From: Psychroserpens damuponensis
Lineage (GTDB): Bacteria > Bacteroidota > Bacteroidia > Flavobacteriales > Flavobacteriaceae
DNA length: 64,000 bases
Assembly (NCBI RefSeq): GCF_000826655.1
Contig: NZ_JXJO01000021.1
Span: 1-64,000 of the forward strand
Direction: 5' to 3'
A program made the position numbers and the translations under genes. Each line of letters opens with the position of its first letter. Position 1 is the first letter of the stretch. A model generated the notes under the pieces. The model had not been told where the DNA came from, did no database searches, and was given only the letters and a program-made list of their open reading frames with translations. Below are positions 1-64,000 of the stretch, in pieces.

Positions 1-131
1 AACGTGTTTGTGTATGATTAGTTGCGTGGTTAGGCAACTAAGTTACCAAACTTTTACGAACCCGTGAAAATTCCGCAGGAATTTTCGCAAGTAGGCTAAA
101 ACCAAGCAATTAATTATACACGGTGTTGTGC
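1..131 (-). repeat. attC-like site A (cut by window edge)
   Basis: The left arm after the AAC core has GTGTATGATTAGTTG; the reverse complement of the right arm has GTGTATAATTAATTG, so they differ only by G/A at arm positions 7 and 12. The distal core is GTTGTGCG at 125-132 and matches the start of cassette 1. An inner hairpin (GAAAATTCC-GCA-GGAATTTTC) sits in the central loop near 66-87. The stop codon of the DUF4393 gene lies about 10 bases from the right end. The left core begins at base 1, so at least one more cassette should lie to the left of the window. Confidence 0.8.
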
Positions 132-140
132 GTTCGTTTT

Positions 141-1034
141 TTATTCAATTTCTTTAATACAAGCATCAATGAACCCTTTTCCTAATGTCGTAAACTCAAT
201 GTACGCTTTTCTAGTATTCAACTCTAGTTTAAATTCATCACCTTTGTAATCGGAAATTTCTTTCTCAATTTTTCCCTTTTGATTTTTATAATCAACATTC
301 TCTAGCTTATCATAAACTTCTAGGTCATATTTATTTAGAGTTTCTCTTTCATAAGAGATTAGTCCATTTTGTTCCAAATTCTCTATATAAATATCAATAT
401 TTTCAGGAAAAATTAAACTTACACTATTTTCAATTCCAGTTAAATTCCAAGCAGCTTTGAGATAAACATCCTCTTTGTTCTGTGTACTGTAATCAATCAT
501 TTGTTTTAATTGCTCTTTAGTTTTCGTTCCCTTATTATCATGAAAATTAGGTTTTTCAAATTTTTCCACATAGCGATGAATATAAAAATCTATAAAAGGA
601 ATTCTCTTACTATTTTTAAAATGGAAAAGTATTTTTGCTTCATCAGCAGAAAGATTATTTAAAATTGAGATATATGAAGGATGTACCAATTTTAATGTTT
701 CATCGAACGAAGCTTTTGTTAATAGATTTATAAAAGTCTCGGCTAATTCATTTTGGTCTAAATAAGTTAGTTTATCAATTATGGGTAAGCCAACATATTG
801 TGGTACTTGAGTTGGTGTTAATTCTGTATTCTTGTTTAATTTGTCAGAGTATTTTTCTAGATTTTTTTCAAAGTAGATTTTTGATTTTGAATTTATTAGT
901 TTAAGAGGTAATAGAATTAAATTTGCACCATCTAAAACTGTTTCTAAAGCTTCTCCAGCTTTTTTCATTCCAGGTTTAAATAGGTCTTTATATAAATCTT
1001 TTATAGGTATATTTCCTAAATATTTCTCTAACAT
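141..1034 (-). CDS. DUF4393 (Abi-alpha-like) protein
   Basis: A 297-residue soluble protein resembling the DUF4393/Abi-alpha family, whose members are linked to abortive phage infection; the molecular activity is unknown to me. The N-terminal helical stretch (AGEALETVLDGANLILLPLK) and the later aspartate/alanine-rich helix near LSADEAKILFHF are the parts I recognise. An open frame continues upstream to 1097, but that extension lies in attC-like site B, so I chose the ATG at 1034, about 20 bases inside the cassette. It is the only gene of cassette 1 and stops about 10 bases before its own recombination site, the compact layout expected of an integron cassette. Family assignment is from memory of the family pattern and is fairly likely; a role in phage defence is inference. 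Confidence 0.7.
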   Translation of the reverse strand: MLEKYLGNIPIKDLYKDLFKPGMKKAGEALETVLDGANLILLPLKLINSKSKIYFEKNLEKYSDKLNKNTELTPTQVPQYVGLPIIDKLTYLDQNELAETFINLLTKASFDETLKLVHPSYISILNNLSADEAKILFHFKNSKRIPFIDFYIHRYVEKFEKPNFHDNKGTKTKEQLKQMIDYSTQNKEDVYLKAAWNLTGIENSVSLIFPENIDIYIENLEQNGLISYERETLNKYDLEVYDKLENVDYKNQKGKIEKEISDYKGDEFKLELNTRKAYIEFTTLGKGFIDACIKEIE

Positions 1035-1054
1035 TCTTTGTTGGTTTAAATGAC

Positions 1055-1251
1055 GCACAACGGTCTTGTGTATGAAACGTAGCGTGAAAAAAGACACTAA
1101 CTTTTCGGATTAAACACGAGCCGAATTTTTATTTTTTCTATTTATCTTTTAATTTCTAAATATACAAAAATAAAAATTTGGTGGACTTAATAAATAAGTA
1201 AAAACCTCTCGGAAAGCCTGTAATAGCTATGTTTTATACACTTTGTTGTGC
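1055..1251 (-). repeat. attC-like site B
   Basis: At about 197 bp this is the longest of the six sites. The left arm reads GTGTATGAAACGTAGC and the right arm (reverse complement) GTGTATAAAACATAGC, again differing by G/A at positions 7 and 12. The left AAC core is followed by six bases (GGTCTT) before GTGTAT, the right by three (AAA). The proximal core GTTGTGCGT belongs to cassette 1; the distal core GTTGTGCATAGTGC matches the start of cassette 2 (GTTGTGCATAATGC). The centre is A/T-rich and holds no gene. Confidence 0.8.
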
Positions 1252-1308
1252 ATAGTGCTTTTCACGTTCAGCTTGGTTTTCCGATGTTTGTTATTTAGTT
1301 CAAATGTG

Positions 1309-1394
1309 AGCGTTGGCAAGACATACTCTTTTGCAATTTTTGGCGTAGCGTTGGCTGGTGCGAATTGTAAATGTGTATGGCTTTTAGCTTTGGC
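1309..1394. repeat. S1 hairpin (second repeat family)
   Basis: An imperfect hairpin with arms at 1322-1338 and 1363-1379. CATAC pairs with GTATG, then TCT faces TGT (T.T, C-G, T.T), then the stem resumes. It is bounded by AGCGTTGGCAA and has a second GCGTTGGC in the loop. It lies at the 3' side of the cassette 2 operon, in the same orientation as S2-S4. Immediately outside it is TTTAGTTCAAATGT (1294-1307), a 14-base direct repeat found again beyond S2. Function unknown. Confidence 0.65.
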
Positions 1395-1422
1395 TTATAA
1401 CAAATAAATTTTCAACATTTTA

Positions 1423-2736
1423 TTAATCCATTATAAACTTAAATCCTGCGGTAATAATGCTAGAAGTAAATGATGTGTCTCTATCGTACTGATAAAATTT
1501 TAAGTCAATACTTTTTAATCCAAATTTCCAAATATGAGCTTTTGCGAAAATATCCGTGTACGATACTCCAAAACCAATTTGATTTGCAGAATATTCGGAA
1601 AGGTCATAATCAGATGTGTAAAACTCATCTGTTGACAAAGCACTTTCATATGGTCTGAAATAGTCGGCAGCTGTTTGATTATAAAACCTATACGATGGAT
1701 ACAATGTAAATTTATCAGTTATTTTAATTGGTACTTCAATACTTGCAGTATGTGAAGTAATTCCCCAATCATCAAAATAATAGCGATAGAATGTTCTTAA
1801 TGTAAATGTTTCATTAAGATACCAATTTAAACGACCACCAACTGCTACTTTAAATCTTGAATCTGGCAAACGCTCAACAGCGTCTGCAAGTTGAAAATTA
1901 TCTATGAATGAATCTGCAACATCGCTAAAATAAACTCTTTGAAATGGTGTAGATAATAAACCTTGCTGTTGTACAAAATCTAATGCTAATGAACCTTGTA
2001 CGTTTTTATGAAGAATTTGAGAGAATCCAAAACCTAAAGAATAAGAATTACGACCTTCATCTTTAAATTCACTAAATCTAGGATTGTAATTTGTGTTTCC
2101 TGTAATTGTGTTTTGTGTAAATAAAGAATTACTTAAACCATTCCCGTTTTCTCCAAATGGTCTTAATTCGGTTGGGTAAATAGCATTCCAAGTATCTATG
2201 TAAACATTTGCATTTACACTTAATTCTGTGTTCTTTTCGTTAAATAATTTTGTGTAACTACCACCAACGCCAGCAGAAAAATAATCATATTCTGATGAAA
2301 TAGATATTTTTGCAGACCAAATATCATTTCTATCGTCAGAGCTATGACTATAACTTCCAGTCAAATTTGCCCATAGGTCGCTACTTGATGCACCAGATGA
2401 TGCTTGAAATGGGTCTGCTGGTTCATCATCAAAAGGGCCAACGTTGCTTGAAGATGCTGATGTGTATGCGGAAACTCCTGCGTCAATGGTCAATACGTCA
2501 TCATCATTTAAAGGTATTGAAACCACAAAAGTTCCTGTAACATCTGTTAATTCTTCAGTACCTATTCCGCCACTTACCGCAGCATTATCTCCATCTTGCG
2601 AGTAGTAACTTGTTAGAAAATCTACTTCTGTAGTTTCTAATACCCGTTTTTTATAAACTTTGGTTGAGTCTTGTCCTGTTTGCGAATATGATTTAGCAAA
2701 AGCAAATACGCATAATATCAAAATAAATTTTTTCAA
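1423..2736 (-). CDS. DUF3570 outer-membrane beta-barrel protein
   Basis: A 437-residue exported protein with an N-terminal signal peptide (LILCVFAFAKSYSQ) and alternating aromatic/polar strands, ending in an aromatic-rich strand (TAGFKFIMD) as in outer-membrane beta-barrels. It looks like the DUF3570 family, which typically lies beside DUF4266 lipoproteins, ApbE and thioredoxin genes, exactly as here. I chose the TTG at 2736 because it gives a normal signal peptide (KKFILIL...) and lies just after the DUF4266 stop; upstream in-frame codons overlap that gene. It is the last gene of a four-gene operon, followed by S1 and site B. Its job is not known to me; a role with the flavinylated partner at the cell surface is inference. 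Confidence 0.75.
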   Translation of the reverse strand: MKKFILILCVFAFAKSYSQTGQDSTKVYKKRVLETTEVDFLTSYYSQDGDNAAVSGGIGTEELTDVTGTFVVSIPLNDDDVLTIDAGVSAYTSASSSNVGPFDDEPADPFQASSGASSSDLWANLTGSYSHSSDDRNDIWSAKISISSEYDYFSAGVGGSYTKLFNEKNTELSVNANVYIDTWNAIYPTELRPFGENGNGLSNSLFTQNTITGNTNYNPRFSEFKDEGRNSYSLGFGFSQILHKNVQGSLALDFVQQQGLLSTPFQRVYFSDVADSFIDNFQLADAVERLPDSRFKVAVGGRLNWYLNETFTLRTFYRYYFDDWGITSHTASIEVPIKITDKFTLYPSYRFYNQTAADYFRPYESALSTDEFYTSDYDLSEYSANQIGFGVSYTDIFAKAHIWKFGLKSIDLKFYQYDRDTSFTSSIITAGFKFIMD

Positions 2737-2749
2737 CTTTCTTGTTTTA

Positions 2750-2962
2750 TTAGTTACAGCCACAGCCTCCTCCAGTTTTTCCTCCATTTGCGCCAACAGC
2801 AGCCTCACGATATGAATGCATTGTGGAAACATTTCTGTCACATTTCTTATCTGCCAATGCCATATCTGGGTCATTTATATTTACTTTTTCGTATTCTTTA
2901 ACCACAACACAGCTACTAAAACAAATTGTTATCAATGTGACACATATAAATTTTTTAATCAT
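2750..2962 (-). CDS. DUF4266 small lipoprotein
   Basis: A 70-residue lipoprotein: signal peptide with lipobox CFSSC (Cys at about 18), then a conserved central part (EYEKVNINDPDMALADKKCD) and a glycine/cysteine-rich tail ending GGGCGCN. This matches the DUF4266 pattern. Its start overlaps the end of the apbE gene by four bases, implying translational coupling. The adjacent ApbE flavin transferase and DUF3570 barrel suggest that this small protein works with them in a periplasmic or surface redox function; being a flavinylation target is possible but unproven, and I see no canonical DGATG-type acceptor motif, so that part is speculation. Confidence 0.75.
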   Translation of the reverse strand: MIKKFICVTLITICFSSCVVVKEYEKVNINDPDMALADKKCDRNVSTMHSYREAAVGANGGKTGGGCGCN

Positions 2963-3939
2963 AATTTATTTATTTCTATATTCTTTGATTTTGTAATATT
3001 TCCATTATCATCTATGATAATACATTCTATTTTTGGTAATTGATTAATGCGGTCTAAACCAGCTTCTTTTCCCATAACAAAAATTGAAGTTGCAAGTGCA
3101 TCCGCTAATTCTGCTTTAGGTGCAAAAACTGTTACACTTATAATTCCAGTTGAAGGATATCCAGTTCTTGGGTCAATAATATGTGTGTATCCTTTGCCAT
3201 TAAAAATTACATACTTTTCATAATTTCCAGAAGTTACTACTGCTCCATTTGTAATTGGAAGTAATGCAAAGACTTTATTTTTATCCATTGGATTAGTAAT
3301 AGCGACTTTCCATTCATTTCCATTGGGTTGTTTTCCCCAAGTATTCATATCTCCAGAAGCATTAATAATTCCAGAAGTTACACCTTTTAAAATCAATAAA
3401 TCTTTAGCTTTGTCTGCTGCATACCCTTTTCCAATAGCACCAAAACCTATTTTCATTCCTTCTAATTTAAGAAATACAGTACTATTTTTTTTGTCTAAAA
3501 CAATGTTTTGATAGCCAACCTTCTCTACAGAAATAGTTGTTTCCTCTTTTGAAGGCATTTTGGTCATACTGCCGTCAAACTTCCAAATCCTGTCCATTGA
3601 AGCATAGCTAATGTCAAAAGCACCATCAGTCAATTTTGAAATGCCTATTGCTCTTTCAATTAAATCAAACAGTTCTTTGTCAACTTTAACAGGTTTAATG
3701 CCTGCATTACGATTAATTTCTGATGTTTGAGAATTATCATCCCAAGATGAAATTAATTTTTCAATTCTTGATATTTCTGCGACAGCAGTATCAATATATT
3801 TATTTGCTTGTATAGAATCGTTTGCCACAACAGTAATGTCAAATCGACTACCCATTAATTTTAGAGTTCTTTTGTAAGATTCTTGAGCGTTACAGCTGAT
3901 TAATGAGATAAATAGTAATAGAGTGATTAACTTTTTCAA
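2959..3939 (-). CDS. apbE: ApbE-family FAD:protein FMN transferase
   Basis: ApbE enzymes move FMN from FAD onto a Ser/Thr of exported partner proteins. This 326-residue copy is a lipoprotein (LISC at about 13-16) and shows the family landmarks: MGSRFDITVVA near residue 29, the GFGAIGKGYAADKA glycine-rich stretch, INASGDMNTWGKQPNG, the THIIDPRTGYPS segment and the C-terminal ADALATSIFVMG. Length is normal. It overlaps the DUF4266 gene by four bases and lies one base after the thioredoxin gene stop, so the operon is trx-apbE-DUF4266-DUF3570. The acceptor protein is not certain. Finding a complete flavinylation module inside a single integron-like cassette is unusual. Confidence 0.9.
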   Translation of the reverse strand: MKKLITLLLFISLISCNAQESYKRTLKLMGSRFDITVVANDSIQANKYIDTAVAEISRIEKLISSWDDNSQTSEINRNAGIKPVKVDKELFDLIERAIGISKLTDGAFDISYASMDRIWKFDGSMTKMPSKEETTISVEKVGYQNIVLDKKNSTVFLKLEGMKIGFGAIGKGYAADKAKDLLILKGVTSGIINASGDMNTWGKQPNGNEWKVAITNPMDKNKVFALLPITNGAVVTSGNYEKYVIFNGKGYTHIIDPRTGYPSTGIISVTVFAPKAELADALATSIFVMGKEAGLDRINQLPKIECIIIDDNGNITKSKNIEINKL

Positions 3940-3940
3940 A

Positions 3941-4381
3941 TTATTTAATAAAAGCGTTTAATTCCTTAATATAATTTTCTGGTGTAGTTTTTTTATAACT
4001 ACTTTCTCCTAATACTTTGCCTTTAGAATCTAGAACTACAACAAAAGGGAAATATCCTTGTTTATTGTATTTTTCGGCAAGTAGTGCGTTCGCTTTTGTT
4101 TGTGTCTCGGATAGTGCATTATTCTTTTTTCTCGGAAAATCTGCTTTTAGCATTACATAATTTTCGTTAGCATACTTTTTAAAAGCCTCTGTACTCCAAA
4201 TTTCTCTATCAAGTTTAATACAAGGCGCACACCAATCTGAACCTTGAAATACTAATATTATAGGTTTACTTTCTTTGGATGCGAGTTCTTTTGCAACGTT
4301 AATATCTGTATTCCAATCTTGAGCCATTGTTGTGCTTACGCTTACAAACATTACTACTAATACCACAATTATTTTTTTCAT
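3941..4381 (-). CDS. Exported thioredoxin-fold protein
   Basis: A 146-residue protein with signal peptide (cleavage after TTMAQ, about residue 21) and a thioredoxin fold whose active site is WCAPC at about 52-56, followed by the cis-Pro region YFPFVVVLD. It resembles the thioredoxin_7/DsbD-gamma-like periplasmic thioredoxins and should reduce or isomerise disulfides in the periplasm. It is the first gene of cassette 2. Possible clients are the cysteine-rich DUF4266 lipoprotein and other partners of the same operon (inference). Confidence 0.88.
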   Translation of the reverse strand: MKKIIVVLVVMFVSVSTTMAQDWNTDINVAKELASKESKPIILVFQGSDWCAPCIKLDREIWSTEAFKKYANENYVMLKADFPRKKNNALSETQTKANALLAEKYNKQGYFPFVVVLDSKGKVLGESSYKKTTPENYIKELNAFIK

Positions 4382-4504
4382 TTTAATATTATTTATTTTT
4401 CATAAATGGATAGTCAACAATTAGACCAATACCTATAAACGAATGTATTATTTTTTTGTTATATATCAGCTCATTTTTTTCAGTTGAATATATAGAGTCA
4501 ATTC

Positions 4505-4593
4505 GAGCGTTGGCAAAAAACAGCTCTTTTATTTTTTTAGCGTTGGCTTTTTAGAGCGTTGGCAAAAAATAAATGTGCTGTTTGTGCGTTGGC
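4505..4593. repeat. S2 hairpin (second repeat family)
   Basis: Arms at 4521-4537 and 4564-4580. CAGC pairs with GCTG, then the same TCT/TGT internal loop as in S1, then an A/T stem. Four copies of GCGTTGGC lie within and around it in direct orientation. It sits at the 5' side of the cassette 2 operon, directly oriented with respect to S1, and is followed by the 14-base direct repeat TTTAGTTCAAATGT (4597-4610) that also precedes S1. With site C it accounts for the 394-base gene-free stretch upstream of the thioredoxin gene. Confidence 0.65.
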
Positions 4594-4637
4594 GTTTTTA
4601 GTTCAAATGTTCAATTTTAGCACGATTTTCGCATTAT

Positions 4638-4770
4638 GCACAACGTGTTTGTATATGGAAAGTAGCAGATTTATATGTGCCATTTTTCAGTTTAAAAACA
4701 AAGATAGCAGAAATGAACTAAACTTTAAATTTAGCTCTTAACTGCTATTTTTTATATACGTTGTTGGCAA
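4638..4770 (-). repeat. attC-like site C
   Basis: The left arm is GTATATGGAAAGTAGCAG and the right arm (reverse complement) GTATATAAAAAATAGCAG, with G/A differences at positions 7, 8 and 12. The left core AAC is followed by GTGTTT, the right by AAC before GTATAT. The proximal core (GTTGTGCATAATGC on the minus strand) belongs to cassette 2; the distal core GTTGGCAACAGTATT matches the start of cassette 3. The AhpD-like gene stops five bases beyond the distal core. Confidence 0.82.
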
Positions 4771-4775
4771 CAGTA

Positions 4776-5228
4776 TTATTTTTGTACTTTATAATTTCCT
4801 GCAGGCAATTTGAACGTTCTAACTAACCTTGTCCAAGTATTTATTTGAGACACAGCAAACGTTATGTTACAAATTTCTTCTGTGTTAAAATATTTGGTTA
4901 AAGCATTGAAAATATCATCCGATATATCTTTTTCACTTAACTCTGTTAAGGCTTCTGTAAATTTAAGGACTACTCTTTCTTTTTCAGTAAAGAAAGAGGT
5001 ATTATTCCAAACACTAATAGTTGACAAACGTAATTCCGTCTCCCCTTTATGCCTTAACTCTTTATAATGCATATCAATGCAGTAAGTACACTTGTTAATT
5101 TGTGCCACCCTTAAACGCATTAACTCTAAAAGTTGAAAATCTAATGTTGATTCTTTAAGATATTTTTCTATTCCCATTAATTTCTCTACCATTTCTTTGG
5201 GAATTTGATTAAATTTAATTCGTTCCAT
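4776..5228 (-). CDS. Carboxymuconolactone decarboxylase / AhpD-like protein
   Basis: A 150-residue cytoplasmic protein of the CMD/AhpD-like all-helical family. The redox motif CTYCIDMHYKE (C-x2-C-x3-H) near residues 48-58 is the alkylhydroperoxidase signature, followed by ISVWNNTSFFTEKERVVLKFTEALT. It resembles the YnjB/Pxd-type AhpD proteins that detoxify peroxides or organic electrophiles. It is the last gene of cassette 3 and ends almost on the recombination site. The same cassette holds a second CMD-fold protein, suggesting a shared stress-detoxification role (inference). Confidence 0.87.
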   Translation of the reverse strand: MERIKFNQIPKEMVEKLMGIEKYLKESTLDFQLLELMRLRVAQINKCTYCIDMHYKELRHKGETELRLSTISVWNNTSFFTEKERVVLKFTEALTELSEKDISDDIFNALTKYFNTEEICNITFAVSQINTWTRLVRTFKLPAGNYKVQK

Positions 5229-5284
5229 AGTTTTTATTATTTTTTGAATGAAGTCTATATATTCTCTTTACCTAATTTGTAAAT

Positions 5285-5791
5285 TTAATTTTCTTTTTTA
5301 GTATAATATTTTGAAGTAATAATGGCAATTGGAAGCCCAACTAAAACCATATGCCAAATTATTCCAACAATTGCTAAATTTATATCAAAAGGACTTTTAG
5401 GTATATTTGATTGAGGTAATACAATCAAATTCATCACTAGCCAAATAGCTAAGCCAAATAGCAACCCCATTAATGCTACGTTTTTTCTTAAAAATGAAAG
5501 TTTAGGAAATAAGAAAAAATAGACAATAGCACATACGTATGCTATTATAAAATGATAAATAGTACCTGCTAATATCATTAGAAAACCACTATTGATTGCT
5601 TCTGGACCGTGTATTCCTGATGCTATAAATTGTAATACTTGCAACGGATTTAAACCAAAGAATATATAATAGACAATTACGCCTGCTATTGCATCTAATA
5701 TTCCAGCTACTAAACCAGACCAAAGTATGGTTTTTGTAGCGCTAGATGATTTTGTAAAGTCAAAAATCGATGTTATTTTATTTGCTTTCAT
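5285..5791 (-). CDS. Multi-pass membrane protein of unknown function
   Basis: A 168-residue integral membrane protein with about four hydrophobic helices (near residues 22-48, 65-95, 105-128 and 142-162) and a short loop IASGIHGPEAINSG after the first. I do not recognise the family with confidence; the pattern recalls small Bacteroidota inner-membrane proteins of the YagU/DUF1440 kind. It lies between two CMD-family genes in cassette 3, six bases after the upstream gene, so it is probably co-transcribed and may take part in the same stress response. Confidence 0.7.
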   Translation of the reverse strand: MKANKITSIFDFTKSSSATKTILWSGLVAGILDAIAGVIVYYIFFGLNPLQVLQFIASGIHGPEAINSGFLMILAGTIYHFIIAYVCAIVYFFLFPKLSFLRKNVALMGLLFGLAIWLVMNLIVLPQSNIPKSPFDINLAIVGIIWHMVLVGLPIAIITSKYYTKKEN

Positions 5792-5796
5792 TTTTT

Positions 5797-6345
5797 TTAA
5801 ATTTTTGGGACTTCAGGGAAGTCGATTTTAATTTGAGTGATATTGTGAAGATAATTTGTGATTGTTTTTTCACCTATTTGTAGGATAACATCAATTAAGT
5901 GACCTTGATTATAGCCTTCATTAAAAAATAGCTCCAAATATTTTTGGTTTATTTTTCCACGCGTGTTTACAATGTCTTGACTTAATTTTATCAGAGCGTT
6001 TAGTTTCCTATCAAAAGAAGCTTGCCCGCTTCTAATTTCTATAGCTTCAGAATCTGTAAAACCATTCATTTTCCCAATTACTGTATGAGCTGCTCTACAA
6101 TAGTTACAATCATTTACTTCGCTTACAATAAGATTGATAACTTCTTTTTCCTTATTGGTTAAAGATGAAATGGCATTTTGGAATGAAATATATCTATTCA
6201 AGCCATTATCAGATAAGCCAAGAGTTGCAAACAAATTGGGCATAAAGCCTACAGATTTTACAATAGCATCGTAAACAGGTGCATTGGTTTTAGACATTTG
6301 TTCCCGTATAGGAACTTCAAATTTGATTTTAGAATTTGTATTCAT
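5797..6345 (-). CDS. Carboxymuconolactone decarboxylase-family (peroxidase-related) protein
   Basis: A 182-residue CMD-family protein. An N-terminal YDAIVKSVGFMPNLFATLG segment is typical of the uncharacterised peroxidase-related branch, followed by the redox motif CNYCRAAHT (C-x2-C-x3-H) near residues 79-87. Such proteins use the two cysteines and histidine to reduce hydroperoxides. It is the second gene of cassette 3, 100 bases after the Crp/Fnr gene; that gap contains A/T-rich sequence with ATCTTTG-like elements, so it may have its own promoter. Confidence 0.87.
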   Translation of the reverse strand: MNTNSKIKFEVPIREQMSKTNAPVYDAIVKSVGFMPNLFATLGLSDNGLNRYISFQNAISSLTNKEKEVINLIVSEVNDCNYCRAAHTVIGKMNGFTDSEAIEIRSGQASFDRKLNALIKLSQDIVNTRGKINQKYLELFFNEGYNQGHLIDVILQIGEKTITNYLHNITQIKIDFPEVPKI

Positions 6346-6445
6346 AATTCTTTGTGTTTTTATTTATGACACAAAGATTAGAACATAAAGATTATTATGA
6401 ATTCAGATATCTGAAGAAATAATGTTCGTATAGCTGAACATTTAA

Positions 6446-7030
6446 TTATTTAGTTAATTGATTACGTATTTCACTTAAATATTGCTTAGAAACACCCAAA
6501 TATGAGGCAACCATATATTGTGGAATTCTTTGTTCAAATTCTGGATATTCCTCTGTGAATAATAGATATTTTTCTTTAGCAGAAAAGCTCAAATTAGTAA
6601 TTATACGTTTCTCTAAAGTTATTGAAACATTTTGAAAAAGAACACGGAAAAAATGTTCTAATTCAGAAATCTCTAGGTATAGTTTTTCTAAATTTTCACG
6701 AGAAATTTGAATAACCATAGTATCCTTTAAACATTGAATGTTAGTATTTGAAACCTCTTTATTCATAAAACTAGGCAAATCTACAGCCCACCAGTTTTCT
6801 ATAGCAAATCTAAATATGTGCTCATTTCCTTCGTCATCAATATGGAAAGTTTTAGTTGTTCCTGAAATAATGAAATTTATAAAATTGCACGAATCCCCTT
6901 GTTGTAATATGTATTGACCTTTTAAATACTTTCTCGTACTGACTTTAGATAAAACAATTGCTTCTTCTTGTTTTGAAAGAGTAATTGATTTTTCTAAATA
7001 GTTAATAAAATATGAAGCAGAGTTAATCAT
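6446..7030 (-). CDS. Crp/Fnr-family transcriptional regulator
   Basis: A 194-residue regulator with an N-terminal cyclic-nucleotide-binding-type beta-roll (about 25-115; LKGQYILQQGDSCNFINFIISG) and a C-terminal helix-turn-helix (YMVASYLGVSKQYLSEIRNQL, about 171-191). No Fnr-type cysteine cluster is present, so it is not an iron-sulfur sensor. This short Bacteroidota type is common. It is the first gene of cassette 3, starting about 20 bases from the cassette 5' end, and probably controls the CMD/AhpD genes behind it. A cassette carrying its own regulator does not need the integron promoter (inference). Confidence 0.88.
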   Translation of the reverse strand: MINSASYFINYLEKSITLSKQEEAIVLSKVSTRKYLKGQYILQQGDSCNFINFIISGTTKTFHIDDEGNEHIFRFAIENWWAVDLPSFMNKEVSNTNIQCLKDTMVIQISRENLEKLYLEISELEHFFRVLFQNVSITLEKRIITNLSFSAKEKYLLFTEEYPEFEQRIPQYMVASYLGVSKQYLSEIRNQLTK

Positions 7031-7044
7031 TTTTAGAATATTGT

Positions 7045-7178
7045 TGCCAACGGTCTTGTGTATGGAAAGTTGCGTTTTTGTGTGCGAGGATTTTCCGAAG
7101 GAAAATCAGACGTAACAAAAATGCAACAACCTTTGTTTAAGCACTAATGTAGCAATTTTCTATACACGTTGTTGTGGT
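7045..7178 (-). repeat. attC-like site D
   Basis: The left arm is GTGTATGGAAAGTTGC and the right arm (reverse complement) GTGTATAGAAAATTGC, with G/A differences at positions 7 and 12. AAC-GGTCTT on the left faces AAC-AAC on the right. The loop has an inner perfect hairpin GATTTTCC-GAA-GGAAAATC. The proximal core belongs to cassette 3 (GTTGGCAACAATATT); the distal core GTTGTGGTGTCG matches the start of cassette 4 (GTTGTGGTGCAT). Confidence 0.83.
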
Positions 7179-7187
7179 GTCGTTTTT

Positions 7188-8135
7188 TTATTTCAAATTT
7201 TTAATAGCATCTTTTACGGATTTAATATCTGATTTTTCCTCATTTATTTTTCGAAGTGTAAATTCCAAAATAGTTTCAATGCTAATTGCTCGTTTTAAAC
7301 ATTCATCTTCGGAAAGCGAATGGAGTCCATCTGAAGTTTGCTTGTATAATAATGCAATCGGATTATCTCCAAGTTCTAAAAGAGAATTGGGTAAATACTT
7401 AAATATATTTTCGTAAATCGTATATGTTTTTGGGTTGGCAGAATATTCATCCAGCAGTTTTTGGATTTCGTTAGTATCAGATTCAGGAAGTTGTTTGATT
7501 TCTTCTATTATTTTAATCAATTCCTTTTCGATAATTCTTCTGAAATATGCAAAAGAGCCTATTCCTATTCTTAATGTTAAGAGTTTTTTTGCTTTATAAA
7601 GCCAATTATTGCTTTCCCTGTCAAAATGTTTAGAAACCGCTTTATCAATTTCAATCTTTCTTTCGTCTGAACAACCAACTTTTCTGATGTAAATATTTGT
7701 ATTCGGAAAATCATAAGAATGTCTTTCTGCCAGTCTTATATTATTGTGATTATCTCGAATATTTGAAATTGGATTGTTACTATAAACATTAAGTAAAAAA
7801 TGTATATTATGTTCATTACAAGATTTGCATTTTCCTAAAATCCAAAATGTATAATTAAGTTTATGATTTATGAAGTTTTCCTCTGGAATTTGTTTAATTT
7901 CATATTCCGATTGGTCAAATGAAGGACTGCTGCTTGTTATTGTTTTTTTTATTCTGTCGGGAAAATCCAGTTTAAATGGTCGCATCGAATTTTCTATTGG
8001 ACAGTAATACTCGAAATTCTCTCCCATAAACTCTGTGATATGAGTAAATTTCTCATTATTTAGAGTGTAGTCTTCCAAGAGTAAATACTCCTCATAAAGT
8101 TCATGTTTTTCTAAAAATTCTCTCATATGTTTCAT
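7188..8135 (-). CDS. Unrecognised 315-residue protein, possibly DUF4145/HEPN-like
   Basis: The sole gene of cassette 4. I do not recognise it firmly. There is a CKSCNEHNIHFLL segment (a possible half zinc site), a helical region IGSFAYFRRIIEKELIKIIEEIK that recalls the DUF4145/HEPN-like 'R-x3-E' helix, a short YKQTSDGLHSLSEDE motif and a charged C-terminal helix. It has no signal peptide and no membrane segment. An open frame continues upstream to 8195 inside attC-like site E; I chose the ATG at 8135 just inside the cassette. HEPN-fold proteins often act in anti-phage systems, and neighbouring cassettes carry defence genes, so a defence role is possible but unproven. Confidence 0.7.
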   Translation of the reverse strand: MKHMREFLEKHELYEEYLLLEDYTLNNEKFTHITEFMGENFEYYCPIENSMRPFKLDFPDRIKKTITSSSPSFDQSEYEIKQIPEENFINHKLNYTFWILGKCKSCNEHNIHFLLNVYSNNPISNIRDNHNNIRLAERHSYDFPNTNIYIRKVGCSDERKIEIDKAVSKHFDRESNNWLYKAKKLLTLRIGIGSFAYFRRIIEKELIKIIEEIKQLPESDTNEIQKLLDEYSANPKTYTIYENIFKYLPNSLLELGDNPIALLYKQTSDGLHSLSEDECLKRAISIETILEFTLRKINEEKSDIKSVKDAIKNLK

Positions 8136-8152
8136 CGGTTCGTCAAAATGCA

Positions 8153-8284
8153 CCACAACGTGATTGTGTATGATTAGTTGCGTGTAAATAAGCACGAACC
8201 TTTCGGATTTAAACTGACTCTAAATATATAAAAAAACCAATGAATTAAGCACTTAACAGCAATTAATTATACACGGTGTTACCT
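8153..8284 (-). repeat. attC-like site E
   Basis: The left arm is GTGTATGATTAGTTGC and the right arm (reverse complement) GTGTATAATTAATTGC, with G/A differences at positions 7 and 12. AAC-GTGATT on the left faces AAC-ACC on the right. The arms are nearly identical to those of site A, though the cores differ. The proximal core GTTGTGGTGCA belongs to cassette 4; the distal core GTTACCTGG matches the start of cassette 5 (GTTACCTGC). Confidence 0.83.
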
Positions 8285-8310
8285 GGCTGGCGTTTTTCCG
8301 CAAACTTGCT

Positions 8311-8395
8311 AGCGTTGGCAAAGACATACTCTTTTACAGTTTTGGTGTAGCGTGGATGGTGCGACTGGAAATGTGTATGGCTTTGAGCGTTGGCA
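8311..8395. repeat. S3 hairpin (second repeat family)
   Basis: Arms at about 8325-8340 and 8363-8379: CATAC/GTATG, then the TCT/TGT internal loop, then an imperfect stem. It is bounded on both sides by GCGTTGGCAA in direct orientation. It sits at the 3' side of the restriction-modification genes and is closely similar to S1 in the outer stem. It is preceded by GGCTGGCGTTTTTCCGC, which is echoed beyond S4. Confidence 0.65.
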
Positions 8396-8401
8396 ATTCC
8401 A

Positions 8402-9583
8402 CTATACCATTAAATCATAACTTTCACTTGGTGGAAATAGCAATTCAATTCCTTTTGGTTTGATTTTAAAAAGCGGACCTTTTTCGACAACTTTTCCTTT
8501 CGAGTTTCGCTTAATTAAATGGTCAAGCGTTATAATTCCTTGTTCAATTAGTAAATCAAATTGAGAGGTAATGGGCTTTTTTGTATGCTCTACCAACTTA
8601 TATTGAAAATGTTCTCGGTCATTTATTCTTGTACTTTCAGCTTCTACCCAAAACGTTTCTTTATGTTTAGATTTTAGTCGGTTGTGAAGTTTGTCTAATG
8701 TCCAAACCACAAAATCGCCAACTTCTGGTTTGTCAGAGTTTTCAATTAATTGCTTTATGTCGCTATCAATTCTTAAATTCAAGCCTTGTGAATTTCTTGT
8801 AATGGCTGAAACTGTGCAATAAAGCTTAAAATCTTCATCACGTTCGTAGCCAAAGTTATCGAGAATTTCCGCTGAACTTTTAAACTTGCTCAATTTCCAA
8901 TCTGGAACTTGTGCAAACAAATTTTTTCGGTTCGTTCTACTATTTCTGAACGATTTAAGCTCAATTCCTTTATAATCTGGTTGTTTGGAAGAATTAATAT
9001 CTATTCCGAGTGCAGTTTCAAGTGTTCGACCTACAGAAGTATCAGCATCAACCATTGAAGGAATTGGACCAGCATTTGCAATTTTTCTCAACATTGCTAA
9101 AAGCTCAAAAGCAACTTCATTTTCTGTCGTACTGATTGCATTAATTAGTTCCTGAAATGGATTTAGAATTGAAGAATAAATTAATTCCTTGATATCTAAT
9201 TTTGTCAAGTTAAAAACTTGAAAACTATCGTTGTAAAAAGTGATTCCAATAATATCATTTGGGTCAGCAACTTTTGTTAAACCATAAAACCAAATTCTTG
9301 GGTCTCCTTTTTTAGTTGAAGGACGATATAGAGATGCTTTTGATTTTAAAATATTAAAACCAGTATGAATAATTGCTGGAATCATTACTTTGCTCTCTGT
9401 ACCTTGATTCTGCAACTCATAATCGTGAATATTCTCACTTTTTAAATAACTACGAACAGAACCAGTCGCATCCATAATGGATTTTTTTAATCCGGTTTCG
9501 GTTGGCTCAATTAAAGTAAGAGAAACTTGGTTTTTGGTCAGTAATTTTATCTTTTCTTGTTCTGCGTTTGTAAGTTTTCTCAC
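8402..9583 (-). CDS. MvaI/BcnI-like type II restriction endonuclease
   Basis: A 393-residue cytoplasmic protein that I assign to the MvaI/BcnI-type restriction endonucleases. The catalytic signature D203-x4-E208-x-K210 in PDYKGIELKS fits the D-x4-E-x-K active site known for MvaI; other family-like segments are DTSVGRTLETALGI just before it and FWVEAESTR in the C-terminal half. It should cut short GC-rich sites, but the specificity cannot be read from sequence. Its ATG overlaps the methyltransferase stop by four bases (coupled translation). It is the second gene of cassette 5, followed at once by hairpin S3. The long N-terminal part (1-170) is beyond the catalytic domain and may be a DNA-recognition or dimerisation region. 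Confidence 0.82.
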   Translation of the reverse strand: MRKLTNAEQEKIKLLTKNQVSLTLIEPTETGLKKSIMDATGSVRSYLKSENIHDYELQNQGTESKVMIPAIIHTGFNILKSKASLYRPSTKKGDPRIWFYGLTKVADPNDIIGITFYNDSFQVFNLTKLDIKELIYSSILNPFQELINAISTTENEVAFELLAMLRKIANAGPIPSMVDADTSVGRTLETALGIDINSSKQPDYKGIELKSFRNSRTNRKNLFAQVPDWKLSKFKSSAEILDNFGYERDEDFKLYCTVSAITRNSQGLNLRIDSDIKQLIENSDKPEVGDFVVWTLDKLHNRLKSKHKETFWVEAESTRINDREHFQYKLVEHTKKPITSQFDLLIEQGIITLDHLIKRNSKGKVVEKGPLFKIKPKGIELLFPPSESYDLMV

Positions 9584-11787
9584 TTGATATATTTTAAAAT
9601 TTCACTTGCTACTGCTCGTGCTAATAAAGGTGGTACAGCATTTCCAACTAAAGTGTATTGCGGTACTTCTGTTTTTCTATTATTTCCTCCAGTTGAGCGT
9701 TTTCCTTGAAATACAAAAGAGTCGTCAAAGGACTGTAATCGTGCCATTTCTCTTACTGTTAAAGACCTTGGCGAATTATAATGAATATAATCGTCTGCAA
9801 TAGTCATTATTGTGGAACTTTGTTCATCTGGTTTTAAAACATTATAGTTTCTCTTATTCGTAGAAAGATTTAATTTCTCAAGTTCTGGTTGTGCTTTTTT
9901 ATAATTACCATTTTTTAAAATCACACCAAGTCTTTCAATAACGGTTTCGTTTTGATTACTTGTTTTGTGATTGTTAAGTATGTCGAAATATTTTTCTCCG
10001 TTTTCTAAACCTTCAGTGTTCTTTACGTAAAAGGGTTTTGTTTGAGGTTTAAAACGGTCAATTAATCTACCTTTTTTTGACCATTCTGCAAAGGACTTTC
10101 CTCCTTTTGAAATTGGTTTCCCATCAATTTTTCTTTTCTTTAAAAGTTTAGCCATTTTCTTTGCAGTTCCATTGTATTGAGTTGAAATGTCAACTAATTC
10201 GTATCTGTGAGCTTCTTGATTATTACCTATAAAATCTAAATCATACAAAGCTTCAAAAATGGTTACTTTTTCTGCTTCAGTAACTGTTGCTGGTATTTCA
10301 GAAATATATTTCTGGTCTTTACGACAACCAATGAAAAGCACTCTTTCTCTGTTTTGTGGAACACCATAATTGGAAGCGTTAGCAACAAAAGGTTGTTCTA
10401 TTTTATAAAGTCTAATACTTTCAAGAATTGTTTCTAATTCCTGTTTTTGTGTTTTATTACAATGAGTTTTTAATATCTCAATTGACTCGTCAAAAGAAGT
10501 GGTGTAAATTTTTAATGCAGTAATAATATCTTCACAATCTTTTTTATAGTTGGCAGGAACTTTTAAATTTTTAAATGAATTCTCGATTTTTGAAATAATA
10601 TTTTCAGAGCCAATTTCTGTAAGGAAGTCAGTAAAAGCAGTTGTGAAATTATCACTATCAATATTACAAAAGTCTTTCTCTTTAATAATATCACGCTTTA
10701 ATTTATCCCATTCTTTGGTTCGTGCTAAAAGATTAAAACCGTGACGGATTGTGTTTATGTTTTCGTCTGTTTTACTGGTTTTGTAGTCTGCAATTTTTGG
10801 TGTTATCTTTTTAAATCTGTTTTCTACAAAGTTGATGAAATCAGCTTTTCCATTTTCTTTGTCATTCTCCAGTAGCTTTTCGATTTCAACTCTTTTAATT
10901 ATTGTATCGAAAAGAAATGAATTTGATACTTTACTGACTTTTTTTATAAATGAAATTAATTGAGGAATTTCTTTAGTATCCACAATAGAGTTGATTTCTT
11001 GAAGAATTAACTCTTTTATTTTACCACCTTCTTTAGTCAAAATGCCTTTTACATTTTCCATCACAAAGTATTTAGGTTGTAAAACCTTAATGACTTCTAA
11101 ATAATGAGAAAATAGGTCGTCTTTTTTGTCGAATTTTTTTCTCTTTCCTGCAAGACTAAAACTTTGACAAGGTGGTCCACCACAGACAACATCTATTTGA
11201 CGACCGTCAATTTTTTCTAATAAATTGTCTAAAAAGTCTGGTTCAGTAATATCTTGTTTTAAAAATTCAGCATCTAAACCTAATTGATGATTGTAGCGAA
11301 CAACGTGAGTTAACTCACAGTTTTCGTTTATATCATTAGCCACAATAAAATCAAAGAATTTATTGTTATGTTCAGCTTGTAAAAACCCTTCGCTAAAACC
11401 ACCAGCTCCAGCAAATAAATCAACAAAAGTGAACGGTTTTCCGTAAAGTGAAACTTGTTCTTTTACAATGTTTACATTACTGTTTTCTTTGTAGTTTTCT
11501 ATGTGTTCATTTAAAAGGCTTTTAACTTCGTCTTGGATAAAAGTCTTTTTGTTGGAATGGTGAAGAAGTTCGTCAGCTCTTTCTCTTAAAAAATCCAAAT
11601 AATGATTTATTTCGTGAGATTCTGTAGTTAAACCAATCGCTTTTTGTTTGGATTTGTCAAATTTTTTAGGTTCTATTTTTTGACCTGTCGAAACCTTAAC
11701 TTGACTTCCGTTACAGTTTATTCGCAGATGTATTGGTGCAAACCCTTTTTTGTCAGGTTTGTCTAAATAAAAATTAATTGTTGCCAT
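9580..11787 (-). CDS. DNA (cytosine-5) methyltransferase with integrase-type arm domain
   Basis: A 735-residue modification enzyme of the adjacent restriction system. Residues 121-735 form a C5-methyltransferase: motif I VDLFAGAGGFSEGF (122-135), catalytic PCQ in GGPPCQSFS (Cys207), motif VI ENV (244-246), QNRERVLFIG (motif VIII), LTVREMARLQSF (motif IX) and VGNAVPPLLA (motif X). A long insertion (about 250-470), largely charged and helical, separates motifs VI and VIII. Residues 1-95 (INFYLDK...GFAPIHLRI..., then INHYLDFLRERADEL) look like the arm DNA-binding domain that starts Bacteroidota phage-type integrases, a surprising fusion. The gene is translationally coupled to the endonuclease behind it, and S4 lies about 90 bases upstream. 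Confidence 0.92.
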   Translation of the reverse strand: MATINFYLDKPDKKGFAPIHLRINCNGSQVKVSTGQKIEPKKFDKSKQKAIGLTTESHEINHYLDFLRERADELLHHSNKKTFIQDEVKSLLNEHIENYKENSNVNIVKEQVSLYGKPFTFVDLFAGAGGFSEGFLQAEHNNKFFDFIVANDINENCELTHVVRYNHQLGLDAEFLKQDITEPDFLDNLLEKIDGRQIDVVCGGPPCQSFSLAGKRKKFDKKDDLFSHYLEVIKVLQPKYFVMENVKGILTKEGGKIKELILQEINSIVDTKEIPQLISFIKKVSKVSNSFLFDTIIKRVEIEKLLENDKENGKADFINFVENRFKKITPKIADYKTSKTDENINTIRHGFNLLARTKEWDKLKRDIIKEKDFCNIDSDNFTTAFTDFLTEIGSENIISKIENSFKNLKVPANYKKDCEDIITALKIYTTSFDESIEILKTHCNKTQKQELETILESIRLYKIEQPFVANASNYGVPQNRERVLFIGCRKDQKYISEIPATVTEAEKVTIFEALYDLDFIGNNQEAHRYELVDISTQYNGTAKKMAKLLKKRKIDGKPISKGGKSFAEWSKKGRLIDRFKPQTKPFYVKNTEGLENGEKYFDILNNHKTSNQNETVIERLGVILKNGNYKKAQPELEKLNLSTNKRNYNVLKPDEQSSTIMTIADDYIHYNSPRSLTVREMARLQSFDDSFVFQGKRSTGGNNRKTEVPQYTLVGNAVPPLLARAVASEILKYIK

Positions 11788-11876
11788 AATTATTCGCGGA
11801 CGTTTTTACGTACACGGACAAATTTACGGACATTTTTTGTAATTTCTAATTTAATTCTACTTTTTGTTCGGATTAT

Positions 11877-11949
11877 GCGTTGGAAAAAGGCAAGCTCTTT
11901 TTATTTTGTGAGGCACGAGCAAAATAAAATGTGCTTGACTGTGCGGCTG
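11877..11949. repeat. S4 hairpin (second repeat family)
   Basis: Arms at 11891-11908 and 11920-11937: CAAGC/GCTTG, then the TCT/TGT internal loop, then a perfect TTTTATTTTG stem with an 11-base loop. It is the cleanest member of the S family. It lies upstream of the methyltransferase, in the same orientation as S3, and is followed by GGCTGGTTTTCGCTTGC, which resembles the flank of S3. With site F it accounts for the 325-base gene-free stretch here. Confidence 0.65.
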
Positions 11950-11961
11950 GTTTTCGCTTGC

Positions 11962-12094
11962 AGGTAACGGTTTTGTGTATGAGTAGTAGCGAATTAAAAT
12001 CACTACTTTTTCAGAAAGTAATGTACAAAATAAAAAGTAATAGCGATTTGAATTATTACTCAAATCGCTATTACTTATACACGTTGTTAGCAAA
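11962..12094 (-). repeat. attC-like site F
   Basis: The best-matched site. The left arm is GTGTATGAGTAGTAGC and the right arm (reverse complement) GTGTATAAGTAATAGC, with G/A differences at positions 7 and 12. AAC-GGTTTT faces AAC-AAC. The proximal core belongs to cassette 5 (GTTACCTGC); the distal core GTTAGCAAACGTTA matches the start of cassette 6 (GTTAGCAAACATTA) at the integrase end. Confidence 0.85.
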
Positions 12095-12112
12095 CGTTAT
12101 TTTCAATTGCGT

Positions 12113-12466
12113 TTAAACTATTGCTTCTGATTTATGTAAACTAACTACAGTTAGAACTGCAATTCCATTTATCCAATAATAATAGGCATCTATTCCCTCG
12201 AAAGAAAAAATAAAAGGTGCAATTATGAATACTATTGCTACAATAAAATCTACTATTAAATGTACTCTATATGAAATTACTTTAAACGCTCCCAAATGAT
12301 GGTCTGTTAGCAATGTCAAAACAAAGGCTGCAACTCCAGTAGCAACTGAAAGTTGTAAAGCTAAAGGATTTGAATCTCCTAATCCAAGTATAAACGGAAG
12401 TGCTATTAATGCAATGGCAACAGGATAATCTAAAAAAGCGTGTATTCTTTTGGTTACAAATTTCAT
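12113..12466 (-). CDS. SPW-repeat-like small membrane protein
   Basis: A 117-residue integral membrane protein with four hydrophobic helices. Two repeats start with a His-Asp pair (RIHAFLDYPVAIALIALPFILGLG and RVHLIVDFIVAIVFIIAPFIF), matching the SPW-repeat pattern of short duplicated two-helix units. Its biochemical role is unknown. It is the last gene of cassette 6, 11 bases after the YHS gene, and stops 19 bases before the distal core of site F. Confidence 0.75.
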   Translation of the reverse strand: MKFVTKRIHAFLDYPVAIALIALPFILGLGDSNPLALQLSVATGVAAFVLTLLTDHHLGAFKVISYRVHLIVDFIVAIVFIIAPFIFSFEGIDAYYYWINGIAVLTVVSLHKSEAIV

Positions 12467-12477
12467 ATTTTTAATTT

Positions 12478-12951
12478 TTAATTGTGAGTTTTACTAAGTT
12501 TTTGCCAATTCTTGTCAGCAGCACTTTTTAACTTATTGTGATTATTTTCTGCTAACCAGAGTTGTTTTGCATCTAGTTCAACATTGTTTAAGTACAGATA
12601 GTATTTTCCGTTTTCTACAATAAATTTGTTTGGGTCAACTCTAAATTTTGCTCCTGCATAACAACCAAATGCACAAAAACCACCATATTGAGGAAGGTAT
12701 TTGTCTGGGTTTTTATCAAACGTTGCTTTTTGTTCTGCTGATGTAAAGTAGTATACGACCTTTTTGTAATCAGACTTGAAATTTTTATTCCCTTTTTGTG
12801 CAAGTCCTAGATCTAAGTAAGAAACAGGGCTATATCCTTGTAATGCGATATTACTATTGTCAATATTGTTTGCCTTTTTATCTTGTGCAAATACTACTGA
12901 ACTCATTACTAATGCTAATCCTAAAATTGTTGTTTTTATTAAATTTTTCAT
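12478..12951 (-). CDS. Exported YHS-domain protein
   Basis: A 157-residue exported protein: signal peptide ending SSVVFAQ (about residue 23), then a YHS domain (ALQGYSPVSYLDLGLAQKG ... VVYYFTSAEQKATFDKNPDKYLPQYGGFCAFGCYAGAKF cut here for length). YHS domains are small, often metal-associated modules; the FCAFGCYAGAKF segment offers two cysteines. Homologues in Bacteroidota are annotated only as YHS domain-containing. Third gene of cassette 6, 31 bases after the NTF2-like gene. Confidence 0.85.
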   Translation of the reverse strand: MKNLIKTTILGLALVMSSVVFAQDKKANNIDNSNIALQGYSPVSYLDLGLAQKGNKNFKSDYKKVVYYFTSAEQKATFDKNPDKYLPQYGGFCAFGCYAGAKFRVDPNKFIVENGKYYLYLNNVELDAKQLWLAENNHNKLKSAADKNWQKLSKTHN

Positions 12952-12982
12952 TTTATTAATTTTTATGATTGTTTAAACTTTA

Positions 12983-13336
12983 TTATTCTGCGTTGAAATA
13001 TTCTTCTTGAATTACTTTTCCATCAGCATTCCATATTCTGCGAATGATTTCGTGCCAGTAAATCTTACTGCCATCTTTCATATCGAAATCGAATGTAAAT
13101 TCAGATGCTGATACATTCCCATCTACAATAGAGTGATGATGAGTTATGCTATTTACCTTTGCTATTGCTCCAGCAAATCCTTCCATTTTAGCAATCATTT
13201 CTGTCTTTCCGGTAGTTCCACCATTTCCGTAATCAGAAGTATTTGCATTGTCTGCAAAGAATTCTTTTACAGCATCTACAATAGCTCCTTGAGAAACTAT
13301 TGCATCCATTTTTTGTACTTGTTCTTTAATATTCAT
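12983..13336 (-). CDS. NTF2/SnoaL-like protein
   Basis: A 117-residue cytoplasmic alpha+beta-barrel protein of the SnoaL/NTF2-like superfamily: helix AIVDAVKEFFADNANTSDYG, then strands with HHHSIVDGNVSASEFTFDF and IYWHEIIRRIWNADGKVIQEEYF. Such small folds bind or isomerise small ligands; no specific function can be assigned. It is the first gene after the AraC regulator and likely its target. The 70-base gap contains CATCTTTGC, near the Bacteroidota -7 pattern, and probably a promoter. Confidence 0.8.
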   Translation of the reverse strand: MNIKEQVQKMDAIVSQGAIVDAVKEFFADNANTSDYGNGGTTGKTEMIAKMEGFAGAIAKVNSITHHHSIVDGNVSASEFTFDFDMKDGSKIYWHEIIRRIWNADGKVIQEEYFNAE

Positions 13337-13406
13337 CTTATTTGTGTTTTTAAATTACACTGCAAAGATGAGATGGTATTAAAGTTTAGTTGCTACAAAA
13401 AAAAGA

Positions 13407-14465
13407 CTAAGAATTGTACTTTTTTAATTTGAATTCGGTAGGTGTAATTTTAGAATAATGTTTAAAGAATCTTGAAAAGTGATTTGGTTCTTCAAATCCT
13501 AATTGTCTAGAAATTGATGTAATCGATTGTCCTTCGAGGATCATCAATTTAGCAGAGTTGATTAATTCTAAACGTATAAGCTGACCTAGTGAAGTATTCA
13601 TTTTCGCTCTGACTTTATTGGATAATGCTTTTATAGAAAGATTCATTTCGTTAGCATAAAATTCAAGAGACCTTTCTTTTGTGTGATATTTTTGCAGAAG
13701 TTCTAAAATATCCTGTGAAAATAAATCTCTGTTTTCAAAATCGAAGTTTTCTCTGAATTGTTTAGGTGTTTGACCTATTGAATTCTTGAAAACTCTATTG
13801 AAATAAGCATCATCTTTATATCCTAAATCATAAGAGATTTCTTGAATGTTTTTATTTGTAAACGCAACTTCTTTAAGGCTTTCTTGCAGTCTTTTTGATT
13901 TTATCAAGTTTTTTACGGTTAATCCGACTTTGTTCTTGATTAATGCTTGTGCATTGTAACCTCTGTCATTAATGAGGTTTACTAAATCGTTGCTAGTTAA
14001 ATTATTGGAATATTCATCATCAATAATTTCTTTGGTGTCAAAAATAACTTGATATTCTTCTTTGTTAGCTTTAAATGGATTTTGCCAAAACCATTGCTTA
14101 GAGGAAATATCAATAATATCAGCTGAATTATGAGTCAAAGTGGTTTCTGATAGGAAAGTGTTGCAATCTTCACATTCTAATAAATCTATATAACCTAGAG
14201 AAATTATGTGTTTAAACAAGACTCTCACATCATTGTCATAAAATTTATTTTCATTAGAGAATTCAATTCTTCTAACTATAAAATCGTCTGATAAAAATTT
14301 AATGTATTGCCCTTTTTCTAAAAAGATTGCTTTTTCTTGCCAATCAAAATAGTTTTTAAAATCGACCTGAATACTTCCTTTCCCAGAAAGAATATGAATT
14401 AAAGTATAGCTTTCTATGAAGTATACTTTATTAATTTCTGGTGAAAACTTTTCTACTTTTTGCAT
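13407..14465 (-). CDS. AraC-family regulator with two DNA-binding domains
   Basis: A 352-residue regulator. An N-terminal cupin-like sensor part (about 15-70; YTLIHILSGKGSIQVDF) is followed by two separate AraC-type double helix-turn-helix modules, at about 161-240 (IQEISYDLGYKDDAYFNRVFKNSIGQTP) and 251-350 (ITSISRQLGFEEPNHFSRFFKHYSKITP). Both retain the usual glycine, phenylalanine and TP signature residues; these strings are given only as landmarks. Most AraC proteins have one module. It is the first gene of cassette 6, starting 22 bases from the predicted attI junction, and probably controls the three genes behind it. Confidence 0.88.
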   Translation of the reverse strand: MQKVEKFSPEINKVYFIESYTLIHILSGKGSIQVDFKNYFDWQEKAIFLEKGQYIKFLSDDFIVRRIEFSNENKFYDNDVRVLFKHIISLGYIDLLECEDCNTFLSETTLTHNSADIIDISSKQWFWQNPFKANKEEYQVIFDTKEIIDDEYSNNLTSNDLVNLINDRGYNAQALIKNKVGLTVKNLIKSKRLQESLKEVAFTNKNIQEISYDLGYKDDAYFNRVFKNSIGQTPKQFRENFDFENRDLFSQDILELLQKYHTKERSLEFYANEMNLSIKALSNKVRAKMNTSLGQLIRLELINSAKLMILEGQSITSISRQLGFEEPNHFSRFFKHYSKITPTEFKLKKYNS

Positions 14466-14486
14466 TCTGTTGGGTAATGTTTGCTA

Positions 14487-14510
14487 ACACGTATATATAC
14501 GAAACGTGTA
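14487..14510 (-). other. attI-like junction next to the integrase
   Basis: The AAC core at 14486-14488 (GTTAGCAAAC on the minus strand) forms the 5' end of cassette 6. Immediately beyond it is a perfect 12-base palindrome CGTATATATACG (14490-14501) enclosed by ACACG and CGTGT. There is no long second arm as in the six attC-like sites, as expected for an attI site that is not a large hairpin. The call rests on position between integrase and first cassette; strand-exchange activity is not shown. Confidence 0.6.
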
Positions 14511-14606
14511 CTCAAAGATAACAAAATTTTAATCATAGCAGAAATTCAAGTATAGCTTGCTATAATAAAAAATTACATGTGCGCATTTTATGTATCATTC
14601 ATTTTT

Positions 14607-14639
14607 TTTGACTAAATTTAACAATGTTTGATATTTATA
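14607..14639 (+). promoter_or_regulatory. Possible integrase promoter
   Basis: TTTG at 14607-14610 and TATTTATA at 14632-14639, 21 bases apart, approximate the Bacteroidota -33 (TTTG) and -7 (TAnnTTTG) elements. The integrase ATG is 14 bases further on. The -7 match is imperfect. I saw no obvious LexA-type operator here. Confidence 0.35.
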
Positions 14640-14653
14640 ATACGCATATCTAA

Positions 14654-15721
14654 ATGAATCTAAAGTCTTATACCTTCTTATTGGGAACTCATAGAAACAA
14701 AAACGTAATTTGGGTGCATTTTACCTTTAGTATAAAACTTAAAAATGAATTTAGAAAACGTTTTCCATCTGCCAAATGGAGCCAAACAACCAAACAATGG
14801 TATCTTCTAGATTTTCCAGCAGTGAGATCTGTATTAAATATTAAAGTAGATAGCGCTTACTCAAAACTAAAGAAGCAAATCCATCCTAATAATAAAATAG
14901 CATTTCAAAAATTTAACCAACAATTAGAATTAAAAGCATACAGCCCAAATACCTGCAGAATGTATTTGTCCGAATTTGCGCATCTACTCATCATATTAAA
15001 TCATATTTCTGTTGATAGCCTGTCTCATAAACGACTAAAAGATTATTTCTTATACTGTGTAAAGACTTTAAAAATGAAAGAAAGAAAAATGAATGGCAAA
15101 ATTAATGCTGTTAAGTTTTACTTCGAAAAAGTCATGCACGAACCCAAAATGTTTTTTGATATACCAAGGCCAAAAACACCTGCTACTTTGCCTAAAATGT
15201 TGAGTAAAGCCGAAATTAAACGACTTTTTAATCAGGTGAACAATGAAAAACATTTACTCATTTTAAAACTGTGCTATGGTATGGGTTTACGAGTAAGTGA
15301 AATAGTGACTATAAAAATTCATCATATCGATAGTGATAGAATGCAAGTTCTTATTGCTGGATCTAAGGGTAAAAAAGATAGATATGTAAACTTACCAGAA
15401 AGCATTTTAGACGCCTTAAGAACATATTATAAAAATTATAAACCAAAAGAATGGCTTTTTGAAGGTCAATACAAAGGTGCCTATAGCTCACGTAGTGTAC
15501 AAGCTGTTTTTAAACGTGCTATGGGAAAAGCAGGTATAAAGAAACAAATAGGTATTCATGGTTTGCGCCATAGCTACGCTACACATCTTTTAGAAAGTGG
15601 AGCAGACCTACGTTTTATCCAACAGCTATTAGGGCATCATAGTATTAAAACCACTCAAATCTATACACATGTGTCTAACAGAACAAGATCAAATCTTAAA
15701 AGTCCTTTAGATTCTTTATAA
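14654..15721 (+). CDS. Integron-type tyrosine recombinase
   Basis: A 355-residue tyrosine recombinase, divergent from the cassette array. An N-terminal domain of about 70 residues (PSAKWSQTTKQWYLLDFPAV at 38-57, recalling HARP-like helicase add-on domains) precedes the core-binding domain (about 75-165) and the catalytic domain (about 175-355). Catalytic residues are R213 (GLRVSE), K240/241 (KGKKDR), H302 and R305 (HGLRH), H328 (LGHH) and Y337 (IYTHV). It ends SPLDSL, like the SPLDAL tail of IntI1. Between LPES (247-250) and HGLRH there are about 50 residues, clearly fewer than in IntI1, so the IntI-specific extra domain seems absent. Being next to the array and attI-like core, it most likely moves the cassettes (inference); a XerC/D-like integrase of another element is the alternative. 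Confidence 0.92.
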   Translation: MNLKSYTFLLGTHRNKNVIWVHFTFSIKLKNEFRKRFPSAKWSQTTKQWYLLDFPAVRSVLNIKVDSAYSKLKKQIHPNNKIAFQKFNQQLELKAYSPNTCRMYLSEFAHLLIILNHISVDSLSHKRLKDYFLYCVKTLKMKERKMNGKINAVKFYFEKVMHEPKMFFDIPRPKTPATLPKMLSKAEIKRLFNQVNNEKHLLILKLCYGMGLRVSEIVTIKIHHIDSDRMQVLIAGSKGKKDRYVNLPESILDALRTYYKNYKPKEWLFEGQYKGAYSSRSVQAVFKRAMGKAGIKKQIGIHGLRHSYATHLLESGADLRFIQQLLGHHSIKTTQIYTHVSNRTRSNLKSPLDSL

Positions 15722-15795
15722 TAATTTTTAAGGCAATGTGCTGGTTGTAAGAGCGCATTTAATAAAGAATAATTTAAATAAACGATACGAAAAAA

Positions 15796-15825
15796 AAAGC
15801 GCAAGTGTTATATCACTCGCGCTTT
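15796..15825. terminator. Bidirectional terminator after the integrase gene
   Basis: A strong hairpin, AAAGCGC-A-AGTG, loop TTATAT, CACT-C-GCGCTTT, with A's before and T's after, between the integrase gene and the convergent Crp/Fnr gene. It also marks the end of the integron-like region. Confidence 0.85.
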
Positions 15826-15919
15826 AATAGCTATTAATTAATCAAAGGGATTTTGATTAGGCACAGGTTGCAAAATTAAGCCCATTAAAAGAGATTAAAA
15901 TTGATGTATGTTAATAAAT

Positions 15920-16486
15920 TTAATTTTTTGATAACTCTTTTCTTATCCTGCTTAAACTTTCTGTAGTTATACCTAAATATGAAGCTATATGGTAATTTTT
16001 AATGCGTTTTTCAATATGAGGAAATTCATCATTAAACCTAATGTAACGTTCTTTTACAGTTTCCGATAAATTAGAAATCGTTCGTTTTTGAAATGCTGCA
16101 AAGGCACTTTCTAATTTTTTTCTAATATGAGTTTCTGTGCTTGGTAGCGTTTGAAATAAATAGGCTCTATCGCTTCTAGAAATTTTAAATAATGTCGCAT
16201 CTTGTAATACTTCTAGTGTCATGATGGCTTTGGTTAATGAAAAAAAAGCGGTAAAATCTGAGATCCACCAATCTTTAATGCCAAACTGTATCGTGTGGTC
16301 TTTGCCTTGGTCATCAGTATAAAATGTTCTCAGGCAACCTTCTGTAATAAAATAAATATCGTTTACAACATCGCCAACCTTTATAATAGTGTCTCCTTTT
16401 TTGTAATTACGTTTTTGTACCACAGAATCTATGATTTTTATCTCTGCTTCAGAAAATGAAATATTTGTAAAAATCTCGTTAAACAT
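15920..16486 (-). CDS. Crp/Fnr-family transcriptional regulator
   Basis: A 188-residue regulator with a cyclic-nucleotide-binding-type beta-roll (about 22-110; YKKGDTIIKVGDVVNDIYFITEG) and a C-terminal helix-turn-helix (YHIASYLGITTESLSRIRKEL at about 166-186). It has no iron-sulfur cysteines. It shares the overall plan of the cassette 3 regulator but the sequences are clearly different. It stands alone just outside the array; targets cannot be read from the sequence. Confidence 0.88.
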   Translation of the reverse strand: MFNEIFTNISFSEAEIKIIDSVVQKRNYKKGDTIIKVGDVVNDIYFITEGCLRTFYTDDQGKDHTIQFGIKDWWISDFTAFFSLTKAIMTLEVLQDATLFKISRSDRAYLFQTLPSTETHIRKKLESAFAAFQKRTISNLSETVKERYIRFNDEFPHIEKRIKNYHIASYLGITTESLSRIRKELSKN

Positions 16487-16606
16487 AAATGGCTTACAAC
16501 GTATTAGGTGTGACGTGTGTCAATAATATACGTAAAACCTTTAAAATGAGTATGTGAGATTCGGTATTCTCTTTATAAATTAGTTAATCGGTTGTTTTTA
16601 ACAAGA

Positions 16607-16637
16607 AAAAACCACTTTGAATTCACAAAGTGGTTTT
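16607..16637. terminator. Terminator for htpG
   Basis: Perfect hairpin AAAACCACTTTG, loop AATTCA, CAAAGTGGTTTT, lying just beyond the htpG stop; A and T tracts on both sides let it work in both directions. Confidence 0.85.
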
Positions 16638-16664
16638 CATTTAAAATTTCCGAAGAAATAAAAA

Positions 16665-18575
16665 TTATTTTATCATCTCGTAACTACGTTTAATAAAATT
16701 AGTGAGCTCTTCACCTTTTAATAAACCTTGAGATAAACGTGCCAAGTCTAAACTTTGCGTAATTAAACGTTCTTGCTTTTTCTTGGTTTTTGTGTTTAAA
16801 ATTTCGCTCACTAGCTCAGAGTTTGTATTAACAATGAGGTTGTACATTTCTGGCATATTACCAAACATGTTCATTCCGCCACCACCAGTTTGCTGCATCT
16901 CTTTCATACGACGCATAAATTCTGGCTGCGTAATAATAAATGGGCTTGCATCACTATCACTAGCTTCTAATTGTACCGTGAATTTTTCCTGCGGAATCAC
17001 CTCTTTTAATAAGGTGTCTAGTGCTGTGTTTTCTTCTTCGGAAAGTTTAGAAATCGCAGTCTCGTCCTTTTTAATTAAATTATTGATATGATCTCCATCA
17101 ACACGAGCAAACGTAATGTTCTCTTTGGTAGTCTCTAATTTTTGAATTAAGTGAGATACAATTGGAGAATCTAATAACAACACTTCATAACCTTTAGCTT
17201 TTGCCGACTCAATATATGAGTGTTGCGCATCTGTATTAGAAGCATATAAAATCACAAGCTTATCATCCTTATCGGTTTGCTTCGCTTTTATTTTATTAAA
17301 TAATTCGTCATAAGTATAAAACGTACCATCTACAGTTGGGTATAATGCAAAAGCATCTGCTTTTTCAAAGAATTTATCTTCACTAAGCATACCATATTCA
17401 ATCACAATCTTAATATCGTCCCATTTAGCCTCAAAATCTTCACGATTGGCATTAAATAACGATTTTAATTTATCACCAACCTTACGTGTAATGTAAGATG
17501 AGATTTTTTTAACAGCACCATCGGCTTGTAAGTAACTACGAGATACGTTTAATGGAATATCTGGAGAATCAATCACACCTCTTAACATGGTTAAGAATTC
17601 TGGTACGATGCCTTCAACATTATCAGTAACAAACACTTGGTTTTGGTACAATTGAATTTTATCCTTTTGTACATTTAAATCGTTCGTCATTTTTGGGAAA
17701 TATAAAATCCCAGTTAAATTAAACGGATAATCTACATTTAAATGAATATTAAATAAAGGCTCTTCAAATTGAGCAGGATATAATTCTCTATAGAAATTTT
17801 TATAATCATCACCTTCTAATTCTGTTGGCTGTTTGGTCCAAGCAGGATTTGGGTTATTAATAATATTATCTACAGTAATTTGTTTGTGTGGCTCAGTAGT
17901 TTCTTTACCATCTTTATCTGTTGTAGTTTGTGGTGTAAATTCAGGATCGTTAATCTCTTTAGTACCAAACTTAATTGGCACAGGCATAAATTTATTATAC
18001 TTAGATAACAGTTCACTAATTTTACCTTCTTCTAAAAACTCTGTAGAGTCTTCTGCAATATGTAAAATGATTTCAGTTCCTCTTGAGGTTTTATCTGAGG
18101 CTTCTAGTGTAAACTCAGGTGATCCATCACAGGTCCAATGAGCAGCAGGAGCATCTGTATGAGATTTTGTAATAATCTCTACTTTTTCTGCAACCATAAA
18201 AGCTGAGTAAAATCCTAGTCCGAAATGTCCAATAATCCCAGAGTCTTTTGCTGAGTCTTTGTACTTATCTAAAAACTCTTCAGCTCCAGAAAATGCCACT
18301 TGGTTAATGTATTTTTCAACCTCTTCAGCACTCATTCCTAAACCTTGATCAATAATATGAAGTTTTTTACCTTCTTTATCAATTTTTACTTCAATTACAG
18401 GGTTTCCATATTCACTTTTAGAATCTCCAATACTTGCTAAATGCTTTAGTTTAAGCGTTGCATCTGTAGCATTACTAATCAACTCACGTAAAAATATTTC
18501 GTGATCACTGTACAAGAATTTTTTAATGAGTGGGAAGATGTTTTCTACCGATACATTAATGTTTCCTTTTGTCAT
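16665..18575 (-). CDS. htpG: Chaperone protein HtpG (Hsp90)
   Basis: A 636-residue bacterial Hsp90, an ATP-dependent cytosolic chaperone for late folding of client proteins. The GHKL ATPase domain is at the N-terminus (FLRELISNATDA near 24-35, DQGLGMS near 77-83, GHFGLGFYSAFMV near 116-128), followed by the middle domain (SRSYLQ) and a C-terminal dimerisation domain. Length and motifs are normal. It is monocistronic, with its own terminator. The upstream region holds TTTG and TACTTTTT about 18 bases apart on the minus strand, a possible promoter. No CIRCE-type repeat was seen. Confidence 0.97.
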   Translation of the reverse strand: MTKGNINVSVENIFPLIKKFLYSDHEIFLRELISNATDATLKLKHLASIGDSKSEYGNPVIEVKIDKEGKKLHIIDQGLGMSAEEVEKYINQVAFSGAEEFLDKYKDSAKDSGIIGHFGLGFYSAFMVAEKVEIITKSHTDAPAAHWTCDGSPEFTLEASDKTSRGTEIILHIAEDSTEFLEEGKISELLSKYNKFMPVPIKFGTKEINDPEFTPQTTTDKDGKETTEPHKQITVDNIINNPNPAWTKQPTELEGDDYKNFYRELYPAQFEEPLFNIHLNVDYPFNLTGILYFPKMTNDLNVQKDKIQLYQNQVFVTDNVEGIVPEFLTMLRGVIDSPDIPLNVSRSYLQADGAVKKISSYITRKVGDKLKSLFNANREDFEAKWDDIKIVIEYGMLSEDKFFEKADAFALYPTVDGTFYTYDELFNKIKAKQTDKDDKLVILYASNTDAQHSYIESAKAKGYEVLLLDSPIVSHLIQKLETTKENITFARVDGDHINNLIKKDETAISKLSEEENTALDTLLKEVIPQEKFTVQLEASDSDASPFIITQPEFMRRMKEMQQTGGGGMNMFGNMPEMYNLIVNTNSELVSEILNTKTKKKQERLITQSLDLARLSQGLLKGEELTNFIKRSYEMIK

Positions 18576-18921
18576 TTTTATTCGTTTTTTTTACCTCTGT
18601 CATATTGAGCGAACTCCATATGACTTAGAGATAAGGTTATTTATTGTTTTTAATTTCTAAATGTATTAAGTCAAAAAAAGTACCAAGGCTGATAATGTGA
18701 CAAACTGACATCATTTTTTCTGCGGAAATGTAAAACCTTCACGATTTGCCTTTAAATGTCAAAGGGTTAGAGTGTAATCCAATTTCCGAAGCACAACTTA
18801 ATACTATGCGTGCATAACGAATGCGTTTGTGTTTAAATCATAGTAAGGTGCAAATCCTTAAATTGCATGACTGATTTAATTAAAAGAGCGTCCCATTTTT
18901 TGGGAACAAAAACAAGTTTTT
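18576..18921. other. Intergenic region between htpG and the KAS III gene
   Basis: A 346-base gap between divergent genes. I see no RNA gene or repeat. It should hold both promoters. Near the KAS III start, GTCCCA and TGGGAAC (18890-18905) could form a small hairpin before the ATG. The word TTCCGAAG occurs at about 18781. Confidence 0.4.
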
Positions 18922-19932
18922 ATGTACAATTCTAAGATTATTGGTTTGGGACATTACGTTCCTGATAACGTAGTGACAAATGATGATTTATCCAAAATGA
19001 TGGATACAAATGATGCGTGGATCCAGGAACGTACAGGAATTAAAGAACGTCGTTGGGCCATTCCAGGAACTGACGATACTACTTCAGGAATGGGAGTGAA
19101 AGCTGCCAAAATTGCCATTGAACGCTCTGGTTTAGATAAAGATGATATCGATTTTATTGTGTTTGCAACCTTAAGTCCAGATATGTATTTTCCTGGTCCT
19201 GGTGTGCAAGTACAACACGCACTAGATATTAAAACGGTTGGTGCTTTAGATGTGCGTAACCAATGTTCTGGTTTTGTGTATGCTCTTTCTGTAGCAGATA
19301 ATTTTATCAAAACTGGGATGTATAAAAACATTTTGGTGATTGGTAGTGAGTTACATTCTCACGGATTAGATAAAACCACTCGCGGACGAGGAGTCTCCGT
19401 AATTTTTGGAGATGGAGCAGGAGCTGCTGTATTAACAAGAGAGGAAGATACAAGCAAAGGAATTTTATCTACGCACTTACATTCGCAAGGTGAACATGCC
19501 GAAGAATTGGTATTGATTGCTCCTGGTATGGGTAAGCGTTGGGTAAATGATATTATAGCAGATAATGATCCTAATGACGAAAGTTATTTCCCGTACATGA
19601 ACGGACAATTTGTATTTAAAAACGCAGTAGTTCGTTTTAGTGAAGTGATTATGGAAGGCTTAATGAAAAACAACTTACAAGTTGATGATATAGATATGTT
19701 AATACCGCATCAAGCCAATTTGCGTATCGCTCAATTTATACAACGTAAGTTTAAATTAGAAGATGACCAAGTGTTTAATAACATCCAAAAATATGGAAAC
19801 ACGACGGCTGCATCTATACCAATTGCGTTAACCGAAGCTTGGGAAGAAGGTAAAATAAAAGAAGGTGATACGGTTGTATTGGCTGCTTTTGGTAGTGGCT
19901 TTACTTGGGGAAGTGTGATTATGAAGTGGTAA
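18922..19932 (+). CDS. 3-oxoacyl-ACP synthase III family protein
   Basis: A 336-residue thiolase-fold condensing enzyme of the FabH/KAS III family. The catalytic triad is Cys115 in NQCSGFVYAL, His in IPHQANLRI and Asn in YGNTTAASIPIAL, and the protein ends with the FGSGFTWGSVI signature. It condenses an acyl-CoA primer with malonyl-ACP. The segment around the cysteine (CSGF rather than the CAAF/CSG-A of housekeeping FabH) suggests a paralogue for special fatty acids or secondary metabolites, and no other fab genes are adjacent, so I give no gene symbol. Confidence 0.88.
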   Translation: MYNSKIIGLGHYVPDNVVTNDDLSKMMDTNDAWIQERTGIKERRWAIPGTDDTTSGMGVKAAKIAIERSGLDKDDIDFIVFATLSPDMYFPGPGVQVQHALDIKTVGALDVRNQCSGFVYALSVADNFIKTGMYKNILVIGSELHSHGLDKTTRGRGVSVIFGDGAGAAVLTREEDTSKGILSTHLHSQGEHAEELVLIAPGMGKRWVNDIIADNDPNDESYFPYMNGQFVFKNAVVRFSEVIMEGLMKNNLQVDDIDMLIPHQANLRIAQFIQRKFKLEDDQVFNNIQKYGNTTAASIPIALTEAWEEGKIKEGDTVVLAAFGSGFTWGSVIMKW

Positions 19933-19935
19933 CCA

Positions 19936-19955
19936 ATCCCTTTGCAGAAAGGGAT
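19936..19955 (+). terminator. Weak hairpin after the KAS III gene
   Basis: ATCCCTTT, loop GCAG, AAAGGGAT directly after the stop codon, without a clear T tract. A similar tail (AGAAAGGGGTCTCATC...) follows the E2 gene stop near 31240. It may be a terminator or an RNA 3'-end element. Confidence 0.4.
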
Positions 19956-20027
19956 CTCATTATATAATTTTATTTAAATTATCTAAAACCTTTTAAAAAT
20001 TGTTGGTAAAAACACCAGCATTGTCAT

Positions 20028-20357
20028 ATGCATTTAAAAATGAAGGCATCAGTCAAATTATTTTTAAAAATTTTCATTTTTCTTGTAGTATTTGAAATTG
20101 CACTAGGTATCGGAAACGCCTACTTATTTGCAGAAGGCACATCTATTTTTAATATTAAATTAAGTACGTTAACTAATTTGCTTCTTCGCTTTTTAAGTTT
20201 TCCAATGAGTATTTTTGGACGAGACTTACCATTTTATGCAAGAGAAGCTTGGCTTGGGATTGTGTTAACTATTCTCAATATAGCCATACAATCTTTTATT
20301 GTGATGCAACTTTATAAAACATTGAGACGCTCAAAAACAAAAAATCCCAAAGTCTAA
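20028..20357 (+). CDS. Small membrane protein of unknown function
   Basis: A 109-residue protein with two or three hydrophobic segments (about 8-36, 45-68 and 75-100). The second ATG, at 20040 (MKASVKLFL), is an equally good start. I do not recognise a family. It is followed immediately by a terminator hairpin that overlaps the stop codon, so it is a complete transcription unit. The aromatic/Leu-rich composition and lone position suggest an inner-membrane protein. Confidence 0.6.
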   Translation: MHLKMKASVKLFLKIFIFLVVFEIALGIGNAYLFAEGTSIFNIKLSTLTNLLLRFLSFPMSIFGRDLPFYAREAWLGIVLTILNIAIQSFIVMQLYKTLRRSKTKNPKV

Positions 20358-20370
20358 ACTTCGGGATTTT
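20341..20370 (+). terminator. Terminator overlapping the stop codon of the small membrane protein gene
   Basis: AAAATCCC pairs with GGGATTTT around a 14-base loop that includes the TAA stop, followed by TTTC. Confidence 0.75.
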
Positions 20371-20572
20371 TCTGCTATTAATCAATTTAATTATACACTA
20401 AAACTATAACCATTAAATCATGATGTATTAAATTGATTAGCTATAAAACTTATCACACTCTTAAGACGCTTAAATTTTCATTTTATTTCATAGATGTTCG
20501 GTTTTAACTATCAATTAACAGTTGCTGTTTGTGTAATTCTTAGCCTGAGATTTGAAGTGTTCAAATTTTAGC

Positions 20573-20604
20573 TAAAAAAAAGCCTGTAGTTCTCACCACA
20601 GACT
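20573..20604 (-). terminator. Orphan terminator on the minus strand
   Basis: On the minus strand AGTCTGTGG, loop TGAGAA, CTACAGGCT (one G.T and one C/T-type wobble) runs into eight T's. It lies about 145 bases beyond the receptor gene's own terminator, so it has no obvious gene. Confidence 0.7.
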
Positions 20605-20748
20605 TTCCTCGTTATTAATTAATTAACTTTATTTAAGGGTTAACTTAAATACACCAAATATTATGATGAGCATTTTGTCGTAATAACTATTGGTAGATAA
20701 CATATTTTAATGTGTTTAACATTTATTTATAATACGTCTAATACAAAC

Positions 20749-20776
20749 AAAAACCCAAAACTTGCGTTTTGGGTTT
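20749..20776. terminator. Terminator for the TonB-type receptor gene
   Basis: Perfect hairpin AAAACCCAAAAC, loop TTGC, GTTTTGGGTTTT, about 90 bases past the receptor stop codon. Confidence 0.85.
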
Positions 20777-20862
20777 TCTTATTCAATAACCGTACAATTA
20801 ACACTAACCATCAACTATTATATGTAGGTTACCAAATGTTTCTTTGATCTATGATTAGGTGG

Positions 20863-23346
20863 TTATATAAATCCTCCGCTTCCAGATTTTTCGTTGTTAT
20901 CTCTATTTTTACGTTGTAAGGCTCTGTATTTTCCACCACCAAAACGGTATGACAATCCAATATTCCAAGTGTTAGATTCCCAATTAAATTGTCCTTTATT
21001 AGGTTGAGGTCTATCGCCTTCAAATTCAAATTTCATGGTGTTTAAAATATCACTGTAGTTAAAACTAAATGTAGCACGATTGTCTTCTAAAAAGCTATAA
21101 CGTAATCCTGTATTTACCATAAACATAGGTTGGCGTTCAAATTGTAAGCTCTTTTCTTCGCCTCTATACATTGAGAATAACGATAAGCTTAATTTTTTAG
21201 TCACTTTAAAATTGTTGAACAATCTAAAGTTGTACACCACATTATTAACTTCAATCGTTGATCGTTCGATATCATCTACTGTAGCAACATTTGTAGGCGC
21301 TGTTAGCGTTTCGGCAATTCCCTTTTGTTGACGAGAAAATAAATCGAAACTTCCGTTTAAACTCCACCATTTTGTGGGTCTAAAATTGCTACTAATCTCA
21401 ATACCAAAAGCTGTAGTGTTTTCAAAGTTGTCATAGGTTAAAATGTTTTTGTTAAGATCTAATCGGTCTATAAATACGGCTCTGTTGATTTCGTCTTCAA
21501 CTAATCTGTAAAAAACGCCTCCTGTAACCGTTCCTTTTTCAAATTTTCTAGTATAATTAACCTCTATTGAATTTGTGAACTGAGGTTGTAGGTTCGTATT
21601 TCCGAAGGAAGAAATTAAAGGCGTACTCCATTCTCTAATTGGATTAACTTGTTGTAATCCTGGACGATCTACACGACGACTAAAACTCATTTGATAAGAA
21701 TTTTTATCGCTAGGTGTATAGGTTACAAAAGCCGATGGATAGATTTGAAAATAATCATTCTCAAACGGTGTTGTCTCACTAGAGTTTTCTAATTGACGAA
21801 TGGCAGAGGCATCTTCAGTTACGCTTTCGGCACGTGCTCCAATTTGATAGCTAAATTTTTCAAATGTTTTGCCATACGTTACATATACCGAATAGATATC
21901 TCGTTTGTAATTAAAATCGGTTGCAGGTGTTGGGATAAATTCATCACCATTATTTGGTGTTGCATCTTGATTTTCATTAACAGATAATCCTGAGGAGTTA
22001 TAATCTATTTGTGTGTCAAATAAACGTGCTTCTGCACCAATTTCTAATTTTGCTTTCTCAGATAATGGATTGACATAGTCTAAATTAATCGTGGTTTGAT
22101 CTCTATCTGTATCTACAATATCTGTATAATTAGGAGGAAATACAATATTATTAAACATAAAATTGGCCACTTCATCTTGAGCAAAAACACTGTAATCTAC
22201 TTCTAAATCTAATGTTTCGTCTTCCTTTTTTAATTTGTGATTATAAACACCATTGTATTGCGCTACAGTGTTTTCAATATCATTATTAAATACTTGTGAT
22301 TGAAACGGTTGGTCAATGTATTGAATGCCAGTCTCTCCTGTTCCTAAACCATTAAATAAGTTTTGGTTAGTGAAAAATGATACTGTATTGTGATCATTCA
22401 TATAAAAATCAACACCAACTTTATAGAGATGTGATTTGTTATTGTTTAAAAAATCAAATGTTTGAAGAGAGCCATCATCCAAGCGTTCTATACGTCCGTA
22501 ATTGGCATTATTACCAATGTTGTTACCGTAATTTCCGTAGAGATTAAATTTTCCGTTACGGTAATTCATATCTATTGAACTATTAAATTTTGCATTTATT
22601 TCTTTGGTTAACCCGAAGTTGATATTTCCGTTGAAACCTATAGAAGTATTTTTATGCAGTATGATATTAATAATCCCACTCATACCTTCTGGATTGTATT
22701 TTGCTGAAGGATTTGTGATCAATTCAATTTGTTTTATAGATGTTGAAGGGATTTGCTTTAAAAGTTGAGCAATAGGCACATTAGATAATTTTCCGTCTAC
22801 CATAACTCTTACATTTTCATTGCCACGAAGACTAATGTTACCCGTTTGTTGATCTACATTTACAGACGGAATGTTATTCATAATATCACTGGCAGAAGCT
22901 CCTGCAGTAGTTAGATCTTTACCTACGTTAATCACTTTTCGGTCAACTTTTTGTTGAATGGTGGTGATTTCGGCAACTACAGTAACTTCGTCTAAGCTTG
23001 CCAAATCTTCTTCAAGGCGAATATCACCTAAATCAATTTTGTAACTGTCTTTTCCAATAGTTACAGTTTTTGATACTGTGGCAAAGCCAATGTATTGTAT
23101 CGATACTGTAACCTTACCTTCTGGTATTTTATCGATTTCAAAGGTACCATCGTCTCTAGTAATTCCGCCAGTAATTGTTTTTTCTTCGGAATTTTTAATC
23201 ACGATATTGACGTAAGGTAGCGGTTCATTTAAGGTTGCGTCTATGACTCTGCCTGAAATTTGTCCGTCTCTTAAGTCTAAATTTTTGGGTTGTGCAAATG
23301 CAAAGATTGTAAATAGGCAAATACACACTTGTGTAAGTGTTTTCAT
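20863..23346 (-). CDS. TonB-dependent receptor-like outer-membrane beta-barrel protein
   Basis: An 827-residue outer-membrane protein. Signal peptide (LFTIFAFAQ), an N-terminal carboxypeptidase-regulatory-like domain (about 28-110; SGRVIDATLNEPLPYVNIVIK), a plug domain (about 130-230; ASDIMNNIPSVNVDQQTGNI, then RGNENVRVMVDG) and a long C-terminal barrel of the OMP_b-brl_3 type ending SWNIGLSYRFGGGK-like. The very last residues are charged rather than an aromatic Phe. Such receptors import large ligands with TonB-ExbBD energy; the substrate is unknown and there is no SusD partner next to it. An inverted repeat lies just upstream. Confidence 0.9.
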   Translation of the reverse strand: MKTLTQVCICLFTIFAFAQPKNLDLRDGQISGRVIDATLNEPLPYVNIVIKNSEEKTITGGITRDDGTFEIDKIPEGKVTVSIQYIGFATVSKTVTIGKDSYKIDLGDIRLEEDLASLDEVTVVAEITTIQQKVDRKVINVGKDLTTAGASASDIMNNIPSVNVDQQTGNISLRGNENVRVMVDGKLSNVPIAQLLKQIPSTSIKQIELITNPSAKYNPEGMSGIINIILHKNTSIGFNGNINFGLTKEINAKFNSSIDMNYRNGKFNLYGNYGNNIGNNANYGRIERLDDGSLQTFDFLNNNKSHLYKVGVDFYMNDHNTVSFFTNQNLFNGLGTGETGIQYIDQPFQSQVFNNDIENTVAQYNGVYNHKLKKEDETLDLEVDYSVFAQDEVANFMFNNIVFPPNYTDIVDTDRDQTTINLDYVNPLSEKAKLEIGAEARLFDTQIDYNSSGLSVNENQDATPNNGDEFIPTPATDFNYKRDIYSVYVTYGKTFEKFSYQIGARAESVTEDASAIRQLENSSETTPFENDYFQIYPSAFVTYTPSDKNSYQMSFSRRVDRPGLQQVNPIREWSTPLISSFGNTNLQPQFTNSIEVNYTRKFEKGTVTGGVFYRLVEDEINRAVFIDRLDLNKNILTYDNFENTTAFGIEISSNFRPTKWWSLNGSFDLFSRQQKGIAETLTAPTNVATVDDIERSTIEVNNVVYNFRLFNNFKVTKKLSLSLFSMYRGEEKSLQFERQPMFMVNTGLRYSFLEDNRATFSFNYSDILNTMKFEFEGDRPQPNKGQFNWESNTWNIGLSYRFGGGKYRALQRKNRDNNEKSGSGGFI

Positions 23347-23367
23347 TTTTTTTTGATTGATTTTTAT

Positions 23368-23383
23368 ACTGAATAGATTCAGT
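23368..23383. promoter_or_regulatory. Inverted repeat upstream of the receptor gene
   Basis: ACTGAAT-AG-ATTCAGT, a perfect 7-base inverted repeat 22 bases before the receptor start, in the gap between divergent genes. Could be an operator or a leader hairpin; no regulator can be named. Confidence 0.35.
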
Positions 23384-23536
23384 AAGGATTGATTAGATGA
23401 AATTAATAGTTGTTATGATATAGACGATCTATTTTTTAATACGTTACTTTTTTTAACATTACTTAACACGGTTTTAACAAATGGAACATCAAATTTTGTA
23501 GTATATTATAAAATGATCAATAAAAAAGTAAAACCT

Positions 23537-23899
23537 ATGAATAAGAAAACTTTAGTAATTGGAGCCTCGTTAAAGCCAGAGAGATACTCTAATATTGCCA
23601 TGAAAAGATTAACAAGCTACAATCACGATGTTGTTGCTTTTGGGTTAAGAGAAGGCCAAGTCGCAGGCATAGATATTGATACGAGTTTAATGCCATATAA
23701 GGATATCGATACCATAACACTGTATCTTAATCCCGAGCGCCAAAAAGCCTATTATGAGTATTTAATAGGACTACAACCTAAACGCATTATATTTAATCCA
23801 GGAACCGAAAACTCAGAATTTCAAAACCTTTTAAAACAACAAGGTATTTATTTTGAAGAAGCTTGCACTTTGGTATTATTGTCTACGAATCAATATTAA
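23537..23899 (+). CDS. CoA-binding (Rossmann-fold) protein
   Basis: A 120-residue CoA_binding_2 domain protein: KKTLVIGASLKPERYSNIAM (cut) at the N-terminus is the nucleotide-binding loop, followed by strands and the IIFNPGTENSEF segment near the C-terminus that is typical of the family. It is the stand-alone form of the CoA-binding domain of succinyl-CoA synthetase; function unknown. An upstream in-frame ATG at 23513 adds eight residues; I prefer 23537 because family members start M-x-KKTLVIGAS. Its 3' end overlaps the convergent symporter gene by 24 bases. Confidence 0.85.
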   Translation: MNKKTLVIGASLKPERYSNIAMKRLTSYNHDVVAFGLREGQVAGIDIDTSLMPYKDIDTITLYLNPERQKAYYEYLIGLQPKRIIFNPGTENSEFQNLLKQQGIYFEEACTLVLLSTNQY

Positions 23900-25312
23900 A
23901 CCTAGAAAGGTCAAAAATCCATTTAAAATTAAGATAAAAAAACCAAATTCAAACCCAAACCATTTTAAACTATTTACACTTATTATGTAAGATAGGATAG
24001 GAGAAAGAATTGCAATTATAGGTACAATTTTATCTTTGACATTCCATTTTGTAAAGAGCCCAAAAGCATAGAGGCCTAATAAAGGTCCGTAAGTATATCC
24101 TGCAAATACAAAGAGTTTTTTTATAACACTTTCATCTTGTATGATATACTTAAAAGCAACTATTACTAAGATAAGAATCACAGATATAGCAACATGAATT
24201 TGTTTTCTAATAGTAACTTGTTTTGCTTCGGAATACTTTTTTTCAATATCCAAAATGTCAATACTAAACGATGTTGTTAATGATGTCAATGCACTATCTG
24301 CACTACTATAAGCGGCTGCAATTAATCCTAACAAGAAAAATACAAATACAGTTGTGCCTAAATGATTTTTAGCAAGAATAGGAAATAAATCATCTTTGTG
24401 AGCATCAATACCATTTTGCTGAGCATAGACTGTAAGTAACAGTCCTAAACTCAAAAATATAAAGTTAACAACAGTGAGCACTATGGTAAACCAAAACATG
24501 TTTTTTTGAGCATCCTTCAACGAGCGGCAAGTTAGGTTTTTTTGCATCATATCTTGATCTAAACCTGTCATTACAATGGCTATAAATGCACCAGAAATAA
24601 ACTGTTTCCAGAAATAATTTGCCGATTTGTAATCGTCAAAAAAGAAAACTTGAGAAAGATCACTGTCTAGTACGTAGCTTAAAATATTTCCATCTTGGAT
24701 TGCTAAAGAGTCACTAACAAAATATATTGCTACTCCAACAGCTATGAGCATAAATAAAGTTTGTAGCGTATCCGTCCATACAATAGTTTTTATACCAGAT
24801 TTGAAGGTGTACAACCATATAAGTAAAACCGTAATTGTTACCGTTTGCCAAAAGCTAACACCTAATTCGTCAAATAGTATTATTTGCAAAACGTTTGCAA
24901 CTAAAAATAATCTAAAACTAGCGCCAACAATTCTCGAAATTAAAAAAAAAGAGGCTCCTGTTTTATAAGCATAATTACCAAATCGTGTTTCTAAATAGGT
25001 ATATATAGAGGTAAGGTTTAATTTGTAATATAAAGGCAAAAGAATAGTTCCTATAACTAAATAGCCTAGAATATAACCCAAAACAACTTGCATGTAGCTA
25101 AACTGTGAGGCTTCTATCCAACCAGGAACCGAAATAAATGTAACACCAGATAACGAGGCGCCAATCATCCCAAAAGCGACAATATACCAAGGTGATTGCT
25201 TGTCTGCCTTAAAAAAAGCAGTATTACCAGATGATTTACCTGTAAAATAAGAGATAAGTATTAAAACACCAAAGTAAGCTAGAATAAGAAAAATGATGAC
25301 GTTCGTCGACAT
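23876..25312 (-). CDS. Sodium:solute symporter family protein
   Basis: A 478-residue inner-membrane transporter with about 13 transmembrane helices, of the SSS family (SGNTAFFKADKQSPWYIVAF then GASLSGVTFISVPGW at residues 51-65, and the SRIVGASFRL stretch). It should co-transport a solute with Na+; the substrate is unknown. The LNLTSIYTYLETRFG segment is the classic SSS signature. The 3' end overlaps the CoA-binding gene, which runs the other way, so there is no room for a terminator between them. Confidence 0.9.
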   Translation of the reverse strand: MSTNVIIFLILAYFGVLILISYFTGKSSGNTAFFKADKQSPWYIVAFGMIGASLSGVTFISVPGWIEASQFSYMQVVLGYILGYLVIGTILLPLYYKLNLTSIYTYLETRFGNYAYKTGASFFLISRIVGASFRLFLVANVLQIILFDELGVSFWQTVTITVLLIWLYTFKSGIKTIVWTDTLQTLFMLIAVGVAIYFVSDSLAIQDGNILSYVLDSDLSQVFFFDDYKSANYFWKQFISGAFIAIVMTGLDQDMMQKNLTCRSLKDAQKNMFWFTIVLTVVNFIFLSLGLLLTVYAQQNGIDAHKDDLFPILAKNHLGTTVFVFFLLGLIAAAYSSADSALTSLTTSFSIDILDIEKKYSEAKQVTIRKQIHVAISVILILVIVAFKYIIQDESVIKKLFVFAGYTYGPLLGLYAFGLFTKWNVKDKIVPIIAILSPILSYIISVNSLKWFGFEFGFFILILNGFLTFLGLILIRRQ

Positions 25313-25471
25313 AAAGAAGGTTTTAACAGAGATTTAAATGAAATATATTATTTTCGTAAAAAATTGCAAACAATATTAAGTAAATTCTAATTGATATTAT
25401 GTATTTCTGAATATCAGATTATTATTAGAAAACTCTTACTAGCGTTTAAACTGAAAAAAATCCCTATTAAA

Positions 25472-27970
25472 ATGAAAAATTACTTCTTACTTCTGGCATT
25501 TCTCTTGTCAGTTACTACAACGTTTTCGCAAGATTATAAACAAATGATTTCTCAAGGTACTTACACAGTACAAGATATTCAAACTGCAGCCGAAATGCAT
25601 TTCGCTCAAGTTGGTACAGAGCGAGGAAAAGGATATAAACCTTATAAACGATGGGAATACCAAGCGTTAAGAAATATGGATGAAAACGGAATGTTGCCAT
25701 CACCAGAGTTTTATTTCAATGAGTTAGAAAACTATAATAGTTACCTAAATGCAAATGGAGCATCAGCAAGAACGACAGTTGGTACTTGGGAGCAATTAGG
25801 CCCAACATCATGGAATGCTACCAGTGGATGGAATCCTGGTGTTGGCCGTATCACTTCAGTTGCGGTTGAACCAGCAAACCCTAATCATATTATTGCAGGT
25901 GCAGATACAGGAGGAGTTTGGAGATCTATAGATGGTGGTTTAAACTGGACCGTATTAACAGATAATTTGTCAAATTTAAATGTGTCTGCTTTAGCTATTC
26001 ACCCTACTGTAAATACAACTTATTTTTGGGGTTCAGGAAGTGGGATTATCTTTACGTCTTTAGATAGCGGTATCACTTGGAATGTTTTAGCAGATATTGG
26101 AGATGGTGCAGTAAATAAAATTCTTATAGATCCAACAAACACTAATAAAATGTATTGTTCTGCGCAAAGTGGCGGACTGTTTAAATCTACAAATGCAGGT
26201 GTTAATTGGTCTTCAATTCATTCTAGTGCTTCTACAGGTTATGATTTTGAATTTAAACCAGGTGATACAAATGTTGTTTTTGCGTCAGGATCTGTATTTT
26301 ATACGTCTACAGATGGTGGTGCTACTTTTGCACCATCAAATGCGTTTTCTTTTGGCCCAAAAATGATTGGAGTATCTCCAAATGATCCAGATGTTGTTTA
26401 TGTGTTAGAAGCTTCAGGTGGCGCTTTTGGAGGATTATATAAATCGGTTAACCTTGCGCCTTTTACTGCGTTAAATCACTCTGGTAAAAACTACTTTGGT
26501 TATAGTTCTGATCCAACAGATCCAGATGACGTAGGAGTAGGTCAAGCTCCGAGAGATATGGATATTGCTGTGAATCCAAATGATATTAATGATGTGCATA
26601 TAGCTGGAGTTAATACTTGGAGATCTACAAATGGAGGTGTAACATTTACACCAACATCACAATGGACACCAGGTAGTGCTAATGGGCAAGGTATTGGCTA
26701 TTGCCATGCCGATGTTGATATTTTAGAGTTTATTAATGATAAATTATATGTTGGTACAGACGGCGGATTATTTGTAGCAGAAAATCCTACAGTCGTTAAT
26801 ACGACTTATTATAAAGATTTAACGAACGGAATGGGAATACGTCAATTTTACAAAATTGGTATTAGTCAAACTAATCCGGTAATGGTGACAGGCGGCTCAC
26901 AAGATAATGGAACATCTATTATGGATGTCAATGGTGATTGGACAGATTGGATAGGCGCTGATGGTATGGAAAGTTTTATTGATAAAAATAATCCAAATGT
27001 AATCTATGGTACATCACAAAATGGATCGCTTTACAGGTCTTTCAATGGAGGTGCCAGTATTGGTAGTATTCCTAGTCCTGAAAATAAATCTGGTAATTGG
27101 GTTACACCTTTTGAGCAGGATCCAATTTTAGCAAATACTATTTACTCAGGGTATGATGAAGTGTATAAATCAACAAATGGAGGTAATACTTGGGAGAGTG
27201 TATCTCAAAATTTTGGAGGAAATCTTAACCATTTAAAAATAGCACCTTCAAGTAGTAATTTTCAGTATGCAGCAAGAGGTTCAAATTTATATATGAATAC
27301 GTTTGTTGGTACACTTCCAAATTGGTCGTCGTTAGGAGGTTTTTCTGGATCTATAAACTCTATTGCTATTCATCCAACAGATCCAAGTAGAGTAGCCATT
27401 GCAACTACAGGGAGCCAAAGAGTATACGTGTCAACAAACAGCGGGAACTCATGGACGTCATATAAATTAAATCTACCTAATTTTAGTGCTCAAGCATTAG
27501 CATGGCATGACAATGGCGAAAACGGATTGTACTTAGGTATGAATTACGGTATTTATTATATCGATGATACACTTACAGAGTGGCAACCATTTAGTAACGG
27601 CTTACCTAATGTTATCATTAGTGAGTTAGAAATCAATACAGCAGATAATAAAATTTATGCAGGTACTTATGGTCGCGGACTTTGGAGTTCAAATGTGTAT
27701 GATGCAACATTAAGCGTAGATGAATTTGCCTTAGAGTCTTTTGAAATATATCCTAATCCGGCAAAAAATAATGTAACTATCAATTGGAATCAAAGTGATT
27801 TAGTTTCTGTGAGAATCTTTGATGCTCTCGGTAAATTGATGTTCTATTCTAAAAATATTAATATTTCTCAACCTACAACTATTGATGTGTCATCATATGC
27901 AACAGGTCTTTATTTTGTGAAAATTAATAATCTTCAAGGATCTGTTACTAAAAAATTATTGATCAAATAA
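25472..27970 (+). CDS. Sortilin/BNR-repeat protein with T9SS C-terminal domain
   Basis: An 832-residue secreted protein. I start it at the ATG giving a clean signal peptide (KNYFLLLAFLLSVTTTFSQ). The body has repeated beta-propeller blades with the S/T-x-D/N-G-G-x-T/N-W Asp-box pattern (SIDGGLNW, SLDSGITW, STNAGVNW, STDGGATF, STNGGVTF, SFNGG, STNGGNTW, STNSGNSW), as in VPS10/sortilin or BNR-like glycoside hydrolase folds. The last 75 residues (FEIYPNPAKNNVTINW ... VTKKLLIK) are a type A T9SS sorting tail. It is thus exported by the type IX system, probably surface-anchored or released; the enzymatic activity is unknown. Confidence 0.9.
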   Translation: MKNYFLLLAFLLSVTTTFSQDYKQMISQGTYTVQDIQTAAEMHFAQVGTERGKGYKPYKRWEYQALRNMDENGMLPSPEFYFNELENYNSYLNANGASARTTVGTWEQLGPTSWNATSGWNPGVGRITSVAVEPANPNHIIAGADTGGVWRSIDGGLNWTVLTDNLSNLNVSALAIHPTVNTTYFWGSGSGIIFTSLDSGITWNVLADIGDGAVNKILIDPTNTNKMYCSAQSGGLFKSTNAGVNWSSIHSSASTGYDFEFKPGDTNVVFASGSVFYTSTDGGATFAPSNAFSFGPKMIGVSPNDPDVVYVLEASGGAFGGLYKSVNLAPFTALNHSGKNYFGYSSDPTDPDDVGVGQAPRDMDIAVNPNDINDVHIAGVNTWRSTNGGVTFTPTSQWTPGSANGQGIGYCHADVDILEFINDKLYVGTDGGLFVAENPTVVNTTYYKDLTNGMGIRQFYKIGISQTNPVMVTGGSQDNGTSIMDVNGDWTDWIGADGMESFIDKNNPNVIYGTSQNGSLYRSFNGGASIGSIPSPENKSGNWVTPFEQDPILANTIYSGYDEVYKSTNGGNTWESVSQNFGGNLNHLKIAPSSSNFQYAARGSNLYMNTFVGTLPNWSSLGGFSGSINSIAIHPTDPSRVAIATTGSQRVYVSTNSGNSWTSYKLNLPNFSAQALAWHDNGENGLYLGMNYGIYYIDDTLTEWQPFSNGLPNVIISELEINTADNKIYAGTYGRGLWSSNVYDATLSVDEFALESFEIYPNPAKNNVTINWNQSDLVSVRIFDALGKLMFYSKNINISQPTTIDVSSYATGLYFVKINNLQGSVTKKLLIK

Positions 27971-27992
27971 AACTTAATTTTTAAATAAGTGA

Positions 27993-28027
27993 AAAACCAT
28001 CATTAGTTTTATAATGATGGTTTTTTT
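27993..28027 (+). terminator. Terminator after the T9SS cargo gene
   Basis: AAAACCATCATTA, loop GTTT, TAATGATGGTTTTTTT: a strong hairpin with T tract just after the stop codon. Confidence 0.9.
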
Positions 28028-28073
28028 ATATAAACGCATTTAAAATTGTTTTACATATTGTAAATTCGCAAGT

Positions 28074-28691
28074 ATGGAATTTTCTTCTAAATTACTAGAA
28101 AACGCAGTCAATGAAATGTCGCATTTACCAGGTATTGGTAAACGTACAGCCTTACGATTAGTGCTACATATGCTTAGGCAGCCAAAAGAGCAAACCCTTG
28201 ATTTTACAAAAGCTCTAAATGCCATGCGTACCGAGATAAAATTTTGTAAAAGCTGTCATAATATTAGTGATACTGATGTTTGCGAAATTTGCGCCAACCC
28301 AAACCGCATTGAAAATGTAGTATGTGTTGTTGAAGATATAAGAGATGTTATGGCTATTGAAAACACAAGTTCCTTTAAAGGCTTATACCATGTTTTAGGC
28401 GGAAAAATATCACCAATGGATGGTATAGGTCCTAATGAATTAAACATAAATACATTGGTAGAAAAAGTTAAGCAAGGCTCAATTACCGAACTTATTTTTG
28501 CACTTGGATCTACCATGGAAGGTGATACAACCAATTTCTATATTTATAAACAAATTCAAGATTACGATATTAAAACATCTACTATTGCTAGAGGTATTTC
28601 TGTCGGAAATGAGCTAGAATACACAGATGAGGTGACCTTAGGTAGAAGTATCATTAATAGAATTCCGTTTGAAACATCTCTAAAATCATAA
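28074..28691 (+). CDS. recR: Recombination protein RecR
   Basis: A 205-residue RecR, which with RecO/RecF loads RecA at gaps in damaged DNA. It has the N-terminal helix-hairpin-helix ([18 protein letters not shown]), the four-cysteine zinc finger C58-x2-C61-x8-C70-x2-C73, and a TOPRIM domain ([12 protein letters not shown] then [19 protein letters not shown]). Normal length. The next gene starts eight bases after its stop. Confidence 0.97.
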
Positions 28692-28698
28692 CCAACTA

Positions 28699-29805
28699 TT
28701 GAAATTATCTGTAATCATACTCAACTACAATGTGCGCCACTTTTTGGAGCTCTGTATTAAAAGTGTTGAAGCAGCCTTAACATCTATAGATGCTGAAATC
28801 ATCGTTGTAGACAATCTGTCTAAAGATGATAGTTGTGAGATGGTAAAACGCCAATTTCCGAAGGTGAAATTAATTGAGAACTCTAAAAATTACGGCTTTT
28901 CAAAAGGAAACAACATTGCAGTAAAAGAAGCAAAAGGTGATTATTTATGTATTCTAAATCCAGATACGGTTGTTGCAGAAGACACATTTGAGTTGCTCCT
29001 TAAAATTTCCGAAGCAAACAAAAATCCAGGTATTATAGGCTGTAGATTAATAGACGGTAAAGGTCAGTTTTTACCCGAAAGTAAACGAAAAATCCCAACA
29101 CCAAGTGTGGCTATTAAAAAAATTATCGGGCTAACAAGTTCGTATTACGCAAACGACATTAATGAAACTTCTACAGGTTTAGCTCCAGTTTTTGTAGGTG
29201 CATTTATGCTGCTTAAAACATCGGTTTATAAGCAAGTTAAAGGTTTTGATGAAGACTATTTTATGTATGGAGAAGATATAGATTTGTCTTATAAAGTGAG
29301 GCAAGCCGGTTACAATAATATGTATGTTGGTGCAACAACAGCGATACATTATAAAGGTGAAAGTACGTTAAAAGATAAAACCTATGCCAAACGATTTTAT
29401 GGAGCCATGCAAATTTTTTACAATAAACATTTTAAATCTAATATAGTGTTTGATGCCATGGTTTGGTTAGGAATTAGATGTGCGCCTTTATTTCAAAAAT
29501 CGATACCTAATACGTCTTCTTCAAATCGAAAATTAGTATTGATTTCTTCGGAAATGAACACACACCTAGAAAACGCTATAAATCAACCATTAGTCTTGCA
29601 ATCAAACATAGCGCAATACGATGATGATACAGAGTATATTTTAGATAATAATCACCTCAGTTTTAAGTCAATCATAGAAATCATATCTAAAACACCTAAA
29701 AATTCTAGTGCTACCTTTAAGATTCTACCAAAAAACTCTAACTTTATCATCGGAAGTAATAGCTCCAAAAGTAGAGGATCAATTATAAATTTTGATGATA
29801 ATTAA
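28699..29805 (+). CDS. Family 2 glycosyltransferase
   Basis: A 368-residue GT-A glycosyltransferase: LSVIILNYNVRHFLELCIKS at the N-terminus, the ILNPDTVV metal-binding-region motif near 87-94, and FDEDYFMYGEDIDLSYKVRQ (cut) near 186-205 with the typical ED-x-D. It resembles rhamnosyl/WsaF-like GT2 enzymes and may act in polysaccharide or lipid-linked glycan synthesis. The start is a TTG eight bases after recR; no ATG fits. The C-terminal 90 residues are an extra, low-similarity extension that I cannot place. Confidence 0.88.
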   Translation: MKLSVIILNYNVRHFLELCIKSVEAALTSIDAEIIVVDNLSKDDSCEMVKRQFPKVKLIENSKNYGFSKGNNIAVKEAKGDYLCILNPDTVVAEDTFELLLKISEANKNPGIIGCRLIDGKGQFLPESKRKIPTPSVAIKKIIGLTSSYYANDINETSTGLAPVFVGAFMLLKTSVYKQVKGFDEDYFMYGEDIDLSYKVRQAGYNNMYVGATTAIHYKGESTLKDKTYAKRFYGAMQIFYNKHFKSNIVFDAMVWLGIRCAPLFQKSIPNTSSSNRKLVLISSEMNTHLENAINQPLVLQSNIAQYDDDTEYILDNNHLSFKSIIEIISKTPKNSSATFKILPKNSNFIIGSNSSKSRGSIINFDDN

Positions 29806-29885
29806 TTGAAATAATCGCAACGAATGTGTTGTTTTTTAATTAATTTTGCAATCAAGTAACAAAATACATACCCTAGATTACAGAT

Positions 29886-31220
29886 ATGGCAAAGTTTGAA
29901 CTAAAGCTTCCTAAAATGGGAGAGAGTGTTGCAGAAGCAACAATAACATCTTGGTTGAAAAATGTTGGTGATACTATCGAAGCAGATGAAGCAGTTTTTG
30001 AAATTGCTACCGATAAAGTAGATAGTGAAGTACCAAGTGAAGTAGATGGTGTTTTAATAGAAAAACTGTTTGAGGTTGATGATCTCGTTCAAGTAGGTCA
30101 AACTATTGCTGTTATAGAAACCGAAGGCGAAGCTACAGCTTCAACAGAGGCGCCAAAAGCAGAGCCTGCACAAGAAGAGGTAGCGCCTGTTGAGGTTGCT
30201 GAGGTGGCTAAAACTGTGGTTGCAGCTAAAGAGACTACTGCGCCTGTGGTTAGCTCTGGTGATCGTTTCTACTCACCATTAGTAAGAAATATCGCAAAGC
30301 AAGAAGGGATTTCTCAAGCTGAGTTAGATGGTATTTCAGGTTCAGGAAAAGATGGTCGTGTAACTAAAAATGACATACTTGCATTTATTGATAATCGTGG
30401 GTCTCAACCAACTCCAGCAAAAGACGTCGCTAAAGAGACTCCAAAGTCTCAGCCAGCATCAACTAAAACTGTAGAGAAAAAACAAGCAGCTGCACCTGTA
30501 GTAGCATCTGGAGAAGATGAGCTCATAGAAATGTCTAGAATGGGCAAATTAATTGCACATCATATGGTCGAGTCTGTGCAAACTGCTGCTCACGTACAAA
30601 GTTTTATTGAAGCTGATGTCACAAAAATATGGAATTGGAGAAAAAAGGTTAAAGACGATTTCTTTAAGCGAGAAGGTGAAAATTTAACCTTCACACCAAT
30701 TTTCATGGAAGCCGTTGCAAAAGCATTACGTGATTTTCCAATGATGAATATTTCATTACAAGGTGATACCGTAATTAAGAAAAAACATATCAATTTAGGT
30801 ATGGCAGCAGCTTTAGGCGATGGTAATTTAATTGTACCAGTCATTAAAGATGCAGATCAATTAAACTTAGTTGGGATGACCAAAAAAGTAAATGATTTGG
30901 CAACTCGTGCAAGAAATAATAAATTAAAACCAGATGATATTGCTGGAGGAACCTATACAGTTACTAATGTAGGTACCTTTGGGAGTATTATGGGGACACC
31001 AATTATTAATCAACCACAAGTAGGGATTCTAGCCCTAGGTGCTATTAGAAAAGTACCTGCAGTTGTAGAAACTCCTGATGGTGATTTTATAGGTATTAGA
31101 TATAGAATGTTTTTATCACATTCTTATGATCATCGTGTTGTTAATGGCGCACTTGGTGGTCAATTTGTAAAAGCAGTAAAAGATTATCTAGAAGCTTGGG
31201 ATTCTAATAGAGAAATCTAA
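29886..31220 (+). CDS. 2-oxoacid dehydrogenase dihydrolipoyl acyltransferase (E2)
   Basis: A 444-residue E2 subunit of a 2-oxoacid dehydrogenase complex. An N-terminal lipoyl domain has its lipoylated lysine in EIATDKVDSEVP (K44), then an Ala/Pro/Glu linker, an E3/E1-binding domain (about 128-165; YSPLVRNIAKQEGIS), a second linker and the CAT catalytic domain from about 215. The usual HxxxDG catalytic motif reads DHRVVNG (H416, N420), with Asn for Asp. The type is closest to branched-chain/2-oxoglutarate E2s. E1 and E3 genes are not adjacent. Confidence 0.92.
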   Translation: MAKFELKLPKMGESVAEATITSWLKNVGDTIEADEAVFEIATDKVDSEVPSEVDGVLIEKLFEVDDLVQVGQTIAVIETEGEATASTEAPKAEPAQEEVAPVEVAEVAKTVVAAKETTAPVVSSGDRFYSPLVRNIAKQEGISQAELDGISGSGKDGRVTKNDILAFIDNRGSQPTPAKDVAKETPKSQPASTKTVEKKQAAAPVVASGEDELIEMSRMGKLIAHHMVESVQTAAHVQSFIEADVTKIWNWRKKVKDDFFKREGENLTFTPIFMEAVAKALRDFPMMNISLQGDTVIKKKHINLGMAAALGDGNLIVPVIKDADQLNLVGMTKKVNDLATRARNNKLKPDDIAGGTYTVTNVGTFGSIMGTPIINQPQVGILALGAIRKVPAVVETPDGDFIGIRYRMFLSHSYDHRVVNGALGGQFVKAVKDYLEAWDSNREI

Positions 31221-31266
31221 CAAATTTCTTTAAAAAGAAAGGGGTCTCATCATCATATAAAAAGCA

Positions 31267-31296
31267 AAAGCACAGTGTTAAGACTGTGCTTTTTTA
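31267..31296. terminator. Bidirectional terminator between E2 and glutaredoxin-like genes
   Basis: AAAGCACAGT, loop GTTAAG, ACTGTGCTTTTTT between convergent genes. Confidence 0.88.
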
Positions 31297-31325
31297 TGTT
31301 TATCATTTTTGCTTCGGAAATGGAA

Positions 31326-31961
31326 CTACTCAAAATGTGTTTTTAAAATATCAATAAATTCTTGTCGCGTTTTAATGCTAGTGTAAATAGAACCCTCGAT
31401 TTTTAAAACAGGGAATTTAAGAGCTTCAATTGATTTTGAACCGCCAACTTCATATGTTAAAAGGTCTAAGACTTCAGGATGAGTTATTACATCATAACTT
31501 TTATAATTAAAAGCATTTTCCTCAAGAATAACGAGCCCTTCATTACATAAATTACAATCCGTATGAGTATAGATAGTTACATTTTTATTTAATTTGGCAT
31601 CACTAATACTAGTGTCAAACTCCTTACTCTTTCTTATCGCTAAATTAGTTGTCACTTCATTAACAATAAAGGAAGCATCATAAATACCTTCTTTACCATC
31701 TAATAAAATAAGCGTTTTGAGAAGTAATTTTGTATGACCAGGTATTTCTTTTAATACTGGACGTTTACTTGTTCTTCTAAAATCTGTTGTAGTGACTCTT
31801 AAAAACACCATATAAGGAATAGAATCTGTGTTCTCTGCAAAAAGTTGGAGACGTTTACCCGTTTTTTTCTCTACTAATTTCACATGCTTATTACTACTCA
31901 TTTGTGAAAATGAAGCAAGAGGAAGCATGAAACAAAAAATAGACACTATAATAAAACGCAT
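31326..31961 (-). CDS. Exported glutaredoxin-domain protein
   Basis: A 211-residue protein with signal peptide (FCFMLPLASFSQ) and a C-terminal glutaredoxin-like domain from about residue 127: VTIYTHTDCNLCNEGL holds the CxxC redox pair, and FPVLKIEGSIYT supplies the cis-Pro. The N-terminal 100 residues have no recognised domain. It would act in the periplasm or at the outer membrane, possibly in disulfide exchange. It is divergent from the exonuclease gene with a short gap. Confidence 0.75.
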   Translation of the reverse strand: MRFIIVSIFCFMLPLASFSQMSSNKHVKLVEKKTGKRLQLFAENTDSIPYMVFLRVTTTDFRRTSKRPVLKEIPGHTKLLLKTLILLDGKEGIYDASFIVNEVTTNLAIRKSKEFDTSISDAKLNKNVTIYTHTDCNLCNEGLVILEENAFNYKSYDVITHPEVLDLLTYEVGGSKSIEALKFPVLKIEGSIYTSIKTRQEFIDILKTHFE

Positions 31962-32003
31962 AATCTCAATTAATTCTAGGCTAAAATTAATAAAATTTAA
32001 AGG

Positions 32004-32011
32004 TATATTTG
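32004..32011 (+). promoter_or_regulatory. Possible -7 promoter element for the exonuclease gene
   Basis: TATATTTG fits the Bacteroidota TAnnTTTG consensus and lies 22 bases before the ATG; no good -33 TTTG is seen at the expected distance. Confidence 0.4.
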
Positions 32012-32032
32012 TAAAAATATCAATATAAACGC

Positions 32033-32809
32033 ATGCAACTCAACCTCACAAAACCTATCTGTTTTTTTGATTTAGAAACAACAGGTATAAATATCACTAA
32101 CGACAGAATTGTAGAAATTTCTATATTAAAAGTTTTTCCAGACGGAAAAGAAGAAACCTATACAAAACGTGTGAACCCAACAATTCCAATTCCTCCAGAG
32201 GTGACTTTGGTTCATGGAATTTCAGACGCTGATATTGCAGATGCACCAACATTTAAAGACATTTCTAAAGAAGTGTATCAATTAATCAAAGATTGTGATT
32301 TAGGCGGTTTTAATTCTAACCGATTTGATATCCCTGTGTTAGCCGAAGAAATGTTACGCGCAGATATAGATTTTGATATGAAAACTACAAAATCTATTGA
32401 TGTGCAAACGATTTTTCATAAAATGGAACAACGCACATTAAGTGCAGCCTATAAATTTTATTGTGATAAAGATTTGGATAATGCACACAGTGCAGAAGCC
32501 GATACTTTGGCAACATATGAAGTTTTAAAAGCACAATTAGATACATATGATGACCTAGAAAATGATGCTAAATTTTTGGCAGAGTTTAGTTCTCGTAAAA
32601 AATTCGCAGACTTTGCTGGTTTTATCATCTATAATAAAGAAGGTGTTGAGTGTTTTTCCTTCGGAAAGCATAAAGGTAAACTCGTTACAGAAGTTTTAGA
32701 TAAAGAGCCAGGATATTTTGGATGGCTACTTAATGCCGATTTTCCGCTATACACAAAAAAGGTGCTTACTGCTATTAAGTTAAGAGCTTTTAATAATAAG
32801 TTAAGCTAA
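32033..32809 (+). CDS. DnaQ-like 3'-5' exonuclease
   Basis: A 258-residue DEDDh exonuclease. Exo I FFDLETTGI (D/E at about 13-15), Exo II GFNSNRFDIPVL and Exo III HSAEADTLAT are all present. The C-terminus (SFGKHKGKLVTEVLDKEPG...) is a small domain seen in some exodeoxyribonuclease X/DnaQ-like proteins and resembles the DUF3820 protein encoded near 49.8 kb. It likely trims or proof-reads DNA in repair; it is not a replicative epsilon subunit by context. Confidence 0.9.
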   Translation: MQLNLTKPICFFDLETTGINITNDRIVEISILKVFPDGKEETYTKRVNPTIPIPPEVTLVHGISDADIADAPTFKDISKEVYQLIKDCDLGGFNSNRFDIPVLAEEMLRADIDFDMKTTKSIDVQTIFHKMEQRTLSAAYKFYCDKDLDNAHSAEADTLATYEVLKAQLDTYDDLENDAKFLAEFSSRKKFADFAGFIIYNKEGVECFSFGKHKGKLVTEVLDKEPGYFGWLLNADFPLYTKKVLTAIKLRAFNNKLS

Positions 32810-32840
32810 TAGCTAAAAGCCAACATCTAAAAGCTAACAA

Positions 32841-33452
32841 ATGAAACTAATTTGCATAGGTCGAAACTATACGGATCATATTAAAGAACTAGAAAACGAT
32901 AAACCAACCGATCCAGTTGTATTTTTAAAACCAGATACCTCTATATTACTAAAGAAACAACCGTTCTTTATTCCTGATTTTTCTGATGATGTGCATCATG
33001 AAGTTGAAATACTTGTAAAAATTAATAAAGTAGGAAAGCACATTGCAAAAAAATTTGCACACAAGTATTATGATCAACTAGGGCTAGGAATCGATTTTAC
33101 AGCGCGCGACTTGCAAGCTCAACTCAAAGCAAAAGGATTACCTTGGGAAAAAGCTAAAGCATTTGATGGAGCAGCGGTTATAGGTGAGTGGCTTAGTAAG
33201 ACAAACTTTGAGGATGTCAATAACATTAATTTTAGTTTAAAGAAAAATGAGGAGCTTGTGCAATCAGGAAATACAAGTCTAATGCTTTGGAAAATAGATG
33301 AAATTATAGAATATGTCTCAAAATATTTCACTTTAAAGATTGGAGACATTATCTTTACGGGTACACCTGCAGGAGTTGGCAAAGTTATTACCAATGATAA
33401 ATTAAAAGGATTTATAGAAGATAAGCAATTATTTTCAATTACAGTTAAATAA
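32841..33452 (+). CDS. Fumarylacetoacetate hydrolase-family protein
   Basis: A 203-residue FAH-fold enzyme: MKLICIGRNYTDHIKEL at the N-terminus, metal-ligand segment HHEVEILVKI (E-x-E-type), DFTARDLQAQLKAKGLPWEKAKAFD (cut as landmark) and FTGTPAGVGKV near the C-terminus. Family members hydrolyse or decarboxylate acylpyruvates and oxaloacetate, using Mg2+ or Mn2+. The exact substrate cannot be deduced. Its TAA overlaps the ATG of the Hpt gene, so the two are coupled. Confidence 0.9.
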   Translation: MKLICIGRNYTDHIKELENDKPTDPVVFLKPDTSILLKKQPFFIPDFSDDVHHEVEILVKINKVGKHIAKKFAHKYYDQLGLGIDFTARDLQAQLKAKGLPWEKAKAFDGAAVIGEWLSKTNFEDVNNINFSLKKNEELVQSGNTSLMLWKIDEIIEYVSKYFTLKIGDIIFTGTPAGVGKVITNDKLKGFIEDKQLFSITVK

Positions 33453-33793
33453 TGGAACAACATTACAAATTAAATAGAGTTAAAGAATTGGCAGATAATG
33501 ATATGGATTTTATAAAAGCGTTAGCCGAAGCGTTTTTAGAAGAGGTTCCAGAAGATGCAGAAAGACTCAAAAATGCCGTAGCAGCAACCGATTATCGCGA
33601 AGCTTACCAAGCAGCTCATAAAATGAAACCAACCATAGATCTCTTTGAACTAGGGGTTTTAAAAGATCTTATTGTAGTGCAAGATTGGGGGAAATTTGAA
33701 AAAGTAGGAGAAGATTGTACAAAAGAGCTACAATTAGTACTTACAGCTGTAGATAATGCAACGTCAGAATTAAAAGAAGACTTCAACCTATAA
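33452..33793 (+). CDS. Histidine phosphotransfer (Hpt) domain protein
   Basis: A 113-residue single-domain Hpt protein. The phosphorylated His is most likely H56 in AYQAAHKMKPTIDLFEL, the usual helix of the four-helix bundle. It would relay phosphate between a hybrid sensor kinase and a response regulator, but no kinase or regulator gene is near. It is squeezed between the FAH and cinA genes with one-base stop/start overlaps (TAATG) at both ends. Confidence 0.88.
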   Translation: MEQHYKLNRVKELADNDMDFIKALAEAFLEEVPEDAERLKNAVAATDYREAYQAAHKMKPTIDLFELGVLKDLIVVQDWGKFEKVGEDCTKELQLVLTAVDNATSELKEDFNL

Positions 33794-35040
33794 TGCAAGC
33801 AGAAATTATTACCATTGGTGATGAGATTCTCATTGGTCAAATTGTCGATACAAATTCAGCATTTATTGCTAAACAACTCAATAAAATTGGTGTTTCGATA
33901 TATCAAATAACATCCGTTCAAGATGATCGAACCCATATTTTAAAAGCTTTTGCAGAAGCCGAAGCTAATGCAGATATCGTTATTGTTACAGGTGGCTTAG
34001 GGCCAACAAAAGACGATATTACCAAAACTACAATCACAAATTATTTTAACGATACGTTAAAGGAAGATATTTCCGTTAGAAAAAATATAGAACATCTATG
34101 GGAAGTCTTCATCAAAAAACCTATAACCCAAGTTAATCTAGATCAAGCCTTAGTGCCATCAAAAGCAACAGTGCTTATGAATAAATTTGGTAGTGCTCCA
34201 GGTATGTGGTTAGAAAAAAATAATACCATTTTTATTTCATTACCAGGTGTGCCTTACGAAATGAAAGCGCTCATTGATGACGAAGTCATACCAAAATTAC
34301 GATCGCGTTTTAAGTTTCCGTATATACAGCATAAAACGTTTTTAACCTACGGTTTAGGCGAAAGTAGTGTTGCAGAACGCATAGAGACATTTGAAAACGA
34401 ATTACCAAAATTTATCAAATTAGCATACTTGCCAAGTTTGGGTCGTGTACGATTACGTTTATCTGCCAAAGGTGATGATAAAACTAGTATAACTTCGGAA
34501 ATGGAAAAGCAAACCCAATTACTGCTACCTCAAATAGCAGATATTTTTGTGGGCTTTGAAGACGACTTATCTATTGAAGCGGTTATAGGGAAACAACTTA
34601 CATCACTTCAAAAAACCATAGCAACCGCAGAAAGTTGTACAGGAGGATTACTCGCAGAGCGTATGACAACTAATCCAGGTGCATCCAAATACTTTAAAGG
34701 AAGTATTGTGAGTTATACCAAAGAAGCAAAGGTGAATGTGCTTAAAGTTTCCGAAGAAATTATAGATACCTATTCTGTTGTTAGTGGGAATGTTGCAGAA
34801 GCCATGGCGAAAAATGTGTTACAACTATTTAATACAGATTATGCCATTGCAACCACAGGTAATGCAGGACCTACAAAAGATGACACGGCTGAAGATTTAG
34901 GGATAGTATATATTGCAATCGCAACAAAAACAGAAGTTTATTCTGAAAAATTTAGCTTTGGAAACCATCGTGTTAAAGTCATCAATAAAGCAGCAAATAA
35001 AGCCTTTGAATTGTTACAAAAAGAAATTTTAAAAAAGTAA
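33793..35040 (+). CDS. cinA: CinA-family protein
   Basis: A 415-residue CinA with both usual parts: an N-terminal MoaB-like domain (about 1-170; GDEILIGQIVDTNSAFIAK, then VTGGLGPTKDD) and a C-terminal amidohydrolase-type domain (about 255-415; ATAESCTGGLLAERMTTNPG). CinA proteins hydrolyse ADP-ribose and deamidate NMN in pyridine-nucleotide recycling; in some bacteria they are competence-linked. Third gene of the coupled FAH-hpt-cinA operon. Confidence 0.95.
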   Translation: MQAEIITIGDEILIGQIVDTNSAFIAKQLNKIGVSIYQITSVQDDRTHILKAFAEAEANADIVIVTGGLGPTKDDITKTTITNYFNDTLKEDISVRKNIEHLWEVFIKKPITQVNLDQALVPSKATVLMNKFGSAPGMWLEKNNTIFISLPGVPYEMKALIDDEVIPKLRSRFKFPYIQHKTFLTYGLGESSVAERIETFENELPKFIKLAYLPSLGRVRLRLSAKGDDKTSITSEMEKQTQLLLPQIADIFVGFEDDLSIEAVIGKQLTSLQKTIATAESCTGGLLAERMTTNPGASKYFKGSIVSYTKEAKVNVLKVSEEIIDTYSVVSGNVAEAMAKNVLQLFNTDYAIATTGNAGPTKDDTAEDLGIVYIAIATKTEVYSEKFSFGNHRVKVINKAANKAFELLQKEILKK

Positions 35041-35049
35041 CACTTTTAG

Positions 35050-35081
35050 TTTGCCTGTATTACAAAGTTTTATTAAATTTG
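35050..35081 (+). promoter_or_regulatory. Promoter of the rpmB-rpmG-DUF4295 cluster
   Basis: TTTG (35050-35053), 20 bases, then TAAATTTG (35074-35081): an excellent match to the Bacteroidota sigma factor consensus (TTTG-N19/20-TAnnTTTG). Transcription would start near 35087, giving a leader of about 70 bases before rpmB. Confidence 0.75.
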
Positions 35082-35155
35082 CACCCTGTTTAAAAATATC
35101 TAAGAGAGGTATTTAAAAATAGACACAGTATAACATCATATAAAGTTAGAAAGAA

Positions 35156-35392
35156 ATGTCAAGAGTTTGTGAACTTACTGGAAAGAAAGCGATGGTTGGA
35201 AACAACGTATCTCACGCAATGAATAAAACAAAGCGTAAATTCAACGCTAATTTATTAAAGAAGCGTTTTTATATTCCTGAAGAAGATAAGTGGGTTACTT
35301 TAAAAGTAGCGGCTTCAACGTTAAAAACAATCAACAAGATTGGTATTTCTGCTGCATTAAAAGAAGCGAAATCTAAAGGATTTATAAAATAA
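35156..35392 (+). CDS. rpmB: 50S ribosomal protein L28
   Basis: A 78-residue bL28 of normal length: MSRVCELTGKKAMVGNNVSH start and KTKRKFNANLLKKRF stretch. It is the first gene of a ribosomal operon with rpmG and the DUF4295 gene, read from a strong promoter. The N-terminal Cys/Gly motif has only one cysteine pair remnant, as usual for zinc-free bL28. Confidence 0.97.
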   Translation: MSRVCELTGKKAMVGNNVSHAMNKTKRKFNANLLKKRFYIPEEDKWVTLKVAASTLKTINKIGISAALKEAKSKGFIK

Positions 35393-35419
35393 TAGCATCA
35401 CGCGTTAAATACACGTACA

Positions 35420-35602
35420 ATGGCAAAAAAAGGAAATAGAATACAGGTTATATTAGAATGTACAGAGCATAAAGAGTCTGGGCAACCAGGAACATCTCGT
35501 TACATTACTACAAAAAACAAGAAGAATACGCCAGAGAGAATGGAAATTAAGAAATTTAATTCTGTTTTAAAGCGTATGACAGTTCACAAAGAGATTAAAT
35601 AA
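35420..35602 (+). CDS. rpmG: 50S ribosomal protein L33
   Basis: A 60-residue bL33 ([37 protein letters not shown]). It has Cys only at position 14, so this is the zinc-free type. Second gene of the cluster, 27 bases after rpmB. Confidence 0.97.
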
Positions 35603-35649
35603 TAATTTAAGATTTTCGAAAGAAATATTAAAACAATACCCATAAAGTC

Positions 35650-35802
35650 ATGGCAAAGAAATCAGTAGCATCATTACAAACAGGATCTAAGAGACTTACA
35701 AAAGCAATCAAAATGGTAAAATCACCAAAAACTGGAGCTTATATGTTTGTGGAGTCAGTGATGGCACCAGAGTTTGTTAATGATTTTTTAAACAAAAAAT
35801 AA
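35650..35802 (+). CDS. DUF4295 small basic protein
   Basis: A 50-residue, strongly basic protein (MAKKSVASLQTGSKRLTKAI ... APEFVNDFLNKK). It belongs to the DUF4295 family, always found behind rpmB and rpmG in Bacteroidota. I believe a protein of this kind was reported as an extra large-subunit ribosomal protein in a Flavobacterium ribosome structure, but I am not certain. It ends the operon, 26 bases before a terminator. Confidence 0.92.
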   Translation: MAKKSVASLQTGSKRLTKAIKMVKSPKTGAYMFVESVMAPEFVNDFLNKK

Positions 35803-35827
35803 ATTAAACATTTAGTGTTTAATGATG

Positions 35828-35858
35828 AACTGCTTTCATATTTGAAAGCAGTTTTTTT
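35828..35858 (+). terminator. Terminator of the ribosomal protein cluster
   Basis: AACTGCTTTCA, loop TATT, TGAAAGCAGTTTTTTT: a strong hairpin with a T tract. Confidence 0.9.
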
Positions 35859-35945
35859 ATGTCTATATTTGAGCTTTAAGTGACAAAATAGCAGGAAAAA
35901 TTTTCGGCTCGACATTTGACAACTACTTGTAAATATGAATAACGT

Positions 35946-36920
35946 ATGAGTTTTTTTAAAAAAATATTTTCTTCGGAAAAAAAAGAAACCTTAGACAAAG
36001 GTTTAGAGAAATCGAAAACTTCATTTTTCTCTAAGTTAAATAAAGCAGTAGCAGGAAAATCTAAAGTTGATGATGATGTTTTAGATAATCTAGAAGAAGT
36101 TCTAGTCTCTAGTGATGTTGGAGTAGATACAACTCTTAAAGTTATCACTCGTATTGAAGAGCGTGTTTCTAAAGATAAGTATCTTGGTACTTCAGAATTA
36201 AACCAAATTTTACGCGAAGAAATAGCTGGCTTGTTATCTGAAACTAATTCGGGTGAAGATACAGATTATGTTATACCTGAGTTACCTAAACAAGCCGATG
36301 GTTCTAAAACACCTTATGTGTTAATGGTTGTAGGTGTTAATGGTGTTGGTAAAACTACAACTATTGGTAAACTGGCTTATCAATTTAAAAAGAAAGGACT
36401 CAAAGTTGTACTTGGTGCTGCAGATACATTTAGAGCAGCTGCCATTGATCAACTTCAAGTTTGGGCAGATCGTGTTGATGTACCTATGATTAGGCAAGAA
36501 ATGGGAAGTGATCCGGCAAGTGTCGCTTTTGATGCCTTACAATCTGGAGTAAACCAAGATGCCGATGTTATTATTATTGATACAGCAGGACGTTTACATA
36601 ATAAAATCAACCTCATGAATGAGCTGACAAAAGTGAAACGTGTCATGCAAAAAGTAGTGGCCGATGCACCTCATGACGTATTGCTAGTTTTAGATGGTTC
36701 TACGGGTCAAAATGCTTTTGAACAAGCCAAACAGTTTACAGCCGCAACCGAAGTTACAACACTCGCAGTTACTAAACTTGATGGTACTGCCAAAGGTGGT
36801 GTTGTAATTGGTATAAGTGATCAATTTAAAATACCAGTAAAATATATTGGTGTTGGTGAAGGTATTGAAGATTTACAAGTATTTAATAAACATGAATTTG
36901 TAGATAGTTTTTTTAAATAG
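35946..36920 (+). CDS. ftsY: Signal recognition particle receptor FtsY
   Basis: A 324-residue SRP-receptor GTPase that delivers nascent membrane proteins with Ffh. A short, charged N-terminal part (no long acidic A domain) leads into the helical N domain and the G domain: GVNGVGKTTTIGKLA (P-loop, about 127-141), ADTFRAAAIDQL, DTAGRLHNK (G3) and TKLDGTAKGG (G4). Normal for Bacteroidota. Confidence 0.97.
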   Translation: MSFFKKIFSSEKKETLDKGLEKSKTSFFSKLNKAVAGKSKVDDDVLDNLEEVLVSSDVGVDTTLKVITRIEERVSKDKYLGTSELNQILREEIAGLLSETNSGEDTDYVIPELPKQADGSKTPYVLMVVGVNGVGKTTTIGKLAYQFKKKGLKVVLGAADTFRAAAIDQLQVWADRVDVPMIRQEMGSDPASVAFDALQSGVNQDADVIIIDTAGRLHNKINLMNELTKVKRVMQKVVADAPHDVLLVLDGSTGQNAFEQAKQFTAATEVTTLAVTKLDGTAKGGVVIGISDQFKIPVKYIGVGEGIEDLQVFNKHEFVDSFFK

Positions 36921-36922
36921 CA

Positions 36923-37270
36923 TTGTTGATATTGAAAACTGAAAAGATTATTAGAATTTTATTAATCCTTTCATTAGGGATGTCAACCGTTCAGTTTTTA
37001 AATTATGTGGTTCAAATTGGAACTTCAATCTTTAACTCATTTGAAAATCCTTTAATTCCTAAGGGTATTTGGAAAATTGTAACTTTTCCGCTTACCTTTA
37101 TGTCGATATTGTATGTCATAATTGCTGCGTTTATTTATGCTGCTTTCAAAAAAAAACATCTTAATCTAATAGCTGCAATAGTGCTTTTTATAGCTACAAT
37201 TGTATTCACAATATGTTCTGCAGATATTTACAGTTTTATAAATAGTTTTAATCCTTATGAGGTAGGATAA
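36923..37270 (+). CDS. Small integral membrane protein of unknown function
   Basis: A 115-residue protein with about three hydrophobic helices (about 8-32, 48-72 and 80-100). No family recognised. No ATG fits the start; TTG codons at 36923, 36926 or 36932 are possible, and the frame opens two bases after ftsY, so it may be read with it. It ends one base before the convergent serine hydrolase gene. Confidence 0.6.
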   Translation: MLILKTEKIIRILLILSLGMSTVQFLNYVVQIGTSIFNSFENPLIPKGIWKIVTFPLTFMSILYVIIAAFIYAAFKKKHLNLIAAIVLFIATIVFTICSADIYSFINSFNPYEVG

Positions 37271-37271
37271 T

Positions 37272-38342
37272 TTAATTGATGACAGCATTAATTTTCTCCC
37301 ATAATTCATCATCAAAATTCGACAACGCAAAATTAGAATTGTCTGCAGCTTCTCCCATTCTTATAATCACTAAATTCTCACTTGGTACGATGTACATTTT
37401 TTGATCATTTTTACCCAAAGCACAATACATGTCGTTAGGCGCATTAGGAATTAGTTTTCCAGAAAATTCTAATTGACTTTGTGGTAAATGGTAACTCGAT
37501 TTTCCATTTAACCACCATAAATAACCATAAGATTGATTTATAGACTGTGATGTATTTGTAGCTTCATTCATAAAACTTTGAGATACAATTTGAGTGTCTT
37601 CCCACGTACCATTTGCAAGGTTTAATAATCCAAAACGAGCCATGCTTCGTGTTGTACTCCAATACACATTTAAGTTCCCAATGGGTACCCAAGCACCAGA
37701 CATCCCAATTCTATTTTTTAAATTCGAATCAAAATAGGTATTCCAAGTTTGATTACTTGCACTAGATATCACATCTTGCAATTTTAAAAACACACCATGA
37801 TAAGCCCAGCGCTCACCTGCATCTGTAATATAGTGTAGGTTTTCTGCCGAAATATCTTCACCTAAAGTATCGTCTAATCCAGATGACATTGATAGTAAGT
37901 GTTTATTTGTGATGAGGTTTTCTTTTTCTAATGGAAGACTCGTCCAACCTGTACCAATATCATCAGAAACTTTAACGTTAATATCTAAAATACCTTGGTC
38001 TTGAGCAATACCAACAGCCGCTGTTGTTAATGTTTTTCCAGCACTTGCCCAATACCATGATGAAGATGCAGTATGACCATTCATATAGTGCTCGACTACA
38101 ATTTTTCCGTTATGGAGCATGATAAAACCTTTGGAGTTCTTAACTTCAAGATAGTCTAAGAGTGGTTGTAATTTGGTGGCATTCCATCCGGTTTCAGACA
38201 GAGATTTGGTGTCCCACGTTTCCGAAGTTAAAGGCGGAAAATATATAGACTCTTGGCTTAAGTCTGGTTCCGTATCGTCTGAAGAACAATTAAAAAGTAA
38301 AAGCAAACTAAAAATAAATAGTGCTAAACGTGTAGGCTTCAT
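37272..38342 (-). CDS. Lipoprotein serine hydrolase (beta-lactamase fold)
   Basis: A 356-residue lipoprotein (signal LLLLFNC, Cys at about 20) of the class C beta-lactamase / D-Ala-D-Ala carboxypeptidase-like family. The nucleophile motif S-x-x-K is ASAGKTL near residue 108, and LWWLNG is in the C-terminal half, where the family often has a [HY]-x-G motif. The ATG at 38342 (MKPTRLALF) gives a proper signal peptide; an upstream TTG is less likely. Substrate unknown; probably hydrolyses a peptide or ester at the outer face. Confidence 0.85.
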   Translation of the reverse strand: MKPTRLALFIFSLLLLFNCSSDDTEPDLSQESIYFPPLTSETWDTKSLSETGWNATKLQPLLDYLEVKNSKGFIMLHNGKIVVEHYMNGHTASSSWYWASAGKTLTTAAVGIAQDQGILDINVKVSDDIGTGWTSLPLEKENLITNKHLLSMSSGLDDTLGEDISAENLHYITDAGERWAYHGVFLKLQDVISSASNQTWNTYFDSNLKNRIGMSGAWVPIGNLNVYWSTTRSMARFGLLNLANGTWEDTQIVSQSFMNEATNTSQSINQSYGYLWWLNGKSSYHLPQSQLEFSGKLIPNAPNDMYCALGKNDQKMYIVPSENLVIIRMGEAADNSNFALSNFDDELWEKINAVIN

Positions 38343-38409
38343 GGTATTCAATTTATAATTAGACCGTTAAAGATAAAAAAGGTTTAACGTTTTATCACAA
38401 ATCATTGTG

Positions 38410-38417
38410 TATCTTTG
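38410..38417 (+). promoter_or_regulatory. Possible -7 promoter element for rimO
   Basis: TATCTTTG matches TAnnTTTG. The rimO ATG lies about 82 bases downstream; just before it ATTTCCG and CGGGAAAT can pair into a small hairpin. No perfect -33 TTTG is seen. Confidence 0.45.
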
Positions 38418-38499
38418 CATGCTCAAATTATAACAATACCGTTATGTATTTGAAATGGGATATTAATTAAATGAGATTTCCGTTGTTGCGGGAAATACT

Positions 38500-39813
38500 A
38501 TGAGAACAAAATCACTTAAAAAAAACAGAATCAACGTTGTAACACTAGGATGTAGCAAGAATGTATATGACAGTGAAGTGTTGATGGGACAATTAAAAGC
38601 CAGCGGAAAAGACGTTGTACATGAAGAAGAAGGAAATGTTGTAGTGATTAATACCTGTGGTTTTATAAATAATGCAAAGGAAGAAAGTGTCAATACGATT
38701 CTTGATTTTATGCAAAAAAAGGAAGCAGGACAAGTAGATAAAGTGTTTGTAACAGGTTGCTTAAGTGAGCGTTATAAGCCAGATTTGCAAAAAGAAATTC
38801 CTGATGTAGATCAATATTTTGGCACCACAGAGTTGCCGCAATTATTAAAAGCATTAGGCGCAGATTATAAACACGAACTTATTGGAGAACGCTTAACAAC
38901 AACTCCAAAAAATTATGCTTATTTAAAAATTGCTGAAGGTTGTGATAGGCCTTGTAGTTTTTGTGCAATCCCAATTATGCGAGGAAAACACAAAAGTACT
39001 CCCATTGAAAATTTAGTGACCGAAGCTGAAAAATTAGCCGCTAATGGTGTTAAAGAATTAATATTAATTGCTCAAGATTTAACCTATTACGGCTTAGATT
39101 TATACAAAAAACGTAATCTTGCCGAATTATTAGAGCATCTCGTAAAAGTAGAGGGTATAGAATGGATTAGATTGCATTATGCATTTCCAACGGGTTTCCC
39201 AATGGATGTGTTAGACCTCATGAAAAAAGAGCCTAAAATTTGTAATTACTTAGATATCCCATTACAACATATAAGCGATTCTATTTTAAAAAGTATGCGT
39301 CGTGGTACAACCCAAGCAAAAACCACAAAACTCCTGAAAGACTTTAGAGAAAAAGTGCCTGAAATGACCATACGAACAACCTTAATTGTTGGTTATCCTG
39401 GAGAAACCGAAGAAGATTTTCAAACCCTTAAGCAATGGGTAAAAGACATGCGTTTTGAGCGTATGGGTTGCTTTACTTATTCTCATGAAGAAAACACACA
39501 TGCATTTAATTTAGAAGATGATGTGCCAGAAGAGGTGAAAATGGATCGTGCTAACCAAATTATGGAAATTCAATCTCAAATTTCATGGGAATTGAATCAG
39601 CAAAAAATCGGTCAAGAATTTAAGGTCGTTATAGATCGTAAAGAAGGTAACTATTTTATTGGTCGTACAGAATTTGATTCGCCAGACGTAGATAATGAAG
39701 TGTTAATTGATGCCTCTACAACGTATTTAAAAACGGGTGAGTTTGCTACAATTAAAGTCATCGAAGCCGAAGATTTTGATCTTTATGGTGAGGTAATTGT
39801 TCCTGAAGCATAG
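38500..39813 (+). CDS. rimO: Ribosomal protein S12 methylthiotransferase RimO
   Basis: A 437-residue radical SAM methylthiotransferase that thiomethylates Asp of ribosomal protein S12. The N-terminal UPF0004 domain has the second [4Fe-4S] cysteines C18, C53 and C87; the radical SAM triad is C148, C152 and C155 in GCDRPCSFCAIP; a C-terminal TRAM domain begins near 375. Length is as usual for RimO, and the Cys spacing plus RGKHKS separate it from MiaB. Confidence 0.95.
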   Translation: MRTKSLKKNRINVVTLGCSKNVYDSEVLMGQLKASGKDVVHEEEGNVVVINTCGFINNAKEESVNTILDFMQKKEAGQVDKVFVTGCLSERYKPDLQKEIPDVDQYFGTTELPQLLKALGADYKHELIGERLTTTPKNYAYLKIAEGCDRPCSFCAIPIMRGKHKSTPIENLVTEAEKLAANGVKELILIAQDLTYYGLDLYKKRNLAELLEHLVKVEGIEWIRLHYAFPTGFPMDVLDLMKKEPKICNYLDIPLQHISDSILKSMRRGTTQAKTTKLLKDFREKVPEMTIRTTLIVGYPGETEEDFQTLKQWVKDMRFERMGCFTYSHEENTHAFNLEDDVPEEVKMDRANQIMEIQSQISWELNQQKIGQEFKVVIDRKEGNYFIGRTEFDSPDVDNEVLIDASTTYLKTGEFATIKVIEAEDFDLYGEVIVPEA

Positions 39814-39847
39814 TAGACAATACTTTAGCATCAAAAATTATAGTATC

Positions 39848-40660
39848 CTAACATCCATCTAATGGTCCAAAGGTAAATACCAATTCTTGATCAATGAGTT
39901 CGCCTTTGGCATTTTCGGCTGGAGACCATTGTCCTGGAATAGTCTTAACAAGATCTGTAAATTTTGCATCAATTGAAGGATATCCTGTTTTCATTTGTTC
40001 TAAGTACACGTTAGAGATTAATCCTGCTTTTGTGACTGTAAAATATATCATCACAGGATTAAAAGTGTCACCTTTTATAACATTCAAATGAGTTTTACTA
40101 TGATCTTTAAAGTAGCGTATTAATGCTTCTTTGCCGTTTACATAAGTCGCTTGTTTTTCTGGAACGATTGTTAAATGCGGATTAAAAAATCGGTCTTCTA
40201 ATTTACCATTCTCTTTATTTTTTGATTTAAAATGTGTTTTAATAGAGAATTGCGTAAAAAGATCTGAAGTTCTCAGTAAATTAATTTGTGCAGGAGTAAG
40301 TTGATCATTATTACTATGCGCTCTAATATCTGTTTGTTGTCCGTTTTTTATAATGATTATTTCAGTATAATTTAACTGTACAATTTGTTGTTTCTCACCT
40401 TCATTAAGAAAGTCATAAATTGACGTCGCTTTATCAATGTCTGCTTTTTTTATGGCAGCACCTCGAGAATCGACTCCAAAATATAAGTCTGGAATAGCAT
40501 TCATTGCAGGCCATTCTAAATTAGCATTTAATAAAGCAACCGTATCAATGTTTGATTGAGGTGCTGTATCATTATTGGTGTTGTTACAACTTGTATAACA
40601 AATGACAAACAGGGTTAGTACAGTTAATTTTCCGAAGCACATTTTAGCATTTGTTTTCAT
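39848..40660 (-). CDS. Lipoprotein of unknown function, TonB-C-like tail
   Basis: A 270-residue lipoprotein (signal ICYTSC). No recognised domain in the first 200 residues. The end (PGQWSPAENAKGELIDQELVFTFGPLDGC) recalls the C-terminal domain of TonB-like energy transducers (P-x-W-x-PA ... G), as found in many Bacteroidota proteins. I chose the ATG at 40660, giving a lipobox; an upstream start would precede the signal peptide. Monocistronic; function unknown. Confidence 0.65.
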   Translation of the reverse strand: MKTNAKMCFGKLTVLTLFVICYTSCNNTNNDTAPQSNIDTVALLNANLEWPAMNAIPDLYFGVDSRGAAIKKADIDKATSIYDFLNEGEKQQIVQLNYTEIIIIKNGQQTDIRAHSNNDQLTPAQINLLRTSDLFTQFSIKTHFKSKNKENGKLEDRFFNPHLTIVPEKQATYVNGKEALIRYFKDHSKTHLNVIKGDTFNPVMIYFTVTKAGLISNVYLEQMKTGYPSIDAKFTDLVKTIPGQWSPAENAKGELIDQELVFTFGPLDGC

Positions 40661-40959
40661 AATCAGTATATATTTGCGATTGACGTACATCAAATATAGA
40701 ATTGATTAAGAATTGTAGGGTAATTTAAATTGTAAAAAAAGTGTCAATTTTTTGTCAAAACCTTTATAGTCGCGGTTTTAAGACGATGCTAGTTGAAGCT
40801 AATTATAAAAAAAAGACATGATTATTTAAGTGATTCTGGATATTTTTATACAGGTTTTCTTCGGAAATTCTAATAATCACATTATCGCTATCTTAGTCAT
40901 AAAGCATAAAATTATCCATGCTGTGATAGCGCTTAAAACAGATTACAATAAATTAAAAA

Positions 40960-43446
40960 CTATAATTCCACTAAATTGTTATTTACAAAAAATATAGAAT
41001 TCACAAAAAACAGTTTTCCATTCTCCCAAAAACTTCTAAACATGACATTGTCTACCATATAAATAATGCTTCCGCTACCTAAACGTTGCTCGCCAAAAAT
41101 TAAAGAGTTGTTCAATTTTTTTAGTGCGTGTTGCCCAGCAAAACCAGATACGTTTTTAGGATTATCACCAAAATAAGCCACATTGTATCCGTTTTCTAAC
41201 AAACTATAAGATGAACTTCCTAGTTTTAAAGTAAAATAAGTATTGTCATACCCAAATGCCATAGGATGCGTGTTATCTACATCGGTTTTAAAAATGGCTC
41301 CTGTAATTAGATTTTTCGTGTTATCACGTTCTCTATCTGCATATGAAATGGTTAGGTTTTTTTCTTCGGAAACATCTTTAGTTGAAAGACGTTGCAATCC
41401 AAAACCATCCTTGCCAACAAAACTATGTAAAGCACCATCTATGGCGATGAGTTTTCCGCCAGCCTGAACCCAAGTTTTAATTTTCTTGGTTAAATCATCA
41501 TTTAGTAAACCTCCATAATACCCATTTGGCAAAATCAATATATTAAATTTTGAAAGGTTACTACGTGATACATCATCTGTATTTATAGACGTTACAGGAT
41601 AGTGAAGCTGCTGCTCAAAAAAGTGCCATAACTCTCCATAACTTAGGGACGATGTATAATCTCCAGAGAGCATTGCAATTTTTGGCGGATTTACTAATTT
41701 AATATCTGGAGATCCAAAATCAGGTCCAGAGGTTGAGAAACCAGTGGTGATAGCACTTAAAGCGCGTTTGTGTTTGTTGCCTGTTGCTATTATTTTGTCA
41801 TCTAAATCTGTAATATGTTTATTATCACCACGAACAATAATTAACGATCCGCGATTGTAAGATTTACCTTGAGTAGTAAATGGTTTTTCGGTAAAGCGTA
41901 CTTTGATGTCTTGTTTTAAAATATCACTTAAAAATTGAGCATCTTGTAATGAATTCCAGGCTAGAGCATAGCCAGTAGCAGAGGTGTTTTTATTATTTAA
42001 TTGAGGTGTTATGCCAACAACAGAAGTTGATACTTGTTTTTTACTAGCAATAGCATCTAATCCATAAGCATAAGGCAAAGACCAAGCTGTGATATCATAA
42101 GTGAGAGAATCGCTTAATGTAGTTTGAGGTTCAAATAAAACCTTAACCATTTTTCCTTTAGGCTGATTTGTACTCACTACCAAATCCTTACTTGTAGCAT
42201 TGAGTTGACCTTCTTTAGAAGTTGAATAGTTGTAGCCAGTTACTTTTCCGCCTTGAGCGAAACCATAAGTAATCTCATGTTGGTCTAGAAGCTGTATTAA
42301 ACTCTCAATTTTATCTGGATTTCCTTGTAACACATAGCTTTTATAAGTGAGTTTAGAATTATCAAAATAATTGGTAAACTCTGAATTTAATTTTTTAGCA
42401 TTTTTAGACGAAATTTCTATGGTTGATAATCCAGAAACAGTATGATGAGTTAATCTATCAATCAATGTTAATTCATCACCTTCGTCATTTAAAATTCCCA
42501 ATCCAGCACGACCATGACCACCTTGCTCGTAAGTCATGCCAATGGCTCCCATGTATGTTGGGTACGTGTCACCATAGCTTGGATACAATAAATCAAAACG
42601 CTCACGCGTAAAATATAACCAACCTTCTGCATCAAAATATTTGGCGTGGTTTTTACCTATTTGAGTTTGAAAATTACGTTGCCAATCGCTAATAATTTCA
42701 TGAAAAGGTTCGGCAGCAGGTGCAAAATAGTATGGTTCATTTATACCTTGCTCATGAAAATCAACATGAATATGAGGCATCCATTTATTATACACTTTTA
42801 AACGTGCTTGAGTTTCTACTTGCGTTGCCCAAGCCCAATCTCTATTTAAGTCAAAAAGATAATGGTTTGGTCGTCCTCCTGGCCACGGCTCATGATGCTC
42901 GCTAGCTTGTTGGTCAATATCATAAGGTACACTCGCGGTTTCATTATACCAATTTACATAGCGATCTCTTCCATCTGGATTTATACAAGGATCAATAATC
43001 ACAACCGTATTTTTTAAGTAGTCTTGTTTATCGGTTAGTAATTTATAAAGGGTTAACATAGACGCTTCTGTGCTTGAGGCTTCATTGCCATGTACATTAT
43101 AACTTAACCAAACTATGGCTATATCATTGGTATTAGAATCTCCTTTAATAATACCAGTGTTTTTAAGATTGTTTTCTCGTATTTGCTCTAGCTTTTTCAT
43201 GTTGTCTTCACTAGAAATATAGGCTAGCATTAATTGACGTCTTTCATTGGTTTCGCCATATTGCTCTAATGTTACTTGCTGCGGAAATGTACGAGCAACA
43301 TGCTCAAAGTAATCTATAACTTGATGATGTCTAGAAAATTTGGTGCCTAGTTCATATCCTAAAAATTTGGAAGGCGATTGTAGGTTTTGAGCAAAAATGG
43401 AGACAGAACAAAATAGGGCAAGGATAAAAGCGTATGACTTATTCAT
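40960..43446 (-). CDS. M14-family zinc carboxypeptidase
   Basis: An 828-residue exported peptidase (signal ALFCSVSIFAQ). The M14 domain occupies about 25-350: zinc ligands in NVHGNEASSTEA (H-x2-E) and the later histidine in HIHVDFHEQG; DLNRDWAW is a landmark. The last 450 residues include a Rossmann-like part (LSGDYTSSLSYGELWHFFEQ, LPNGYYGGL, GGKLIAIDGAL) similar to glutamine-amidotransferase-like tail domains. No T9SS tail, so probably periplasmic. Substrate unknown. Confidence 0.9.
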   Translation of the reverse strand: MNKSYAFILALFCSVSIFAQNLQSPSKFLGYELGTKFSRHHQVIDYFEHVARTFPQQVTLEQYGETNERRQLMLAYISSEDNMKKLEQIRENNLKNTGIIKGDSNTNDIAIVWLSYNVHGNEASSTEASMLTLYKLLTDKQDYLKNTVVIIDPCINPDGRDRYVNWYNETASVPYDIDQQASEHHEPWPGGRPNHYLFDLNRDWAWATQVETQARLKVYNKWMPHIHVDFHEQGINEPYYFAPAAEPFHEIISDWQRNFQTQIGKNHAKYFDAEGWLYFTRERFDLLYPSYGDTYPTYMGAIGMTYEQGGHGRAGLGILNDEGDELTLIDRLTHHTVSGLSTIEISSKNAKKLNSEFTNYFDNSKLTYKSYVLQGNPDKIESLIQLLDQHEITYGFAQGGKVTGYNYSTSKEGQLNATSKDLVVSTNQPKGKMVKVLFEPQTTLSDSLTYDITAWSLPYAYGLDAIASKKQVSTSVVGITPQLNNKNTSATGYALAWNSLQDAQFLSDILKQDIKVRFTEKPFTTQGKSYNRGSLIIVRGDNKHITDLDDKIIATGNKHKRALSAITTGFSTSGPDFGSPDIKLVNPPKIAMLSGDYTSSLSYGELWHFFEQQLHYPVTSINTDDVSRSNLSKFNILILPNGYYGGLLNDDLTKKIKTWVQAGGKLIAIDGALHSFVGKDGFGLQRLSTKDVSEEKNLTISYADRERDNTKNLITGAIFKTDVDNTHPMAFGYDNTYFTLKLGSSSYSLLENGYNVAYFGDNPKNVSGFAGQHALKKLNNSLIFGEQRLGSGSIIYMVDNVMFRSFWENGKLFFVNSIFFVNNNLVEL

Positions 43447-43568
43447 AAATAAAAATCTAAGTGAGTTGTGATATTGAGTAAAGATAGCAAGTCAACATCA
43501 ATTAACTAAAATTTAGGACTCAAAAAAAGTTAAGTACATTATCTTTACCAAAGAATTGAATTGTAACT

Positions 43569-45170
43569 ATGCCAACAGACTGTATCCCGTTTAGAGAAAC
43601 CAGCTATTTCTCTTCTTTAATTTGCGATTATTTAGATGAAAAATCAAATTTAACATCGTTTTATAATCGATTCCCTAAGCTCGAGAATTTTGAAGCTCAA
43701 ATTAACGAAAAGCAAGATTCTTTTTCTTCGGAAACGAGAACTGCGTTAGTACAATCGTTGAAAAACCAGTACGCTTCAGTGGATGTTTCCGAAGCAACTC
43801 AAAAAAATATTAGTGCATTAAGCAACGAAAATACGTTTACAGTTACGACAGGTCACCAATTAAATTTGTTTACAGGACCGCTTTATTTTTTCTATAAAAT
43901 TATCTCCACAATAAACTTGTGTAAACAGTTAAAAGCGGCACATCCTAAGCAAGATTTTGTGCCAATTTATTGGATGGCAACCGAAGATCATGATTTTGAA
44001 GAGATCAATTATTTTAATTTCCGCGGACAAAAAGTACAATGGAATCGTGAGGCTTCTGGAGCTGTGGGAGAATTGCAATTAGATGGTCTAGATCAGGTTT
44101 TTGAAGCTTTTGCTAGTCAATTAAATACAACAACAAATGCACAACACATAAAGCAGTTATTTAAAAATGCGTACTTAGAACATCGAGATTTGACTGTAGC
44201 TATGCGTTATTTGGTTAACGAGCTATTTAAAGAGTATGGTTTGGTAATTGTTGATGGTAATGATTTAGATTTAAAACGATTGTTTGTACCTTATATAGAA
44301 GAGGAGTTGGTTCATCAAACCTCTTTTGAAAAAGTAACTCAAGCAAACGAAAAACTGAATAATCTCGACGGAAATTATAAAATTCAAGTCAATCCAAGAG
44401 AAATCAATTTGTTCTACATTACAAAAAATGTTAGAGAACGTATTATTGAAACCAACGGCATTTATAAAGTCAATAACACTACTATAACATGGAGCCAAAA
44501 TGAAATACTTAAACACCTCGCTGAGGCGCCAGAACGGTTTTCGCCAAATGTAATTATGCGACCTCTATTTCAAGAGGTTATTTTGCCAAACCTTTGTTAT
44601 ATTGGAGGAGGAGGAGAGTTGGCTTATTGGTTACAACTCAAGTCTAATTTTGAAGCTCAAAAGGTAGTGTTTCCTATGTTGTTGTTGCGTAATTCAGTGT
44701 TGTTGATAACAGATAAGCAACAAGAGAAACTAGAAAAACTTGAGGTGTCAGTTAGAGATTTATTTTTAAAGCAAAATGATCTACGCACTAAAGTGACTAA
44801 ACAAATTTCAGAAGTAAATATTGATTTTTCTACCCAAAAAAAACATTTACAACAACAATTTAACGACTTGTATAAAATCGCAGAACAAACCGATCAATCT
44901 TTTGTTGGAGCAGTAAAAGCGCAAGAAATGAAACAAATCAACGGACTAGAACATCTAGAAAGTAGATTGTTAAAAGCACAAAAACGAAAACTAAGTGATT
45001 ATCTAGAACGCGTAACAACATTGCAAGATGATTTGTTTCCGCGTCAAAGTTTACAAGAACGTAATATGAATTTCTCTGAATTTTATTTAGAATATGGAGA
45101 AACATTAGTTCCAAAGTTATTAGAACACTTAGAGCCTTTAAATGGTGAGTTTTTAGTATTAACCGTTTAG
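43569..45170 (+). CDS. bshC: Bacillithiol biosynthesis cysteine-adding enzyme BshC
   Basis: A 533-residue BshC, which joins cysteine to glucosaminyl-malate in the last step of bacillithiol synthesis. Landmarks: VTTGHQLNLFTGPLYFFYKI, PIYWMATEDHDFEEINYF, a charged coiled-coil region (about 400-480) and IGGGGELAYWLQLK. Length is as expected. bshA and bshB are not in the window. Bacillithiol-linked redox fits the genus-level background, not a local operon. Confidence 0.93.
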   Translation: MPTDCIPFRETSYFSSLICDYLDEKSNLTSFYNRFPKLENFEAQINEKQDSFSSETRTALVQSLKNQYASVDVSEATQKNISALSNENTFTVTTGHQLNLFTGPLYFFYKIISTINLCKQLKAAHPKQDFVPIYWMATEDHDFEEINYFNFRGQKVQWNREASGAVGELQLDGLDQVFEAFASQLNTTTNAQHIKQLFKNAYLEHRDLTVAMRYLVNELFKEYGLVIVDGNDLDLKRLFVPYIEEELVHQTSFEKVTQANEKLNNLDGNYKIQVNPREINLFYITKNVRERIIETNGIYKVNNTTITWSQNEILKHLAEAPERFSPNVIMRPLFQEVILPNLCYIGGGGELAYWLQLKSNFEAQKVVFPMLLLRNSVLLITDKQQEKLEKLEVSVRDLFLKQNDLRTKVTKQISEVNIDFSTQKKHLQQQFNDLYKIAEQTDQSFVGAVKAQEMKQINGLEHLESRLLKAQKRKLSDYLERVTTLQDDLFPRQSLQERNMNFSEFYLEYGETLVPKLLEHLEPLNGEFLVLTV

Positions 45171-45277
45171 AGTTTGATTGATGGTTAATTAAGAGCCCTT
45201 TTATTTAAAAATCTACAAGAATTAACATCAAATGATAAACTGTTAAAAAGTTAATTCAAAAAAGTGAAAAAGGTAAA

Positions 45278-45306
45278 TTGTAATTCCTAAATCCTTATTA
45301 CTTTTG
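45278..45306 (+). promoter_or_regulatory. Possible guaA promoter
   Basis: TTG (45278-45280), 18 bases, then TACTTTTG (45299-45306), a TAnnTTTG match. The guaA ATG is only four bases further on, so a transcript from here would be nearly leaderless; this casts doubt on the call or implies a leaderless mRNA. Confidence 0.35.
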
Positions 45307-45309
45307 TGC

Positions 45310-46845
45310 ATGCAACACAACAAAGTCCTAATTTTAGATTTCGGTTCGCAATACACACAACTTATTGCACGACGCGTTAGAGAATTAAATATCTATTGCG
45401 AAATTCATCCATACAACAAAGTCCCTGTAGATTCTGAGAGTTATAAAGCTGTCATTCTTTCTGGTAGCCCAAATTCGGTTAGAGGAGAAGATGTTTTACA
45501 TCCAGACCTTACTCAAATTAGAGGAAAAAAACCAATGCTAGCCGTCTGCTATGGCGCTCAGTATTTGGCTCATTTTTCTGGAGGAAAGGTGGCAGAATCT
45601 AACACTAGAGAATACGGTAGAGCTAATTTAAGTTATGTAAAACAAGACGACGATTTCTTTACAGGTATTTCTAAAGGTAGCCAAGTTTGGATGAGCCACA
45701 GTGATACAATTAAGCAATTACCAACAAACGGAGTGCTACTAGCTAGTACACATGATGTTGAGAATGCAGCATTTAAAATTGAAGGTGAAACAACCTATGC
45801 GATTCAATTTCATCCAGAAGTGTATCACTCAACAGATGGAAAACAAATATTAGAAAATTTCTTAGTACACATTGCTCAATTAGACCAAGACTGGACGCCA
45901 GATTCGTTTGTTGACGAAACTGTAGCAGATCTCAAAGCACAATTAGGAGACGATAAAGTCGTTTTAGGATTGTCTGGAGGTGTAGATTCATCAGTTGCAG
46001 CCATATTATTACATAAAGCCATAGGGAAAAACCTCTATTGTATTTTTGTAAATAATGGGTTACTTCGGAAAAATGAATATTCAAGTGTACTTCTACAATA
46101 TGAAGGTATGGGCTTAAATGTAAAAGGAGTAGATGCTTCGGCACGCTTTTTGGAAGCCTTGAAAGATGAAAGCGATCCTGAGAAAAAACGGAAAGCTATA
46201 GGTCGCGTATTTATTGAGGTTTTTGATGATGAGGCCAATGATATTAAAGATGTAAAATGGTTAGCGCAAGGTACTATTTATCCTGATGTGATTGAAAGTG
46301 TATCTGCAACAGGAGGACCAAGCGCTACAATTAAAAGTCATCATAATGTTGGTGGTTTGCCTGATTTTATGAAACTTAAAATTGTAGAACCTTTAAAAGC
46401 CTTATTTAAAGATGAGGTTCGTAGAGTAGGTGCTTCTATGGGAATGGATAAAGATATTTTAGGACGTCATCCATTTCCAGGACCTGGTTTAGCAATTCGT
46501 ATTTTAGGAGATATCACTCCTGAAAAAGTACGTATATTACAAGAGGTTGATGCTGTGTTTATTGATAACTTAAAATCTTGGAATTTATACGATCAAGTGT
46601 GGCAAGCAGGAGCTATGTTGCTTCCTGTAAATAGTGTAGGTGTAATGGGAGATGAAAGAACCTACGAAAAATGTGTAGCGTTAAGAGCTGTAGAAAGTAC
46701 AGATGGTATGACCGCAGATTGGGTTAATCTACCATACGAGTTTTTACAAAAAACGTCTAACGAGATTATAAATAAAGTAAAAGGCGTTAATAGAGTGGTT
46801 TATGATATTAGTTCAAAGCCACCTGCTACAATTGAGTGGGAATAA
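45310..46845 (+). CDS. guaA: GMP synthase (glutamine-hydrolysing)
   Basis: A 511-residue GMP synthase, converting XMP to GMP with glutamine and ATP. N-terminal class I glutamine amidotransferase ([10 protein letters not shown]; Cys in [15 protein letters not shown]; His/Glu in FHPEVYHS), then the ATP-pyrophosphatase P-loop ([16 protein letters not shown]) and the C-terminal dimer domain ([16 protein letters not shown] end). I chose the ATG at 45310 (MQHNKVLIL) over an upstream TTG. Confidence 0.97.
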
Positions 46846-46984
46846 ATTGGTATCCTGATATTAGTTCACAGTTTGCAGTGTTTACACTTGTGAAGTCTAA
46901 AACGATATAATATACAGATAATTAAATTTCCTAGACCTGCCTTTTGGTAGCCAAGGAAAAGGACATAAAGAAATACGTTTATAA

Positions 46985-48892
46985 ATGAAAAAAGTCATTC
47001 TAATCATTATTATTTTGTTTTGCAGTTTCTCTGTATTTGCACAAGATTTTAAAACACATAAAGTCAAAGACGGTGAGACAATAGAGAGCATTGCTAAGCT
47101 ATATTTAGTGACACCTTTTGATATTTTAGCACTTAATCCAGATGCAAAAACATCAGTAAAACCAGATACAGTTCTTATCATTCCAACCACACGTGTAAAA
47201 AATGAGCCTGTAAATGAGCCTGTAAAAGAGGTGATTGGATATAAAAAGCATCGTGTAAAACGCAAAGAGACTTTATATAGTATCTCTAAACAATATAGTG
47301 TTGAGATAGATGATATTAAAAAGCATAATAGAAGATTGTATTCTGAAGATTTACGTAAAGGTGACAAAATTCAAATTCCAAAATACAAAACTATTGTAAG
47401 TAAAGTTTCTCTTAATAATACTATTAAAAAATATACGGTTTTACCAAAAGAAGGAAAGTGGAGAGTCGCTTATAAATTTGGGATTACAGTACCACAATTA
47501 GAAGCGTTGAACCCAGATTTAGCAGATGTACTTCAACCAGGACAAGTGGTAAATGTGCCAAATATTAGTAATAATGAAGAAAAAACTGTTGAAGAAAACT
47601 ACAGCTACTATACAGTTTTAAAGAGTGAAGGTTATATGGCTCTTGATAGAAAACTAGGTGTGTCTCAAGAACAACTAGAAACGTTAAACCCTGGATTAAA
47701 AGAAACCGGACTCAAATTAGGTATGGTTTTGAAAGTGCCTTCAGATGTTAAAATTGTAACAAATGTTGAGGATTTAGCAAATACCAATTTAACTACGAAT
47801 CTTAAAAACTTAAGTCAGAAAAAGATCGCGTTAATGTTACCTTATCGATTGCATCGAGTTGATGTAGATTCTGTACAAGAAGCTAAAAAGAAAATTAGAA
47901 AAGATGCGTTGTTATCCATATCATTAGATTTTCATGCTGGAGCATTAATGGCTATCGACTCAGCAAAACGCTTAGGAATTTCTACAGACTTAAAAGTATT
48001 TGATACCAGAAATCAAGCAGCTGAAGTTTCTAATATTTTAAGCGCAAATGATTTTACAAATTATGATGCTGTTATTGGGCCATTAGTTCCTAAAAATCTA
48101 GATCGTGTGGCTTCAGAATTAAAACGTGATAACGTTCCTGTGATTTCTCCTTTTTCAATGCCTACCACATTACATGAAAATGTGTTTCAAAGTGTACCGT
48201 CTAGTGAGTTGCTAGAAGATACAATTATTAAGTTTGTGAAATCAGACTCACTACCAAAACATGTGGTTATCATTTCAGATTCAAAACACAAACGTATTAG
48301 TGATAAGCTAAAAACTGAGTTTCCAGACGCAAAACAAATCTATTCTAGAAAAGATAAAAAAGGTAAAGAAGCCTATTTTATATATCAAACTGAAGTAGAA
48401 AATATATTTAAAAACGGAAAAAATATTGTGTTCTTAGAAACAGCTAACGAAGGCTTTGCTTCAAACGTAATTAGTATGATTAATGGTTTGATTATGGATG
48501 GTAAGGAAATATTTTTGTTCACAACAGATAAAAATAGAGCTTTTGAAGGTAGAGAAATTTCAAACTATCATTTATCTAACTTAAAGTTTCATTATCCGTC
48601 AGTTAATAAAACAGCAGATATTGGTTCGTCAAAAAATGCATTTATTAGAGCTTATAGACGAGAATATAATGTAAGCCCAAATAAATATGCAGTAAGAGGA
48701 TTTGATTTAACTCTAGATCTTTTATTGCGTTTATCAAGTAATGACGATTTGTATACTGCGTCTTCTAGTGATATAGAAACCGAGTACGTAGAAAATAAAT
48801 TTAGATATTCTAAAAAAATGTTTGGTGGCTTTTATAATGAAGCCGTTTATGTTGTGAAATTTGATAATTTAACCATAGTAGAAGCTAAATAA
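46985..48892 (+). CDS. LysM-repeat protein with periplasmic-binding-like domain
   Basis: A 635-residue exported protein (signal FCSFSVFAQ). Three to four LysM repeats occupy about 20-260 (HKVKDGETIESIAKLYLVTP, HRVKRKETLYSISKQYSVEI, YTVLPKEGKWRVAYKFGITV and a weaker fourth), which bind peptidoglycan. The remaining 350 residues form a type 1 periplasmic-binding-protein-like domain (KIALMLPYRL, VIGPLVPKNLDRVASEL, ISPFSMPTT). Such fusions are seen in Bacteroidota; the receptor ligand is unknown. It abuts an OsmC gene with no gap. Confidence 0.85.
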   Translation: MKKVILIIIILFCSFSVFAQDFKTHKVKDGETIESIAKLYLVTPFDILALNPDAKTSVKPDTVLIIPTTRVKNEPVNEPVKEVIGYKKHRVKRKETLYSISKQYSVEIDDIKKHNRRLYSEDLRKGDKIQIPKYKTIVSKVSLNNTIKKYTVLPKEGKWRVAYKFGITVPQLEALNPDLADVLQPGQVVNVPNISNNEEKTVEENYSYYTVLKSEGYMALDRKLGVSQEQLETLNPGLKETGLKLGMVLKVPSDVKIVTNVEDLANTNLTTNLKNLSQKKIALMLPYRLHRVDVDSVQEAKKKIRKDALLSISLDFHAGALMAIDSAKRLGISTDLKVFDTRNQAAEVSNILSANDFTNYDAVIGPLVPKNLDRVASELKRDNVPVISPFSMPTTLHENVFQSVPSSELLEDTIIKFVKSDSLPKHVVIISDSKHKRISDKLKTEFPDAKQIYSRKDKKGKEAYFIYQTEVENIFKNGKNIVFLETANEGFASNVISMINGLIMDGKEIFLFTTDKNRAFEGREISNYHLSNLKFHYPSVNKTADIGSSKNAFIRAYRREYNVSPNKYAVRGFDLTLDLLLRLSSNDDLYTASSSDIETEYVENKFRYSKKMFGGFYNEAVYVVKFDNLTIVEAK

Positions 48893-49294
48893 ATGACTTC
48901 AAAAGTAACGTACTTAGGCGATTTAAGAACAGAAAGTGTTCATTTAAAATCTAATAATTCTTTTCTTACAGATGCACCTGTAGACAATAATGGTAAAGGT
49001 GAAGCGTTTTCACCTACAGATACTGTTGCTACAGGATTAGCAAGTTGCATGATTACTGTTATGGGAATTAAAGCAAAAGGTTTAGACGTTGATATGACAG
49101 GTACAACTGCTCATGTTACCAAGACAATGGCAAGTGATCCTAGACGAATTTCGAAAATTGAAGTGGTTTTAGATTTTCCTTTTGAAGCAAATGCCAAAAC
49201 ACGTAAAATTCTAGAACATACGGCAAATACCTGTCCTGTACATTACAGTTTACATCCAGATATCGAAAAGGATATCACGTTTAACTGGAAATAA
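48893..49294 (+). CDS. OsmC-family protein
   Basis: A 133-residue OsmC/Ohr-fold protein: FSPTDTVATGLASCMITVMG carries the first reactive cysteine and TCPVHYSLHPD the second. OsmC proteins reduce organic hydroperoxides with thiols. The ATG directly follows the TAA of the LysM gene, so the pair is co-transcribed. Confidence 0.92.
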   Translation: MTSKVTYLGDLRTESVHLKSNNSFLTDAPVDNNGKGEAFSPTDTVATGLASCMITVMGIKAKGLDVDMTGTTAHVTKTMASDPRRISKIEVVLDFPFEANAKTRKILEHTANTCPVHYSLHPDIEKDITFNWK

Positions 49295-49303
49295 TGTCAA
49301 TAC

Positions 49304-49846
49304 ATGTTATCGCGTTTATTAATTGTTTTATTATGCCTTCTGAAATTTGCCACAACCAATGAAGTTACTATGTCTTGGAGTGAAAGCAAGAAACTTACTT
49401 GGGCAGATTTTAAAGGTGCAGTAGATGTAAATACAGATGCTGTTGCAGTCACAGCTTCTGGGATTACGTTTTCATTTTCGGTAAGTGAATCTGATGGGAA
49501 ATTTGTAGATTTTAGTGCAGAAACTTATGCGCATTTCTATCCAGAAAAATCATGGTATAATAAAACTAAAGGTGATGATCATATTTTAGCACATGAGCAA
49601 TTGCATTTCGATATTACCGAACTACATGTGAGAAAACTGCGATATAATATTTCTAAAATTAAGGTGTCACAACACATTAAGCATGATTTAAGAGCCGTTC
49701 ATGAGCAAGCCAATAAAGAGTTGGCGATAATGCAAAATACTTACGATACACAAACAAATAATTCTATTAACAAGGTAGAACAAGTGACTTGGTCTAAATT
49801 TGTTAAAAATGAACTCGATAAATATAAAGACTTCCGCTCTAGATAA
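49304..49846 (+). CDS. DUF922-family putative metallopeptidase
   Basis: A 180-residue exported protein, probably with a signal peptide (RLLIVLLCLLKFATTNE). The HEQLHFDI stretch (near 99-106) is a HExxH zinc-metallopeptidase motif, and WADFKG matches the DUF922 N-terminal segment. It would cut substrates in the envelope; substrate unknown. It lies nine bases after osmC and two bases before the DUF3820 gene. Confidence 0.82.
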   Translation: MLSRLLIVLLCLLKFATTNEVTMSWSESKKLTWADFKGAVDVNTDAVAVTASGITFSFSVSESDGKFVDFSAETYAHFYPEKSWYNKTKGDDHILAHEQLHFDITELHVRKLRYNISKIKVSQHIKHDLRAVHEQANKELAIMQNTYDTQTNNSINKVEQVTWSKFVKNELDKYKDFRSR

Positions 49847-49847
49847 T

Positions 49848-50081
49848 ATGGTAGGTCCAGATAAAAATTTCTTAATCAAACTCGCACATACAAAAATGCC
49901 TTACGGTAAATATGAAGGTCGTTTTCTCATAGATTTACCAGAATATTATATAGTTTGGTATCATAATAAAGGATTTCCGACGGGAAAATTAGGAGATATG
50001 TTGACGCAAGTATATGAGTTAAAATTAAATGGTTTAGAGTATTTAATTCGTGATATTAAAAAACGGTATCCTAAACCATAG
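49848..50081 (+). CDS. DUF3820-family protein
   Basis: A 77-residue protein beginning MVGPDKNFLIKLAHTKMPYG and containing the PYGKYEGRFLIDLPEYYIVWY motif of the DUF3820 family. Function unknown. An in-frame start further upstream (49809) would overlap the DUF922 gene, so I use the ATG two bases after its stop. Its motif is similar to the C-terminal segment of the exonuclease near 32.0 kb. Confidence 0.85.
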   Translation: MVGPDKNFLIKLAHTKMPYGKYEGRFLIDLPEYYIVWYHNKGFPTGKLGDMLTQVYELKLNGLEYLIRDIKKRYPKP

Positions 50082-50303
50082 ATAATTTTGTAAGATTAAT
50101 AAATTACGATTTATGAGTTTTCGTGAATTTAAGTCTGTTTAATTTATAGTTGTGATCATAGTTATTGTTTTTAAAGCGCTCATTATCATGGTTTTGTTTT
50201 GGTTTTTGATATGATAAAATGAAAATCACTAATTTAAAACCAGGCACATTTCCGTATTAAAAACAAACCTAAAAAGTTTACTATAATAACTATTTAAATT
50301 TTG

Positions 50304-50311
50304 TAAATTTG
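50304..50311 (+). promoter_or_regulatory. Possible -7 promoter element for pyrG
   Basis: TAAATTTG, a perfect TAnnTTTG, 20 bases before the pyrG ATG. The -33 element is weak (GTTTA 23 bases upstream). Confidence 0.5.
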
Positions 50312-50322
50312 CCTGCGTTTAA

Positions 50323-51972
<1,650 letters not shown>

Positions 51973-52042
51973 TATTGGATAGCTTTTTGATTAAAAGCAT
52001 ATTATTCTCACTAACCAATCTGAGAAACTCATAAACTAAACA

Positions 52043-53953
52043 ATGGAAGAAAAAAAATTCGACGTAAAATCGATTATAGGATTCATTCTTATCTTCGGAA
52101 TATTAATCTTCATGATGTGGAAAAATCAACCCTCTCCTGAAGAATTAGCAGAACAAGAAAAGCAAGAACAAATTGAAGCTAATAAAAAAGCTGAAACTAA
52201 GCAGGTTAAAGATGCCAAAGTCACTACGACCGAAGACTTTACAGCACCAAATCCTGGAGATTCATTAAAATTAGCTGAGTTAAAAAATAAACTAGGCGCT
52301 TTTGCGTATTCATCAACATTACCATCTGCAACCGATGATTTTACAACAGTATCTACAGATGTGCTAGATTTAAAATTTAGTAATAAAGGTGGGTTTCTTT
52401 CTGAAGTAATTTTGAAAAAATTTGTGGATTATGATTCAGTACCTATCGCATTAATTGAAGATGGAAATGAGTTTTTTAATATCACATTACCAACAACAGA
52501 TAATAGAATTTTAAATACTCAAGACAAGTATTTTCAACCTACAGTAACCAAAAATGGAGACAATACTGTGGTGTCAATGAAATTTAAAGCGTCTGAAAAT
52601 CAATATTTAGAATACCGTTATGAGTTGAAGCCAGATAACTATATGATGGATTTTTCTATTAGTTCTAAAGGTTTAAATTCGGTTGTAAATAGTTCTCAAG
52701 CTATTGACTTAGATTGGCAATTAAAAACGTATCGTCATGATGAAAGTGTTTCTTATGAAAATCGTTACACACGATTAACTTACATGTATGATGGTGAAAA
52801 AATAGACAAGTTAGCGCAAGGAGGAGAAGATGAAGAAACTTTAGAAGATGCACGTTGGTTATCATACAGACAACACTTTTTTAGTACAATATTAGTCGCA
52901 GAGAACCCAATAAAAAATGCAAGAATTTCTACTGTAGATTTGGTAGAAGATGAAGATGTAGACACCATTTACACCAAACAGTTTGCATCTAAGTTGCCTT
53001 TAAATTTTACAAATGGCGAAGCAACAAATAACTTCAAACTTTATTTTGGACCTACAGATAGTAAGGTTTTAAAACAATATGATCACAGTTTAGAAGAGAG
53101 TATTCCATTTGGTTGGGGAATTTTTGGATGGATTAACAAGCACTTATTTATTCCATTGTTTGGTTTCTTAAGTGGTTTCTTGCCTTATGGTATTGCAATT
53201 ATTGTGATGACTGTCTTAATAAAATTAGTGATGTCATTTGTACAATACAAGCAGTTTTTATCTCAAGCAAAAATGAAGGTTTTAAAACCAGAACTAGATG
53301 CGATTAGAGAAAAGTATAAAGACAATAAAATGAAGGCGCAACAAGAAACCATGGCACTTCAAAATAAAGCAGGAGCTAGTCCGTTGGCTGGTTGTTTACC
53401 AGGATTAATACAGCTTCCTGTATTTTACGCCTTGTTTATGTTTTTCCCAACAGCATTTGCTTTACGTCAAAAGAGTTTCCTTTGGGCTGACGATTTATCA
53501 TCATTTGATTCTATTTATGATTTTCCAAATGGGTTTAGTATTCCAATGTATGGTGATCACATTAGTTTGTTTCCTATTTTGGCGGCTATTGCTATTTTCT
53601 TCTATATGAAAATGACAACAGGTCAACAAATGGCTTCACAACCTACACAAGAAGGAATGCCAGATATGGCTAAAATGATGAAGTACATGATTTACTTCTC
53701 ACCAATTTTAATGCTTGTTTTCTTTAACCAATATGCATCTGGATTGAGTTTATATTACTTTATTTCAAACCTAATTAGTATTGGAATTATGTTGGTGATC
53801 AAGAATTTTATTCTAGATGAAGATAAGATTCATGCTCAGATTCAAGTGAATAAAACAAAGCCTAAGAAACAAAATAAGTTTCAAAAGAAAATGGCTGATA
53901 TGATGGAGCAAGCGGAACAGCAAAAGCAAGCGCAGCAAAAGAAAAAGAAATAG
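52043..53953 (+). CDS. yidC: Membrane protein insertase YidC
   Basis: A 636-residue YidC that inserts membrane proteins. N-terminal membrane anchor (IIGFILIFGILIFMMW), a large periplasmic beta-supersandwich domain (about 60-350), then five transmembrane segments (from about 365), including GASPLAGCLPGLIQLPVFYA and ASGLSLYYFISNLISI. The C-terminal tail is very rich in Lys and Gln, as expected for ribosome contact. Confidence 0.97.
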   Translation: MEEKKFDVKSIIGFILIFGILIFMMWKNQPSPEELAEQEKQEQIEANKKAETKQVKDAKVTTTEDFTAPNPGDSLKLAELKNKLGAFAYSSTLPSATDDFTTVSTDVLDLKFSNKGGFLSEVILKKFVDYDSVPIALIEDGNEFFNITLPTTDNRILNTQDKYFQPTVTKNGDNTVVSMKFKASENQYLEYRYELKPDNYMMDFSISSKGLNSVVNSSQAIDLDWQLKTYRHDESVSYENRYTRLTYMYDGEKIDKLAQGGEDEETLEDARWLSYRQHFFSTILVAENPIKNARISTVDLVEDEDVDTIYTKQFASKLPLNFTNGEATNNFKLYFGPTDSKVLKQYDHSLEESIPFGWGIFGWINKHLFIPLFGFLSGFLPYGIAIIVMTVLIKLVMSFVQYKQFLSQAKMKVLKPELDAIREKYKDNKMKAQQETMALQNKAGASPLAGCLPGLIQLPVFYALFMFFPTAFALRQKSFLWADDLSSFDSIYDFPNGFSIPMYGDHISLFPILAAIAIFFYMKMTTGQQMASQPTQEGMPDMAKMMKYMIYFSPILMLVFFNQYASGLSLYYFISNLISIGIMLVIKNFILDEDKIHAQIQVNKTKPKKQNKFQKKMADMMEQAEQQKQAQQKKKK

Positions 53954-53972
53954 ATTTAAATCGTCAATATTA

Positions 53973-54005
53973 AAAAAAGCCTTTAGTGAATTCTAAAGGC
54001 TTTTT
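53973..54005 (+). terminator. Terminator after yidC
   Basis: AAAAAGCCTTTAG, loop TGAATT, CTAAAGGCTTTTT. Confidence 0.9.
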
Positions 54006-54176
54006 AGGTTTTTATGACTTCAGAAATGTAACACATTTAATACTGTAGCTGATGTTTAAAACTCGTCTAGATAAGATGCCTTAATATTACATAGGTGTTT
54101 GTTTAAAGTCACAATAGCTGTTATAAGGATACATTTCCGAAGAAAATAATGGAAAGTTGATGTTTCGTACAATATA

Positions 54177-54212
54177 AAAAAAGCCTTTAAATGTTATCAT
54201 TTAAAGGCTTTT
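54177..54212 (-). terminator. Terminator after the fasciclin gene
   Basis: AAAAGCCTTTAAATG, loop TTAT, CATTTAAAGGCTTTT: a perfect 15-base stem, bidirectional. Same GCCTTTA/TAAAGGC core as the yidC terminator. Confidence 0.88.
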
Positions 54213-54275
54213 AATTTACGTTTATCACTAACTATAATGTGCTATTCATTACATTTTTAATGAACTTATAATAAT

Positions 54276-55685
54276 TTAATCTGCTGCTGGTAGCATTACT
54301 TTGTTTAAAACATGTATAACGCCATTTCCTGCTTGAACATCTACCGCAATTATACCAATATCTGTATTTCCTGCAGCATCAGTGACATTTGCAATGTTAC
54401 TTCCTGTACCAGGTAAATTGATTGTAATAGCTTGACCGTTTAACATTGTTGGTGACACACCATCTGTTAAATCTCCAGAAGTGACATTGGCATCTCCTAA
54501 AACGTGGTGCAATAATACTTGAGTTAAAACATCTTCAGCAGGAATAGCATCCAAAGCATCAAAGGCATCGTTTGTTGGAGCAAATACAGTAAAAGGTGCT
54601 GGACTTGTTCCGTTTGATGTTGATAATGTCGCTACAAAGTCTGTAGCAGGTGTTAAGCTAGTTAAAGCGGTTACCAAAGTAGAAAAGTTAGGATCTGCAG
54701 TTGCAAATGTTACAACAGATGGCACATCAATCACAGCGTCTACTGCATGTATGATTCCATTTGTACCTACAACATCTGCCGTTGCTACAGATGATACACC
54801 ATTAAAACGTACACCATCATCAACGTTTGAGTATAAACTAATAGCATTACCTCCTGGTCCTGTTGCAGAGGTACTTGTGTACGTGTTTCCTAAGCCAACT
54901 AAATCTGTTGAGGTTACTGTACCTGCAAGAACATGATTTAATAAGATATTAGATAATGCATCTGAAGGCACATCACCTAAAGGTGTTCCATCTAAAAATG
55001 TTGTAAAGGCTGCATCATCTGGCGCTAATACGGTGAATGGTCCAGTTCCACTTAATACATTCACTAAGTCACCATCTGCTGCTCCTAATGCAGCTACTAA
55101 ACTTCCAAAACCTGGATTTGCAATGGCATGATCTACAATGCTAGGTAACGCAATAACAGCATCCACTATGTGTACAGTACCATTAGAAGCTTCAATATCT
55201 GCAGTAGTTACCGTAGAAACATTGTTGAATTGTACACCATTGCTCGTATTAAAATAAATACTCATGGCATTTCCTCCTGCTCCTGTAGCATTTGTGTTTG
55301 TGTATCCTGCTCCTGATCCTATTAAGTCTGTAGACGATAATTCAGTAGATATCACATGATTTAATAAAACTTGAGATAATACATCTGTAGGTACAGCATC
55401 TAGACTAGCAAAACCGTTGTCGCTTAAAAATGTTGCGAATGCTTCATTGGTAGGTGCTAATACTGTAAAAGGACCATTACCATTTAATACGTTGACTAAA
55501 TCACCATCGGCAGCTTGTAAAGCGGCAACCAAACTAGAAAGATCAGGAGTCGCGATTGCTGTTTCAACTATGTTTAATGATGTTGGTGCAGTTATTGTAT
55601 TATCATCATCGTTATTACAAGAGGTAATAAGGATAGCTAATAAAAATAACGGCAAGAATTTGAATGTTTTTGAAATAATTTTCAT
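54276..55685 (-). CDS. Lipoprotein with three fasciclin domains
   Basis: A 469-residue lipoprotein (FLLAILITSC; Cys about 23) with three FAS1 domains, at about 40-180, 180-320 and 325-465. Each has the GPFTVLAPTNEAF-like H1 and VLLNHV-x-H2 signatures; in the third it reads PAPFTVFAPTNDAF and an insertion (TSNGTSP) precedes it. FAS1 domains mediate adhesion and protein-protein contacts at the cell surface. The first two repeats are closer to each other than to the third, suggesting a recent duplication. Confidence 0.92.
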   Translation of the reverse strand: MKIISKTFKFLPLFLLAILITSCNNDDDNTITAPTSLNIVETAIATPDLSSLVAALQAADGDLVNVLNGNGPFTVLAPTNEAFATFLSDNGFASLDAVPTDVLSQVLLNHVISTELSSTDLIGSGAGYTNTNATGAGGNAMSIYFNTSNGVQFNNVSTVTTADIEASNGTVHIVDAVIALPSIVDHAIANPGFGSLVAALGAADGDLVNVLSGTGPFTVLAPDDAAFTTFLDGTPLGDVPSDALSNILLNHVLAGTVTSTDLVGLGNTYTSTSATGPGGNAISLYSNVDDGVRFNGVSSVATADVVGTNGIIHAVDAVIDVPSVVTFATADPNFSTLVTALTSLTPATDFVATLSTSNGTSPAPFTVFAPTNDAFDALDAIPAEDVLTQVLLHHVLGDANVTSGDLTDGVSPTMLNGQAITINLPGTGSNIANVTDAAGNTDIGIIAVDVQAGNGVIHVLNKVMLPAAD

Positions 55686-55768
55686 TTTTTTGAGTTTTTG
55701 TTATTTATCATTATTGATCTAAAATTAATTTTGTTCAACAAATTTAGAAAAAGATTAAACAAAACATC

Positions 55769-56473
55769 ATGAGACATTATATTTTTATATTTATTTTAAC
55801 AGTTAGTGGTTTGACTTCTTATGCGCAAGAGTCGGTAAATCAGTTTGATAGTCAAGGCAATAGGCATGGTGTTTGGAGAAAGTACTTTGCTAAGACTAAA
55901 CAGTTGAGATATGAAGGTCAATTTAACCATGGAAAAGAAGTTGGCACCTTTAAATTTTACACGCTTAATCAAGGTTCAAGCGTTTTAAGTGCTACAAAAG
56001 TATTTAAAGAAGAGACGAATAAAGCTGAAGTAAAGTTTCTATCTTCTAAAGGTAAATTGATAAGTGAAGGTACCATGAATGGAAAGCTTTATACTGGTAA
56101 ATGGGTTTATTATCATAATAAATCTAAAGGTATTATGTCTACAGAGTTCTATAATGAAAATGGGCAGCTAGAAGGTGAAAAATTAGTATTTTATCCTGAC
56201 GGAACAACTGCAGAATCTTCCAATTACAAAGAAGGCAAACTTCATGGTAAATCAACTTGGTATGCTAAAAACGGAAATGTTTTAAAAGCGTTTATGTACC
56301 AAAACGATGAGCTTCATGGTGTTAGTAAATATTATGACTCTGATGGAAACTTACAAGCCGAAGGCGCTTACAAAAATGATCTAAAACACGGTATTTGGAA
56401 CTATTACAAAAATGGTAAAATTGTAGAGACTAAAGATCATACCAAACGAAGTAAGAATCCTAATAAACAATAG
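55769..56473 (+). CDS. MORN-repeat-like protein
   Basis: A 234-residue exported protein (signal FILTVSGLTSYAQ) with six to seven short repeats of the YwqK/MORN type (HGVWRKYFAKTKQLRYEGQF, TGKWVYYH, LEGEKLVFYPDGTTAESSNY, LHGKSTWYAKNGN, LHGVSKYYDSDGNLQAEGAY, KHGIWNYYKNGKIVE). Such repeats form beta-solenoids; some are called toxin-antitoxin YwqK antitoxin. There is no partner toxin gene nearby, so that label is not supported. Confidence 0.85.
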   Translation: MRHYIFIFILTVSGLTSYAQESVNQFDSQGNRHGVWRKYFAKTKQLRYEGQFNHGKEVGTFKFYTLNQGSSVLSATKVFKEETNKAEVKFLSSKGKLISEGTMNGKLYTGKWVYYHNKSKGIMSTEFYNENGQLEGEKLVFYPDGTTAESSNYKEGKLHGKSTWYAKNGNVLKAFMYQNDELHGVSKYYDSDGNLQAEGAYKNDLKHGIWNYYKNGKIVETKDHTKRSKNPNKQ

Positions 56474-56502
56474 TTAAAACCTATTTTATAGATAGTAAAT
56501 TA

Positions 56503-56535
56503 TAATAGCAACATAACTCATGTTGCTATTTTTAT
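56503..56535 (+). terminator. Terminator after the MORN-like gene
   Basis: AATAGCAACAT, loop AACTC, ATGTTGCTATTTTTAT. Confidence 0.85.
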
Positions 56536-56602
56536 TTCTTAATTTTGCAGGATGAAACATCACTTTTAATGTTTCAAAATACCATAATATAAGGGTTGTT
56601 AA

Positions 56603-57808
56603 ATGAAAAGAGTAATTGTAGGACTGTCAGGTGGAGTAGATTCTAGCGTTGCCGCTTATTTGTTAAAAGAGCAAGGCTATGAAGTGATTGGCTTATTTAT
56701 GAAAAATTGGCATGATGACTCTGTGACTATTTCAGATGAGTGTCCTTGGTTAGACGATAGTAATGATGCGATGTTAGTCGCAGATAAATTAGGAATTCCG
56801 TTCCAAACTGTAGATTTAAGCGAGCAATACAAAGAACGTATTGTAGATTATATGTTTGACGAATACCAAAAGGGAAGAACACCAAATCCAGATGTGCTTT
56901 GCAATAGAGAAATTAAGTTTGATGTCTTTATGAAAATAGCCTTAGACCTTGGAGCAGATTATGTTGCAACTGGTCATTATTGTAGAAAAGGAGTATCTTC
57001 TGTGGTCAATGTCATTGATGGCTCTTCTCAAGAAACCTATCATTTGCAAGCAGGTGTTGATACTAATAAAGATCAATCTTATTTTTTATGTCAGTTATCT
57101 CAAGCACAATTGGCTAAAGCACTGTTCCCAATAGGAGAATTAACCAAACCAGAAGTTAGAGAAATTGCAACCAAGTTAGATTTGGTGACTGCAGATAAAA
57201 AGGATTCTCAAGGACTTTGTTTTATTGGTAAAGTTAGATTGCCTGAGTTTTTACAACAAAAATTGAAACCTAAAGAAGGTGTGATTGTAGAAATTCCTAA
57301 TGATAGTGATCTTTATAAAGCCGAAAGTTTAAAATTTGAAACTAAAGCCGAAGAATTAAATCACTTAACAAGAAAAATAGACTATAAAGTTTCCGACGGA
57401 AACATAGTAGGGCAACATCAAGGTGCGCATTATTTTACAAAGGGACAGCGAAAAGGTCTCGCTGTTGGTGGAACGGTAGAACCCCTTTTTGTTATTGATA
57501 CAGATGTTGAAGACAACGTTATTTACACAGGTCAAGGTAAAAAACATCCTGGACTTTTTAAAAGCGCACTCTTTGTAACAAATGAAGAACTTCATTGGAT
57601 TCGTGAAGATTTAACACTCAAAGTGAACGATACTATGAAGGTTAAAGCTAGAATACGTTACCGCCAAACCTTAGAAAATGCAACGCTTTATAAATTAGAT
57701 AGCGGTTTGTATGTGGAGTTCGATAATCCGCAATCTGCAATAACCGAGGGACAATTTGTGGCTTGGTATCTCGATGACGAATTAGTAGGTTCGGGAGTAA
57801 TTTCTTAA
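56603..57808 (+). CDS. mnmA: tRNA-specific 2-thiouridylase MnmA
   Basis: A 401-residue MnmA, which thiolates U34 of Glu/Gln/Lys tRNAs. P-loop [17 protein letters not shown], catalytic cysteines in [13 protein letters not shown] (about 101) and [11 protein letters not shown] (about 202), and the C-terminal beta-barrel. A Bacteroidota-type insertion ([19 protein letters not shown]) follows the first helix, giving a slightly longer protein than the E. coli enzyme. Confidence 0.96.
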
Positions 57809-57877
57809 ATTGCATTGCGTTCATATTAAGGATTATTAGTTAAAAACGACTATTTTTTTAATAAAACACAAATTGCT

Positions 57878-59482
57878 ATGAAGAAAATCCTACTTATAAT
57901 TATTGTATCTACTCACTTTACAATCTTCGCTCAACAAGACGCTTGGGTGTATTTTAATCAAAAAGAAAACGTACAAGCCTCAATTGATAATCCAATTTCA
58001 ATTCTTACGCAACAAGCAATTGATAGAAAAAATGCAAAAGGTATCGCTATTGATGAGCGTGATGTGCCTGTTAACGAAACCTATATAGCAATGCTTAAAG
58101 CTCCTGAAACAGGTGTAACAGTTTTTGCTAAATCTAAATGGTTTAATGCGGTCTATGTTAGAGGTAGTGAGGAAGATATAAATGCTTTGGTTGATGATTT
58201 TGCTTTTGTAGAATCTATCCATTTTGCTGATGAGAGCTTAAATTCCTTAAGAGTTGATATTTCCGAAGATAAATTTGAAATAGAAACCACTAATATTGAT
58301 TTTAACTACGGAAATACGCTTAATCAAGTAGAAATGATAAATGCAGATGCTTTGCATCTTCAAGATTATACAGGAGAAGGGATTGTTGTAGCAATATTAG
58401 ATGCAGGATTTCCTAATGTAGACACAATGGGAGCTTTTCAACGTTTACGTGATAATGGAGATTTATTAGATGGCTATGATTTTGTAAGACGTGATGCTAA
58501 CGTATATGCATTTGCAAATAATAATCATGGTACAAAAGTGCTGAGTGATATGGCTGGATTTGTTCAAGACCAATTTGTTGGTACAGCTCCAGATGCGTCT
58601 TATTATTTGTTTTTAACCGAAGATTCAGCTAGTGAAACTCCTGTAGAAGAAGCCTATTGGGTTGAAGCGGCAGAACGAAGTGACAGTTTAGGTGTTCATA
58701 TTATCAATACATCATTGGGTTATAAAACCTACCAAAACACAAATTATAGCCATACTAATGAAGTGCTTGATGGCTCAACAACATTTATAACAAGAGGTGC
58801 AAATGTGGCGAATGAAAAAGGAATTCTAGTTGTAACATCTGCAGGGAATTCTGGTGAAAGTGGTGTAGGTGCTCCAGCAGACGCAACAGGAGTTTTGAGT
58901 ATTGCGGCAGTTGATGCAGATGGTAACTATGCTGCATTTAGTTCTCAGGGAAGTGCATTTCAAACCACACAAAAACCAGATGTTGCTGCACGTGGTTTGG
59001 CAGCTTTTGTCATAGATGATTCTAATACTATTGTAAATAATAACGGCACATCATTTAGCTCTCCAATAATGGCAGGAGGAATTGCATCGTTATGGCAAGC
59101 TTTACCAGATGCAACAAATGAAGAAATTAAAGACTATGTTCGTAGGTCGGCATCTCAATATACAACACCAGATTATTTAATTGGTTATGGGATACCAGAT
59201 CTTCAATTGGCTTTAGATATTGGTCTGTCTTTACAAGAAAATTCATTTTTTGAGTTTAATGTCTATCCTAACCCTGTGTTTGATATATTAAATATTCAAA
59301 TTCCAACAGTAAATGAAATAAGCACGTTAAGAGTTTTTGATGTTTTAGGAAAAACGGTTATCGAACAAGATATTACAGAATCAACGAGTCAATTAAATAT
59401 GTCTACAATGGCTCCTGGCTTATATATTATGACAATTCAATCAGGTAATACATCAAAAACGATTAAACTTATAAAATCTTAA
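57878..59482 (+). CDS. Subtilisin-like (S8) protease with T9SS tail
   Basis: A 534-residue secreted protease: signal peptide (IIIVSTHFTIFAQ), an I9-like propeptide region (about 20-150), and the S8 catalytic domain with Asp in VVAILDAGFP, His in NNHGTKVLSD and Ser in NGTSFSSPIMAGG. The last 75 residues (FFEFNVYPNPVFDILNIQIP ... KTIKLIKS) form a type A T9SS sorting domain. Its substrate is unknown. It overlaps nothing; the next gene starts right after its stop. Confidence 0.93.
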   Translation: MKKILLIIIVSTHFTIFAQQDAWVYFNQKENVQASIDNPISILTQQAIDRKNAKGIAIDERDVPVNETYIAMLKAPETGVTVFAKSKWFNAVYVRGSEEDINALVDDFAFVESIHFADESLNSLRVDISEDKFEIETTNIDFNYGNTLNQVEMINADALHLQDYTGEGIVVAILDAGFPNVDTMGAFQRLRDNGDLLDGYDFVRRDANVYAFANNNHGTKVLSDMAGFVQDQFVGTAPDASYYLFLTEDSASETPVEEAYWVEAAERSDSLGVHIINTSLGYKTYQNTNYSHTNEVLDGSTTFITRGANVANEKGILVVTSAGNSGESGVGAPADATGVLSIAAVDADGNYAAFSSQGSAFQTTQKPDVAARGLAAFVIDDSNTIVNNNGTSFSSPIMAGGIASLWQALPDATNEEIKDYVRRSASQYTTPDYLIGYGIPDLQLALDIGLSLQENSFFEFNVYPNPVFDILNIQIPTVNEISTLRVFDVLGKTVIEQDITESTSQLNMSTMAPGLYIMTIQSGNTSKTIKLIKS

Positions 59483-60430
59483 ATGGCAAATAAAATTACA
59501 GAACTCTTCGGAATTAAATACCCAATCATCCAAGCAGGTATGATTTGGAATAGTGGTTGGAAATTAGCTTCTGCAGCTAGCAATGCTGGAGCACTGGGTT
59601 TAATAGGCGCAGGATCAATGTATCCTGATGTGTTGAGAGAACATATTCAACACTGTAAAAACGCAACCAACAAACCCTTTGGTGTTAATGTGCCCATGTT
59701 ATATCCAAACATTGAAGAGATTATGAATATCATCGTAGAAGAAGGCGTGAAGATCGTTTTTACATCTGCGGGAAACCCAAAAACATGGACGCCTTGGTTA
59801 AAAGAACGAGGCATTACCGTTGTACATGTGGTAAGTAGTGTGAAATTTGCTTTAAAAGCTCAAGAAGCAGGTGTAGACGCGGTTGTTGCTGAAGGTTTTG
59901 AAGCAGGAGGACATAATGGTAGAGAAGAAACTACAACCTTAACTTTGATACCAATGGTGAGAGAGCATCTTCAAATTCCTTTAATTGCAGCAGGAGGTAT
60001 TGCGACTGGTAATGCCATGTTAGCTGTTATGCTTTTAGGAGCAGATGCGTCACAAATTGGAAGTCGATTTGTAGCCAGCACAGAGTCTTCTGCTCATGAC
60101 GCTTTTAAAAACGTTGTTGTAGATGCTAAAGAAGGTGATACACAATTAACTTTAAAAGAATTAGCTCCTGTGAGGCTCGTAAAAAATAAATTCTTTCAAG
60201 ATGTGCAAGAACTCTATAAAAAAGCGCCAACTGTAGACGATTTAAAATTACTTTTAGGTAGAGCTAGAGCTAAACGAGGCATGTTTGAAGGCGATTTAGA
60301 AGATGGAGAACTTGAGATTGGACAAATTGCTGGATTAATACATGATATTAAGCCTACGGCCCAAATAATTGAAGATTTAATTAAAGAATTCCACTTAGCT
60401 CAAAACCAAGCGCAACAATTTAAAGTCTAA
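59483..60430 (+). CDS. Nitronate monooxygenase-like flavin enzyme
   Basis: A 315-residue TIM-barrel FMN oxidoreductase of the NAD(P)H-dependent / nitronate monooxygenase family: KYPIIQAGMIWNSGWKLA at the N-terminus, VAEGFEAGGHNGREETTTL with the catalytic His, and IAAGGIATGNAMLAVMLLGA. Family members also include FabK-like enoyl-ACP reductases, so the exact reaction is uncertain. Its start codon follows the S8 stop directly. Confidence 0.88.
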   Translation: MANKITELFGIKYPIIQAGMIWNSGWKLASAASNAGALGLIGAGSMYPDVLREHIQHCKNATNKPFGVNVPMLYPNIEEIMNIIVEEGVKIVFTSAGNPKTWTPWLKERGITVVHVVSSVKFALKAQEAGVDAVVAEGFEAGGHNGREETTTLTLIPMVREHLQIPLIAAGGIATGNAMLAVMLLGADASQIGSRFVASTESSAHDAFKNVVVDAKEGDTQLTLKELAPVRLVKNKFFQDVQELYKKAPTVDDLKLLLGRARAKRGMFEGDLEDGELEIGQIAGLIHDIKPTAQIIEDLIKEFHLAQNQAQQFKV

Positions 60431-60473
60431 AAGACTATATTTGGAAGTAATTAATGTTGATCCTAAATAATTA

Positions 60474-61577
60474 ATGACCGCAAGTTGTAATGTTTTAATT
60501 CCAGACGGAGACAGTACTTGGGCTTTATCTGTAATACAGTGCCTTTCTCAAGTGAAAGGGTACAACATATATGTGTTATCTAATAAAAAACGTACAGCAA
60601 CCAAATTTTCTAAATTTACCAGCTACTATAAATTTTATGATAGACCAAATGATGCAGATTGGGTTACAACGATTAATGCTGAAATAGAAAAGAACTCCAT
60701 AGCTGTGGTACTTCCAATTGCAGAGCGCGAGTTTTTATTTTTTATAAACCATGGCCATCAAATTTCAACTTCTGCGAAGATTATTGCGTTACCTAATTCT
60801 CAAAATTTTGAAATAGCTATTGATAAAATGAGATTAAGTGATTTTTCGAATGCTAATGGTATTCCGCATCCAAATTCTTATTTTATTTCTTCGGAAAAGG
60901 AAAAACAAGACGTTCTGTCTAACATTCAATTTCCAATTTTAGTAAAACCTCTAGGTCAAAAAGGAGGTGACGGGATTCAAAAGATAGATACTAAATCAGG
61001 ATTAGAAACTTATGTAAACCAAAATAATCAATCTGTATTTATTCAAGAGTTTATTGAAGGTTATGATATAGATTGTAGTGTGTTGTGTCAAAATGGAGAC
61101 ATTTTAAGTTATACCATACAAAAAGGAAACTTAAAAGGACATTCCAATTTTGCTCCTCAATTAGCCTTCGATTTTTTGCAAAATGATGATGTTCTCAATG
61201 TTGCTAAATTAATAATGTCTAAACTCAATTGGTCTGGAGTAGCGCATATTGACATGAGGTATGATAAAAGCACCAATGATTATAAGCTCATTGAAATCAA
61301 TGCTCGTTTCTGGGGTAGTGTAGAAGGGTCAATGTTTGCAGGAATAAATTTTCCGCATAAAGCTGTACAGTTAGCTTTAAATCAGGAATTGGCAGATGAG
61401 CATTATGACAATATTCATCACATGCGATTTAAAGGTGTGCTAAAGTCTATTAAACGAAATCCGTTGTTCATTTTCCGAAGAAAATATATTATGAATAATA
61501 CAGAGGCTAAAACATTTTTAAATGACCCATTACCAACACTTTATAGGTTTAGAGAGTGGTTAGGAAGACGGTTTTAA
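60474..61577 (+). CDS. ATP-grasp enzyme (carbamoyl-phosphate-synthase-like)
   Basis: A 367-residue ATP-grasp protein. N-terminal Rossmann-like part (VLIPDGDSTWALSVIQCLSQ), ATP-binding loop PILVKPLGQKGGDGI, metal-binding EINARFWGSVEG and ESMFA-like C-terminal segment. It resembles the carbamoyl-phosphate-synthase-like / D-aspartate-ligase-like group that joins amino groups to carboxylates. The substrate is unknown; it has no biosynthetic neighbours other than the flavoprotein gene just before it. Confidence 0.85.
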   Translation: MTASCNVLIPDGDSTWALSVIQCLSQVKGYNIYVLSNKKRTATKFSKFTSYYKFYDRPNDADWVTTINAEIEKNSIAVVLPIAEREFLFFINHGHQISTSAKIIALPNSQNFEIAIDKMRLSDFSNANGIPHPNSYFISSEKEKQDVLSNIQFPILVKPLGQKGGDGIQKIDTKSGLETYVNQNNQSVFIQEFIEGYDIDCSVLCQNGDILSYTIQKGNLKGHSNFAPQLAFDFLQNDDVLNVAKLIMSKLNWSGVAHIDMRYDKSTNDYKLIEINARFWGSVEGSMFAGINFPHKAVQLALNQELADEHYDNIHHMRFKGVLKSIKRNPLFIFRRKYIMNNTEAKTFLNDPLPTLYRFREWLGRRF

Positions 61578-61897
61578 AATGATATAAAAAAGCAAAAAGA
61601 GGACAAAGCCTCTTTTTGCACGAAACGTTTTTTAACAATAAAATTTTTAAATCCCTCTAAAATAATAGCTAAAAAAGTTTCTGCCCCAAATACCTAACCT
61701 ACTACAATAAGGTATTCAAGTTGTAAAAATAAAGGTTTGATTAAAATGTAGATATATTTTAACGTTCAACTTATTAACAATTACAGTTCATAACTTTTTA
61801 ATAGTCAAACAATTAAAATTTTGTTTTGCTAAAACTAAGTAAACTTTTATGTAAGCTAGTTCTATTGATTTAACTTCGCATTTCTAAAATCCATACA
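61578..61897. other. Intergenic region upstream of the MATE gene
   Basis: A 320-base gap. It contains the ATP-grasp gene terminator (61592-61619) and A/T-rich sequence that should hold the MATE promoter; I see no other element. Confidence 0.5.
61592..61619 (+). terminator. Terminator after the ATP-grasp gene
   Basis: GCAAAAAGAGG, loop ACAAAG, CCTCTTTTTGC. Confidence 0.85.
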
Positions 61898-63271
61898 TTG
61901 ATATTATCACAATACACAAAAGAATTTAGTTACAACTTAAAGTTAGCGACACCAGTTATTTTAGGGATGTTAGGTCACACATTTGTGAGTTTTGTAGATA
62001 ACGTAATGGTAGGTCAATTGGGTACCGCAGAATTGGCTGCAGTGTCTCTCGGAAACAGTTTTATGTTTATTGCTATGTCTATAGGTATTGGTTTTTCAAC
62101 GGCAATTACACCATTAGTAGCAGAGGCAGATGCTTCTAATAATTTTTTAGAAGGTAAATCATCATTCAAACATGGGTTATTTCTTTGTACAATTATAGGA
62201 GTACTATTATTCTTGACCGTCTTTTTTGCAAAACCTCTGCTGTATTTCATGAAACAACCGGTTGAGGTTGTTGAATTAGCACTACCTTATCTTAATTTGG
62301 TGGCATTTTCGTTAATTCCATTAGTAGTTTTTCAAGCGTTTAAACAGTTTAGTGACGGGTTGTCTATGACTAAATACCCTATGTATGCTACCATTTTAGC
62401 CAATGTTGTTAACGTAGTAATTAACTATATTTTAATTTTTGGAAAATTTGGTTTCCCAGAATTAGGAATAGTTGGTGCAGCCTACGGAACTCTAATTTCT
62501 AGGTTTATAATGGTTGCTCACCTTTGGTGGTTATTGACCAAAAAAGAAAAGTCTAAAGCCTTCGTTATTAACATTAAATTTTTTGTTCTCGACAAATTAA
62601 TGCTAAGAAAGTTAATAAACTTAGGGACACCAAGTGCCATGCAAATGTTTTTTGAAGTAGCCATTTTTACGGCAGCTATATGGTTAAGTGGTTTGCTGGG
62701 TAAAAACCCATTAGCCGCAAATCAAATCGCCTTAAACCTATCTTCAATGACCTTCATGGTTGCTATGGGAATAAGTGTGGCTTCTATGATTAGAGTTGGT
62801 AATCAAAAAGGCTTAGGGCAATTTGTAGAACTTCGTAGAATTGCATTTTCCTTATTTTTATTAACTACAATTTTAGCTGTGTGTTTTGCGGCATTTTTCT
62901 TCATTTTTCATGAAGCTTTGCCTAAGCTATATCTAGATTATGATGATGCAAAAAATTTAGTAGACAATACTGAAGTTATAACCATCGCGGCAAAATTAAT
63001 GTTAGCTGCAGCTATTTTTCAAATAAGTGATGGTATTCAAGTCGTTGTTTTAGGAGCTTTAAGAGGCTTGCAAGATGTGAAAATCCCAACTGTAATAACC
63101 TTCATATCGTATTGGGTTGTTGGGTTTCCCATTAGTTTTTTCCTCGGAAAAGAGCATGTTTATGGTAGCTTTGGCATTTGGCTTGGATTATTAGCGGGTT
63201 TAACAACAGCTGCCATACTATTGTTTATCAGATTCAATTATCTAACTAAAAAATTAATACTAAAGTCATAA
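61898..63271 (+). CDS. MATE-family efflux transporter
   Basis: A 457-residue inner-membrane exporter with about 12 transmembrane helices in two halves. N-terminal signature ILGMLGHTFVSFVDNVMVGQ and GTAELAAVSLGNS, second half GTPSAMQMFFEVAIF and ANQIALNLSSMTFMV. Such NorM-like proteins export cationic drugs or metabolites with Na+ or H+. The start is a TTG (MILSQYTKEFS); no ATG fits well. Confidence 0.92.
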   Translation: MILSQYTKEFSYNLKLATPVILGMLGHTFVSFVDNVMVGQLGTAELAAVSLGNSFMFIAMSIGIGFSTAITPLVAEADASNNFLEGKSSFKHGLFLCTIIGVLLFLTVFFAKPLLYFMKQPVEVVELALPYLNLVAFSLIPLVVFQAFKQFSDGLSMTKYPMYATILANVVNVVINYILIFGKFGFPELGIVGAAYGTLISRFIMVAHLWWLLTKKEKSKAFVINIKFFVLDKLMLRKLINLGTPSAMQMFFEVAIFTAAIWLSGLLGKNPLAANQIALNLSSMTFMVAMGISVASMIRVGNQKGLGQFVELRRIAFSLFLLTTILAVCFAAFFFIFHEALPKLYLDYDDAKNLVDNTEVITIAAKLMLAAAIFQISDGIQVVVLGALRGLQDVKIPTVITFISYWVVGFPISFFLGKEHVYGSFGIWLGLLAGLTTAAILLFIRFNYLTKKLILKS

Positions 63272-63277
63272 GATTTC

Positions 63278-63335
63278 ATAACTTTGAGTATTCAATACTT
63301 TAAGTACTTATAACTTTAAATATTTAAAACTAAAG
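63278..63335. repeat. Imperfect tandem repeat before the small acidic protein gene
   Basis: Three degenerate copies of a roughly 17-base unit (ATAACTTTGAGTATTCA, ATACTTTAAGTACTTA, TAACTTTAAATATTTA) between the MATE stop and the next ATG. Confidence 0.5.
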
Positions 63336-63336
63336 A

Positions 63337-63564
63337 ATGGAACTACCAAAATTTATACTCGGTGATAATACAGATCATCCAAATGCTATTTACGTCATTC
63401 ATACAGATTTTCCTAGATTTATAATCAATCTAGAAGATGATGAAGTAGAATGGTTTGAAGAATTTGATGAGCATGATCAAAAGGAAATTGAAGCAGAAGC
63501 CGAAAATTTAATTAAAGCAGCTACCGATTTTTACGATAGGGAAGTTTCGAGATACGATGACTAA
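63337..63564 (+). CDS. Small acidic protein of unknown function
   Basis: A 75-residue, very acidic cytoplasmic protein (DDEVEWFEEFDEHDQKEIEAEAE, cut at landmark). A conserved small protein in Bacteroidota; no function known to me. Its stop overlaps the ATG of the PAP2 gene (TAATG), so the two are translationally coupled. Confidence 0.8.
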   Translation: MELPKFILGDNTDHPNAIYVIHTDFPRFIINLEDDEVEWFEEFDEHDQKEIEAEAENLIKAATDFYDREVSRYDD

Positions 63565-64000
63565 TGATTGAACAATTAATTGAATACGACAGAGAATTAT
63601 TTTTATACCTTAATGGATTAGGTACAACAACTTGGGATGGGTTTTGGATGTTTTATACCACAAAATTTAATTGGGTTCCTTTTTATGCAATTCTAGCATA
63701 CCTTATGTATAGAAGGCTCAACTCAAAAATGTTTGTGCTAACACTAGTAGTAATTGCTTTAATGATCACATTTACAGATCAAATTACAAATGTGTTTAAA
63801 CATGGGTTTGAACGCTTAAGGCCATGTCATCAAGAAGGTGTTTCAGAATATATGAGATTGGTTAAATCATATTGTGGAGGAAGATTTGGTTATTTTTCTG
63901 GGCATGCTAGTAATTCAATGTCCTTAGCCATTTTTATAAGTTTACTATTAAAATCAAAGTATAAGTATATCTTTTTAATAATGATTCCATGGGCTGTAGC
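63564..64000 (+). CDS. PAP2-family phosphatase (cut by window end)
   Basis: The first 145 residues of a membrane phosphatase: several hydrophobic helices, then motif 1 KHGFERLRP (K-x6-RP) and motif 2 YFSGHASNS (SGH). The third motif (R-x5-H) lies beyond the window. The family removes phosphate from lipid phosphates such as undecaprenyl pyrophosphate. The start is coupled to the small acidic gene. Confidence 0.88.
   Translation, partial: MIEQLIEYDRELFLYLNGLGTTTWDGFWMFYTTKFNWVPFYAILAYLMYRRLNSKMFVLTLVVIALMITFTDQITNVFKHGFERLRPCHQEGVSEYMRLVKSYCGGRFGYFSGHASNSMSLAIFISLLLKSKYKYIFLIMIPWAV

Follow-up and report, generated by a model that had tools for sequence, protein, structure and literature searches.

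An integron-like cassette array beside a tyrosine recombinase without the IntI-specific domain in Psychroserpens damuponensis

The window analysed here, 64,000 nucleotides long, is the start of contig C21 in the 106-contig genome of Psychroserpens damuponensis. Its positions 4-14488 are split by six palindromic sites into six cassettes of 1.06-3.81 kb, which together hold 16 minus-strand genes (Table 1). A preliminary description had reported this arrangement, with the tyrosine recombinase divergent at the proximal end, six sites of one family and five variant core heptamers, and all of these are present. A covariance model recovered S1-S6 in the 64-kb window with 100.8-132.7 bits, scores obtained on the same six sites on which it was trained, and the next best match reached 11.4 bits. 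It had overlooked that the core variants pair within one cassette, not within one site, that further sites lie on other contigs of this genome, and that the six sites are joined by one more junction, resembling attI, at about 14482-14511. A scan against Rfam gave 12 matches at E-values up to 5, none of them at the gathering score and none read as a site of the S1-S6 type; a sub-threshold match to mir-548 overlaps S6.

Table 1. Features of the array and its recombinase, from the proximal end.
Feature	Positions	Strand	Remarks
Tyrosine recombinase, 355 aa	14654-15721	+	type A; divergent from array
Promoter-like TATCTTTG	14513-14520	-	reads into array
attI-like junction	14482-14511	-	...CGTATATATACGTG/TTAGCAAACA; crossover AAC 14486-14488
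Cassette 1	11969-14488	-	four genes
AraC-type regulator	13407-14465	-	cassette 1
117-aa protein	12983-13336	-	cassette 1
YHS-domain protein	12478-12951	-	cassette 1
SPW protein	12113-12466	-	cassette 1
Site S6	11962-12092	-	AAC...GTT, palindromic recombination site
Cassette 2	8160-11968	-	methyltransferase and restriction endonuclease
Cytosine-5 methyltransferase	9580-11787	-	cassette 2; N-terminal Arm-DNA-bind_5 domain
MvaI/BcnI-family restriction endonuclease	8402-9583	-	cassette 2
Site S5	8153-8284	-	AAC...GTT, palindromic recombination site
Cassette 3	7052-8159	-	one gene
335-aa protein	7188-8195	-	cassette 3; without Pfam match
Site S4	7045-7177	-	AAC...GTT, palindromic recombination site
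Cassette 4	4645-7051	-	four genes
Putative cyclic-nucleotide-binding-type regulator	6446-7030	-	cassette 4; named by sequence appearance
CMD protein	5797-6345	-	cassette 4
Putative membrane protein	5285-5791	-	cassette 4; named by sequence appearance
CMD protein	4776-5228	-	cassette 4
Site S3	4638-4769	-	AAC...GTT, palindromic recombination site
Cassette 5	1062-4644	-	four genes
Thioredoxin-like protein	3941-4381	-	cassette 5
ApbE	2959-3939	-	cassette 5
Putative small lipoprotein-like protein	2750-2962	-	cassette 5; named by appearance
483-aa barrel-like protein	1423-2874	-	cassette 5; probably the one DUF3570 match
Site S2	1055-1251	-	AAC...GTT, palindromic recombination site
Cassette 6	4-1061	-	one gene
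Abi_alpha protein	141-1097	-	cassette 6
Site S1	1-131	-	AAC...GTT; contig end cuts S1 exactly at crossover GTT

The cassettes of the window are large and often hold several genes, as the preliminary description had remarked, but this does not extend to the genome, where 35 cassettes on other contigs have a median length of 872 bp. The genome has a second array, on contig C17, which contains a copy of cassette 5 with 90% identity. In 294 of 303 ORF-containing cassettes the longest ORF lies on the strand of the site. The self-regulation of the cassettes suggested in the preliminary description was approached by a promoter-motif count: the pattern TTG-N17-23-TANNTTTG stands ahead of 17 of 359 cassettes and, with the opposite strand read, of 3, and most cassettes therefore have no recognised promoter.

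The ends of the cassettes follow a common rule. In all six cassettes of the window the start, over its first 8-10 nt (GTT...), is complementary to the end of the same cassette, whereas the corresponding match inside single sites is close to chance. A profile of 336 cassettes, from site pairs up to 6 kb apart, shows a complementary box that extends over 14 nt, is interrupted by one fixed mismatch and gives way to chance matching past nucleotide 14; position 10 from the cassette start is A in every one of them. We counted the rule as an exact 4-nt match over site pairs within the same distance, a measure failed by 86 of 261 cassettes in G002, a closed genome of the same genus, and by 10 of 19 in G006. 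On this measure it holds for 37/42 cassettes of the present genome against 4/63 within-site comparisons, for 175/261 against 15/263 in G002, 15/19 against 1/20 in G014, 9/19 against 0/21 in G006, 7/11 against 2/13 in G011 and 3/3 against 0/6 in loci L037-L045. Sites were found for these counts by motifs with up to 2-3 mismatches, a search in which degenerate sites are lost (263 sites against 280 covariance-model matches in G002, 63 against 83 in the present genome). The matching of the cassette ends supports the integron plan that had been proposed for the locus. Copies of one cassette differ in the 2-3 nt before the last GTT, and the exact cut may therefore lie elsewhere than at G/TT.

The site stems covary, with compensatory changes in 13 of 14 inner-helix pairs (247 cells against 46.4 in shuffles). 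In 111 of 120 sites sampled from 388, the opposite (bottom) strand folds better. A.C mismatches are near constant in a count over 121 folded sites, which is unbiased, whereas position 4 in the count from the 120-site folding sample is biased by the anchor; on the better-folding strand these mismatches become T.G. No extrahelical base is constant, the commonest bulge column being a gap in 93 of the 121 sites.

At the proximal end, the attI-like junction was seen in 11 of the 12 type A loci inspected and is degenerate in the remaining one, L067. Ten of these 12 loci have the motif TANNTTTG, which we take to be the Bacteroidetes -7 element, within 60 nt of the junction, where 0.041 are expected per window. 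Comparison of loci places a change of first cassette at this junction in two cases. In the orthologous locus of another species, G014, homology begins at 14482 and synteny continues to at least 24562, some 10 kb beside attI; leftward of the junction blastn finds site similarity only, and the cassettes are different. Related strains had been expected to share their gene order if the cassettes were immobile; this was not seen, and the G014 locus instead presents the same sites with different genes beside an orthologous recombinase. Two copies in G006 are 98% identical over 1.79 kb, to 14 nt past the junction GTT, and differ in their first cassettes.

The site model has 79 matches in the present genome (83 in the count set against the motif search above), including further sites on other contigs. 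In G002 it has 280, all on the plus strand, in a stretch of 280 kb; about 279 of them form an array of 259 kb with the recombinase at its proximal end. Near-identical cassette pairs of equal length number 44, all of them in G002, and are homologous from GTT to GTT. Of 87 tests of their neighbours, 4 showed homology; for all homologous pairs, among cassettes of 150-7000 bp, the figure is 16 of 972. One whole-cassette homologue is common to G002 and the present genome. The dispersed near-identical cassettes of G002 and the different cassettes at the orthologous attI of G014 support the recent activity suggested in the preliminary description.

Judging from the sequence comparisons, the region 4-14488 is very probably the head of a cassette array, and we predict that the six cassettes are excised as circles and inserted beside the recombinase gene by this Xer/IntI-like recombinase itself. 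A cassette site and the attI-like site would recombine at C/GTT, with the folded bottom strand as substrate. On this strand, the complement of the coding strand, the A.C mismatches turn into T.G and the hairpin folds more stably; the positions of these mismatches, and not extrahelical bases, may decide which strand is used. The first cassettes would be read from a putative promoter beside attI.

The recombinase consists of an N-terminal domain of about 75 aa (beta-beta-alpha-beta-beta-alpha), a SAM-like domain and a catalytic domain with RKHRH-Y, its residues R213, K238, H302, R305, H328 and Y337 being invariant in 21 aligned sequences. One criterion for an integron, as applied in PMC9668308, is the additional IntI-specific domain near patch III. 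The integron-integrase model TIGR02249, whose cut-off is 265 bits, scores the recombinase at 190.3 and matches in two parts, 2-179 and 240-315, with about 18 aa replacing the 60 model positions 180-239. The domain is therefore absent, and the protein, which had been likened to intI, does not count as an IntI under the accepted definition. A sub-threshold match to this model is uninformative in itself, because all 14 control genomes also match below the cut-off; in the present genome none of 12 matches exceeds it. No insertion was found in an alignment with the XerC and XerD of the same genome. These results make it quite improbable that the locus is a classical integron, with a member of the IntI family and attC sites merely missed by standard tools, even though it shares the plan of one (an integrase gene divergent from cassettes on a single strand, an attI, and R boxes that are complementary within the cassette) and the best solved match of the recombinase in Foldseek is IntI4 (2A3V, E-value 2.3e-16). 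The lack of a constant extrahelical base in the sites argues against it as well. The earlier proposal of a distinct kind of integron is supported.

In sequence, the best PDB matches are XerA-like recombinases (4A8E, 5HXY), and IntI4 aligns in two pieces. The best NCBIfam model is NF040815 (213.6 bits, cut-off 220), and the models for XerC (180.2, cut-off 335.15) and XerD (176, cut-off 329.6) also stay below their thresholds. A first tree had grouped the array recombinases with IntI (100/98), a grouping not kept under wider sampling. In the wider-sampled tree the array recombinases split from Xer at 100/97, and IntI groups apart from them, on long branches, with two proteobacterial IS91-linked recombinases (93/85), which again speaks against a classical integron. 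A constrained tree holding a named group and IntI together was rejected (p-AU 0.005), but this says little because the named group omitted nested plasmid rows. For the N-terminal domain we considered a HARP-like origin: PF07443 matched 2 of 10 N-termini at E-values of 9.2e-4 and 0.062, below the gathering score, a level near chance because the unrelated Deltex family reached 9.3e-4 in another N-terminus. Foldseek with a predicted model of this domain gave no match under an E-value of 1e-3, and the HARP-like domain is kept as a lead only.

A covariance-model search of this genome and its relatives, proposed in the preliminary description, showed the sites to be widespread: by hand count, 35 of 57 relatives have sites and recombinase, 4 sites only, 1 recombinase only and 17 neither. 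Among 392 Bacteroidota genomes, 84 have both, 48 sites only, 36 recombinase only and 224 neither, where a strong recombinase is one within an E-value cut of 1e-65, chosen after the results table had been seen. Sites scattered without the recombinase had been named earlier as evidence against mobile cassettes, and here the outcome favours mobility only in part: a few solo sites lie on C1, C41, C18 and C15 of the present genome, and 48 of the 132 site-bearing genomes of the phylum are without a strong recombinase. Two arrangements recur in several genera, type A with the recombinase divergent from the cassettes and type B with both co-oriented. Among 13 type A recombinases whose surroundings were examined, four (L041, L043, L045 and L076/G033) showed no R1 site next to them, the first three having under 0.6 kb of upstream sequence. 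Sites on a Chryseobacterium plasmid are weak, with the end rule visible by eye in one cassette only.

The site-bearing genomes without a strong recombinase match, including four of the 39 relatives (one of them G012, 88% complete), and the in-frame stops in 2 of 3 recombinase copies of G006 would fit cassettes moved in trans by the housekeeping XerC/XerD or another recombinase, with the adjoining recombinase a passenger. We consider this very unlikely, given the linkage of the recombinase to the attI end in both types and several genera, its strong co-occurrence with the sites, and the location of the XerC-like and XerD-like genes of the present genome on C30 and elsewhere on C17. That the palindromes are terminators or REP/MITE-like repeats multiplied between immobile genes, as their folding, intergenic position and scattered copies might suggest, is extremely improbable and already contradicted by variable arms that pair between neighbouring sites and not within one, by cassette homology that stops at GTT, by the single strand of 280/280 matches in G002 and by the wholly different cassettes at the orthologous locus.

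The locus is an integron-like platform, which would work like an integron but fails the definition of one in its recombinase. With sedentary chromosomal (super)integrons, of which Vibrio cholerae is an example, it shares a recombinase gene beside an attI-type site, long arrays that keep to one strand and consist mostly of small cassettes, an R'' box able to pair with the start of its own cassette, and an asymmetric unpaired spacer; their promoter at attI has a putative counterpart here, seen as a motif. Such integrons are treated in PMC2727003, PMC3053210 and PMC4792948; gene-less cassettes, found here too, are named in the title of PMC11014356. The present system differs in its recombinase, in an inner box whose stem is conserved, covaries and has fixed A.C positions (T.G on the bottom strand) without a constant extrahelical base, in attI-like sites built on TATATA-containing palindromes, and in the type B loci. 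Its complementary end box has 14 nt and one fixed mismatch, whereas the self-pairing of classical attC reaches 9-11 nt (PMC2727003).

Like the simple XerA-like recombinases, the enzyme is without the IntI domain, but it falls below the cut-off of their model, carries the extra N-terminal domain and separates from Xer in the tree. XerA-like recombinases act on one dif site, in contrast to the many sites of an array. XerCD integrates filamentous phage via a folded attP hairpin (as described in PMC4792948), likewise a single-strand hairpin without extrahelical bases handled by an enzyme without an I2-like domain, yet it employs host dimer-resolution enzymes on one site and no cassette array. The IS91-linked recombinases L197 and L198 belong to the same tree supergroup but are paired with an IS91-family transposase, the sequence covered there amounting to about 1.6 kb.

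Many Bacteroidota likely capture and swap genes by an integron-like system of their own, because the cassettes are bounded by matching sites and commonly headed by a recombinase without the integrase hallmark domain. We lean, with some reserve, towards a second, separately evolved integron-type machine in this phylum. Its Xer-like recombinase, which lacks the I2 region, would act on hairpins folded from single strands and read fixed A.C / T.G positions, where IntI uses flipped-out bases; the machine would have given rise to arrays with some 280 cassettes and to gene exchange phylum-wide. No earlier description of such a system was found in open-access literature listings. Integron surveys depend on an IntI with the extra domain and on attC models, and would probably miss it, although its sites occur in 39 of the 57 relatives and in 132 of the 392 Bacteroidota genomes sampled. 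A survey of 2022 added one complete Bacteroidetes integron (Salinibacter) to earlier In0 elements (PMC9024848). The system opens to experiment whether the I2 region and extrahelical bases are required for recombining cassettes, or whether mismatched stems and a Xer-like enzyme are enough, the evolutionary step discussed in PMC4792948. The cassettes of these arrays include anti-phage and restriction genes, and the arrays may therefore be one way in which marine Flavobacteriaceae exchange defence genes.

On the minus strand of the window, six palindromic sites together with a divergently oriented recombinase bound 16 genes; GTT opens every unit and closes every site. In all six units, the bases after the opening GTT are the reverse complement of the bases before AAC at the unit's own end, over 8 to 10 nt with GTT included, and the first unit begins at a seventh, attI-like junction adjoining the recombinase. 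The four variable bases agree between the two ends of a cassette in 37 of 42 cassettes of the Psychroserpens damuponensis genome itself, in 175 of 261 in G002 (a closed genome of the genus), in 15/19, 9/19 and 7/11 in the relatives G014, G006 and G011, and in 3/3 in the fetched loci L037-L045. The agreement inside single sites was 4/63, 15/263, 1/20, 0/21, 2/13 and 0/6, respectively, and for ends paired at random it was 0.05-0.21, depending on the group. A profile of 336 cassettes resolves the match into GTT and seven bases, one mismatch and three more bases, beyond which agreement is at chance; the mismatch is fixed, with A at the start in 336/336 and, at the end read as its reverse complement, G in 296/336. 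A match between the two ends of one cassette that is absent within the site would not be expected for RNA hairpins or repeats. It would be expected from circles forced to refold their site.

We analyzed site folding in an alignment of 121 sites (A3; several genera, 18 sources). The inner box covaries, with compensatory changes in 13 of 14 pairs, 247 cells vs 46.4 in shuffles and 96.0% of cells paired vs at most 56.5% in slid controls, in an alignment that, having been fitted to a model of the same structure, is biased in favour of this result. Two inner mismatches are near-constant, A (116/121 and 121/121) facing C (116/121 and 119/121), and an outer mismatch is C in 92/121 (G in 24) facing A in 118/121. 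On the complementary strand, A.C becomes T.G; of 388 sites, 120 were sampled, and in 111 of these that strand forms the more stable fold. The commonest bulge position of the inner box is occupied in 28 of the 121 sites.

Cassette movement was assessed on 359 extracted cassettes. Homology over the whole cassette was found for 487 pairs, 486 of them inside G002 and the remaining one linking G002 with the P. damuponensis genome, and the neighbours of these homologues were themselves homologous in 16 of 972 tests. Near-identical pairs of equal length numbered 44 (8 identical; 48 cassettes involved), all in G002, with homologous neighbours in 4 of 87 tests. Their identity falls immediately past the closing GTT and is only at family level before the opening GTT; the 2-3 bases directly before the closing GTT are variable. 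A copy of the window's cassette 5, 90% identical over 3587 bp, adjoins a second recombinase on contig C17 of the same genome; its edges lie 1 and 6 nt off the predicted ones. Aligned to the window's first 26 kb, G014 is syntenic from 14482 to at least 24562, the end of the fetched stretch, in three pieces of 68-82% identity; left of 14482, only sites match in blastn. G006 has two recombinase copies with 98% identity over 1787 bp; the identity stops 14 nt beyond the GTT of the junction, and the first cassettes that follow differ.

The recombinases occur in two arrangements. In type A, found in the window, G014, G028 and the site-bearing loci among L037-L044, the recombinase is divergent from the array. 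In type B, found in contig C17, G002, G006, G011 and others, it immediately precedes the array and shares its strand. An attI-like site adjoins both, and by eye the first cassette opens with GTT-N7-A in 10/10 type A loci having one and in 10/10 type B loci viewed. Of 13 type A recombinases examined, 9 have recombination sites upstream; none was found upstream of the other four, three of which have <0.6 kb of sequence there. Between the recombinase start and attI, an inverted repeat, e.g. TGCGTATTT...AAATACGCA, is present in several type A loci and may serve the recombinase gene as an operator.

Features of the arrays and their recombinases
Feature	Location	Strand	Remarks
Recombinase N-terminal domain	window 14654-14866	+	beta-beta-alpha-beta-beta-alpha
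Inverted repeat region	window 14520-14653		corresponding region in several of L037-L042, L044, L066-L068
Cassette 2 cytosine methyltransferase	window 9580-11787	-	N-terminal integrase-type Arm-DNA-bind_5 domain (E 4.5e-8)
AraC regulator set	window		cargo
Restriction-modification pair	window		cargo; MvaI/BcnI-type
Abi_alpha protein	window		cargo
ApbE/thioredoxin/barrel set	window		cargo
G002 recombinase	1836327-1837433		
G002 site matches	1838268-2097321	+	every match in the array
G006 recombinase copies	C1:140091-141215, C1:180296-181420		near-identical, one in-frame stop each; third copy open

The window is the start of contig C21 in an assembly of 3.95 Mb and 106 contigs. A covariance model of its six sites gave no further match above noise in the window and 79 matches at E <=1 in the whole genome. 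Fourteen contigs no longer than 6.4 kb account for 54 of the 79, and several of these contigs terminate within a site; the fetched stretches contain 83 matches when cut ones are counted. Contigs break at the crossover GTT at window position 1 and at the end of locus L045, and 11 nt past its first base at the ends of L050 and L056, as if the assembly had met several alternatives there. Scattered sites, distant from arrays, occur on contigs C1, C41, C18 and C15, where no recombinase match lies near them. In G002, the 280 kb fetched contain 280 matches, or about 279 sites, as one was doubled at the edge of a stretch; among the best 150 matches in the whole genome, one lies outside the array, on the opposite strand. 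Of its 263 cassettes (L104-L117), 55 have no ORF of >=60 aa, and many near-identical ones measure ~596 bp; these are probably gene-less cassettes.

Over all 359 cassettes, 56 lack an ORF of >=60 aa; the site strand carries the longest ORF in 294 of the remaining 303. For 145 of the 250 cluster representatives, matches to PADLOC (E <=1e-5) covered, among others, Fic, TIR and SAVED types; AbiH was added by Pfam.

Sites (E <=1e-5) were found in 39 of 57 relatives (23/23 within the genus) and the recombinase (E <=1e-65) in 36 (22/23); by hand count 35 have both, 4 sites only, 1 the recombinase only and 17 neither. With the window protein as query (E <=1e-80), type A was found in 4/57. Among 392 Bacteroidota genomes, 132 have sites (E <=1e-6), 120 a strong recombinase and 84 both (Fisher p 2.6e-23, which overstates independence because the genomes are related). 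A Chryseobacterium plasmid (L188, NZ_CP041688.1) carries a recombinase relative, after which come five weaker site matches and small genes; this may be a mobile form.

The window recombinase has a Phage_integrase domain and the residues RKHRH-Y; its closest named relatives are from Psychroserpens (P0002, 87%; P0003, 81%). The integron-integrase model TIGR02249 scores it at 190.3 bits (cut-off 265), leaving model positions 180-239 unmatched, and matches below the cut-off occur in 14/14 control genomes as well. The phmmer alignment to IntI4 is interrupted at the same region. In searches with an AlphaFold2 model (mean pLDDT 85.7, pTM 0.62), Foldseek ranked IntI4 best (E 2.3e-16) and XerA next. 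A tree of 35 rows splits array recombinases and IntI from Xer at 100/97 and joins IntI to two IS91-linked recombinases at 93/85. The N-terminal domain gave a weak, near-chance signal of HARP (structure-specific DNA-binding) that was confined to type B relatives. Shorter relatives that lack the full domain (G093 C33, G101 C44, G109 C4, G229 C17) are divergent from sites 1-7 kb distant, so the full domain may not be essential.

In the portion of PMC3053210 available, the I2 helix is credited with contacts to the second extrahelical base; the absence here of both an I2-type enzyme part and a constant extrahelical base is consistent with that account. Escudero et al. (PMC4792948, in excerpt) discuss the gain of I2 by a Xer-like ancestor as the step leading to integrons. 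Among Bacteroidetes, the accessible text of the IntegronFinder 2.0 paper (PMC9024848) names Salinibacter ruber alone as having complete integrons. Since extracts of two further papers report intI genes from the Bacteroidetes/Chlorobi group (PMC2426708) and list Bacteroidota among integron-bearing phyla (PMC8618304), the phylum was already known to have integrons as such. Among the literature matches listed, chiefly open-access, titles and starts of abstracts held no account of this system. In our reading, it shares the working principle of integrons and stands outside them by the criterion of the IntI domain.
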